A DNA stretch of 36,968 nucleotides, taken from positions 1-36,968 of the IMG/VR virus record IMGVR_UViG_3300023174_007129; one strand, written 5' to 3'. The stretch comes from a virus. A program made the translations under genes and the position numbers. The notes under the pieces were generated by a model. The model saw only the letters and a list, made by a program, of their open reading frames with translations. It did not search any database and had not been told where the DNA came from. Of the stretch, positions 1 through 36,968 are shown in pieces (the first letter of the stretch is position 1; each line of letters begins with the position of its first letter).

Positions 1-260
1 TCCTCGGCGACGCAGCAGAGAACCCAGTGACAACTAAGCTCGCACACCAGATTATCTCAATTGAAGGCATCACAGATAAGAACAAGATCAGCACATTTGT
101 TTCTAACATGCCTGCTGGAGACAGCCGTGCTCTCCGCAGCTACATTGAGAAGAATGAGCCTGGCATTGACATGAATGTGCAGATGACATGCCCAAGCTGC
201 AGTGCAGAGAGTGAGGTGGGCCTACCGATTGGCCCATCCTTTTTTTGGCCTAGGACCTGA
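1..260 (+). CDS. T4 gp26-like baseplate protein, C-terminal part (truncated by window edge)
   Basis: The frame is open from the first full codon at position 3, so the gene begins outside the window; the GTG at 27 is internal. The visible 85 residues end with a CPSC half zinc-ribbon followed by a short strand and the sequence FFWP a few residues before the stop. A CxxC pair close to a terminal FFWP is what I know from T4-family baseplate proteins of the gp26/gp28 type, which help assemble the baseplate hub. The location just before a tape-measure-like gene fits. The last 59 bases overlap the next reading frame, and a run of seven T (240-246) lies in the FFWP codons. The family assignment is from memory and is moderately secure. 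Confidence 0.6.
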   Translation, partial: LGDAAENPVTTKLAHQIISIEGITDKNKISTFVSNMPAGDSRALRSYIEKNEPGIDMNVQMTCPSCSAESEVGLPIGPSFFWPRT

Positions 261-447
261 GCACCGTGAAATAATTCTCGAGGAGACATTCATCCTCGGG
301 ATGCACATGCGCATGTCGTACGACGTAATCTACCACCTTCCTGTTCGTTATCGACGTTGGTTCATAGATCGTCTGATAAAGTACAACACACCTAGACACA
401 CGTCTGCTATGGATGACGTTGATACACCTCTCATGAAAGTGCAGTAG
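202..447 (+). CDS. small tail-assembly protein resembling DUF6760, start uncertain
   Basis: The body of this frame reads like the small proteins that follow gp26-like genes in contractile tail clusters: a helix beginning ILEETFIL, then the pattern YDVIYHLPVRYRRWF near residues 40-54. The start is a problem. The only in-frame starts are a GTG at 202, deep inside the upstream gene and without a clear SD, and an ATG at 301, which would cut off the conserved first helix. The helix could instead be reached by a +1 shift from the upstream frame near the T7 run at 240-246 or at the stop at 258. The role in the baseplate is inferred only from context and resemblance. Confidence 0.5.
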   Translation: MQRVRWAYRLAHPFFGLGPEHREIILEETFILGMHMRMSYDVIYHLPVRYRRWFIDRLIKYNTPRHTSAMDDVDTPLMKVQ

Positions 448-476
448 ACGAATACATAAACGTAAGAGTGTGAAGT

Positions 477-2732
477 ATGGCAGATCCTACAGTTGAAACT
501 CGTGCACGACTTCTAGAAGTAGAAACTGCTCTTGCGAATACGATTGCAAGAGAAGTTGCGCTATTGAAAGATAGAAATTATCTAGAAGGGCGTGCAGCTC
601 AACTTACAGCAGAGCAAGTACAAGAACACAAAAACCTGACAACATCGTTGACGAGTGCAAACGCTCAAGTAATAAGAAGCGTAGGCCTTAACACCGATTT
701 AGCAAGATCTTATCGAGACGTTGGGAGTGCGTCTTCAGGTGCAAGATCGTCGATAACAGACTCAAAAGGTGCCACAGAATTTCTACAAAAATCAACAGCA
801 GCGACAATTGATACACTTATCTCATTTAGAGATGAACTGGAAGGTATCTCTGAAGATCGTTACGACTTTGTGACCTCAATTTCTGAAGCGATCGGTGGAT
901 CGTCGCGCTTCTACGCATTGTATGCTAAAGATGTCAGTTCATTCAATGAAGAGATAGGATCCTATCAAGCAGACAATCTTGCTCGCACAAGGACGTACTA
1001 CAGCAACTTGGGTGCCTTGGCTAAAGTAGGCGGTCAAGATCTAACAGAAGCTCAAATGCAAGTCATTGGCAGCATCGGCGCCGGTGCCGACGCATTCCAG
1101 AAAGGGCAGTTTGCAGCTAGGAAGTTCTTTGGGCTTTCAACAGGTTTTCTAAAAGACGGCGATAAGATGATACCTGATAGCTTCTTTCGGATACAGGGCG
1201 TCCCGATCGATGTTGTCTTTGGTAGTGCAGAAGCTGCTATGCGTCCCCTGACTGAACTCTTGGCTGATGAGACACTGACAAAGACATTCTCAGAGCGCAT
1301 TAACGATGAAAAGAGCGCGCGGGCGGTTGTCGACGACACGATGCGCATGAGCACCGCTATTAAGGCATTTGGGATCACATCGGCACAGACGACAGAGCTT
1401 GTGCGCTTGAACTACATCAATACAGGAGAGGCAAGCACAGACTACTTCAATTCAGTCGTCAAAGCAGCGACATACGGTGAGAAAGCATTCGGCTATAGCA
1501 GCCAGCTCATCATCAGCGATGTCATCAAGATGTCAAACAATTTTGACACATTCGGGTTTAGATCAGCGGAAGACTTGGCAAAGATCTCTGCTGCAGCGCA
1601 CGATGCTCACTTGAGCATCAGTGATCTCCAGAATGTGATGGGGAAGTTCAACACATTTGAGTCCGCAGCAGGTGCTGTTGGCCAGTTGAACGCAGCATTG
1701 GGAACAAATTTTGACGCTCTTGAGATGATGACCCTCAAGTTTGAGGATCCTGCACAGTTCATCCAGCGCCTGCGCGATGGTTTCATGGCAGCAGGAAAGA
1801 CGTTTGAGGATCTACCTCAGACATATCGCACGATGATCACGCAGCAGCTGGGCATCACAATGGAGGGCCTGCGTGGCATCATGGACGGATCAGCACGAAA
1901 CCTTGATGATCTCACAAAAAGGCAAGAAGATGCATCCGCTCTCTACGAAAGTTCAGGAACGACAGAAACAGAGCGTCAGATAGCGCTCGATGAGATCGTC
2001 AAAGGACGAGTCAAGATCACAGGTGAAATGAACAGGGCAGCAGGTGATATGATAGAACAAGCCCAGCGTGCTGCCAACAGGTATGAGAACACGTCTAACA
2101 TCTACATACAGCGCACAAGAGAAATCTCGGACAGCATCAATGATGCAGCTTCTAAAATTGCTTCTGAGACTGCACCGAAATTTACTGAGCAGATTAGGCA
2201 GCAAGTCAAAGCAATGTCAACAATCCTCGTAGGCGTCCTCAGTAACGCAAAGCTGACTGGAGATGCGATCACAGGCATCTTGCAAGCAGTAACACTAGCA
2301 ATAGCTGAAGCCGATCGTCTTGCGACAGATTTTGAGAAGAACCATCCAGGCTTCATGAAGGCTGCCGCCCTCGCAGGTGAAGTACCCGTAGCCACCGCCG
2401 GAGGACCCGCCGCCTCCGGAGGAACCGCCCAGGATCTCTATGTCTCTCCGGGCGGCAGCACAGTTGTCACAGCAAACTTTGGCGAAATGAATGAGAAGAC
2501 CTTCACGCTTGATAAGCGGGATGCACTCGTCGCCAAACCCCCACCTGAGCCGGTGACTGCACCCGCAACCGCACAGCGAAACAACTTACCTGCAGTCTCA
2601 GACGCTGTTCGAGCTTCACTGCAGAGCGTGGGGACGTCCCTCCGGATAGAGCTAGACGTGGGTCAGCTGACTGATCTCGTCCTTCGCGACATCATGATGA
2701 ACAAGCCTAGCGTCTTCGGTGGGATAGCCTAA
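477..2732 (+). CDS. probable tail tape-measure protein
   Basis: This 751-residue protein is almost entirely helical and Ala/Gln/Asp rich. Its N-terminus (about residues 5-70) is coiled-coil-like. A Gly/Ala/Pro linker at about 636-654 is encoded by a GC-rich patch, and the C-terminus is compact. I see no enzyme motif. In T4 the tape measure gp29 lies between hub-assembly genes and the tube-initiator genes 48/54, and the same position is occupied here. Length is close to that of T4-like tape measures (about 590 or more). ATG start; the upstream SD is weak. The first 500 bases are visibly richer in A and T than the rest. An alternative is another elongated baseplate component. Confidence 0.5.
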   Translation: MADPTVETRARLLEVETALANTIAREVALLKDRNYLEGRAAQLTAEQVQEHKNLTTSLTSANAQVIRSVGLNTDLARSYRDVGSASSGARSSITDSKGATEFLQKSTAATIDTLISFRDELEGISEDRYDFVTSISEAIGGSSRFYALYAKDVSSFNEEIGSYQADNLARTRTYYSNLGALAKVGGQDLTEAQMQVIGSIGAGADAFQKGQFAARKFFGLSTGFLKDGDKMIPDSFFRIQGVPIDVVFGSAEAAMRPLTELLADETLTKTFSERINDEKSARAVVDDTMRMSTAIKAFGITSAQTTELVRLNYINTGEASTDYFNSVVKAATYGEKAFGYSSQLIISDVIKMSNNFDTFGFRSAEDLAKISAAAHDAHLSISDLQNVMGKFNTFESAAGAVGQLNAALGTNFDALEMMTLKFEDPAQFIQRLRDGFMAAGKTFEDLPQTYRTMITQQLGITMEGLRGIMDGSARNLDDLTKRQEDASALYESSGTTETERQIALDEIVKGRVKITGEMNRAAGDMIEQAQRAANRYENTSNIYIQRTREISDSINDAASKIASETAPKFTEQIRQQVKAMSTILVGVLSNAKLTGDAITGILQAVTLAIAEADRLATDFEKNHPGFMKAAALAGEVPVATAGGPAASGGTAQDLYVSPGGSTVVTANFGEMNEKTFTLDKRDALVAKPPPEPVTAPATAQRNNLPAVSDAVRASLQSVGTSLRIELDVGQLTDLVLRDIMMNKPSVFGGIA

Positions 2733-2935
2733 TGCACATCAGAGATTTCTTAGATCTGACAGTTGAAGAACAGGCAGCACTACAGCAATTTGAGAAGGAA
2801 CTCGACCGCGTCACACCCTCGACGCCACCCGTGATCTCAGAGACAGAGATAAGTAAGATTGAGACATCATTAACCAGCATCATCGAGGAGATCATCGATC
2901 GTGGCAGAAAGCAGGCAAACAAGAGCAACGCTTAG
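2732..2935 (+). CDS. small helical protein of the tail operon, unknown function
   Basis: A 67-residue protein whose ATG overlaps the tape-measure stop (TAATG), a coupling arrangement that supports a real gene. It begins IRDFLDLT, followed by two acidic amphipathic helices joined by a Pro/Thr-rich segment (about residues 28-36), and ends in a basic tail. It overlaps the next gene by 35 bases. I recognise no family. Its place between tape measure and the large baseplate gene suggests a tail chaperone or minor baseplate part, but that is inference only. Confidence 0.55.
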   Translation: MHIRDFLDLTVEEQAALQQFEKELDRVTPSTPPVISETEISKIETSLTSIIEEIIDRGRKQANKSNA

Positions 2936-5900
2936 AGATTTTCTCGCCGCCCGCGGGTCGAGTGCATCATCCATCACACTGTCTCCCGATCCCGCCAGCA
3001 CTGCACCAGTCAGTGCTGTCAATGAAGGTGATGACCTCGGGATCGATCCGAACACTACTGATCCGCTCCTCGGACTTGACGGCCTTGCAGCAGCATACGT
3101 CTCATTCCTAACGCAGCAGAGCGGCAACCTCTATGAGCTTACACCTCAAGGTGACGAGGCACCCACATCTAACCGTGGCGATCAACTACAGGATCCTAGC
3201 CAGCAGGGTGCATCGCGTGTCTTCGTCAGGCCAGGCACAACGCTGGGCCAGGCGATGCAGCTATCTAACAGCGGTATTCAAGACTCAACTGACTATCCCA
3301 TTGCATCTTACCTCGACAAGACGGGCGGTAATCCTGATCTGAGCGGGGACGGATTACTTGCGGCAGTCACGGGACGCCGCCTTGATTTGACAGGTAATCC
3401 AGAGATTGACACACCAGTCAACACAGCTACACAGAGCGGCAAGATGCAGACAGGCGTACTGCAAACACTTGACAATAATAACCGTGCTGCTCCTCCTGTT
3501 GAACCCGGCTCACTGTCAACTGTTGCAATACCAAATCGCATAACAATCGAAGAGATTGACCAGCAACCACTGCAATCGGCACAGCGGGCTTTCGGTGACT
3601 ACGACAAAGATGACAGCGCCACATCCCAGGCATACACATATGACAGGTTGCGAAACGTAGGTGTCTGGTTGATCGCATCAGCCGCAGGTTACAATATGCC
3701 TGAAGGCGAGAACGAGCCTCAAGATATCGAGCAGTTCTTCACACAGGGCATCAATCCCGACGCTCGTCGTATCAGCACCGTCGCCAATCAGCTTGCCACT
3801 AAGCGAGGCAACGACACGATCACACTGGACGACACGGTGGCATCCAACGCACCGGGCTATCCCAAGCAAGCGTCGGGTGCCTCCATGCGCGCCGACCGTG
3901 GTGTGGTCAAGCCACCCGATGAAGATGCACCCTACTCTGAGCAGACAACGACGTCTTATACGTCTGAGACACCCTTCTCTGACACGTCCCGTAAAGGTAA
4001 TGCAAATCTGGCACAAGCAAAGGCGCTTCTCGCGATCAACCGCTTGGCAGAGCTGGTCAACGACGACCTTGTCCAGGAACCTGATGGTGCCAAGACGTCA
4101 TCAGGCGAGCTCAAGAGTTTAGGACCCTACTTCATGGGCGGATCGATCTACAGCAGAGTGAATGCGATGCACAGAATGATCTTGGGCGTCACATATGTTC
4201 CAACTCGTAACAAGTATAAGGATGCTGTTGTCGCAGGCATGGGAGTCATGCTAGGTAAAGATCTAAGCAAAAGTGGAACGCCGCGACAGATCGGAGAATA
4301 CTACGGAGCGATGCCGTCGTCACCTGGATTCTGGGAGGCAGTTGCAAAGTCTGCAGTTGACACTATCAGGCAGATGCGTGTACCTAGCGACGTTGCAGAT
4401 AGCCTATCACCACAGTACTACATCGATCTTAGCAGAAGCAAGGCCATCAAGATGATGAACGCTTTTGCTACAGTCGGAGACGTCATCCTCCAGGTGACAG
4501 GCAAGTCATTCGACCCAGATACGATTGGCTCGGATATAAAGACAGCCGCCGGGATCGAGCAAGTTGACGACCTACCTGTGACAGCAGGCACGCGCATCTC
4601 GAAGAGCAGAGAGGGCTCGGGACGCTCACCACTTGCGCTAAGCTGGCGAGGAAGCAGCCTGCCCGGTCTCTACATGCTGTCGGACGACGTCGTCCGTGCA
4701 TCTCTGCAGATGGGCAACCTTCTGACGGGCGAAAACCCGGCCCGAGGCATGCTCGCATCATCGTTAATCGATAAGACTTACACAGATCCTACACTGAAAG
4801 GTGCTAAGGCACGCATTCCCGGTGACATTGTCAAGATCATCGAGGATAAACTCGATGCCGAGTACGTCCCATTCTACTTCCATGATCTTCGCACAAACGA
4901 GATCATCTCCTTTCATGCATTCCTGGAGCAGCTATCGGACTCATTTGCAGCCAACTACACCACTTACAAGGCATATGGGCGGGCTGATCCGATCCAGATG
5001 TACTCATCCACCACACGCACGATATCACTACAGTTCACGATTGCAGCGACTTCCCGTGACGACTTTGATGAGATGTGGTACAAGGTCAATCGTCTAATTG
5101 CATCGACCTATCCCAAGTACACAAAAGGTCAGAGAGTAAATAACAACAAGAATGGTGACACCACATTTGAGCAGCCGTTTAGCCAAGTTATTGGAGCAAC
5201 CCCGATTACAAGGCTGCGCGTTGGTGATGTCGTCAAGAGCAACTACTCACGCTTTAATCTAGCACGTTTCTTCGGAATTGGTAGCGAAGGAATAGATGTG
5301 AGCAATTTTGATGCAGGAAAAAGTACAAAATCATTTTTAAGTGCGCTTGCAAATCCTGCATCATTGCTTGCAGGATCTTTTTATTATGACAAATATCGAA
5401 TGCGCGCATTTTATTCTCTCTTCGGCTCGCCTGTCAAGAGTGCAGCAGCAGCTGTCGCAGGCTTAGGAGGAGAAAATATTGGTAATGTTTTAAACACAAC
5501 TGTGACAAATGTTGCATCAAACTTCTTAGTCAATGGATTTGTCAATCCCTTGGGATACGGGTTGATGACAGCTTTCTCTCAAAATCCTGATAATCCCGGA
5601 ATTACAAATCTTGAAGGGATAGCAGGTCTATCTGATATTGACGGAGCTCAAAATATAGGATTTGTGCCTATAGCAACAATTGCTTATCTAAAGCCAAGAG
5701 AGCGTGCATATGACACAGTTGATGCATCTGGAAATTTGATAGGTAAGTTCACTGCGCGAAGAGCACTTAAAGTCTTCGTTTTAAGTCGTCAAAAACCTCG
5801 TACTGATAGATCAACATTCCGTGACCCGCCCTGGGGCACAATTAATGCCATTGCTGATGAAGATACACCCACAAGAGAAACAAGATACGTTGTGTCTGTG

Positions 5901-6491
5901 ATCGATCCTTCACAGTTTATACCCATCAAGAGAGACGGCGAGAGTGACAATTCAACGGGTGAGAGAATTTTAGTCACACACGACGACCTGCAACCAGATC
6001 TTGGGCACATCTTCTCACCTGCTGCGCTTATCATTGATCCTATATCATCCGCTGTAGATGCAGTTTTATCTGTTGTAGACACAGTTGCTGCTGTAGGTAA
6101 TCTAAATGTCTCAGGTCTCATTGACAATGCAGCCGACTCAGGCATCAAGGGCTTCATGTCACCCGAGAACAACGCAATTGTCAGATCATTTGAGCACAAC
6201 AGGGGTCGCGGCCTTGCAGGCGTTATCAAGCAGCTCTCATTCAACTGGATCGACTTCAACTGGGAAACTGACTGGGGCGCCCGAGCGCCAATGGGCACCA
6301 AGGTAACAATCACCTTCGAGTGCATGCACGACCTTCCACCGGGACTTGATGAGAGCGGTTACATGCGTGCTCCGACACATAACGTTGGCTCTATCATGAA
6401 CACGATCGCAGGTGATCCGCACGACGATGGTGGAACGATCTCGCGGACAAACTTCTCTAGGCAGGGCGCCTCTAACGTGGTGAAGAAGTAA
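2901..6491 (+). CDS. very large baseplate / tail-tube-initiator-like structural protein
   Basis: A 1196-residue protein with a GTG start at 2901; GGAG lies about 11 bases upstream. The first ~600 residues are low in recognisable motifs and rich in Asp, Ser and Gln. From about residue 656 comes FYFHDLRTNEIISFHAFL and then, near 687-730, YGRADPIQMY with TISLQFTIAA and a conserved lysine/proline segment ending YPKY. I associate this arrangement with baseplate proteins of marine T4-like phages near the gp48/gp54 position (cap of the baseplate on which the tube starts). The C-terminal part repeats a 'FNWIDFNWE...VTITFEC' type beta region. It is followed with TAATG overlap by a LysM-like protein. 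Base composition changes inside the gene (AT-rich near 5280-5780). Function is inferred from context. Confidence 0.5.
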   Translation: MAESRQTRATLRDFLAARGSSASSITLSPDPASTAPVSAVNEGDDLGIDPNTTDPLLGLDGLAAAYVSFLTQQSGNLYELTPQGDEAPTSNRGDQLQDPSQQGASRVFVRPGTTLGQAMQLSNSGIQDSTDYPIASYLDKTGGNPDLSGDGLLAAVTGRRLDLTGNPEIDTPVNTATQSGKMQTGVLQTLDNNNRAAPPVEPGSLSTVAIPNRITIEEIDQQPLQSAQRAFGDYDKDDSATSQAYTYDRLRNVGVWLIASAAGYNMPEGENEPQDIEQFFTQGINPDARRISTVANQLATKRGNDTITLDDTVASNAPGYPKQASGASMRADRGVVKPPDEDAPYSEQTTTSYTSETPFSDTSRKGNANLAQAKALLAINRLAELVNDDLVQEPDGAKTSSGELKSLGPYFMGGSIYSRVNAMHRMILGVTYVPTRNKYKDAVVAGMGVMLGKDLSKSGTPRQIGEYYGAMPSSPGFWEAVAKSAVDTIRQMRVPSDVADSLSPQYYIDLSRSKAIKMMNAFATVGDVILQVTGKSFDPDTIGSDIKTAAGIEQVDDLPVTAGTRISKSREGSGRSPLALSWRGSSLPGLYMLSDDVVRASLQMGNLLTGENPARGMLASSLIDKTYTDPTLKGAKARIPGDIVKIIEDKLDAEYVPFYFHDLRTNEIISFHAFLEQLSDSFAANYTTYKAYGRADPIQMYSSTTRTISLQFTIAATSRDDFDEMWYKVNRLIASTYPKYTKGQRVNNNKNGDTTFEQPFSQVIGATPITRLRVGDVVKSNYSRFNLARFFGIGSEGIDVSNFDAGKSTKSFLSALANPASLLAGSFYYDKYRMRAFYSLFGSPVKSAAAAVAGLGGENIGNVLNTTVTNVASNFLVNGFVNPLGYGLMTAFSQNPDNPGITNLEGIAGLSDIDGAQNIGFVPIATIAYLKPRERAYDTVDASGNLIGKFTARRALKVFVLSRQKPRTDRSTFRDPPWGTINAIADEDTPTRETRYVVSVIDPSQFIPIKRDGESDNSTGERILVTHDDLQPDLGHIFSPAALIIDPISSAVDAVLSVVDTVAAVGNLNVSGLIDNAADSGIKGFMSPENNAIVRSFEHNRGRGLAGVIKQLSFNWIDFNWETDWGARAPMGTKVTITFECMHDLPPGLDESGYMRAPTHNVGSIMNTIAGDPHDDGGTISRTNFSRQGASNVVKK

Positions 6492-6787
6492 TGGCAAGAA
6501 GCAGATACACATTTGTCAGCCGTATCAACAGCGGTCAAGGAATTGGCAACTGGTTGGGCGGCACAACGATCTTCAACGCAGTACTCGCAGGTGAGCTTGA
6601 GGCTGATACAATCGTCTTGACACAGGGGCAGCGACTCGATCACCTCGCAGGTCAGTACTACGGCAATGGAAGATATTGGTGGGTTATCGCAGCTGCAAGT
6701 GGTATTGGTTGGGCACTGCAGTGCCCACCAGGTACAGTCATCAAGATCCCTAAGAATCTCGACGCTGCCCTGAGCATCGGACGCTGA
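6491..6787 (+). CDS. LysM-like baseplate wedge protein (gp53 type)
   Basis: A 98-residue protein starting at an ATG that overlaps the upstream stop. The central segment DTIVLTQGQRLDHLAGQYYG, followed by RYWWVIAAASGI and PPGTVIKIPK, is the typical LysM-type pattern used in contractile tails (T4 gp53 and similar small tail proteins): a turn with D-x-LA, an aromatic YYG/YWW pair and a closing P-G-x-x-I-x-IP strand. Such proteins bind the inner baseplate wedge or hub. The size and the position between two giant baseplate genes fit. The LysM-type fold is fairly clear; the exact T4 equivalent is less so. Confidence 0.7.
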   Translation: MARSRYTFVSRINSGQGIGNWLGGTTIFNAVLAGELEADTIVLTQGQRLDHLAGQYYGNGRYWWVIAAASGIGWALQCPPGTVIKIPKNLDAALSIGR

Positions 6788-6788
6788 T

Positions 6789-9773
6789 ATGTTAAAAACA
6801 CCTACATCTGAGCTTCAAGAAGCGTACGTCGAACTTAGCAATTATTTGTCGCTAAGAAGCAGTGAAGATTTACTCGGAGCAGCTACTAGCAAGCCTGTAG
6901 TACCTGGGCAGCCACCACAAGAAAGTAATAATCAATCAAATCGGTCGCTTGCAATGGCAACCATTTTATCACCCGATGGCGCTTTCCTCACAAAAGATAT
7001 GCCAGAAATCCTCAAGCAGCTAAATCTACGGCCGAGTGACGCCTCTGGTAAAGTAGGTGACATCAATGTGTTTGGTGCAAGAGAAAGTCAATATGGCGAA
7101 AGTCTGTATAATTCTGTCGGAATTAATAAGAGCAATTTTATAATAGATCCAAACGCAGTGTCTGACTTAATTGATAAAGAAAATAAAGAAATTACAGAAA
7201 AAATCACCAAGCTTAATCAAGATATTGCTAGTGTAAAAGCACAGTTGGGTACTTTAAACGCACAAAATCCAAAACCTAGCCAACAAATTGCTGATCTCGA
7301 AAGACAGCAAACAAGCTTAGCGGCACAACAAAAGCAGCTAGCTGCATCTAAGAGTAGCAATGAATCTAGACAAGCTGGGATTAAAGGCTTAGACAAGTTT
7401 ATCATATCACCTTTAATAAACCTATCACCCGATGCCGCAAACGATATTTTCCCACATGTAGCTTTATACAGGCATGTTTCGAAATATCTCGACCCAGCAT
7501 CAGCAGCATCTGACTATTGTAATGTCTTTTTTAACGCTATCGACAGTATTAATATGTCAATGTGCGTGCCCTACTTCCGGATCAATATTGTCGATCGTTT
7601 TGCGAAGAAAAAAGCACGCAACTCAAAATTGTCACTGTCCGCATTTCTACGTCAAACAACAGACCCTACAAGAGATAAAATATTTTATGAAGCAGTTCCT
7701 TTTACATCGAACGCACCGACTTCTGTAGTAAAAAAGTTAAGAAGCGGCAAAGTCATAAGTTCAGAGACATTTTTTGCACCCCAAACACTACTCCCTGATC
7801 CCACAGAAGTGCTGTCAAATCCTCGTCGCCTAGACAGCTCAGTCCCGTTGTTGTCTCTCAACAGTTTTAGTATTGGCATTGAATCTGTAGGCATTGCATT
7901 AATGTCGAAAAAAACGGCTGATTTGTCAATTACACTTCATGATCGATCAAGGCTGACTGACATCTCACCGCTTGTATCTGTAGGTAATTTCTCATCTCTG
8001 TACTTTGAAATTGAATGGGGATGGACACATCCGCACGGTGAAGCAAAGTTTGACAATCCAGTCGCCCGCTACCTCAATGCCTTGCGTTACAGAGAGATCT
8101 TTGCGCCTACGTCATACAATATGACGATGGCAGAAGGCGGAGCGATGAACATCTCTTTGCGTCTCATCGGCGGCGGATCGCTCGACGCTGTCAATGGATC
8201 AATTTTAAATGGTGGCTTCATAACAAGATCCTACGCATCACAGATGCTGAATAAGTTGCTTAAGGCGGAAATTTCTGCAGAAATTGGTGAAGAATCTGCG
8301 CAAGAAGAGGTTAGAGCATTAACATCAGTTTTGATCGATAAATCTAGAACTGCAGACATGATCGACGCATCATTTATGCAGATATTGTGGGACTATTCAC
8401 AGGCAGACAATGCATCACCTAAAACTAGATCTGAAGTAATTTCTGAATTAAAACAGATTTTAGATCAAACAGGTTACTACAAGAACGATGAGATTTTTGA
8501 CATAATTAGAAAAAATATTCCGTCTGTGGAAAGTTATCCACCTGCTGCTGATAACTTCACAAATTTAAAATCAATATACGGCAGTCAAATAGCCGCACAA
8601 GATTTTACGTCTATCGCAGGTTACCTCTCACTTTTGGTCGGCTTGCCCTTGGCGTCCATGGGCCTCTATTCTGAAGTTCAGATCCACACATTTAAATTTA
8701 ATGATGCTGCTGGCAAGATGGCAGGAAAGCAGATTGCTGACGCACCCATACGAATTGCAGATGTCATTAAAAGCGCAGAGCAGCAGGGTTCGCTTGCACA
8801 GAACGCAAGTGTCTCAAATGCGCTATCGTTGCTTGGAAACTACCTTAGTAATCCCAAGCAACCGCTGTATGGAATTTCAAACCTGGCAGAATACGCCGCG
8901 ACTAAAGTTGATGACACACAAAGGCCCGAAAAAGATCCTGCTGATGTCAAAAAAGACGTTAAACCTGAGCCGCCACCACCAGACACATTTGAAAAGCCAC
9001 CAGGCTTTACAACACCTAACATCAGATACATCATCAGGAGCATTCCAGCTAAAGAGTACATCGATGAAGAGAAAAAAACTGTTGCAGACTACGTTGTAAA
9101 TCCTGAAAAATTGGTTGCACAGATTATCATCTACGATGCAAATGCATCACCAAACTTTGATAAGGTAATCGGTGCATACAACTACGTCAAACAGAGTGGC
9201 AAAGACGGTGTAAAAATCACGCCTGACTTGGCAAAAGACGTCTTTAAGCGAGCCTTCCCGAGCATCGTCTACGGCGCGACAAATTCGATGTTAAAGTCTG
9301 TCAACGTCTCGACTGATATCAACAATGCGATCGCCCAGCAGAACATCATCGACATGGGGAAGGACTTGTTTCTAGGCCGTAGCAAGTCAGATGCATCAAC
9401 CGATGTCAGTGAGATTACACTTTTTCCAGGTGCGGTGACAGTCTCAATGATCGGCCTCCCCATCATTGAGCGCGGACAGGAGATCTATCTCGACCTGGGC
9501 ACAGGCACCACCCTCGACGCGCTCTACTACGTCACCTCTGTCAAACATGATTTTCGACCAGGCGAGTTCACTACTAATCTCACGTTGACGTATAAGGGTC
9601 AAGGCTCAGTGATGAGCTTGACGACAATGCTCGAGGAATTTAATAAGACATTGAAGCCCAGTGAGAAAGCACAACCCGCCGACAAGACTAAAGTATCAGC
9701 TCCTACAAAATCTTCAGAAGACAGTTTGACAGCACGTAGAGAATATGAAGCTGAATCTAAAAGGTTAGAATAA
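6789..9773 (+). CDS. baseplate hub-like structural protein
   Basis: A 994-residue protein beginning one base after the LysM-like gene. Residues about 125-190 form a predicted coiled coil (alternating Glu/Lys/Gln heptads). A conserved-looking core includes SLYFEIEWGWTHPHG near 403-417, a segment I link to baseplate proteins of marine T4-like phages. A Pro-rich linker (EPPPPDTFEKPPG) lies near 725-740, and the C-terminal 100 residues (SVKHDFRPGEFTTNLTLTY) resemble the closing strands of hub proteins such as gpD/gp27-like folds. The start ATG lies two bases after the previous stop. GC-rich segments (about 8000-8210 and 9130-9630) coincide with the conserved parts. The assignment to hub rather than another wedge protein is inference. 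Confidence 0.5.
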   Translation: MLKTPTSELQEAYVELSNYLSLRSSEDLLGAATSKPVVPGQPPQESNNQSNRSLAMATILSPDGAFLTKDMPEILKQLNLRPSDASGKVGDINVFGARESQYGESLYNSVGINKSNFIIDPNAVSDLIDKENKEITEKITKLNQDIASVKAQLGTLNAQNPKPSQQIADLERQQTSLAAQQKQLAASKSSNESRQAGIKGLDKFIISPLINLSPDAANDIFPHVALYRHVSKYLDPASAASDYCNVFFNAIDSINMSMCVPYFRINIVDRFAKKKARNSKLSLSAFLRQTTDPTRDKIFYEAVPFTSNAPTSVVKKLRSGKVISSETFFAPQTLLPDPTEVLSNPRRLDSSVPLLSLNSFSIGIESVGIALMSKKTADLSITLHDRSRLTDISPLVSVGNFSSLYFEIEWGWTHPHGEAKFDNPVARYLNALRYREIFAPTSYNMTMAEGGAMNISLRLIGGGSLDAVNGSILNGGFITRSYASQMLNKLLKAEISAEIGEESAQEEVRALTSVLIDKSRTADMIDASFMQILWDYSQADNASPKTRSEVISELKQILDQTGYYKNDEIFDIIRKNIPSVESYPPAADNFTNLKSIYGSQIAAQDFTSIAGYLSLLVGLPLASMGLYSEVQIHTFKFNDAAGKMAGKQIADAPIRIADVIKSAEQQGSLAQNASVSNALSLLGNYLSNPKQPLYGISNLAEYAATKVDDTQRPEKDPADVKKDVKPEPPPPDTFEKPPGFTTPNIRYIIRSIPAKEYIDEEKKTVADYVVNPEKLVAQIIIYDANASPNFDKVIGAYNYVKQSGKDGVKITPDLAKDVFKRAFPSIVYGATNSMLKSVNVSTDINNAIAQQNIIDMGKDLFLGRSKSDASTDVSEITLFPGAVTVSMIGLPIIERGQEIYLDLGTGTTLDALYYVTSVKHDFRPGEFTTNLTLTYKGQGSVMSLTTMLEEFNKTLKPSEKAQPADKTKVSAPTKSSEDSLTARREYEAESKRLE

Positions 9774-9790
9774 AAATTAAGTTTGGTATC

Positions 9791-9796
9791 TATGAT
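9791..9796 (+). promoter_or_regulatory. candidate -10 box TATGAT for a leaderless polymerase mRNA
   Basis: TATGAT ends exactly six bases before the ATG at 9803, so transcription would start at or next to the start codon. No SD is visible before that ATG. The same spacing recurs before the genes at 20135 and 36025. Seen in sequence; use as a promoter is inferred. Confidence 0.4.
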
Positions 9797-9802
9797 TTAT
9801 TG

Positions 9803-10978
9803 ATGAATTCTAAAATAGTCATCGATAAGAACTTTCTAGGCACAACATGCAATGTCTTACTTGGAGAAAATGGGACATGCATCCTTCTAGATGAAACACC
9901 TGATGGTGTCTGGAACTGGACATTCAGCGGCACGAAAAATAGTCTGCATCACATTGCACTTGCAACAAGCAGTCATGTTACTGATAAACCTCAAAGTAGT
10001 CACGTAAATGCTTGGCAATTGATTGGATCGGCGCCTCCCTGGTCACAAGCCTTACCTCCCCACGTCTTCAAGAAATGGCTCCAGAAGTTCTCTGCTGATC
10101 TCCTAGAACTTCGTGACCGCTGGGCTGACAGTTACTATGGCCGTGACTATCAAGTTCAACAGAGACTGCTGCAGAGATTGCAGCAACCTCACGTCGACAT
10201 TAATGTCATCAAGCAGATCGATGACGATCGTGTTGCAGCGTTTAAGCCCACTGACGGTGATCTCGCACCTCGATCGACATACGACATCTGGTCATCGGTC
10301 ACGGGACGCATGTCGATCGCTGACGGTCCTAGCATCCTCACACTTGACAAGCAGTACCGCAAGATCTTTAAGAGCCGGTATGCAGGTGGCAAGATCCTCC
10401 AGATTGACTTCACGTCACTTGAACCCTGCGTCTGCCTGGCAATGCAGGGCAAGAAGTTCGATGGAGATGCTTATTCCTGGGCAGCAGACAAGGTTGAGGT
10501 GCAGGTTCCACGTGATGTGCTTAAGATTGCAACGATGTCTGCACTGTACGGAATGACGCCTTCCAACTTTGCTAAGAAGTTTGCTGACATTCCTCACGCT
10601 AATGATCTCCTCTTCCAGGTGCGTGATGCTTTCGGTGTTGATGCATTGACTAAGCGACTTCGGGAGCAGTTTGACGCCGAGGGTCACATCACGAACCACT
10701 ACGGGCGGATCATCAAGTGCGAGAAGAAGTCACCATTCGTTGCCTACGCAGTCCAGTCTACTGCAGTCGATGTTGTCTGTCAAGGTTTCACTCACCTGCT
10801 TGATGAGCTCGAGCGTGACAAGATTGAGATGACGCCACTCTACCTCATCCATGACGCACTAATGGTAGACCTGTCTCCTGATGCTGTGCTGCACCTCGAG
10901 GATCGCGTCAAGCAGGGGATCTTCATCCCAACACTCGATTGTAAAATGCCCCTCAAGTTGAAGACAATAGACACATGA
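9803..10978 (+). CDS. minimal family A DNA polymerase (polymerase domain only)
   Basis: A 391-residue protein carrying the family A polymerase motifs in order. They are the TGRMS segment (about residue 166, cf. TGRLSS), motif A QIDFTSLEP (catalytic Asp near 201), motif B around RDVLKIATMSALYG (236-250) and motif C HDALMVD (about 349). There is no 3'-5' exonuclease domain and the thumb must be very short, so it is much smaller than a Klenow fragment (about 600 residues). The second acidic residue of motif C (HDE in Pol I) is Ala. The upstream TTG at 9800 is in frame, but ATG 9803 is preferred because it sits six bases after a -10-like box. It ends with ATGA overlap into the HD gene. The proofreading exonuclease may be encoded elsewhere. 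Confidence 0.85.
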   Translation: MNSKIVIDKNFLGTTCNVLLGENGTCILLDETPDGVWNWTFSGTKNSLHHIALATSSHVTDKPQSSHVNAWQLIGSAPPWSQALPPHVFKKWLQKFSADLLELRDRWADSYYGRDYQVQQRLLQRLQQPHVDINVIKQIDDDRVAAFKPTDGDLAPRSTYDIWSSVTGRMSIADGPSILTLDKQYRKIFKSRYAGGKILQIDFTSLEPCVCLAMQGKKFDGDAYSWAADKVEVQVPRDVLKIATMSALYGMTPSNFAKKFADIPHANDLLFQVRDAFGVDALTKRLREQFDAEGHITNHYGRIIKCEKKSPFVAYAVQSTAVDVVCQGFTHLLDELERDKIEMTPLYLIHDALMVDLSPDAVLHLEDRVKQGIFIPTLDCKMPLKLKTIDT

Positions 10979-11562
10979 GCACCGACAACCTCGAAAGTAA
11001 CTACAATATCTTCCGCAAGCTGACGCAGAAGTGCGGCAGTAGATCAGATGCACTTCTAAAACTGGTTGACGACCTTGGAGAGCGTCTTGTCATCTGTCCT
11101 GGGCACGACCGACGTGAGAAGACAACAGCAAAGCCCGGTGGCCTCATCGAGCACAGCCTCAACGTCGTCAAGACGATGCGAGCGCTGGAAGGCGCGGCAT
11201 CTTTCGGTGTCGATCCTGAGAGCATGCTGATTGTAGGTCTGTTCCATGACATCGGGCGTGTAGGTGACATGACAACCGACTACTACCTGACACAAACATC
11301 CGACTGGCACCGCGACAAGGCAGGCATCCTCTACGTCTATAATCCTGCGCTACCCAAGATGCCTCACAGTCATCGATCTCTAGCGCTGCTTCAAGCTGCA
11401 GGTGTTTCACTCACAACAGACGAGTGGGTCGCGATCGCCGCCGCGCAAGGACCGTCACTTGACGAGAATAAGTTCTACATTGGTGGTGAGACCCCTCTCA
11501 CTCTGCTCACACAGACAGCTGCTCGGATAATCTACCAGAAAGAGAAGGTAGGAGATAGTTAG
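10975..11562 (+). CDS. HD-domain phosphohydrolase
   Basis: A 195-residue protein beginning in an ATGA overlap with the polymerase stop. It has the HD signature: GGLIEHSLNVV (about residues 54-64) and LFHDIGRVGD (about 89-98), the His and His-Asp pairs that bind divalent metal. A further acidic/His pattern (DWHRDKAG, then HSHRS) completes the site. Related bacterial proteins of this length act on nucleotides or cleave RNA 3' ends. The substrate cannot be told from sequence; the replication and nucleotide context suggests a nucleotidase or dNTP hydrolase. Confidence 0.8.
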   Translation: MSTDNLESNYNIFRKLTQKCGSRSDALLKLVDDLGERLVICPGHDRREKTTAKPGGLIEHSLNVVKTMRALEGAASFGVDPESMLIVGLFHDIGRVGDMTTDYYLTQTSDWHRDKAGILYVYNPALPKMPHSHRSLALLQAAGVSLTTDEWVAIAAAQGPSLDENKFYIGGETPLTLLTQTAARIIYQKEKVGDS

Positions 11563-11566
11563 TAGT

Positions 11567-12112
11567 GTGAGTAAGACGCAAGAGCCCAAATCAGGTTGGT
11601 ATTCCGGTCGCACAACGGGTATCCCCGTCGCTGGTGCTATCGGAGGCGGGGACGACTTCGCGCAGAGAATAGCCAGGCCATATATACCAGGGCGTCCCTC
11701 ACAAGGTGGTATGAGCACAAGTGCTGATACCACCTTTTCACTTTCGATGGGAAGCACCGTTCCAGATCCGCAGGAAGATGGTCTGGACGGATTCAACATC
11801 GACAGCATCAACACCAGCAAGCTGGCAGGGCCACGGAAGCTTCCAAGGTGGTTTAAGTTGAGAAAGAAGCAGTACTTCCAGCGCCCACTTAGCGAGATGA
11901 TGACAGACGAAGTAGACCTCGATAAGCACGAGGAGCTTGAGGCTGACCTCGAAGAGTTCTCAGGAGTTGGCGCGATCGCAGGTTATGTCGAGCCCCTCCA
12001 CGGGCCAGGCGGCCCTGTGCAGAGTCGCCGCAAGTTCTATGACAGAATGGCTAAGCCCTACGGCGCAAAATATTTGCAGGACCCACTGAAAACAGCAAAA
12101 AGTAGGCCATAA
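11567..12112 (+). CDS. unknown protein between HD hydrolase and gp32 genes
   Basis: A 181-residue protein starting with GTG at 11567, four bases after the HD stop. A GGAG in the preceding coding end may serve as SD. The first half is low-complexity and Gly/Ser/Pro rich. The second half has a basic segment (PRKLPRWFKLRKKQYFQRP, about 92-110), then an acidic helix with repeated Glu/Asp-Leu and a basic C-terminus. I recognise no family and see no enzyme motif. The basic-plus-acidic layout could suit a nucleic-acid or protein adaptor in the replication cluster, but that is speculation. Confidence 0.6.
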   Translation: MSKTQEPKSGWYSGRTTGIPVAGAIGGGDDFAQRIARPYIPGRPSQGGMSTSADTTFSLSMGSTVPDPQEDGLDGFNIDSINTSKLAGPRKLPRWFKLRKKQYFQRPLSEMMTDEVDLDKHEELEADLEEFSGVGAIAGYVEPLHGPGGPVQSRRKFYDRMAKPYGAKYLQDPLKTAKSRP

Positions 12113-12113
12113 T

Positions 12114-12223
12114 TATAAAATGAAGCGCTGGTTCGTAAGATACCTTCGCTTCCCTTCTACGAAAAAGAACTCTCTTTCTTTTAGAAGTTAAGCATTAACC
12201 ATTAAACGTTAGGACATCACATC
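12114..12223 (+). promoter_or_regulatory. gp32 leader: promoter-like box, hairpins and a 7-base repeat array (candidate autogenous operator)
   Basis: The 111-base gap before the gp32-like gene holds a TATAAA box (12114-12119) and an inverted repeat TTCGTA / TACGAA (12132-12137 and 12158-12163). An A-rich/T-rich hairpin follows. Then come four consecutive 7-base units: GTTAAGC, ATTAACC, ATTAAAC, GTTAGGA (12187-12214), the last containing the SD, nine bases before the ATG. T4 gene 32 mRNA is repressed by its own product through a folded element followed by an unstructured UUAA-rich stretch covering the SD. The arrangement here is similar. Binding is inferred. Confidence 0.5.
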
Positions 12224-13051
12224 ATGGGTATCAACTTCGACGCACTGCGTAAGCGTCTCGACAATCTGTCTGGCAACAACAAGAAGAGCAACTCCTCCTG
12301 GAAGCCCAAGGAGGGCGAGGAGTACACGGTTCGTCTCCTCTCGTTCCCAAACAACGAGGGCCAGCCCTTCAAGGAGCTCTGGTTCTACTACAACATCGGC
12401 AACAACCCAGGCCTCCTCGCTCCCTACCAGTTCGGCAAGCTTGATCCCATTCAGGATCTGATCAACAAGCTTCGCGATGAGGGCACTAAGGAGTCCTACG
12501 AGCTCGCCAAGAAGCTCTACCCGAAGATGCGCTGCTACGCTCCTGTTGTCGTCCGTGGCGAAGAAGAGAAGGGCGTGCAGATCTGGGCGTTCGGCAAGCA
12601 GGTCTACCAGTCGCTCCTCGGTATCATGCTCGATGAGGACTACGGTGACATCACCGATCCCGAGAGTGGTCGCGATGTGAAGGTGAAGTGCTTCAAGCCA
12701 CCTGGTAAGAAGTACTCTGAGACTGAGGTCATGCCACGCGGCAAGTCGTCAAATCTCACCACCAACGTAGGAACTGCCAAGCAGTGGCTATCCAACATTC
12801 CAGACGTGAGCGCAATGTTTGAGCTTAAGTCCAATGATGAGCTCACAAAGATCGTCAACGACTGGATCAACGGTGGCATGCAGGACGGGGACGGAACCAC
12901 TCGAGGCGGACCGGCATCTACCGATGATGACACCCCTACTACAAACCAGAAGACTTCTGCTGTCCAGAATACAGCACCCAAGGCAGACAAGAAGGCAGGA
13001 GGCAACTACTCCTCTATCGACGACGCCTTCGAAGATCTAATGGGCGACTGA
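12224..13051 (+). CDS. gp32-like single-stranded DNA-binding protein
   Basis: A 275-residue protein matching T4-family gp32 in layout. It has a basic, Asn/Ser-rich N-terminus of about 25 residues (cooperativity region), a core OB-fold region with EYTVRLLSFP and PFKELWFYYN (about 32-56), and RCYAPVVVRGEE followed by QIWAFGKQVY (about 103-128). The tail is long, disordered and acidic, ending SSIDDAFEDLMGD, which in the family recruits polymerase, helicase loader and recombinase. Only one Cys is visible in the core where T4 gp32 has a zinc site, so zinc binding may be absent. GC-rich, strongly biased codons suggest high expression. It is followed by the recombinase gene. Confidence 0.85.
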   Translation: MGINFDALRKRLDNLSGNNKKSNSSWKPKEGEEYTVRLLSFPNNEGQPFKELWFYYNIGNNPGLLAPYQFGKLDPIQDLINKLRDEGTKESYELAKKLYPKMRCYAPVVVRGEEEKGVQIWAFGKQVYQSLLGIMLDEDYGDITDPESGRDVKVKCFKPPGKKYSETEVMPRGKSSNLTTNVGTAKQWLSNIPDVSAMFELKSNDELTKIVNDWINGGMQDGDGTTRGGPASTDDDTPTTNQKTSAVQNTAPKADKKAGGNYSSIDDAFEDLMGD

Positions 13052-13070
13052 CTTAACTAAGTTAACTGAG

Positions 13071-13110
13071 CAGGACGTGAGTTGTAATCTAGCTCACGTC
13101 CTGTTATAGT
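13071..13110 (+). promoter_or_regulatory. perfect 11-bp hairpin followed by an extended -10 promoter (before uvsX)
   Basis: CAGGACGTGAG (13071-13081) pairs perfectly with CTCACGTCCTG (13093-13103); the loop is 11 bases. No U-run follows, so it is not a normal terminator. The 3' arm runs into TG-T-TATAGT (13102-13110), an extended -10 pattern. The uvsX SD (AGGAG) lies near the expected transcription start. It may separate gp32 and uvsX transcription or stabilise the gp32 mRNA 3' end. Confidence 0.5.
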
Positions 13111-13126
13111 ATTCACAGGAGAAAAC

Positions 13127-14281
13127 ATGGCAAGAGTTCCTAAAGAAAAGAAAGGTGCCGACGACCTCGGTGGTGATTTTACTGCTGAGCTTATTTCGTC
13201 ACTTAACAAAGAAAACGGTTCAAGGATTGCATACAATCTAGCTGAAGATGAGTCACCCACACACGTTAAAAGCTGGGTGTCGACAGGCTCTACACTTCTT
13301 GACTACATCATTTCTAATCGTAAAAGTGGCGGTCTGCCTGTCGGTCGAATTATTGAGATCTTTGGGCCACCATCGATTGGCAAATCTCACATCGCAACGC
13401 AGATTGCACGTTCAACCCAGCAAATGGGTGGTATTGCTGTCTACATTGACACTGAGAATGCTACATCTGTAGAAAATCTACAGGCTTTGGGCGTTGATGT
13501 AACAAGACGATTTGTGTATGTTGACACACATTGCACAGAAGACGTCTTTGACACAGCAGAAAAGACAATTCTGAAGGCGAAGGCCATGCAGAAAGATGTC
13601 CCAATTACTATTATTTGGGATTCTGTTGCAGCATCATCACCCAAAGCAGAGCTCCTTGGTGATTACGATAAAGAGACAATCGGCCTCCAAGCCAGAGCAA
13701 TCTCGAAGGGCATGCGTAAGATCACAGGTGTGATCGGCGACCAGTCTGTTCTGATGATCTGCCTAAATCAGATTCGTACTAAGATCGGCGTTTTGCATGG
13801 TGATCCAACTACAGTTCCAGGAGGAATGGCAATCCCATTCCACGCATCGGTGCGACTTAAGTTGGGCGCGGGTCAGCAGATTAAGAATAAGAATGATGAT
13901 GTCATTGGCATTAATGTCTCTGCAAAGACAATCAAGAATAAGGTCTCACCTCCGTTCAGAACTGCCAATTTCCAGATTCACTTTGGAAAGGGCATCGTTG
14001 AGCATGAAGAGATCTTTGATGTCCTACGTGATGCCGGCGAGCGCCAGATCGGTGACAATATTATCTGCGTGTCTGGAACGACAGCGTGGAAAGTTTTCAC
14101 TGTAACTAATACTGTTAGTGGAACAACACTCATCGAGAAGAAGTTTCACAAGTCAGACTTTGGTGACATGCTCAAAGATCCCCAGTACAAGCCTTATCTT
14201 GAGGATCTAATTGACGCAGTCATGGTGAGAACAAGAGATGACGCCGACCTTGTTGCAGACGACGACGAGGAAAATGAGTGA
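13127..14281 (+). CDS. uvsX: UvsX/RecA-family recombinase
   Basis: A 384-residue RecA-fold ATPase for homologous recombination and recombination-dependent replication. It shows Walker A GPPSIGKSH (about residues 80-88), IAVYIDTENA with the catalytic Glu (about 104-113), the Walker B strand PITIIWDSVAA (about 162-172) and LNQIRTKIGV. The loop TTVPGGMAIPFHASVRLKL is close to the bacterial RecA L2 region. The acidic C-terminus ends in Asp/Glu repeats, as in RecA. SD AGGAG lies eight bases before the ATG. The stop overlaps the start of the nuclease gene (ATGAGTGA). It follows gp32, its usual partner. Confidence 0.9.
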   Translation: MARVPKEKKGADDLGGDFTAELISSLNKENGSRIAYNLAEDESPTHVKSWVSTGSTLLDYIISNRKSGGLPVGRIIEIFGPPSIGKSHIATQIARSTQQMGGIAVYIDTENATSVENLQALGVDVTRRFVYVDTHCTEDVFDTAEKTILKAKAMQKDVPITIIWDSVAASSPKAELLGDYDKETIGLQARAISKGMRKITGVIGDQSVLMICLNQIRTKIGVLHGDPTTVPGGMAIPFHASVRLKLGAGQQIKNKNDDVIGINVSAKTIKNKVSPPFRTANFQIHFGKGIVEHEEIFDVLRDAGERQIGDNIICVSGTTAWKVFTVTNTVSGTTLIEKKFHKSDFGDMLKDPQYKPYLEDLIDAVMVRTRDDADLVADDDEENE

Positions 14282-15245
14282 TCTAAATAGATCACAAACC
14301 GTATTGCTGGTGGATGCGATGGGGCTGTACTTGCGACACTTCATCGCCCACCCAGCAATGGGTAATGATGGTCAACATGTCGGCGGAATTGTTGGTTTTC
14401 TCCTTGATCTAAAGAGAATCGTGGAGCGCTTTAAACCAAATCCGATCTATGTTGTCTGGGAAGGTGGCGGGTCGCCACGACGTCGCGCCATCTACAAAGA
14501 CTACAAGAGCCACCGCCGGCCCGAAAGATTGAATCGCTTCTATGAGAATGACATACCTGATACTGTCTCTGGCAGAGACTATCAGATTAAAACACTTGTG
14601 CGTCTTCTAAAGATGACGCCAATATGTCAAATCTATGTGCCCGATTGTGAAGCAGACGATGTCATTGGCTACATGTCACGTTATCACTTTAAGGATGCGC
14701 TGAAGGTCATTCTGTCAGCAGACAAAGATTATTATCAGCTTATCACAGACGGGTCAATCATCTACTCACCTACCTGGAAGAAGCTGGTTCAAGAACAAGA
14801 TGTCATTGAGAGATTTGGCGTGCACCCTGTTAATTTCTCAGTCGCTAAAGCAATCTGCGGCGATGATTCTGATAATATTCCAGGTGTTGACGGCGTTGGC
14901 TTTAAGACGCTGGCAAAGAGATTTCCATCTCTTGCACAGCCCACGGAGACATCCGTTGAGCAAGTTCTAATTGAAGCAAGATCTAAAGTCGAAGGTGGGT
15001 CTAAAGTTCAAGCATACAAGAATATTGCAGACAACGAGATCCTCATCAACAGAAACTTCTCACTCGTTCATCTTGATACGGCAAACTTAGCTGCTTACCA
15101 AATTGAGAGGATCAACGGGATCTGTGATACTTTTAAGCCTACACGTAATAAGATTGAGTTCATAAGGGCCCTCATTCACGAAGGGATCCAGACGTTCAAC
15201 GTCGACCAATTCTTCCTAGCCCTCTCACACATCCAGACAGGATAA
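14274..15245 (+). CDS. 5'-3' exonuclease / flap endonuclease (RNase H type)
   Basis: A 323-residue FEN/PIN-fold nuclease. The start at 14274 overlaps the uvsX stop and directly precedes the conserved N-terminus VLLVDAMGLYLRHF. Metal ligands are visible in YVVWEGGGSPRRRAIYKDYK (about 60-80), CEADDVIGYM (about 127-136) and LSADKDYYQL (about 147-156). The helix-hairpin-helix segment GDDSDNIPGVDGVGFKTL lies near 199-216. Length and motif order match T4 RNase H and the exonuclease domain of Pol I. Since the polymerase here lacks a 5' nuclease domain, this protein likely supplies primer removal. It is followed one base later by the helicase gene. Confidence 0.9.
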   Translation: MSDLNRSQTVLLVDAMGLYLRHFIAHPAMGNDGQHVGGIVGFLLDLKRIVERFKPNPIYVVWEGGGSPRRRAIYKDYKSHRRPERLNRFYENDIPDTVSGRDYQIKTLVRLLKMTPICQIYVPDCEADDVIGYMSRYHFKDALKVILSADKDYYQLITDGSIIYSPTWKKLVQEQDVIERFGVHPVNFSVAKAICGDDSDNIPGVDGVGFKTLAKRFPSLAQPTETSVEQVLIEARSKVEGGSKVQAYKNIADNEILINRNFSLVHLDTANLAAYQIERINGICDTFKPTRNKIEFIRALIHEGIQTFNVDQFFLALSHIQTG

Positions 15246-15246
15246 A

Positions 15247-16614
15247 ATGCACGATCCGCACTTTAAACAGTACGGCAAGCAGTTCCAGGAAAAGATTTTC
15301 CAGGGCCTGCTAACTGACCGATCTTGGGCGACACAGATGATCGAGATCATGTCACCCACCTTCTTTGAGTTAAAGTACCTGCAGTTTCTCACGCAGCGGT
15401 ACTTTGATTACTACCAGAAGTACAAGGACTTTCCAACGCTCAGCCTGCTTGTCACGATCATTCGTGACGACCTGAAGGAGGGTAAGGATGTCATCCTTCG
15501 CGACCAGATCGTTGAGTTTCTGCAGCGTATCCGCGTCAACCCAGACATGGGAGATGTGCAGTACGTCAAGGATAAGACGCTTGACTTCTGCAAGAAGCAG
15601 GCGATGAAGGAGGCGCTGGAGAAAGCTGTCGAAATGATTGCGACAGACAACCTTGACTCTGTCATGGACCTGATGAAGAATGCGCTGTCTGCAGGCACAC
15701 CTGCTGCAATCGGTCATGATTTCTTCGAGGACTCAGAGGCAAGATTCATTAGGACAAGACGCCTCACCTGTCCAACAGGACTACCACAAATTGATGCTCA
15801 AGATGTCTTGAATGGCGGTCTTGGTCGTGGAGAGCTGGGTGTTGTTATTGCACCAACAGGCGTTGGTAAGTCACACTTCCTCGTCCAAATGGGTGCAGAG
15901 GCTTTACGTGCAGGCAAAAATGTCGTTCACTATACCTTTGAGCTATCTGAGACCGCTGTTGGTCTACGTTATGACTCTAATCTCTGCAGTATTCCAAGCA
16001 GTGATGTCATAGACAGAAAAGAAGAAGTCATCGAGTTCTATAAGAACAACTCACTTGGCCGTCTAATCATTAAGGAATATCCAACGGGTACTCCTTCTGT
16101 TCAGACACTTAGAAATCACATTGAGAAGCTTCTACTGAAGTCTTTCGTCCCCAGCGTGATCATCATCGACTACGCTGACATTATGAAGTCATCTCGTAAG
16201 TTTGATTCACTTCGACACGAACTAAAGCTTGTCTATGAAGAGCTTCGAAATCTGTCCATGGATCTCAATGTTCCAATCTGGACAGCATCTCAGGCAAATC
16301 GTGAAGCATCAAACTCAGAAGTTGTAGGCCTTGAGAACATGTCAGAAGCATATGGTAAAGCAATGGTCGCCGACGTTGTGCTTTCAATCTCTCGAAAGCC
16401 TAATGAAAAAGCAACAGGAGCAGGACGCATCTTCGTTGCCAAGAATCGTGCTGGACGCGATGGAATGCTCTACCCAATGAGGATTGACACATCGATGTCT
16501 AAGTTCGAGCTCATTGACACAAATGAGATGACTGTTGACGATGTTGTTAAAGCAGATGGTTCAAGCATGAAGAAGCTTCTCAAGGAGAAGTGGGAAGAGA
16601 TTAACGGTAAGTGA
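15247..16614 (+). CDS. DnaB/gp41-like replicative DNA helicase
   Basis: A 455-residue RecA-type hexameric helicase. The N-terminal ~150 residues form the helical domain. The motor domain has Walker A IAPTGVGKSHFLV (about 201-213), the catalytic Glu after YTFELS (about 235), Walker B SVIIIDYADI (about 303-312), the Gln sensor in WTASQANRE (about 344-352) and a basic finger in FVAKNRAGRDG (about 397-407). Length is close to T4 gp41 (475). No primase domain is fused. It sits directly after the FEN gene and probably works with the polymerase and gp32 upstream. Confidence 0.9.
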   Translation: MHDPHFKQYGKQFQEKIFQGLLTDRSWATQMIEIMSPTFFELKYLQFLTQRYFDYYQKYKDFPTLSLLVTIIRDDLKEGKDVILRDQIVEFLQRIRVNPDMGDVQYVKDKTLDFCKKQAMKEALEKAVEMIATDNLDSVMDLMKNALSAGTPAAIGHDFFEDSEARFIRTRRLTCPTGLPQIDAQDVLNGGLGRGELGVVIAPTGVGKSHFLVQMGAEALRAGKNVVHYTFELSETAVGLRYDSNLCSIPSSDVIDRKEEVIEFYKNNSLGRLIIKEYPTGTPSVQTLRNHIEKLLLKSFVPSVIIIDYADIMKSSRKFDSLRHELKLVYEELRNLSMDLNVPIWTASQANREASNSEVVGLENMSEAYGKAMVADVVLSISRKPNEKATGAGRIFVAKNRAGRDGMLYPMRIDTSMSKFELIDTNEMTVDDVVKADGSSMKKLLKEKWEEINGK

Positions 16615-16645
16615 TGAACACGTATTGTAATGAAAGGAGTTGTGA

Positions 16646-19600
16646 ATGTCTTTGAATGAAAGCGTTGTCGATTATTTTGGTGGGGATGACCTTGCCGCTG
16701 ATGTCTTCAATAAGTACGCACTGCGTGATGTTGATGGCAAACGGCTTGAAAAGCTTCCCACTGATACATTTCGACGTTTAGCTCGGGAATTTGCTCGCAT
16801 CGAAGCAAAGTACCCTAATCCCATGACAGAAGAAGAGATCTTTTCTCTTCTTGATGGATTTAAGCAGGTGGTTCCCCAGGGCTCACCCCTATCAGGAATT
16901 GGAAATTCTCACCAACTGCAGTCCTTGTCAAACTGCTTCGTCATCGACCAGCCACACGACTCCTACGGCGGAATTCTCTTCGCCGATCAAGAGCAGGTCC
17001 AGATCATGAAGCGACGTGGTGGCGTAGGCATGGATGTCTCTAACATTCGTCCCAAGGGTCAACCCACTACGAATGCTGCAAGGACAACAGACGGCATCGG
17101 CATCTTCATGGAGCGGTTCTCCAACTCCACCCGTGAGGTTGCGCAGGGAGGACGTCGTGGTGCACTCATGCTCACGATCGACTGCAGGCATCCTGAGATC
17201 GAGACATTCATCGACATCAAGCGTGACCTCAAGAAGGTGACGGGTGCTAATATCTCCATCCGCTTCACTGACGAGTTTATGCAGGCCGTTGAGCGTGGTT
17301 CTGATTTCACGCTTCGTTGGCCTGTTGAGTCTGCTGTGGAAGATGCTGAGATCAAAAGTGTTGTCAATGCAAAGCAGATCTGGGATAAGTTTGTTGATGC
17401 AGCATGGGCATCTGCTGAACCCGGCGCTCTCTTCTGGGACACAGTCGTCAATGAAGGCATCGTTGACGCTTATCGTGATGTAGGATACAAGACGATCTCA
17501 ACGAATCCTTGCATCACGGGAGATTCCCTAATCGCGGTCGCAGATGGACGAAATGCAATAAGCATTGCACAACTTACGCAAGAGGGTCGTGACGTTCCGG
17601 TCTATTCTACAGACCTCAAGACGGGACGGACTGTTATAAAGATGGGCAGAAATCCCCGTCTCACCGGGGAAAAGAGAGAGGTCTGGAAGCTAACACTGGA
17701 TGATGGATCGTCTCTTCGCGCCACCCCAGATCACAAGATTCTCCGTAAGGATCTCGTGTATGTTCCTCTCTCCGAGCTGAAGTCTGGTGATAGCATCGTT
17801 CCATTCAACTCCTTCGATTCAAACGGATACAGACAGATCTGTAATACGGGAGAGAAGCTCAAGGGAGACGGCTTCAGGAATAGACGGCAGTATCGTCTCA
17901 TTCACGAGTTCTTTGACGGACCAGTTGACGCGAAAACTCACGCAATCCATCACTTGGATTTTGACAGCTACAACGATCGAATCGAAAACCTGTCCGTTCT
18001 TCTTCACGAAGACCATCGCGAGCTTCATGCCTCCAAAATGAGAGGGGAAAACAATCCCTATCATCAGATGGACGATGAGTGGAAACATAGCTTCGCATCT
18101 CATCCAGGAGAAACCAACGGAAGGTTCAGCGGCTTCACGAATGAAGAGCTAATTTCTGAGGGCCAGAAGATCTACGCACGCGATGGAAAGATCACCAAGC
18201 GGTCATGGACATCACATGCCAAGTCCATCGGTGCGCCAGTACACATCTCTAATGAGTTTAGATTTGAAAGCTTTAGCAACTTCAAGAGCTGTGTCATTGG
18301 AAACCACAAGGTCGCCTCTGTGGAATTCGTCGGCTTTGAAGATGTCTATAACATCACTGTTGATGATAACCACAACTATTTTGTGATTACTTCAAATTCA
18401 GATGACAAGTTTATAGAATCTTCTGGTATCTGTGTGAAAAATTGTGGTGAGATACCACTCAGCCCATACGACTCCTGCCGCTTGATGGTCGTTAATCTCA
18501 CATCGTTCGTTGACAGGCCTTTCACAGACAACGCAAGCTTTGACTTTGATCGGTTCAACACAGTCGTCATGAAGGCACAGCGCCTGATGGATGACCTGGT
18601 GGACCTTGAGGTTGAGTGTGTGGACCGAATCCTCGAGAAGATTGAGAAGGACCCGCAACCTGATCACGTGAAGAGGATCGAGCGAGATCTTTGGAACAAG
18701 ATCCGCGCCGCAGGGCTCAACGGTCGAAGGACGGGACTCGGGGTGACAGGTCTAGGTGATGCTCTCGCTGCGATGAATATTCAATATGGTAGCGTGTGGT
18801 CCGTCACCGTCACAGAGGAGATCTACAAGTCACTTGCAGTCGGTGCGCACCGTTCTTCTCTCATCATGGCACAGGAACGCGGAGCCTTCCCAGTTTGGGA
18901 CTACGAGAAGGAGAAGGACCACACCTATCTGAAGAAAGTGATCGCAGCTTGCAATGGATCTTACAGCGACATGTGGAAGACGACTGGCCGGCGCAACATT
19001 GCTCTCACAACCACAGCACCCGTCGGATCGATCTCCTGTCTCACACAGACTACGAGTGGAATTGAGCCCGCGTTCCTCCTCTCCTACAAGCGACGCCGCA
19101 AGATCACACAGGGCGATACTAAGTCAACGCCCGACTTCGTTGACCAGATGGGTGACAAGTGGCAGGAGTACACAGTCTATCACCACTGGTTCAAGAAGTG
19201 GATGGACGTCACTGGCAAGACCGACCCGCAGGAGAGTCCATACTGGGGCGGCACTGCTAATGACATTGACTGGGTGAAGTCTGTTGACATCCAGGCAGCA
19301 GCGCAGAGGTGGATTGACCACAGCATCAGCAAGACCTGCAACCTTCCAAACTCTGCAACACGTGAGACAGTCAATGACGTCTACATGCGAGCCTGGAAAG
19401 AGGGTTGCAAGGGATTCACAGTCTACCGCGACGGTTGCAGAACAGGTGTCCTCATCTCTACAGAGGAGAAGAAGGAAGAGAAGCCCAAGACTGCAGCCGA
19501 CGTTCACCCAAAGCGCCCCAAGGAGCTCCAGTGTGACATCCATCGTGTCAATGTGAAGGATGACGCAGGTAAGACGCAGTCCTGGATGGTTCTTGTGGGT

Positions 19601-20056
19601 CTCAAGGACGGTATGCCTTACGAAGTCTTTAGTGGTCTTGCAAATCACATCGAGGTTCCAAAGAAGACTAAGACAGGCACGCTGATCAAGAATGGCAAGG
19701 TGAACGGGATCTCAACTTATAATCTTCGAGTTCCAGTTGGATCCGACGATGAGATTCTCTTCAAGGACGTTGCCAATCTGTTTGCCAATCCAACACAGGG
19801 CGCGTTCTCTAGAACAATCTCTTTGGCCCTCCGTCACGGTGTCCCTGTTAACTTTGTCGTTGACCAGCTCCAGAAGGACAAGGAGTCAGACATGTTCGCA
19901 TACGCACGCTGCATCGCGCGCGTACTTAAGGGTTACATTCCAGATGGCACAAAGTCAACCAATGAGAAGAAGTGTAAGGAGTGTGGTAGTGACCAGGTAT
20001 TCTACATGGAGGGATGTCTCACCTGTAGCAGCTGTGGCTCTTCCAAGTGCTCTTGA
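16646..20056 (+). CDS. nrdJ: class II (B12-dependent) ribonucleotide reductase containing an intein
   Basis: The 1136-codon gene encodes a reductase of about 825 residues once a 311-residue intein is removed. It makes dNTPs from NTPs using adenosylcobalamin. Visible family features are the first redox Cys in LSNCFVID (about 95), GRRGALM, the active-site loop NP|CGE split by the intein, and TTTAPVGSIS. After the barrel comes a TSCPD-type region. The C-terminal Cys cluster (KKCKECG... and GCLTCSSCGSSKCS) is typical of NrdJ and carries the swinging thiols. SD AAAGGAG precedes the ATG. No NrdB-type radical subunit is nearby, as expected for class II. A strong terminator follows. Confidence 0.9.
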   Translation: MSLNESVVDYFGGDDLAADVFNKYALRDVDGKRLEKLPTDTFRRLAREFARIEAKYPNPMTEEEIFSLLDGFKQVVPQGSPLSGIGNSHQLQSLSNCFVIDQPHDSYGGILFADQEQVQIMKRRGGVGMDVSNIRPKGQPTTNAARTTDGIGIFMERFSNSTREVAQGGRRGALMLTIDCRHPEIETFIDIKRDLKKVTGANISIRFTDEFMQAVERGSDFTLRWPVESAVEDAEIKSVVNAKQIWDKFVDAAWASAEPGALFWDTVVNEGIVDAYRDVGYKTISTNPCITGDSLIAVADGRNAISIAQLTQEGRDVPVYSTDLKTGRTVIKMGRNPRLTGEKREVWKLTLDDGSSLRATPDHKILRKDLVYVPLSELKSGDSIVPFNSFDSNGYRQICNTGEKLKGDGFRNRRQYRLIHEFFDGPVDAKTHAIHHLDFDSYNDRIENLSVLLHEDHRELHASKMRGENNPYHQMDDEWKHSFASHPGETNGRFSGFTNEELISEGQKIYARDGKITKRSWTSHAKSIGAPVHISNEFRFESFSNFKSCVIGNHKVASVEFVGFEDVYNITVDDNHNYFVITSNSDDKFIESSGICVKNCGEIPLSPYDSCRLMVVNLTSFVDRPFTDNASFDFDRFNTVVMKAQRLMDDLVDLEVECVDRILEKIEKDPQPDHVKRIERDLWNKIRAAGLNGRRTGLGVTGLGDALAAMNIQYGSVWSVTVTEEIYKSLAVGAHRSSLIMAQERGAFPVWDYEKEKDHTYLKKVIAACNGSYSDMWKTTGRRNIALTTTAPVGSISCLTQTTSGIEPAFLLSYKRRRKITQGDTKSTPDFVDQMGDKWQEYTVYHHWFKKWMDVTGKTDPQESPYWGGTANDIDWVKSVDIQAAAQRWIDHSISKTCNLPNSATRETVNDVYMRAWKEGCKGFTVYRDGCRTGVLISTEEKKEEKPKTAADVHPKRPKELQCDIHRVNVKDDAGKTQSWMVLVGLKDGMPYEVFSGLANHIEVPKKTKTGTLIKNGKVNGISTYNLRVPVGSDDEILFKDVANLFANPTQGAFSRTISLALRHGVPVNFVVDQLQKDKESDMFAYARCIARVLKGYIPDGTKSTNEKKCKECGSDQVFYMEGCLTCSSCGSSKCS
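17510..18442 (+). other. intein with HNH homing endonuclease domain inside nrdJ
   Basis: In-frame insertion of 311 residues between NP and CGE of the RNR motif NPCGE. Block A is CITGDSLIAV with Cys1 as first nucleophile, and block B has ATPDHKIL with the conserved T-x-x-H. The C-terminal block is EDVYNITVDDNHNYFV, with a terminal GICVKN before the +1 Cys. The penultimate residue is Lys instead of the usual His, a known variant. The middle contains an HNH endonuclease pattern, HAIHHLDFDSYNDRIENL, then HRELH (intein residues about 145-180). The +1 residue used for splicing is the thiyl-radical Cys of the reductase. Confidence 0.9.
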
Positions 20057-20073
20057 TCTAAGCTAGAACCAAT

Positions 20074-20103
20074 GAAAGGCTGCTTTCGGGCAGCCTTTCT
20101 TGT
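20074..20103 (+). terminator. rho-independent terminator after nrdJ
   Basis: Perfect 10-bp stem GAAAGGCTGC (20074-20083) / GCAGCCTTTC (20090-20099) with a six-base loop, followed by TTGT. It lies 17 bases after the nrdJ stop and before a promoter-like box for the next gene. Confidence 0.8.
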
Positions 20104-20122
20104 AAACAAATAACACAAGAGG

Positions 20123-20128
20123 TATAAT
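20123..20128 (+). promoter_or_regulatory. -10 box TATAAT six bases before the clpP-like ATG
   Basis: A perfect TATAAT ends six bases before the ATG at 20135, so the mRNA probably starts at the ATG (leaderless). An AAGAGG upstream (20117-20122) could act as a distant SD if transcription started earlier. It follows a terminator, which supports a new promoter here. Confidence 0.55.
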
Positions 20129-20134
20129 AACTAC

Positions 20135-20737
20135 ATGAACATCATCACCCGCGTATCCCCCCTCGTTAAGGAGTGCGAACTTCGCGCTCCTCCCATCGTC
20201 ATCCGCGTCAACAAGTTTGATGAGGATGCTGCCAAGGAGTTTAATCAGCACATGTCGATCGCCCAGTCATCTGGGCAGAGTGTCATTCCTGTCGTGATCG
20301 ACAGTTATGGCGGTGAGGTCTACTCACTTATGACTATGATCGATGCTATTAAGTCATCACGTGTTCCTGTCGCGACCATTGTCGAAGGCAAGGCAATGTC
20401 CTGCGGTGCAGTACTCCTCACCTGTGGCGCGCCGGGCATGCGTTATGCATCTCCACACTCCACAATCATGATTCACGAGGTCGCCAGCGGCAATCGTGGC
20501 AAGGTTGAAGAGATCAAAGCGGACGCGAAGGAGACCGATCGTCTGAATGAGAAGATCCTCAAGATCATGGCACAGAACATCGGCAAGGACGAGGATTACT
20601 TCCTCGATGAGATCCACACCAAGAAGCACGCCGACTGGTACCTCGAGCCTGAGGAGGCAAAAGAGATCGGTCTTGTTAACCATGTCAAAGTGCCAGAGAT
20701 GATGCTAACTGTGGACGTTAAGTACAAGTTTGAGTAA
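20135..20737 (+). CDS. ClpP-like serine protease
   Basis: A 200-residue protein of the ClpP/crotonase-fold protease family. The fold pattern is VVIDSYGGEVYSLMTMIDAI (about residues 52-71). The catalytic Ser lies in GKAMSCGAVL (Ser about 88), the His in STIMIHEV (about 112) and the Asp in HADWYLEPEEAKEIGLVNHV (about 166); all three are present. Length matches bacterial ClpP. In phages such proteins serve either in head maturation or as a Clp-type degradation subunit. No head genes are adjacent, so the role is open. It overlaps the next gene's TTG start. Confidence 0.85.
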   Translation: MNIITRVSPLVKECELRAPPIVIRVNKFDEDAAKEFNQHMSIAQSSGQSVIPVVIDSYGGEVYSLMTMIDAIKSSRVPVATIVEGKAMSCGAVLLTCGAPGMRYASPHSTIMIHEVASGNRGKVEEIKADAKETDRLNEKILKIMAQNIGKDEDYFLDEIHTKKHADWYLEPEEAKEIGLVNHVKVPEMMLTVDVKYKFE

Positions 20738-21089
20738 AAGAGCAGAGATCTTTGTAAAAGTTATTGCGTGGCGGATTATATCCGTCACGCTTAGCTTCTT
20801 TGTCATCTATCACTTTACAGGTAGCGTATCGACTACGACACGCGCACTGACAATTGGAACGATCATAGGCATAGTGTCCCAATGGCTGTTTGAGATGACA
20901 TGGGACACTTTTATACGGAGTAGATTAAGAAATGCCATTTCAGGACAACAAAGTAGAATTGATCGGCTGGTACGGTGGAGACGAGGCACACGCACTGTCA
21001 GCCTGGACGAGCACAAGTCGGGACCTCACGGAAGAGAAGAGGTCACGAATCCCCTCTCTCCTCAAAATGCTGGCAGAGAATGGACATGA
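20730..21089 (+). CDS. DUF2061-type small membrane protein
   Basis: A TTG start at 20730 overlaps the ClpP stop. Residues 1-70 match the DUF2061 pattern: KVIAWRIISVTLSFFVIYHF, a Thr-rich turn, a second hydrophobic helix, and WLFEMTWDTFIRSRLR. Two membrane helices are predicted. The last ~50 residues run, in another frame, through the thyX fragment beginning at 20932 and look like basic, unstructured read-through. The functional protein may effectively end near residue 70. The function of DUF2061 is unknown; members are small inner-membrane proteins. Confidence 0.7.
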   Translation: MSKRAEIFVKVIAWRIISVTLSFFVIYHFTGSVSTTTRALTIGTIIGIVSQWLFEMTWDTFIRSRLRNAISGQQSRIDRLVRWRRGTRTVSLDEHKSGPHGREEVTNPLSPQNAGREWT

Positions 21090-21099
21090 ATTTTTATGA
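20932..21099 (+). pseudogene. thyX: 5' fragment of thyX (first 52 codons), truncated by endonuclease insertion
   Basis: ATG at 20932 opens a 55-codon frame whose first 52 residues align without gaps to the N-terminus of the intact ThyX at 21887 (by my count 40 of 52 identical, about 65% at DNA level). Homology stops at GGACAT (21087), inside the segment that continues into the FEKSSLQF motif of the intact copy. After that come three unrelated codons and a stop, then the leader of the GIY-YIG endonuclease. The difference is too large for a recent tandem duplication, so the fragment is probably the remnant of an earlier resident thyX. Confidence 0.85.
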
Positions 21100-21110
21100 T
21101 AACATAGCAA

Positions 21111-21141
21111 CTCATATTCATTAAGATACTTAATGATGAGG
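21111..21141 (+). promoter_or_regulatory. hairpin hiding the SD of the GIY-YIG endonuclease gene
   Basis: TCATTAAG (21118-21125) pairs with CTTAATGA (21129-21136) around a 3-base loop. CTCA (21111-21114) pairs with TGAG (21137-21140) across a 3-base bulge. The SD GATGAGG (21135-21141) is therefore mostly inside the stem, nine bases before the ATG. T4 I-TevI is controlled in this way. Confidence 0.6.
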
Positions 21142-21150
21142 TAAAATGCT

Positions 21151-21906
21151 ATGTGGTATGTCTATTCATATTCTGATCCATGCAGTGGACGTGTTTTCTA
21201 TATTGGAAAAGGCAAAGACAATCGATGCAAAGCACATCTTTATCGTGCAAAAACTTGGGTCAATAGAGGTAAACCTGCAAAATGTGGTTCACACAACTTG
21301 CATCTTCTTAGATTGATTTCAAAAATTTGGGATAGAGGTGAACAGCCTGTTGTAGAGATTATCAAACAATTTGATAATGAGCAAAATGCTTATTCGTATG
21401 AAATAGAGATGATTAAGTACCACAAAGATACAATATGCAATTTAACTGATGGTGGTGAGGGTTTCAAGGGACGCGCCGAAACCCGTCTAAAAATGAGTGA
21501 AAAGCGCAAAGAGTGGCTTAAGACTGATGAAGGTCAAGCTTGGCGTAAAATGATGTCTGAGGCTAGAAAGGGTTCTAAGAACCCGCACTTTGGAAAGAAA
21601 GAAGAAGAAGAGCACAAGCGGTCCAGAATGAAAAATATGCTTGAAAAAGAACGGTGGAACAAGGGACGTGCCGGTGACCCACGATGTAAAGGTCACCCAA
21701 AAGGTGAATTACCGCATAATGCTCGACCATGTCGCGCTGTCAATGAGTTATCAGGTGAAGCTATTGAAGAATCATCAATCGGTAGACTTGCCAAAAGACT
21801 GGTCAACAATCAATATCAAATTTCTCACTCTTCTATTTCTAGAATCATAGATCGTGACAAAACCATAAATGGGTGGAGAATAAGCTATGTCATTCCAAGA
21901 CAATAA
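21151..21906 (+). CDS. free-standing GIY-YIG homing endonuclease (with NUMOD3 and NUMOD1-like DNA-binding parts)
   Basis: A 251-residue protein. The N-terminus has the GIY-YIG nuclease fold in the WYVYSYSD...VFYIGKGKDNRCKAHL form (residues 2-31), with the Arg after YIGKGKD and a later catalytic Glu in YSYEIEMIKYH (about 82-92). A NUMOD3-like basic region follows, with GSKNPHFGKK at about 146-155. The C-terminal region CRAVNELSGEAIEESSIGRL looks like a NUMOD1 helix-turn-helix. Codons are AT-richer than the neighbours, as is common for mobile genes. The end of the gene overlaps the start of intact thyX by 20 bases. It likely cuts thyX of related phages at the point where the upstream fragment breaks. 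Confidence 0.85.
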   Translation: MWYVYSYSDPCSGRVFYIGKGKDNRCKAHLYRAKTWVNRGKPAKCGSHNLHLLRLISKIWDRGEQPVVEIIKQFDNEQNAYSYEIEMIKYHKDTICNLTDGGEGFKGRAETRLKMSEKRKEWLKTDEGQAWRKMMSEARKGSKNPHFGKKEEEEHKRSRMKNMLEKERWNKGRAGDPRCKGHPKGELPHNARPCRAVNELSGEAIEESSIGRLAKRLVNNQYQISHSSISRIIDRDKTINGWRISYVIPRQ

Positions 21907-22555
21907 GGTTCAGCTTACTGGGTGGTATGGATCAGATGAAACACATGCGTTGTCCGCGTGGACGTCAACATCACGAGAAATTACCAACGAGAAGCGCAAC
22001 AGAATCCCACAACTTCTGAAAATGCTCGCAGATCAGGGACATCATACAGTTTTTGAAAAGTCGAGTCTACAATTCTTAGTAACGGTGGATACGAGTGTTC
22101 ATATCCAGCTCCTCAAGCATCGCATTGGTGTTTCTATCAACGCTGAAAGCGCGCGTTATAAAGAGCTGAAGGACGACAAATACTACCTCCCGAAGGATTG
22201 GTCTCTTGAAGAGCAAACACGTTATATCGCATTCATGGAAGATGCTCTCATGCGATACCATGAGACTCTTGACAGACTTGTGAAAAGTGGAATGGATCGT
22301 AAGCGTGCTAAAGAGACGGCGAGGTTCTACTTGCCCTACGGTAATCAGATCACGATGGATGTAATGTTCAACTGGCGTAGCTTTAATCACTTTCTTGGTT
22401 TAAGATTAAAACCAGACGCACAGCGAGAGATCTGCTGGCTGGCTGAAGAGATGCTCCAGCTTGTTCGTGACATCCCGGGAGATCCGTTCAAGCACACGCT
22501 AGAAGCTTTTGGTTACGTTGTAAAACCTAAAGAAATATTCTACCATAGTGTGTGA
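21887..22555 (+). CDS. thyX: flavin-dependent thymidylate synthase
   Basis: A 222-residue ThyX, making dTMP from dUMP with FAD, NADPH and methylene-tetrahydrofolate. Conserved parts are SAWTSTSR (about 24-31), HTVFEKSSLQFLVTVDTSV (about 53-71), the signature LLKHRIGVSINAESARY (about 75-91, family RHRxxSxNxxSxRY with Lys for the first Arg) and FNWRSFNHFLGLRL (C-terminal helix). Length is typical. The ATG lies within the endonuclease's last codons. Its stop overlaps the GTG start of the glycosylase gene (GTGTGA). No ThyA or DHFR gene is seen. A second, divergent ThyX-like protein is encoded at 26062. Confidence 0.95.
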   Translation: MSFQDNKVQLTGWYGSDETHALSAWTSTSREITNEKRNRIPQLLKMLADQGHHTVFEKSSLQFLVTVDTSVHIQLLKHRIGVSINAESARYKELKDDKYYLPKDWSLEEQTRYIAFMEDALMRYHETLDRLVKSGMDRKRAKETARFYLPYGNQITMDVMFNWRSFNHFLGLRLKPDAQREICWLAEEMLQLVRDIPGDPFKHTLEAFGYVVKPKEIFYHSV

Positions 22556-22965
22556 ACGCACCTAAGTCACCCTATAACCTGATCCAAGAGACAGTGCAGT
22601 ACGATCCATGGCGTGTCCTGATCGTCTGCATTTTCTGTAATCTAACAAAGCGTGTCGTCGCAGAGCCCTACATGTGGCAGTTCTTCGATCGATGGCCCAC
22701 AGCAGATGCAGCATCACATGCGGATCCCGCAGAGATCCGTGACATGATCTCCATTCTTGGTCTTGCAGATCGCAGAAGTAAGACGCTGGTCAAGCTCTCA
22801 CAGTCGTACGTGCGGTGGGACGGGGTTGATGTAAAATCTCTACCAGGCGTGGGTGAGTACGCTGCTGCAGCTTACGACATCTTCTGCCTGCACCGCTGGG
22901 CACAGATTCCAGAACCCAAGGACGGTGCATTGAAGAACTACTGGAAGTGGATTAACAAAGTATAG
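22552..22965 (+). CDS. MBD4-like HhH-GPD DNA glycosylase (mismatch T/U glycosylase)
   Basis: A 137-residue protein closely following the catalytic domain of MBD4. It shows PYNLIQETVQYDPWRVLIVC (residues 7-26), a 'FFDRWPTADA' helix, LGLADRRSKTLVKLS, the helix-hairpin-helix SLPGVGEYAAAAYDIFC (about 95-111) and the final PKDGALKNYWKW. Asp124 in PKD aligns with the catalytic Asp of MBD4 (Asp560 in PEDHKLNKY). The family removes T or U opposite G. It starts with GTG inside the thyX stop, so it is coupled to thyX. Vertebrate MBD4 has a methyl-CpG domain; none is here. Sitting beside a Nei/Fpg gene, it forms a small base-excision set. Confidence 0.8.
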   Translation: MNAPKSPYNLIQETVQYDPWRVLIVCIFCNLTKRVVAEPYMWQFFDRWPTADAASHADPAEIRDMISILGLADRRSKTLVKLSQSYVRWDGVDVKSLPGVGEYAAAAYDIFCLHRWAQIPEPKDGALKNYWKWINKV

Positions 22966-22968
22966 CAA

Positions 22969-23003
22969 AACCTTCAGGCATAGATACCTATTGCTAGGAG
23001 GTT
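22969..23003 (+). promoter_or_regulatory. hairpin hiding the SD of the second GIY-YIG gene
   Basis: AACCTTC (22969-22975) pairs with GGAGGTT (22997-23003, one G-U). Inside, GCATAG (22978-22983) pairs with CTATTGC (22988-22994, one bulged base) around a 4-base loop. The complete SD GGAGG is in the 3' arm, four bases from the ATG at 23006. The same logic is seen at the other endonuclease gene. Confidence 0.6.
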
Positions 23004-23005
23004 AA

Positions 23006-23725
23006 ATGCACAGAATATACATGACAACCAACCTTATCAATGGAAAAAAGTATGTTGGTAGATGTTCCAAAGATGAGAGATGGGAGTCGGGTTATCTTGG
23101 ATCAGGTGTTCTTTTAAAGCAAGCAATTAGAAAATACGGTTTCGAGAATTTTGAGAGAACTATTTTAGAAGAACTTCCTAATAGTGCCTCTCTGAGAGAG
23201 GCTATTGATCTTGAAAAAGAATGGCTTATAAAACTTGATTGCAAAAACTCTCCTGATTTTTATAACATGAGTAACGATACAGGCGGAATGGGCGCAGGTG
23301 ATAAGCATTCTGATGAAACGAAAGAAAAGATTAGCGATAGTATGAAGGTATTTTACGGCGATGCTGGTCTTCCTCCCGAATGGAGAGAAAATGTCGCCAA
23401 TGCAGTAAAAGGTAGAGTTCCTTGGAATAAAGGACTCACATCCAAAGATTTTAAAGGCGACTTTTATAGCAAAAGAAGAAAGCCTGTAAGGCTCACAGAA
23501 GATGATTATCCTGCGATTAAAAAGTTATATGAGGCAGGAATGTCAGCATCAAAAATAGGAAAGATGTGGAATGTAGGACACAAAGCAATCTTAGGAATGA
23601 TTCGACGAGGAGGACCGCCTGAGGCTCCCGTGAAAGGAAGAAAAATGAATAATGATCAAAAACAAAAAATATCTGAATCAGTCAAAAACTTTTATAATCA
23701 CAAAAAGGAAAACGACGTTGCCTGA
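23006..23725 (+). CDS. free-standing GIY-YIG homing endonuclease (Seg / I-TevI type)
   Basis: A 239-residue protein with the GIY-YIG domain in its Seg-like form: IYMTTNLINGKKYVGRC (residues 4-20), YLGSG, LKQAIRKYGFENF and a catalytic-type Glu in AIDLEKEWL (about 66-74). The basic C-terminal half holds two NUMOD3-like motifs (DETKEKISDSMK; NNDQKQKISESVK), a GRVPWNKGLT element and a resolvase-like helix-turn-helix (LYEAGMSASKIGKMWNVG). It differs from the other GIY-YIG gene, so the two are independent insertions. It is AT-richer than its neighbours and splits the two glycosylase genes. Its last eight bases overlap the TTG start of the Nei gene. Confidence 0.88.
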   Translation: MHRIYMTTNLINGKKYVGRCSKDERWESGYLGSGVLLKQAIRKYGFENFERTILEELPNSASLREAIDLEKEWLIKLDCKNSPDFYNMSNDTGGMGAGDKHSDETKEKISDSMKVFYGDAGLPPEWRENVANAVKGRVPWNKGLTSKDFKGDFYSKRRKPVRLTEDDYPAIKKLYEAGMSASKIGKMWNVGHKAILGMIRRGGPPEAPVKGRKMNNDQKQKISESVKNFYNHKKENDVA

Positions 23726-24527
23726 GGGCCCAGAAGTCAAGATTGTATCTGAGTCGCTTGGCCGTGCGTTGCAGGGTCGGGCAATCGTCGGCATCAACTA
23801 TTTGGGTGGTCGATACACGAGGCACGGACCTCCTGAGGGTCATGCAGAAATTTCATCGGAGCTGCCCCAGAATGTGTCTGTCACATCTTGTAAGGGCAAG
23901 TTTATATACCTAACACTCCAGAATAATTGGGTAATCTGGAACACTCTGGGTATGACGGGTGGCTGGTCAAAGACACAGCACAAACACAGCAGAGCGCAGT
24001 TTCTCCTGGACGATGGGTCATCTGTGTTCTTCAACGATCCACGTAACTTTGGAACTCTGAAGTACGTCCACGGGATGGAAGCTCTCCAGGCGAAGCTTGA
24101 TGAGCTCGGACCTGACATGCTTGCAGATGATGTTCCAGATGATGTGTTCGTCGCAAGAATGCGCAAGCGAAACAAGCGTGTGATCACAGAAAACCTGATG
24201 GATCAGAAAGTGATCTGTGGCGTGGGAAACTACCTTAAATCTGAGAGTCTCTACTTTGCAGGCATCTCACCCATGCGTCATGTTAACACCATGACGGACG
24301 AGGAGCTCGCACGTCTCAATCAGACGATCAAGGCAGTTATTCGCGCATCCTACCAGACGGGTGGCGCAACGATCTACACGTTTCAGGGATTTGACGGCGA
24401 GAAAGGACAATACAGTCGCCGCTTCGCTGTTTATAATCAAGACAAGGATCCTAAAGGGTGGGATGTGAAATCCTTCACTTCACCCGAGGGCCGCACAACA
24501 TTCTGGGTTCCAGAGGAGCAAACATGA
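23718..24527 (+). CDS. Nei/Fpg-family DNA glycosylase with a zincless finger
   Basis: The start is TTG at 23718, which gives the family N-terminus M-P-E-G-P-E, where Pro2 is the catalytic nucleophile and Glu3 the helper. An in-frame upstream ATG at 23652 would bury that proline. AAGGAAA about eight bases upstream is the SD. Other catalytic parts are Lys61 in KGKFIYL and GVGNYLKSESLYFAGISP (about 168-185, helix-two-turn-helix). The C-terminal GRTTFWVPEEQ contains the substrate Arg but has no Cys; the last ~35 residues lack all four zinc ligands. This matches zincless members such as NEIL1 and mimivirus Nei. Length 269 is typical. It removes oxidised bases and nicks the strand. Confidence 0.88.
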   Translation: MPEGPEVKIVSESLGRALQGRAIVGINYLGGRYTRHGPPEGHAEISSELPQNVSVTSCKGKFIYLTLQNNWVIWNTLGMTGGWSKTQHKHSRAQFLLDDGSSVFFNDPRNFGTLKYVHGMEALQAKLDELGPDMLADDVPDDVFVARMRKRNKRVITENLMDQKVICGVGNYLKSESLYFAGISPMRHVNTMTDEELARLNQTIKAVIRASYQTGGATIYTFQGFDGEKGQYSRRFAVYNQDKDPKGWDVKSFTSPEGRTTFWVPEEQT

Positions 24528-24751
24528 GTTACAGGCTATCAGATGAGACAATTGGGCAGATCGCAAAGCTTCTACAGGTTGCGATCATCACAGGCACTGA
24601 CATCGTTGACAACCTTCGCACAATCCGGCTGCGCGTAGGCGATGGTGAGCAGCTTGAGCCCACACCAGACTACATTGAGAACTTCGAGCGCAATCTCAAC
24701 AGGATGATCGAGACTCTCGCAGCGCAGACGAACTCCGACCAGAGTGAGTGA
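24524..24751 (+). CDS. small conserved phage protein, unknown function
   Basis: A 75-residue protein starting in an ATGA overlap with the Nei stop; an earlier in-frame ATG at 24458 lies deep inside nei and is not preferred. The sequence is helical: DETIGQIAKLLQVAIITGTDIVDNLRTIRL, an acidic turn GDGEQLEPTPDYIENFE and a final helix. Similar short proteins with TGTDIVDxLR occur in large marine myophages as hypothetical proteins. No function can be read from it. It is coupled to the genes on either side. Confidence 0.7.
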   Translation: MSYRLSDETIGQIAKLLQVAIITGTDIVDNLRTIRLRVGDGEQLEPTPDYIENFERNLNRMIETLAAQTNSDQSE

Positions 24752-24753
24752 CA

Positions 24754-25128
24754 ATGGATAAGCTCGACCAGATGTTTCAGATGCGCAAAGAGTTCATGGC
24801 AGCGCTGTCTGCGCATGTGCCTAATGCGTATCCACACCAGCCGATTGATCTCAGCAGCAAGCAGTCTCAGCAGCACTTCAGAGATCTTGCACTGCGCGGT
24901 GTCGAGGAGATCTTTGAAGCACTTCAGCACCTGAAGAATACGAAGCCACATCGCGTGACTGACATCACAGATCCTGTCGATGTTGAAGCCTTCAAGGAAG
25001 AGATGGTCGACGCTTTTAACTTTTTCTTCACGCTTCTAATCTTGATGGACGTTGAAGCTGAAGACCTCTACGAGGTCTTCAAGAAGAAAGACCAAATTAT
25101 CCACGATCGCATTAAGAACAGGTACTGA
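24754..25128 (+). CDS. MazG/dimeric-dUTPase-like NTP pyrophosphatase
   Basis: A 124-residue all-alpha protein. The metal-binding signature of the all-alpha NTP pyrophosphatase superfamily is split in two: an RGVEEIFEAL helix (E-x-x-E type, about 48-57) and FKEEMVDAFNFFF (E-x-x-D, about 85-97). The end, EAEDLYEVFKKKDQI, is the usual third helix. The ATG at 24754 is preferred; a GTG at 24748 overlapping the upstream stop (GTGA) is an alternative. It hydrolyses a non-canonical or excess NTP/dNTP to the NMP, possibly dUTP to dUMP, which would feed ThyX. It is paralogous to the N-terminal half of the next gene. Confidence 0.72.
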   Translation: MDKLDQMFQMRKEFMAALSAHVPNAYPHQPIDLSSKQSQQHFRDLALRGVEEIFEALQHLKNTKPHRVTDITDPVDVEAFKEEMVDAFNFFFTLLILMDVEAEDLYEVFKKKDQIIHDRIKNRY

Positions 25129-26078
25129 TGGACATCAAGAAGATTCTCCAGCGCCAGAAGGACTTCTCAGATCTTTTCTACGACTCATCTAGCTTTAATG
25201 ATGAGAAGCGAGAGGAGATGACGAAGTCCTTCGCTTTGGCACTTCACGCTGAAGTTGCAGATCTAGTTAGCTCGATCAACTTCAAGGACCATCACGCGAA
25301 CCGGAAGACACCGGATCGTGAGAAGATCCTGTACGAGTCAATCGATGTGATGCGTTACCTCCTGGCAATCATGAATGTCTGGGGCTATGAAGCTGATGAA
25401 GTCGTGACAGCGTTCAATGACAAAGACACCTTCCTACACATGCGTCATCGGGTAGAGAACGCTAAGTGGGACGGTAGACCCGTCCTGATTGTCGATGTTG
25501 ATGATGTCATCGCGCACTTCAGGAAGGACTACTTTGAGTGGCTTCGCGACAGTCACAACATTGATATTCCTCTGGACTATCCAGAGTACTATGCATCTTC
25601 TCCACTGAAGGAGCGCGGGATCAATCCGGAGGCGTCGTTCAAGGACTTCATCAGCGAGCGGCGTCTTCGTAAAATTGAGCCTATCGAAGGAGTCCGTGCC
25701 GTCCTAAAAGCAGCCCAAGACATGGGCTTTTGGGTTCAGCTTCTGACAGCACGACCCGACCAGAACCTGATCTGTCTCTACGACACTTACCACTGGATCT
25801 CTGAGATGGGCGTACCATTTGACGGCCTCGCCTTCAGCGGCGAGAAGTACAGGTGGATCGTACAGAGTCAGTTTTACGGACACGTCGCAGCATGCGTCGA
25901 TGACTCACCAAAGCACGCTGCAGAGTACGCAAATCACGGTTTACTTGTACTTTCGCCTGCGCTGTCTTATAATGCATCATTGGCTGGCGTCGATGGCGTC
26001 ACTCGATACGAAGATCCAGATCAACTACTTCTACAACTAAATCGAATCAAAGAGGAAATCAATGCCACAAGACACTAA
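25128..26078 (+). CDS. fusion of MazG-like pyrophosphatase and HAD-type 5'(3')-deoxyribonucleotidase
   Basis: A 316-residue two-domain protein. Residues 1-115 repeat the all-alpha NTP pyrophosphatase pattern (LHAEVADLVSSI, YESIDVMRYLLAI, EADEVVTAFNDKD). Residues 118-316 are a HAD hydrolase. Motif I is LIVDVDDVIAHF (about 120-131, with the nucleophile Asp and the acid Asp two on). The Thr motif is LLTARPD (about 204-210) and the last acidic motif CVDDSPKHA (about 256-264). This is the layout of 5'(3')-nucleotidases (NT5C family), which dephosphorylate dNMPs. Together the protein could take a dNTP to the nucleoside in two steps. The ATG overlaps the previous stop (TGATG). The fusion is unusual. 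Confidence 0.78.
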   Translation: MDIKKILQRQKDFSDLFYDSSSFNDEKREEMTKSFALALHAEVADLVSSINFKDHHANRKTPDREKILYESIDVMRYLLAIMNVWGYEADEVVTAFNDKDTFLHMRHRVENAKWDGRPVLIVDVDDVIAHFRKDYFEWLRDSHNIDIPLDYPEYYASSPLKERGINPEASFKDFISERRLRKIEPIEGVRAVLKAAQDMGFWVQLLTARPDQNLICLYDTYHWISEMGVPFDGLAFSGEKYRWIVQSQFYGHVAACVDDSPKHAAEYANHGLLVLSPALSYNASLAGVDGVTRYEDPDQLLLQLNRIKEEINATRH

Positions 26079-27012
26079 TCTCAAGCCTATCACTCTTCCT
26101 ATGGCAATTCGTTTCGGCGAGGAACCAACTACTGAGTTCGTCAACAGTCTTGATGCGCTCAAGCTCGAGCTGGTCGATGCACCTGATCCCAAGTCGATCC
26201 GCCAGGCAGTCTACTGCTTCGTCAAGTCCACCTGGGCTGACCAGCATGTTCCTTACAAGGACGCAACTGAGGCTGAGCTTAGTAAGACCCTTGAGGACGT
26301 CTTTGCAGGTCGCGCTCTTCCAGCAGCAATGGAGCTGATCGGTCTCACCTTCCTCGTCGGTGGAATTGACACGCAGACTGTGACCCACCTCATCCGTCAC
26401 CGTGCAGGCTCCTTTGCAGCACAGTGCACCGGTGACCGTTGGCTCTCACATGAGCGCAGCCTTGTCCCTGGTTCCATCCAGAACAGCCTTGAGTTCTACG
26501 CCCGTTGGCAGGCACATGTCCAGGAGGCAAAGCAGCTCTACACGGACATGGTTGACTCCAAGCAGATCAGTCTAATGGATGCACGCCACGTCCTGCCCAA
26601 GTGCCTTGAGACCTTCTACTACATGCGCATGAACATCCGTGACGCGTTTGGCTTCATCAAGCAACGCCAGGACAAGCAGATCCAGCCTGAGGAGGACAAC
26701 ATGCTTGCCGCTCTCATGGCACGCGAGATCCTTCGTGTCTTCCCTGAGGCGCATGTTGCGATCAACCTTCGCGAGCCTGCTTGGCACTACATCAAGACGT
26801 TCCGGAATGGCACTGGTACGAACCTCTACTGGCCCGATGAGGACAGTGAGAAGCACCTCACCTACCATCCAGACGACACGATCTACCAGGCAACCCGTGA
26901 TGACATGAACGGTACAGGTGGCGGCGTCCCTCACTTCCGGAAGCTCTGGAACGAGACTCTTGCTGAGATTGACACGATCGTCACCAACTACAAGAACACA
27001 CGAGGCATTTAA
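26062..27012 (+). CDS. divergent ThyX-superfamily protein (ThyX paralogue)
   Basis: A 316-residue protein overlapping the previous gene by 17 bases; SD AGAGGAAA. The ThyX signature is recognisable but altered: HLIRHRAGSF at about 107-117, followed by AAQCTGDRW where ThyX has NExSxRY. The C-terminal core also fits ThyX: MDARHVLPKCLETFYYMRMNIRDAFGFIKQR (helices in which ThyX has N-R contacts to FAD/dUMP) and AREILRVFPEA. It is about 90 residues longer than the thyX product, with an extra tail after residue 240. Because a canonical ThyX is present, this one may act on a different pyrimidine nucleotide. That is an inference; it could also be a thymidylate synthase variant. Confidence 0.75.
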   Translation: MPQDTNLKPITLPMAIRFGEEPTTEFVNSLDALKLELVDAPDPKSIRQAVYCFVKSTWADQHVPYKDATEAELSKTLEDVFAGRALPAAMELIGLTFLVGGIDTQTVTHLIRHRAGSFAAQCTGDRWLSHERSLVPGSIQNSLEFYARWQAHVQEAKQLYTDMVDSKQISLMDARHVLPKCLETFYYMRMNIRDAFGFIKQRQDKQIQPEEDNMLAALMAREILRVFPEAHVAINLREPAWHYIKTFRNGTGTNLYWPDEDSEKHLTYHPDDTIYQATRDDMNGTGGGVPHFRKLWNETLAEIDTIVTNYKNTRGI

Positions 27013-27015
27013 TAT

Positions 27016-27055
27016 TTAGTTGGGCACTTTATATTAAAGAGAAGAGCCCAACTGA
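27016..27055 (+). promoter_or_regulatory. two-part hairpin with a -10-like box directly before a fibre gene
   Basis: AGTTGGGC (27018-27025) pairs with GCCCAACT (27046-27053). Inside, CTTTA (27027-27031) pairs with TAAAG (27035-27039). The box TATATT (27030-27035) lies in the inner hairpin, and the ATG at 27056 follows three bases after the outer stem. The only SD-like sequence (GAGAAGAG) lies in the interior loop and edge of the 3' arm. Confidence 0.5.
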
Positions 27056-27874
27056 ATGCCTGCAGTTAGAGTAGTAGACGAACACCTCCTGGCCCCGGTA
27101 CTTGTGTATTCGGGATCAGGAGGTGTTTTTGATAATGAGCTTGTTTTAAGCACAACGACAGGGCTCACAAGGACAATTCAGAGTGGCAGACTAGATCTAG
27201 GGATTGATTTTACACACATCCCAAGCCTAGAAGGAGCAGACTTTACAGGTCCTGCGACGTTCAATGGCGGTCTAACCGGTAGTTTGCAATCACTCCCGAG
27301 TGGTGACCCATACATCATTGGGAAAGGTGTCCTTGCAGTCACCACATCCTCGATTGGTCAGCTTGAAATTCACGCTGACATTGACAGCATAACAGCACAG
27401 GTTGCAAAAAAGTATGTCAATGAGATTGTCTTTAATGAGCGTATTCTTGTTCCAGAAGCGTCAAATGGAATACACTTTAACTTGGCCTCGACACCGACAA
27501 ATGTCAGTGAAGTTCAACTCTGGCTCAACGGCCAGCTTCTGACATACGGTGAAGACTATACTGTTAATGATAGACTGATCACCATTCTGCCTAGTCCGCT
27601 TAGACAAGACGACAAGCTCATCGCTTCATATTCACGCGCGCTCGTGATGAAACAGTATAAGTTTGGTGAGCGTCTAACACTGCAACCCGATGGCACTGTA
27701 ACATTGCAGAACGCTCCGACGAGCAATAATGATGTTATGATCTTCCTCAACGGGCAGCTTCTTTTACGAGGCGTCATGCTGGGTGACAATGACTACCACA
27801 TCAACAGCCAGATCATCACGTTCAATAACTACGTAGATTCGACTGACGTTTTGCTTGCTAGTTATTCATATTAA
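27056..27874 (+). CDS. fibre/baseplate-periphery protein with two FLNGQ modules
   Basis: A 272-residue, beta-rich protein. The C-terminal half has two related modules: VQLWLNGQLLTYGEDYTVN...DDKLIASYS (about 160-195) and VMIFLNGQLLLRG...DYHINSQIITF...DVLLASYSY (about 225-272). The same module occurs once at the C-terminus of the protein encoded at 28315. Such 'LNGQ...DY...I.F...D' units are common in phage tail fibres and appendages, where they form short beta domains. The N-terminus (LAPVLVYSGSGGVFD) may attach to a baseplate or another fibre. A short -10-like box and hairpin precede it. Confidence 0.65.
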   Translation: MPAVRVVDEHLLAPVLVYSGSGGVFDNELVLSTTTGLTRTIQSGRLDLGIDFTHIPSLEGADFTGPATFNGGLTGSLQSLPSGDPYIIGKGVLAVTTSSIGQLEIHADIDSITAQVAKKYVNEIVFNERILVPEASNGIHFNLASTPTNVSEVQLWLNGQLLTYGEDYTVNDRLITILPSPLRQDDKLIASYSRALVMKQYKFGERLTLQPDGTVTLQNAPTSNNDVMIFLNGQLLLRGVMLGDNDYHINSQIITFNNYVDSTDVLLASYSY

Positions 27875-27888
27875 TAATTGTCTTGTTG

Positions 27889-27905
27889 TCACACAGACTG
27901 TGTGA
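27889..27905 (+). repeat. 7-bp inverted repeat between fibre gene and DUF5659 gene
   Basis: TCACACA (27889-27895), three-base loop, TGTGTGA (27899-27905). It is a perfect short hairpin 15 bases after the fibre stop, followed by TATTTA rather than a U-run. Its role may be in transcript end or stability; no stronger claim is possible. Confidence 0.4.
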
Positions 27906-27934
27906 TATTTAGAGACAGGATAAAAGAGCGCACA

Positions 27935-28159
27935 ATGAAGATCTACAAGACGTCTGATCTGTCACTCGCAGCATTTCTAAAACTGCGTGGCATGAAACTT
28001 ATATCTGCATCTAAGACGGGAGCAGGAAAGTTCGAATTTGAATTTGAAGATACGGGATGCGCAGATTCACTTGCAATTGATTTTGCAAATAGCGAATTTT
28101 CCGCATACGATGCTAATCTTCGAGCACTAAAAAAGGCTGTAAATTCTCGCACAAAATAA
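27935..28159 (+). CDS. DUF5659-like small protein
   Basis: A 74-residue protein beginning MKIYKTSDLSLAAFLKLRG, then KFEFEFEDTG and a final LRALKKAV helix. This matches the DUF5659 pattern (Y-K-T-x-D-L-x-L-A-A-x-L, then a FxFxD strand) often found in phages and viruses; its function is unknown. The ATG at 27935 is chosen over an upstream in-frame GTG (27878) because the domain starts there. The SD is weak (AGGATAAAAG, 10-19 bases upstream). It stands alone between two fibre genes. Confidence 0.72.
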   Translation: MKIYKTSDLSLAAFLKLRGMKLISASKTGAGKFEFEFEDTGCADSLAIDFANSEFSAYDANLRALKKAVNSRTK

Positions 28160-28314
28160 ATTAAAATTATTTTGAATAAAAGAGCCTGTCAAGCATATAT
28201 AGACATGTCGTCGCGGCGCAAGCCGCACTTCGTTAGAGATGATGTTAGGGGACGCGTAATGAAGACGTGGTGTCCTCAGCGAGCGTCAAAGTATAAACTC
28301 TAATGGAGTAAATC
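28160..28314 (+). promoter_or_regulatory. structured leader of the large fibre gene
   Basis: The 155-base gap contains an AT-rich start and a hairpin GCGGC (28213-28217) / GCCGC (28222-28226). A distant inverted pair GACGC / GCGTC lies downstream. A TATAAA box (28292-28297) is followed by GGAG, ten bases before the ATG. A transcript from that box would begin almost at the SD. I see no gene in this stretch. Confidence 0.45.
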
Positions 28315-30279
28315 ATGTCATTCCCCAATACCAAGCTCTCACAGGGCCAGATCAAGGGCACAGGTAAGTCACACCTCGGTGAGGAACTCACCGCCGTAGA
28401 GGCAGCCATCAAGGCTGCCGTCGGTGGTGCAACCTACGAGTCACGTGCAGAGCTCAGCCTCACAGACATCAGCGGACTCATCAGCAAGGAAGCTGACGGT
28501 CGCCTCGGCCTCGACGTCAACGTCAAGGGTAACGGCTTCTCAGTCGGCGGCCTCTCTGGCGTCACAGCTACCACAGCAACCTTCACGAACACCGCAGGTG
28601 GCGCTATCACAGGTGCCTCAATCAACGTGACCGGCATGGCAACCGCAGCTTCTGGAACCATCGTAGGTCCAGCAAGCATCGGCACCCTCGTGGTCCAGGG
28701 CACTGGCCAGAGCAAGGGTGACTTCGTCGTCGGTAACGGCGTAGAAGGCACAGGCAACCTCACCGTGTGGGGCGACCTCACTGTCAAGGGCAACACAGTC
28801 ACACTCGACACGACCAACCTCATTGTCGAAGACGACCGTATCGTCATGGCCAAGGGCTTCGCCTCCAAGGACGGCGCAGGCTTCGTACTCGGCAGCGATG
28901 CAGGCTCACACAAGATGGTGTGGGACAACACAGCAGGCAAGTGGGCAATCTCTGACGGCGTCAAGTCTGTCGACTTCAAGGCCGGCGACAAGATGCTCGT
29001 CGACAGCATGGGCGTTCACGGCTCAGCTGACGGCCTCGCACTCGACTCAATGGGCAAGGTGCAGTTCAAGGACAGCTTCATGCCTGCTCCTATGGACCTC
29101 AGCAAGGTCGGCGAGTTCGCTCCAGTCTTCGGACCAGGCGCATGGGCAGACGGCCTCGGCCTCATCGGTGCCCTTGGCCGCCTCCGTGTTGACTCCGGTG
29201 CAGCTCTCCTCGCAGCATCTGGATCACTCCTTGCAGCCATCGACGGCGAGCGCATCCGCGCAATGGCAGCAGAGGCAGCTCTCCAGGCCGAGATCGATGC
29301 AGAAGAGGCAGCTCGCGCAGCCGCAGACACAGCACACGATGCAGCAATCGCAGCCGCTAACGCAGCACGCATTGCAGCCGATGCAACTCTCACCACAAAC
29401 CTCGCAGCCGAGGTCTCCCGCGCCCAGGCCGCCGAAAGCATCCTGGACGGCAAGATCTCCACTGAGAAGTCACGTGCAGAGGCAGCCGAGCTCGTTCTAA
29501 CCAACGGCCTCGCAGCAGAAGTTGCAGCACGCATCGCTGACGTGAATTCTGAAGAGTCACGCGCAATGGCAGCTGAAGGCGTCCTCGACGGCAAGATCAC
29601 AGCTGAGTACAATGCACGCCTCATTGCAGAGGCTGCACTCGACGGCAAGATCTCCACAGAGAAGAGCCGCGCAGAGGCTGCAGAGCTCGTCCTCACCAAC
29701 AACCTCGCCTCAGAGATTGCAAACCGCATCGCTGACGTCAATGCTGAGGAAGCCCGCGCTCTCGCAGCAGAGGCAGCACTCACCACAGCTCTCGCAGCTG
29801 AGGTGTCTCGTGCACAGGCAGCAGAGCTCGTTCTGACCAATGGCCTCGCAGCCGAGGTCTCCCGCGCTCAGGCAGCCGAGGTTGTCCTCGACGGCAAGAT
29901 CGCTGCAGAGAAGAGCCGCGCAGAGGCTGCAGAGGCTACTCTCCTGGCAGCAATCAATGCAGAGACAACACGTGCAGTTGCAGCCGAGGGCGTCCTCGAC
30001 GGCAAGATCACCACACTCAGCAGCAAGATTGCAACACAGGCAACACGCATCTTCGTGGCAGTGGTCCCCAACGGCCCAGACCTCGCAGCAGACAGCGACC
30101 TCACCGGCTACTCCGGCTCCGAGTTCGTCATGCCCGCAGGCAAGGCAGCAGCAAACTACGACGTGTTCCTCAACGGCCAGCAGATGATCTGGAATTCCGA
30201 CTTCGCATTCGTTGGCGGAAAGGTCCAGTTCAAGTTCGTCCTCAAGGCCGGCGACGTGGTCCGCTTCCGCGAGTTCTAG
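28315..30279 (+). CDS. large fibre protein with Ala-rich coiled-coil repeats
   Basis: A 654-residue protein. Residues about 55-300 are beta-rich with Gly/Thr repeats resembling a fibre shaft or trimerisation region (VEDDRIVMAKGF... as in some fibres). Residues about 315-570 are an Ala/Glu-rich helical region with repeats LDGKI followed by EKSRAEAAE and a repeated AAEVSRAQAAE, as expected of a long trimeric coiled coil. The C-terminus has the module FLNGQQMIWNSDF. Codons are very strongly GC-biased compared with its neighbours, which suggests high expression as a major structural protein. A strong terminator follows. Confidence 0.75.
   Translation: MSFPNTKLSQGQIKGTGKSHLGEELTAVEAAIKAAVGGATYESRAELSLTDISGLISKEADGRLGLDVNVKGNGFSVGGLSGVTATTATFTNTAGGAITGASINVTGMATAASGTIVGPASIGTLVVQGTGQSKGDFVVGNGVEGTGNLTVWGDLTVKGNTVTLDTTNLIVEDDRIVMAKGFASKDGAGFVLGSDAGSHKMVWDNTAGKWAISDGVKSVDFKAGDKMLVDSMGVHGSADGLALDSMGKVQFKDSFMPAPMDLSKVGEFAPVFGPGAWADGLGLIGALGRLRVDSGAALLAASGSLLAAIDGERIRAMAAEAALQAEIDAEEAARAAADTAHDAAIAAANAARIAADATLTTNLAAEVSRAQAAESILDGKISTEKSRAEAAELVLTNGLAAEVAARIADVNSEESRAMAAEGVLDGKITAEYNARLIAEAALDGKISTEKSRAEAAELVLTNNLASEIANRIADVNAEEARALAAEAALTTALAAEVSRAQAAELVLTNGLAAEVSRAQAAEVVLDGKIAAEKSRAEAAEATLLAAINAETTRAVAAEGVLDGKITTLSSKIATQATRIFVAVVPNGPDLAADSDLTGYSGSEFVMPAGKAAANYDVFLNGQQMIWNSDFAFVGGKVQFKFVLKAGDVVRFREF
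29260..30020 (+). repeat. direct repeats inside the fibre gene
   Basis: The coding sequence for the coiled coil repeats near-identical blocks: the LDGKI codons occur five times (near 29446, 29584, 29638, 29884 and 29995) and the AAEVSRAQAAE codons three times. Spacing is irregular (about 50-250 bases). Such repeats allow length changes of the fibre by recombination or slippage. Confidence 0.75.
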
Positions 30280-30325
30280 TCGCTTGCGGTTTAGGCCGCA
30301 CGCTTCTTAGCTGAGGCAAAAATTT

Positions 30326-30357
30326 GGGCCGCACACGTGAGTGTGCGGCCCATTTTT
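30326..30357 (+). terminator. strong rho-independent terminator after the fibre gene
   Basis: GGGCCGCACAC (30326-30336) pairs perfectly with GTGTGCGGCCC (30341-30351); the loop GTGA is a GNRA-type tetraloop. ATTTTTG follows. An A-run upstream means it may also act on the opposite strand. Confidence 0.92.
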
Positions 30358-30386
30358 GTGATATGTATAGAACAGGAGACATCATT

Positions 30387-30632
30387 ATGGCAAACATTCT
30401 AATTGACATTCTTGCATCATACGTTGCTGGAGGTCTAATCTTTGCAGGCTATAACATTCTCGAGATCAGCACTCTGCAGCGTCAAAATGATCTCACACGT
30501 GATAAGAACTTGAAGAATACGATCACTGCGCAGGCAAAGCTTCACTTTGATGACGTGCGTGGCGCATGGAAGTGGCCCTACCTGCTAGGCAAGACAGCAG
30601 TTGCTGCTATCAAGTGGGTCAAGACGATCTAA
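30387..30632 (+). CDS. small membrane-anchored protein, unknown
   Basis: An 81-residue protein. ATG 30387 follows SD AGGAGA at a good distance; an in-frame start at 30324 would lie inside the terminator. Residues 3-26 (ILIDILASYVAGGLIFAGYNIL) are hydrophobic and suggest one membrane helix, with a charged helix afterwards and a final basic segment (KTAVAAIKWVKTI). It is preceded by a TATAGA box. I do not recognise the family. Confidence 0.6.
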   Translation: MANILIDILASYVAGGLIFAGYNILEISTLQRQNDLTRDKNLKNTITAQAKLHFDDVRGAWKWPYLLGKTAVAAIKWVKTI

Positions 30633-30643
30633 AGTGAACAGCT

Positions 30644-31372
30644 GTGGATACCTCAAAAAAGCTCAAAAAGCTAACCTACAAGCTGCAGTACCTTCGTGTT
30701 GAGCTCGAAGAAGTTGAAGAAGCGCATGCGCGTGCCAAGTGGGAGCTTAGCAACGCGATTTTTGAGATATTTGCGAGATGTGGTAAAAAGATTCAGTCGC
30801 ACGAGAGCGGATCTGTTGTGGATCCGCCTCTTCCGTCGCAAGAAGACGAAATCCCTGCCATCAACCTCGAGGCAGATCTAAAGAAGATCGTCAGAAAAAT
30901 TGCCCTTAAGACACATCCAGACAGGACGGCAAACCTCACAGACGATGTAAAAGCTTACTACGAAAGCCTGTATCGAGATGTGATGTCAGCTGCCAAAGAT
31001 GCCGACGAAGGGCGGATCATTGAGATCGCGCTTGAGCTGGACATCGATATTGAGCTTGACGAAACTCGTCACACAAGACCACTTGAGGAACTTACAACAC
31101 GCCTTGAGGGAAAGATTGACAAGATTAAGCGCACGCCTGAGATTATCTGGCTTAATCACCACGACCAAGATGAGATTAGGTGCAATATGCTTGTCATGGC
31201 AGCAAGTAACATGGGCCTCGATCTTAGTCCACAAATTGCTCTTGATATTGTCAATTGGGTAAAAGCAGGTTGCCCTAATGGCACGCAATACACAAGAGTG
31301 TCACCTGCACGTCCCGATAGGGTTTGGGAAAAGCGGCGACCAGGAACTCGACCCGAGCGTATTTCACGTTAA
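30644..31372 (+). CDS. J-domain-like protein
   Basis: A 242-residue protein with GTG start. Residues about 1-45 are coiled-coil-like. At about 78-125 lies a J-domain core: LKKIVRKIALKTHPDRTANL (the HPD tripeptide, His91-Pro92-Asp93, is intact) followed by YESLYRDVMSAAKDADE. The J domain would stimulate an Hsp70/DnaK ATPase. It ends with a basic motif RRPGTRPERISR, and a very similar motif (RKPGTRPEKLS) occurs near the end of the next protein. No classic DnaJ zinc or C-terminal domains are present. It may recruit host DnaK for virion assembly or replication; inference only. Confidence 0.72.
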   Translation: MDTSKKLKKLTYKLQYLRVELEEVEEAHARAKWELSNAIFEIFARCGKKIQSHESGSVVDPPLPSQEDEIPAINLEADLKKIVRKIALKTHPDRTANLTDDVKAYYESLYRDVMSAAKDADEGRIIEIALELDIDIELDETRHTRPLEELTTRLEGKIDKIKRTPEIIWLNHHDQDEIRCNMLVMAASNMGLDLSPQIALDIVNWVKAGCPNGTQYTRVSPARPDRVWEKRRPGTRPERISR

Positions 31373-31394
31373 AGTTTAATCGTTGTGTTTGCAT

Positions 31395-31400
31395 TATAAA
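31395..31400 (+). promoter_or_regulatory. -10-like box TATAAA eight bases before an ATG with no SD
   Basis: TATAAA ends eight bases before the ATG at 31409 and no SD is visible. This resembles the leaderless arrangement at 9803, 20135 and 36025, though the spacing is two bases longer. Confidence 0.35.
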
Positions 31401-31408
31401 TTAAGCGC

Positions 31409-31945
31409 ATGGACGCAAAAAATAAAGACACAGTTGCCCTGATCGATATCCAGAATATTGTTAGTGGCTTTATCTCAGCACAAGAAACTGACAAGTCTGA
31501 GATCTTGAAGTCAATTGATAGAGACTCCATCATTCATGACGTCGCTAGTGCAATCCAGAAAAAAATCGTTTCGATGGTCAAGGCATGCAGGAAATCGTGT
31601 ATTGGCAAATCTGTCGAGGAACGCGAGATTATTATGTGGACGACGCTAGACAAGATCGAAGAGATTATTGGTCAAGATGTCACGTCAACACGAGATGCTG
31701 TGCTTTATGGCAAAGGGAAGCATGAGGCAATTGAGTCATCAATGTCAGCATTAAATGCGGCATGGGACACCGGTATTGGTGATTTGCAACGCATTGACAC
31801 GGTTGCTGACATGATTAAGCTGGGTGTAGAGCCTATCAATGGGCGCAATCGTAAACCCGGCACACGTCCTGAGAAGCTATCAGTTGTTCGAAAAGCTCAA
31901 GAAGAAGTTGAGAAAAATCAAACTGAATTTGATGGGAAAGCTTAA
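31409..31945 (+). CDS. unknown helical protein with a PGTRPE motif
   Basis: A 178-residue mostly helical protein with charged patches. I recognise no enzyme motif. A CRKSC pair occurs near residues 60-64. Near residues 150-160 it contains RKPGTRPEKLS, almost the same as the C-terminal motif of the preceding J-domain protein; the codons differ, so the peptides rather than the DNA are kept similar. A Lys/Glu-rich helix follows. Only two bases separate it from the adhesin gene, so the genes are probably co-transcribed. Confidence 0.6.
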   Translation: MDAKNKDTVALIDIQNIVSGFISAQETDKSEILKSIDRDSIIHDVASAIQKKIVSMVKACRKSCIGKSVEEREIIMWTTLDKIEEIIGQDVTSTRDAVLYGKGKHEAIESSMSALNAAWDTGIGDLQRIDTVADMIKLGVEPINGRNRKPGTRPEKLSVVRKAQEEVEKNQTEFDGKA

Positions 31946-31947
31946 AC

Positions 31948-33756
31948 ATGCCTTGTGAAGTCAATAGAACAGTTAATTTTGGAACGACGAAGTCGGGCCT
32001 TCGTCACGTCGGCTATTGTCTTCTAAACACAAAAGGCGCGATTGTGCATGCACGCACAGAAAGAGGCGTGCATGAAGTGGGTGAAGGCACAGGCATCTAT
32101 GCAGCAATGGTCTGTTTTCCAGACCAGTTCCGCGGCACGGTGCTATGGGACACTGGACAAGCGCGCCCGTCCTATGCAGCTGAAGAGTATAATTACTACG
32201 ACAACAATGATGTCATGCTCGAGCAGATGAAGTATGTCTTCAGTCAGCTCAGCTTCCTTAGAGGGTTGCAGGCAGGGCGCTGGGCACTCAAGAAAGAAAC
32301 AGCAGAAATGACTTTCTATGATGAGACAGGCGAGAATATGCTTGTTTCTTATGCAATGATGGACAGCAATGGAAAGCCATCACTTGAAGAAGTTTTTGAT
32401 CGCGTTGTCAACGAAATAAATGCACCTGAGTATCCACCGCCCATTACGGATCCTCCTACAGATAATCCACCCAATTATGAACTGTCGCCCTCAGACACAA
32501 ATCCAAAAGAAGGAGATGTAGTTAATTTTTCAGTTGCAACGAATCGTCTGGTCAATAAGCTCTATTGGACATTGGAGCCCGTTGCAAGCGCGGCTTCAGC
32601 AGGTGACTTTAGGCTTCTATCTGCCGTTAATAATTCAGGAATTGTTCCTCTTGTTAGTGGGACAGGCACATTTACACTTGCACTCGCTGATGACTTGCTG
32701 ACCGAAGGTGACGAGACATTTATAGTCAATCTTCGTCTAGGAGGCCCAGATGGCGATATCGTGGCAACAAGCACTATTACAGTTAAGGATACATCTACAA
32801 CACCCCCAGCTACACCACAAAGAAATCAAGTTATCCATATTTTACCTGTTGATGGAGAATCTGATCTCGATCAACTTGGCCCGGTTCCGAGCACTTTAAG
32901 TGACTTTAATATTGTACAAGTTTCAGTTGGGAGCAACTTTGCTCTTGCACTTGATGACACGGGTAGAGTTCATGCGTGGGGCACCGAAGACATATATGGG
33001 TTAACAGACGTGCCAGATGAGGCATTATCTAATGTGTCTAAGATCACAGCAGGTCTCAGCTTTGCTTATGTACTCAAGGCTGACGGTTCCGTGTTCGGCT
33101 GGGGCGATCCTGCCAACAATAGATTCGACAATGAAGACTTGACTGGAATAATTGACATCTTCTCTTCGTGGTATGAAACTCTCTTTATTGATAACAATGG
33201 AAAAGTCCACCGTCGCGGAAGCTCGTCAGGTGTCACCTATAACATAAGCACATGGAATCAGGGCGTAACACAGGTTGCAGTCGGGCGCTACAACGCAATC
33301 GCGCTCCAGGGTGGTGTCATTAAGGTTACAGGACTTTCAAACCACAATGCACTTGTCGTGCCACAAGAGGCACAGGTCTCTCCGGTGTCCATCCACGCGG
33401 CAGGAGGAACAACATTCTATGCCATTCAGGCAGACGGTACCATCATCGGATGGGGCAAGGCCGACTCGCAACAAATTAGCAAACTGCATGATATTGCAAC
33501 ATCAGGCATGTACGAAGGTGTGACTTCAACCTGGAATACAACTGCCAACGGCGGTTCATTTATTAAAGTGACAGATCCCAATAAGCGCTTGGGACACTTC
33601 TTTGCAACATCTGGATACATGACTGGGATGATCGACGCTGCAGGACATGTCAATTATTGGGGCTTAATTCCCTATGACTTTGTCACTCCGAGCTCTGGTG
33701 TTTTGGCAGCTGCAGGATGCGACAATAGCATAGTTGTAGTTGTCAAAGGTAGCTAA
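31948..33756 (+). CDS. adhesin-like virion protein: Calx-beta domain plus seven RCC1-like blades
   Basis: A 602-residue modular protein. The N-terminal ~165 residues begin VNRTVNFGTTKSGL and are probably an attachment domain. A Pro-rich linker (about 165-178) leads to a Calx-beta domain (about 180-285; KEGDVVNFSVAT and LLTEGDETFIVNL with the acidic Ca-binding pattern). After a second linker comes a propeller (about 300-602) of RCC1/BNR-type units, each with a 'G..(F/Y)...L..DG.(V/I)..WG' pattern; seven can be counted. Such a protein would sit on the tail or head surface and bind a host glycan or protein. The propeller is an unusual receptor-binding fold in phage. Fibre genes are close by. Confidence 0.7.
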   Translation: MPCEVNRTVNFGTTKSGLRHVGYCLLNTKGAIVHARTERGVHEVGEGTGIYAAMVCFPDQFRGTVLWDTGQARPSYAAEEYNYYDNNDVMLEQMKYVFSQLSFLRGLQAGRWALKKETAEMTFYDETGENMLVSYAMMDSNGKPSLEEVFDRVVNEINAPEYPPPITDPPTDNPPNYELSPSDTNPKEGDVVNFSVATNRLVNKLYWTLEPVASAASAGDFRLLSAVNNSGIVPLVSGTGTFTLALADDLLTEGDETFIVNLRLGGPDGDIVATSTITVKDTSTTPPATPQRNQVIHILPVDGESDLDQLGPVPSTLSDFNIVQVSVGSNFALALDDTGRVHAWGTEDIYGLTDVPDEALSNVSKITAGLSFAYVLKADGSVFGWGDPANNRFDNEDLTGIIDIFSSWYETLFIDNNGKVHRRGSSSGVTYNISTWNQGVTQVAVGRYNAIALQGGVIKVTGLSNHNALVVPQEAQVSPVSIHAAGGTTFYAIQADGTIIGWGKADSQQISKLHDIATSGMYEGVTSTWNTTANGGSFIKVTDPNKRLGHFFATSGYMTGMIDAAGHVNYWGLIPYDFVTPSSGVLAAAGCDNSIVVVVKGS

Positions 33757-33761
33757 CTAAG

Positions 33762-34127
33762 GTGCCAAAAGCAAGATTCTCACCCATCAGGCATTTAACA
33801 CGTGGCTTCGGCGGGTCAGCATCGGCTGTCATTGTTAGAGCATTTCTATCTTTTGACGATACTATTGCAGAGATTAGAAAGAAATTAGGCGGTAGTTCAA
33901 GCAAGAACGAATTCATCTTTGATGATGAAGTCAATATCTATAAAATTTCTGCGATGTTGCAGTCAATCAATGAGATGCCTCTAAATAATACTGTCTACAA
34001 TAAAATGACAAAATTGATTGTGGAAAAGAAGATTAACATCGATGTTAATCTTCTAGATACAGCAACACGAAATAGCTCACCGTACAAGATAGTTATGGGT
34101 GAGTACAAAGTATTGAGAGGACAATGA
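33762..34127 (+). CDS. unknown protein
   Basis: A 121-residue protein with GTG start five bases after the adhesin stop. It begins PKARFSPIRHLTRGFGGSASAVIVRAFL and then is helical (FDDTIAEIRKKLGGSSS), ending with a beta-like IVMGEYKVLRGQ. I recognise no family. It overlaps the next gene's start by four bases (ATGA), so it is co-translated with it. Possibly a structural or assembly factor given the location; this is inferred. Confidence 0.6.
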   Translation: MPKARFSPIRHLTRGFGGSASAVIVRAFLSFDDTIAEIRKKLGGSSSKNEFIFDDEVNIYKISAMLQSINEMPLNNTVYNKMTKLIVEKKINIDVNLLDTATRNSSPYKIVMGEYKVLRGQ

Positions 34128-34639
34128 GCGACATTTCCCTTTATCTAGATCAGGATAACGAATTAAAGTTTAACGTCTCTATTGAAGGCTCTAAGCCTGG
34201 CACACCCAAGTATCGTCTTGTCTTTGAGACAAAAGATTTCTCGTATGCATTTAACGGTGTGCAGTCAACAACGGGTGAAGTTACTGTCGTTGTGCCAACA
34301 ATGAAGAATCTCATGAAAGAGGGAAACTACAGTGCACAGCTCGAAGTAATGATTGACGATCGGTACTTCACCCCGCTTCAATTCGATGCTAGCTTTGAAC
34401 AGTCAGTTCGTGTCGTCGCAGAGCACACGTCTAGGACAGCGCCCAAGAAGGTGGGCGTCACAGCGTCAATCGTCACTGCACAGCGGCCACAGCAGGCACC
34501 AATGGTTGAAAATACTGTGCAACGTCCGACCGCTCAGGCACCCAGAAAGCCTGCAACTAAGTCAGCAGCTATCGCTGAGGTTGATGGCAAGCCTATCACA
34601 GCCGACGACTTGCGCGAGTTAATCCGTAGAGGATTTTAG
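34124..34639 (+). CDS. conserved T4-like phage protein, beta-rich N-terminal domain
   Basis: A 171-residue protein. Residues 1-105 form a beta-rich domain (ISLYLDQDNELKFNVSIEG ... KYRLVFETKDFSYAFNG ... GNYSAQLEVMIDDRYFTPLQF). I associate this pattern with a conserved hypothetical protein of marine T4-like phages that some lists call a prohead core protein. Residues about 105-150 are a Pro/Gln/Ala-rich linker. The C-terminal helix reads GKPITADDLRELIRRGF. The start overlaps the previous stop. Function not settled. Confidence 0.6.
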   Translation: MSDISLYLDQDNELKFNVSIEGSKPGTPKYRLVFETKDFSYAFNGVQSTTGEVTVVVPTMKNLMKEGNYSAQLEVMIDDRYFTPLQFDASFEQSVRVVAEHTSRTAPKKVGVTASIVTAQRPQQAPMVENTVQRPTAQAPRKPATKSAAIAEVDGKPITADDLRELIRRGF

Positions 34640-34659
34640 ACTTCGTTGTGAAAAATTAC

Positions 34660-34687
34660 CCTCACTTCAACTATAATAGAAGTGAGG
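34660..34687 (+). promoter_or_regulatory. hairpin with TATAAT in its loop and the SD in its 3' arm
   Basis: CCTCACTTC (34660-34668) pairs perfectly with GAAGTGAGG (34679-34687). The 10-base loop contains TATAAT (34672-34677). The SD GAGG (34684-34687) is the end of the 3' arm, seven bases before the ATG at 34695. A transcript begun from this box would start near 34684 and lack the 5' arm, freeing the SD; a long read-through transcript would hide it. Confidence 0.65.
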
Positions 34688-34694
34688 TAAAAAC

Positions 34695-35138
34695 ATGAAT
34701 AACGTCTACATTGCAAGTGGTTGGTTTTCTCCAGAGTGGCTCCAGGAAGTTGAGGACATCAAGGGTGTCCTCGAGGATCTCAAGCTCGACTACTTCTCTC
34801 CCAAGGACTATGCGATCGCTGAGGCGACCGCCAGCAATGACACTCAGAAGCAGATCTTCGACGGCAACGTCGAGCATCTTGAAAAGTGTGACTGGATGAT
34901 CTGCAACACCCGTAACAAGGACATGGGTTCGATCTGGGAGGCAGGTTACTTCTACGCACGCAACAAGCCTATTGTCTACTTCTGTGCAGGCCTTCCACCA
35001 GGTGCCAAGTTCAATCTCATGCTCTCAGCAAGCGGTGTCGCTGTCTGTACTTCACTCGATGACCTCCGTGTGTATCTTGCACACTGCAAGCGAGAAGGCA
35101 AGCTGATCTCACGCAGCTACAGCGGTTTGATCGAGTAG
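34695..35138 (+). CDS. nucleoside 2-deoxyribosyltransferase-like protein
   Basis: A 147-residue protein of the NDT fold. VYIASGWF opens the family's beta-alpha unit. EKCDWMICNT, then DMGSIWEAGYFYARNKPIVYF (Asp76, Glu82 as the likely nucleophile, Gly84) and FNLMLSASGVAV are the characteristic motifs. The family moves a deoxyribose between bases or hydrolyses the N-glycosidic bond; in phages related proteins occur in nucleotide salvage and base-modification clusters. Length is typical (about 150). The gene is preceded by a promoter-in-hairpin element. The exact substrate cannot be told. Confidence 0.8.
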   Translation: MNNVYIASGWFSPEWLQEVEDIKGVLEDLKLDYFSPKDYAIAEATASNDTQKQIFDGNVEHLEKCDWMICNTRNKDMGSIWEAGYFYARNKPIVYFCAGLPPGAKFNLMLSASGVAVCTSLDDLRVYLAHCKREGKLISRSYSGLIE

Positions 35139-35147
35139 CAAGGATAT

Positions 35148-35187
35148 TGTGCGCTCTTAGAGGATAGTTATCTGCTAGGAGCGCACA
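35148..35187 (+). promoter_or_regulatory. 13-bp hairpin enclosing the SD and first base of the start codon
   Basis: TGTGCGCTCTTAG (35148-35160) pairs with CTAGGAGCGCACA (35175-35187) with a single G-U. The SD AGGAG is in the 3' arm and the last A is the first base of the ATG. The 14-base loop holds GATAGT (35163-35168), similar to the TATAGT box before uvsX. Stem length is far above chance. Confidence 0.75.
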
Positions 35188-35963
35188 TGCGTATGAATAG
35201 ATTAGCCCTTCGTAGGATGGTCCTCAAAGAGATGCATTATCTCATGGAAGATGAGGACATGCCAGAGATTGATGCAGAAGTTATTGATGATGAAGACGAA
35301 GAAGATGAAGACATGCACAAAGATCGTGTTGCTTCATTTGAGAAGGGCTATGAGTTTGGTCAAGATGACGCAGACGAAGATGTTCCAGAGGAAGACTACG
35401 ACACTGACGTAGATGAAGAGGGCAACTTCGACTACGAGGACTCGAACGTCTATGAAGAGACCGGAATGATTAAGTCAAATCTCTTCATGATGTCTAAGAA
35501 GTCGCTTGAGCTCCATGATGAAATCGGTGATCGTGATGATCTTCCTGAGTGGGTCCAAGAGAAGATCGCAGTCGCCTCCTACATGATTGACACGGTCCAC
35601 GACTACCTCATGTATGAGATGGAGAAAGATAACCTCCACGAGAAGAAGGGCGGTCGCTCCAAGACACGCAAGTACAAGGGTAAGGAGTACCGTGCCACAC
35701 CTTCAATGGTAAACGCAGTCAAGAAGGGCGCGTCCTACAAGCAGCTCGCAAATCTCGCTAAGTGGGCTGACGAGCCTGCTGCAGTCGTTCAAGCTGCAAA
35801 GATTGTTGCGAAAGGTGCTCCGATGTCACGTGACGACGAGAGTGATCTCGATGAGAACGACAGGTGGGAACCACTCCATCAATCAACTGGCATCATGTTC
35901 TTCGAGGACGAAGAGGGCGTTGACTATCCAACCCCTAAATCAAAGGGCAAGAAGCGCGGTTGA
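35187..35963 (+). CDS. acidic conserved phage protein, possibly virion-associated
   Basis: A 258-residue protein. The N-terminus is basic/hydrophobic (RLALRRMVLKEMHYLM). Residues about 21-92 are extremely acidic (long Asp/Glu runs). At about 100-150 lies SNLFMMSKKSLELHDEIG and DDLPEWVQEKIAVASYMIDTV, a helical domain I know from conserved structural-type proteins of T4-like phages. A basic linker (KKGGRSKTRKYKGKEY) and a helical C-terminus end in KSKGKKRG. The two oppositely charged regions suit binding to capsid or DNA. The start is hidden in a strong hairpin. No enzymatic motif. Confidence 0.6.
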   Translation: MRMNRLALRRMVLKEMHYLMEDEDMPEIDAEVIDDEDEEDEDMHKDRVASFEKGYEFGQDDADEDVPEEDYDTDVDEEGNFDYEDSNVYEETGMIKSNLFMMSKKSLELHDEIGDRDDLPEWVQEKIAVASYMIDTVHDYLMYEMEKDNLHEKKGGRSKTRKYKGKEYRATPSMVNAVKKGASYKQLANLAKWADEPAAVVQAAKIVAKGAPMSRDDESDLDENDRWEPLHQSTGIMFFEDEEGVDYPTPKSKGKKRG

Positions 35964-35975
35964 GGAAGTTAGATA

Positions 35976-35991
35976 ACCAGCGGTCGCTGGT
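35976..35991 (+). repeat. inverted repeat before the epimerase promoter
   Basis: ACCAGC (35976-35981), GGTC loop, GCTGGT (35986-35991): a tight GC-rich hairpin 12 bases after the stop at 35963, not followed by a clear U-run. It may stabilise the mRNA 3' end or be a weak terminator. Confidence 0.4.
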
Positions 35992-36002
35992 GTAAAATAG
36001 AG

Positions 36003-36054
36003 ACCTCGGTGCTATAATGAGTGTATGAAGATACTCATTACTGGTCACCGAGGT
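36003..36054 (+). promoter_or_regulatory. extended -10 promoter and nested hairpin around the epimerase start codon
   Basis: TG-C-TATAAT (36010-36018) ends six bases before the ATG at 36025, so the mRNA should be leaderless. The same bases form a nested structure: ACCTCGGTG (36003-36011) with CACCGAGGT (36046-36054), and inside it TAATGAGT (36015-36022) with ACTCATTA (36033-36040). The start codon lies in the apical loop. No SD is present. Confidence 0.6.
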
Positions 36055-36968
36055 TTCATTGCGTCCAACCTTCCACCTGCATTTGCAGATATTGATCACG
36101 AGGTGATCGATTCTGATCGACTGCGTCTAAGACACATGCTACCAACTGGAGAGCACTGTGTTTATCGTAATAGCGAAGAAGACTGGTCTCGTGAGATCAA
36201 GCGCCTTGGCGTCGATGTGGTGGTCCACAATGCTGCAGCGGTAGGCACTGACGTCGTTGCTCTCAATCCTAATGAGGCCACGCTGACAAATGTGACAGGC
36301 ACGTACAACATCTGCCGTGCTGCCGAGAAAGCAGGGGCAGCAGTCCTCTATCTGGGGACAACTGTGATCTACAACACTGACCTGTATCAGAGTTCCTGGA
36401 TCGCTGAGCGTTCCTCACACGGTCCTCAGACTTTGTATGGTTCGCTGAAGCTGGCAGGTGAGCACATTGTCCGTGCACACAGCACGAAGTGGTCGATCGT
36501 CCGGCCTCTCTTCTGCTACGGTGGAGTGGGTGACAACAACTCCCTGATCGCGAAGGGGTTCTTCGGAGCTGCACATGGCAAGGAGAAGATCGACATGTTC
36601 CTCGATCCGAAGAAGATCAAGGACTACATGCGGGTGGAGGACTTCTGCGATGCGGTTGCAACTGTGGTCGACAAGGAGCTCTGGAACGACGATTGGAACG
36701 TCGCAGCGGAGACACCTGAAAATACAGGTAAGATCGTCGAGATGATGAGCGAGATCTCGTGCAAGGATCTAAAGGGTGTGGTAAAATGGCACCCAGGAAC
36801 CGACTACTTGGGTAACCATCGACTAAGCTCACAGAAGTTCAGGGATGCATCTGGTTGGACGCCAAAGTTCGACCTATATTGTGGCTTGGAAAAGTCCTGG
36901 AATGACATCCAACGTAATCTGGGTTCCACGGATTATAATCCCCTGCGTTACCTGGAAGACGCCAAGAA
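36025..36968 (+). CDS. NAD-dependent sugar epimerase/dehydratase, C-terminus cut by window edge
   Basis: An open frame from ATG 36025 to the window end (314 full codons, no stop). It is an extended short-chain dehydrogenase/reductase. The NAD-binding motif TGHRGFIA lies at residues 6-13, HNAAAVGTD at about 71-79, YLGTTVIY as the catalytic Ser/Thr strand and YGSLK (Tyr138, Lys142) as the catalytic pair; RPLFCYG follows. Such enzymes make nucleotide sugars (UDP-glucose 4-epimerase, GDP-fucose synthase and relatives). In this phage it may supply a sugar for DNA or capsid decoration, or alter host surface sugars. The start codon follows an extended -10 box and is inside a hairpin. Confidence 0.85.
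   Translation, partial: MKILITGHRGFIASNLPPAFADIDHEVIDSDRLRLRHMLPTGEHCVYRNSEEDWSREIKRLGVDVVVHNAAAVGTDVVALNPNEATLTNVTGTYNICRAAEKAGAAVLYLGTTVIYNTDLYQSSWIAERSSHGPQTLYGSLKLAGEHIVRAHSTKWSIVRPLFCYGGVGDNNSLIAKGFFGAAHGKEKIDMFLDPKKIKDYMRVEDFCDAVATVVDKELWNDDWNVAAETPENTGKIVEMMSEISCKDLKGVVKWHPGTDYLGNHRLSSQKFRDASGWTPKFDLYCGLEKSWNDIQRNLGSTDYNPLRYLEDAK

Follow-up and report, generated by a model that had tools for sequence, protein, structure and literature searches.

Dozens of genes in uncultured, distantly T4-like phages are predicted to carry their own promoter inside an RNA hairpin that hides the site of translation start. Analysis of the whole 36,968-nt stretch of IMG/VR record IMGVR_UViG_3300023174_007129 (the window) located all six hairpins reported in an initial annotation (6/6), each with a promoter-like box in its 5' half or loop (6/6), and across 14 related contigs, whose gene starts are the calls of a simple gene caller, 40 masked starts in 18 ortholog groups were detected. 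Such nested units probably render read-through RNA silent and leave translation to the short RNA begun at the gene's own promoter. In the proposed mechanism, each masked gene would have its promoter within an inverted repeat spanning the translation start. Since RNA entering from an upstream promoter would hold both arms and fold, its SD, or its AUG in leaderless genes, would be paired and the gene silent; RNA started at the box, whether this lies in the loop or in the spacer, would lack the 5' arm, and its start would for that reason be open and the gene translated. A masked gene would be uncoupled from its same-strand neighbours. Promoter activity, start points, silencing, regulation and timing are what we infer for these units from their sequence features.

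Hairpins with promoter-like boxes in the window

The hairpins, boxes and genes concerned are the following.
21111..21141, + strand: SD-masking hairpin of 21151, GAGG in the 3' arm
21125..21132, + strand: late-like box GATACTTA (motif GATANTTA) in the loop/top of the 21151 stem
21151..21906, + strand: GIY-YIG homing endonuclease gene (PHROG 314, Pfam LEM-3_GIY-YIG, NUMOD3)
22969..23003, + strand: SD-masking hairpin of 23006, AGGAGG in the 3' arm
22983..22990, + strand: late-like box GATACCTA in the loop of the 23006 hairpin (GATATCTA in relative L104)
23006..23725, + strand: homing endonuclease gene (PHROG 314, NUMOD3)
27014..27057, + strand: hairpin abutting the 27056 start codon, core GTTGGGC/GCCCAAC
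27030..27035, + strand: sigma-70-like -10 box TATATT in the loop of the 27056 hairpin
27056..27874, + strand: masked gene behind the second thyX, no function assigned
27904..27911, + strand: late-like box GATATTTA before gene 27935
34088..34095, + strand: late-like box GATAGTTA inside gene 33762, predicted to begin a unit reading into 34695
34660..34687, + strand: SD-masking hairpin of 34695
34672..34677, + strand: -10 box TATAAT in the loop of the 34695 hairpin, kept in relatives G004 and G005
34695..35138, + strand: nucleoside deoxyribosyltransferase-like gene (Pfam PF05014, 6.5e-17)
35148..35187, + strand: SD-masking hairpin of 35187
35163..35170, + strand: late-like box GATAGTTA in the loop of the 35187 hairpin (GATAAATA in G006, TATATTTA in G011)
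35187..35963, + strand: masked gene for an acidic protein, no function assigned
35990..35995, + strand: -35-like GTGTAA, 17 nt upstream of the 36025 -10 box, kept in 8/8 aligned sequences
36002..36055, + strand: start-codon mask of leaderless 36025, a composite stem with the ATG in the terminal loop
36013..36018, + strand: -10 box TATAAT, exactly 6 nt before the 36025 ATG (leaderless class)
36025..36966, + strand: NAD-dependent epimerase-like gene (Pfam PF01370, 9.7e-28), running past the window end

Where the initial annotation had placed the SD in the 3' arm of a strong hairpin (21151, 23006, 34695 and 35187), the stems were found. For 34695, CCTCACTTC (34660-34668) and GAAGTGAGG (34679-34687) form a perfect 9-bp stem, and for 35187, TGTGCGCTCTTAG (35148-35160) pairs with CTAGGAGCGCACA (35175-35187) throughout, with a single G-U. 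The weakest of the six stems (contiguous-stem scores 14 and 15.5) are those of the two homing-endonuclease genes, 21151, which has a 5' fragment of thyX on one side and a complete thyX on the other (CTCAT..TCATTAAG, 21111-21125, with CTTAATGATGAGG, 21129-21141), and 23006 (AACCTTCAGGCATAG, 22969-22983, with CTATTGCTAGGAGGTT, 22988-23003, with small bulges). Two further hairpins, described as holding or abutting a start codon, proved to be so placed: at 27056 the core arms are GTTGGGC (27019-27025) and GCCCAAC (27046-27052), the stem ending 3 nt before the ATG, and at 36025 the terminal loop contains the ATG, the mask covering a leaderless start codon instead of hiding an SD. All four reported -10-like boxes (27030, 34672, 35163 and 36013) are present, that at 35163 being late-like and not -10-like, and two boxes had been overlooked, both in homing-endonuclease hairpins (GATACTTA at 21125 and GATACCTA at 22983).

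On long transcripts the SD or AUG is predicted to be paired. For the six window genes the predicted cost of opening the start was 11.6-21.4 kcal/mol on read-through RNA versus 0.8-6.0 kcal/mol on own RNA, the latter computed on transcripts whose 5' end is the gene's predicted own start (21151, 11.6 versus 1.0; 23006, 15.2 versus 4.0; 34695, 13.3 versus 1.7; 35187, 21.2 versus 6.0 kcal/mol); starts in the relatives had a median of 7.2 and a 90th percentile of 12.8 kcal/mol (559 starts).

Enrichment over shuffled and swapped sequences

Among 413 intergenic starts in the 14 contigs, box-bearing SD-zone stems scoring at least 20 numbered 25, whereas dinucleotide shuffling gave 1.6 (30 shuffles, none with more than 5), and those scoring at least 24 numbered 15 versus 0.13. 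The arms around promoter boxes paired at 28/134 sites, compared with about 2.6 when arms were swapped between sites, and both box classes contributed: stems of at least 18 occurred at 13/42 late-like sites (1.3 swapped) and at 15/92 sigma-70-like sites (1.3 swapped), with swapped counts peaking at 5 over 200 runs in each class. As a benchmark, T4 e and I-TevII scored high, and T4 late promoters as a set did not exceed swapped arms by the same measure (3/22 versus 1.6). Stems, boxes and this enrichment, like the rebuilt arms and the association of box class with gene function described below, can be read directly from the letters.

These counts bear on compositional chance, by which AT-rich loops would mimic -10 boxes and stems would be random. 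Weak stems (score 13-14) are indeed frequent in shuffles; strong stems, however, lie many-fold above both shuffles and swapped arms, orthologues pair with their own arms (see below), and the same SD-zone scan of Microcystis phage Mel-JY01 gave no enrichment. With shuffles, swap control and own-arm pairing all contradicting it, we consider chance hardly credible. Mel-JY01, of all isolates the one whose tail sheath and UvsX matched best, had been considered as a culturable phage that might carry the layout; it had no leaderless peak either. A nucleotide search of a phage collection with the window returned no match, and Rfam gave none in the window at gathering score.

The hairpins might also act mainly on the gene upstream, as intrinsic terminators or as stabilisers of its 3' end, and overlap the SD incidentally. 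Strong hairpins with 3' arms at -30 to -60 do occur in these intergenic regions, and a T-run follows the stem in four masks of relatives, which could be terminators. Against this, a T-run follows none of the six window hairpins (0/6), SD-zone stems exceed shuffles, and the 36025 mask spans the start codon and enters the gene. We thus regard termination as an improbable general explanation, discarded for the window hairpins and retained for a few in relatives.

Rebuilt arms among orthologues

The arms of orthologous hairpins differ in sequence while their complementarity stays, and therefore pairing itself appears to be conserved. Because the position of the arms varies by 1-2 nt with respect to the box and MAFFT misaligns them, column-based pair counting was replaced by a test of own versus other pairing. 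Five ortholog groups showed stronger pairing of a 5' arm with the 3' arm of its own hairpin than with the corresponding arms of relatives, the observed sum being reached in 2/720 permutations for 35187, 1/24 for 34695, 1/24 for 27056, 4/120 for 27935 and 24/720 for 36025. Arms neither conserved nor compensated in related genomes had been named beforehand as the outcome that would speak against the scheme; the check left it standing.

Individual groups vary in how the hairpin is kept. In the distant relative L129, the 21151 orthologue has a rebuilt hairpin with different but complementary arms (TCACCT/AGGTGA), while the 23006 hairpin is unchanged in L105 and weaker in L104. The 27056 arms are rebuilt in G004, G007 and G010, and counterparts of the 27030 box in relatives read TATACT, TATAGT and TATAAT. 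The 27935 hairpin is weak in the window copy and stronger in relatives; a strong mask for the 34695 orthologue was not found in G001-G003, G006, G011 and L010.

The same comparison weighs on a reading of the inverted repeats as DNA operators for dimeric regulators overlapping the promoters. The palindromes are centred near the -10 box, as operators would be, yet arms that differ almost completely among orthologues and remain complementary offer no common site, and the 36025 repeat crosses codons and tracks synonymous change. Since orthologues share no arm sequence, we rejected operators as highly improbable.

A leaderless class with predicted masks over the start codon

TATAAT-like boxes showed a sharp peak exactly 6 nt before the ATG, comprising 29 genes. 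The 36025 gene belongs here, with TATAAT-N6-ATG and no SD between in the window and its kin. Its outer stem joins the promoter spacer (36002-36011) to codons 8-11 (36046-36055), its inner stem AATGAGT/ACTCATT extends to codons 3-5, and spacer and synonymous codon sites co-vary in G005 and G006. In four leaderless groups the spacer is predicted to pair with the first codons and so to hide the AUG in RNA that reads through from upstream, and one ortholog group has an SD-type mask in G006, G007 and G011 and a leaderless AUG-type mask in G001, G002 and G003.

Two predicted promoter classes and their alternation

The late-like box GATANTTA occurred 119 times in sense versus 12 in antisense orientation, about 25-35 nt before starts, and precedes tail sheath, tail tube, tail-fibre-like and head-tail adaptor genes. 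Sigma-70-like boxes (-35/TATANT) precede genes for DNA polymerase, ribonucleotide reductase, ligase, UvsX and a sigma factor, and also a baseplate-hub group despite its structural product. A candidate gp55-type sigma, one orthologous protein in three contigs, matched PHROG 234 weakly (E 0.004-0.009); nearly all top matches in a structure search were sigma factors, but at E of at least 0.04, and neither Pfam and PHROG scans of the candidate nor a PHROG 12791 search gave a match. A clear phrog_351 sigma is also present.

Of the six window masks, only those of 21151, 23006 and 35187 contain the late-like box, and sigma-70-like boxes are found in those of 27056, 34695 and 36025. The initial annotation had proposed a wider use of the T4 scheme, in which every masked gene would be late and silenced on early RNA. 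Layout and wide use were borne out, and a late-like box does sit within the masks of 21151, 23006 and 35187, as within those of structural genes (the head-tail adaptor, for example). The claim that all masked genes are late was not: 3/6 (27056, 34695 and 36025) carry the kind of box that precedes replication genes, their groups keep TATANT-type boxes and not GATANTTA, and late followed by sigma-70-like is the commonest masked order (18/34), both orders being represented. We therefore find an all-late scheme rather unlikely.

The promoter class switched at 26/34 masked starts versus 42/93 unmasked ones (Fisher p 0.002), an effect that weakened when orthologues were merged (8/11 versus 13/33, p 0.08). 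As masks lie mostly at boundaries where one gene and the next differ in promoter class, they may serve to separate the temporal classes whichever of the two comes first; timing is labelled here by box class and from a limited number of genes with an annotation. One strand of the window alternates between 34124 (late), 34695 (sigma-70), 35187 (late) and 36025 (sigma-70). There is about an even chance that the nested units act as two-way insulators, alternating early-type and late genes each being translated only from a transcript of their own class, with spacer-codon co-evolution burying the AUG of leaderless genes.

When a phage keeps nearly all its genes on one strand, the expression of one temporal class must be prevented from spreading to the genes next to it. 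Start-masking hairpins are known to gate a handful of genes in T4; in the present group start-masking gives the impression of a general arrangement that acts in both directions and includes leaderless genes. If true, this would be a compact design combining promoter and insulator in about 35 bases, and timing in uncultured phages would be predictable from sequence alone.

Comparison with known systems

Start-masking with a nested promoter is established for T4 e and I-TevI (PMC3014915, PMC2988022), and ribosome-binding-site-masking hairpins with a late promoter inside are known for T4 e, soc, 49, I-TevI/II and segB and for Aeh1 mobE (PMC2988022, PMC3014915). The present layout resembles these in its start paired on read-through RNA and its promoter in the 5' half, giving an own RNA that would lack the 5' arm, and it serves homing endonucleases there and here (PMC2988022, PMC3014915). 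In our analysis the masks are best modelled by the T4 e/soc/I-TevI scheme once it is amended in two respects, namely two promoter classes and the leaderless 36025 mask. Promoters of the T4 late type TATAAATA were not found in the six window masks, the late-like box being GATANTTA in three genes, and unlike in T4, sigma-70-like promoters (the other three) are nested too, masks extend to 18 ortholog groups, and the T4 order is the reverse of the late to sigma-70 order commonest here.

In fold-back inhibition in IS10/Tn10 and IS50, the transposase is protected from outside promoters, as transcripts from outside hold a start-hiding inverted repeat that inside transcripts lack. One mobile gene is shielded there, whereas ordinary same-strand phage genes would be separated here. 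Leaderless genes with a -10 box about 6 nt before the ATG are matched by the TATAAT peak at 6 nt, to which four groups here add predicted spacer-codon pairing.

Hairpins at gene starts in a distantly T4-like phage

The 36,968-base virus record from IMG/VR carries a distantly T4-like gene set (UvsX, a T4-type single-strand binding protein, a DnaB-type helicase, a DNA-polymerase-like protein, a ribonucleotide reductase and a head maturation protease), with every gene called in the window lying on the + strand. A nucleotide search found no phage record matching the window; its close relatives are IMG/VR contigs found by protein, eleven taken whole or nearly whole, plus pieces of two more. The ribonucleotide reductase ORF (16646-20056, 1136 aa) includes an HNH-type stretch at residues ~387-475, which is likely an intein.

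Sequence inspection located all six hairpins that the initial annotation had placed in front of genes 21151, 23006, 27056, 34695, 35187 and 36025 (named by start coordinate). Four of them hold the SD within the 3' arm, that of 27056 adjoins the start codon and that of 36025 carries it in the loop, just as had been described. The four promoter-like boxes named in that annotation are present, and each of the two endonuclease hairpins contains a further one, GATACTTA (21125) and GATACCTA (22983) respectively. For the six genes, freeing the region around the start (-15 to +5) has a predicted cost of 11.6 to 21.4 kcal/mol in read-through RNA, which comes from an upstream promoter and contains both arms, and of 0.8 to 6.0 kcal/mol in the gene's own RNA, which lacks the 5' arm and is assumed to start 6-7 nt after the box. 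Across 559 starts in four relatives, the median cost was 7.2 and the 95th percentile 15.4 kcal/mol.

Predicted promoter classes and enrichment of masks

The top-enriched 8-mers upstream of genes were GATATTTA and GATAGTTA. The motif GATANTTA, with 119 coding-strand copies vs 12 on the opposite strand, lies ~25 to 35 nt upstream of start codons and precedes two tail sheath genes, genes for tail tube and tail-fibre-like proteins, and one head-tail adaptor gene; from this gene content we infer a class named late-like. Sigma-70-like boxes stand before the genes for DNA polymerase, ribonucleotide reductase, DNA ligase and UvsX, as well as one homing endonuclease and one PHROG 351 sigma factor. This phage-encoded sigma factor (L043:8452-9186 and L078:4850-5593 in related contigs), found behind a strong predicted extended -10 promoter (GGTATAAT), may be the factor that recognises GATANTTA. 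A second protein, kept in four contigs, has a weak match to the T4 gp55 family. Sigma factors make up nearly all of the top hits to its predicted structure, none of them individually strong, and confidence in that structural model is modest.

Among the 413 starts on 14 contigs whose intergenic DNA measured 30 nt or more, SD-zone stems holding a TATAAT-like box numbered 25 at score 20 vs 1.6 in dinucleotide shuffles, and 15 vs 0.13 at score 24. Exchanging 5' arms among same-class sites, a control retaining both arms and the promoter boxes, left 1.3 sites with a stem of at least 18 in either class, compared with 13/42 observed for late-like and 15/92 for sigma-70-like sites. In total, 40 masked starts, that is, starts whose SD (or AUG, if leaderless) is predicted to be paired in a hairpin, are spread over 18 ortholog groups.

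Arms rebuilt in relatives

Compensation of the arms in related genomes, named in the initial annotation as a check, was found in five ortholog groups, where 5' and 3' arms of the same sequence pair better than with relatives' arms. Permutations reaching the observed own-arm pairing sum amounted to 2/720 for the 35187 group, 1/24 each for the 34695 and 27056 groups, 4/120 for the 27935 group and 24/720 for the 36025 group. Every stem listed for the 34695 group encloses a TATAAT or TATCTT box.

Stems of the 34695 group in the window and three relatives
Window: CCTCACTTC/GAAGTGAGG
G004: AGCCTCC/GGAGGCT
G005: TTTAACCTCGTAG/CTACGAGGTTAAA
G007: CTCAAAGA/TCTTTGAG

In the 35187 group, the arms vary (TGTGCGCTC, TTCAAGCCTCACCAAC, ATTGCTCGCCTCTG) and the enclosed boxes are GATAGTTA, GATAAATA and TATATTTA. 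A T-run follows some masks in the relatives G006, G007 and G005 (upstream of L054:3033, L056:2073 on the minus strand, and L067:4324), and therefore one hairpin may there combine terminator, promoter and mask.

A 62% identical relative of the 21151 endonuclease in another phage (L129) has the same layout as the window, thyX fragment, endonuclease and thyX, and its stem TCACCT/AGGTGA is unlike the 21151 stem in sequence, yet complementary. The 23006 hairpin is the same in L105 and weaker in L104. Further observations at these loci are as follows.

20932-22555, + strand: thyX 5' fragment (55 aa, MPFQDNKVELIGWYGG...), GIY-YIG endonuclease gene 21151 and a complete thyX of diverged DNA sequence, in that order; the endonuclease looks to have brought with it a diverged thyX, a second version of the target that it interrupts
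21887-22555 and 26062-27012, + strand: two separate thyX-family genes on one phage fragment
23006-23730, + strand: second endonuclease gene, whose end overlaps the beginning of an fpg-type DNA glycosylase gene; the latter then apparently starts at TTG 23720, with the insertion right at the gene start

Leaderless genes

TATAAT-like boxes peak sharply at exactly 6 nt upstream of ATG (29 genes, vs at most 5 for other gaps below 10), which, judged from sequence, is the mark of leaderless genes. The box at 20123-20128 and its kin have this spacing, placing the head maturation protease gene 20135 in the predicted leaderless class. In four of these groups, the -35/-10 spacer is complementary to the opening codons, and their pairing buries the AUG.

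AUG-burying leaderless groups
36025 and kin
G002_104125 group
G006_120061
G006_161133

At score 24, 11/38 leaderless genes bury their AUG vs 1.2 with swapped arms, near-identical contigs being counted separately. Within the 36025 group, ACCGAGGT, located inside the gene, is the pairing partner of the spacer ACCTCGGT. G005 has ACCCCGGT as its spacer, and codon CGA has changed to CGG; in G006 the spacer CCACGGTGGC pairs with GCCACCGTGG, here too with a synonymous change. One ortholog group mixes SD masks in some members with leaderless masks in others, pointing to masking as such as the conserved property. Directly before the -35-like site of 36025, a small hairpin (35977-35990, CCAGCGGTCGCTGG) is conserved in several relatives, with CCCACGGTCGTGGG as its G006 counterpart.

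Masks and predicted promoter-class switches

When predicted promoters were ordered along each contig, the preceding promoter belonged to the other class for 26/34 masked starts vs 42/93 unmasked ones (Fisher p 0.002), and within 3 kb for 19/24 vs 14/35 (p 0.004). Merging orthologues gave 8/11 vs 13/33 (p 0.08), and the association of masks with class switches is thus only suggestive. The most frequent masked order was late to sigma-70-like (18/34). In the window, 34124 (late), 34695 (sigma-70), 35187 (late) and 36025 (sigma-70) follow one another with masks at the last three; G004 and G005 retain both this order and its three masks.

Comparison with known systems

Genome-wide or two-way use of such masks was not found described in the open-licence literature. 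Under the same swap test, T4 late promoters gave 3/22 vs 1.6 swapped, and Microcystis phage Mel-JY01, the isolate that best matches the group's tail sheath and UvsX proteins, showed neither SD-zone enrichment nor a leaderless peak in its genome. Judged against these two outside genomes, the arrangement seems to be specific to the phage group studied here. For T4 e and I-TevI, long early transcripts fold and are poorly translated, and translation takes place from transcripts begun at a late promoter that lies on the structure's 5' strand (PMC3014915, PMC2988022). Given a predicted promoter of its own within the mask, a gene would likewise be silent on read-through RNA and translated from its own RNA. 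The layout predicted for the window and its relatives fits this T4 plan, to which it would add two promoter classes, masks at class switches and a leaderless form.
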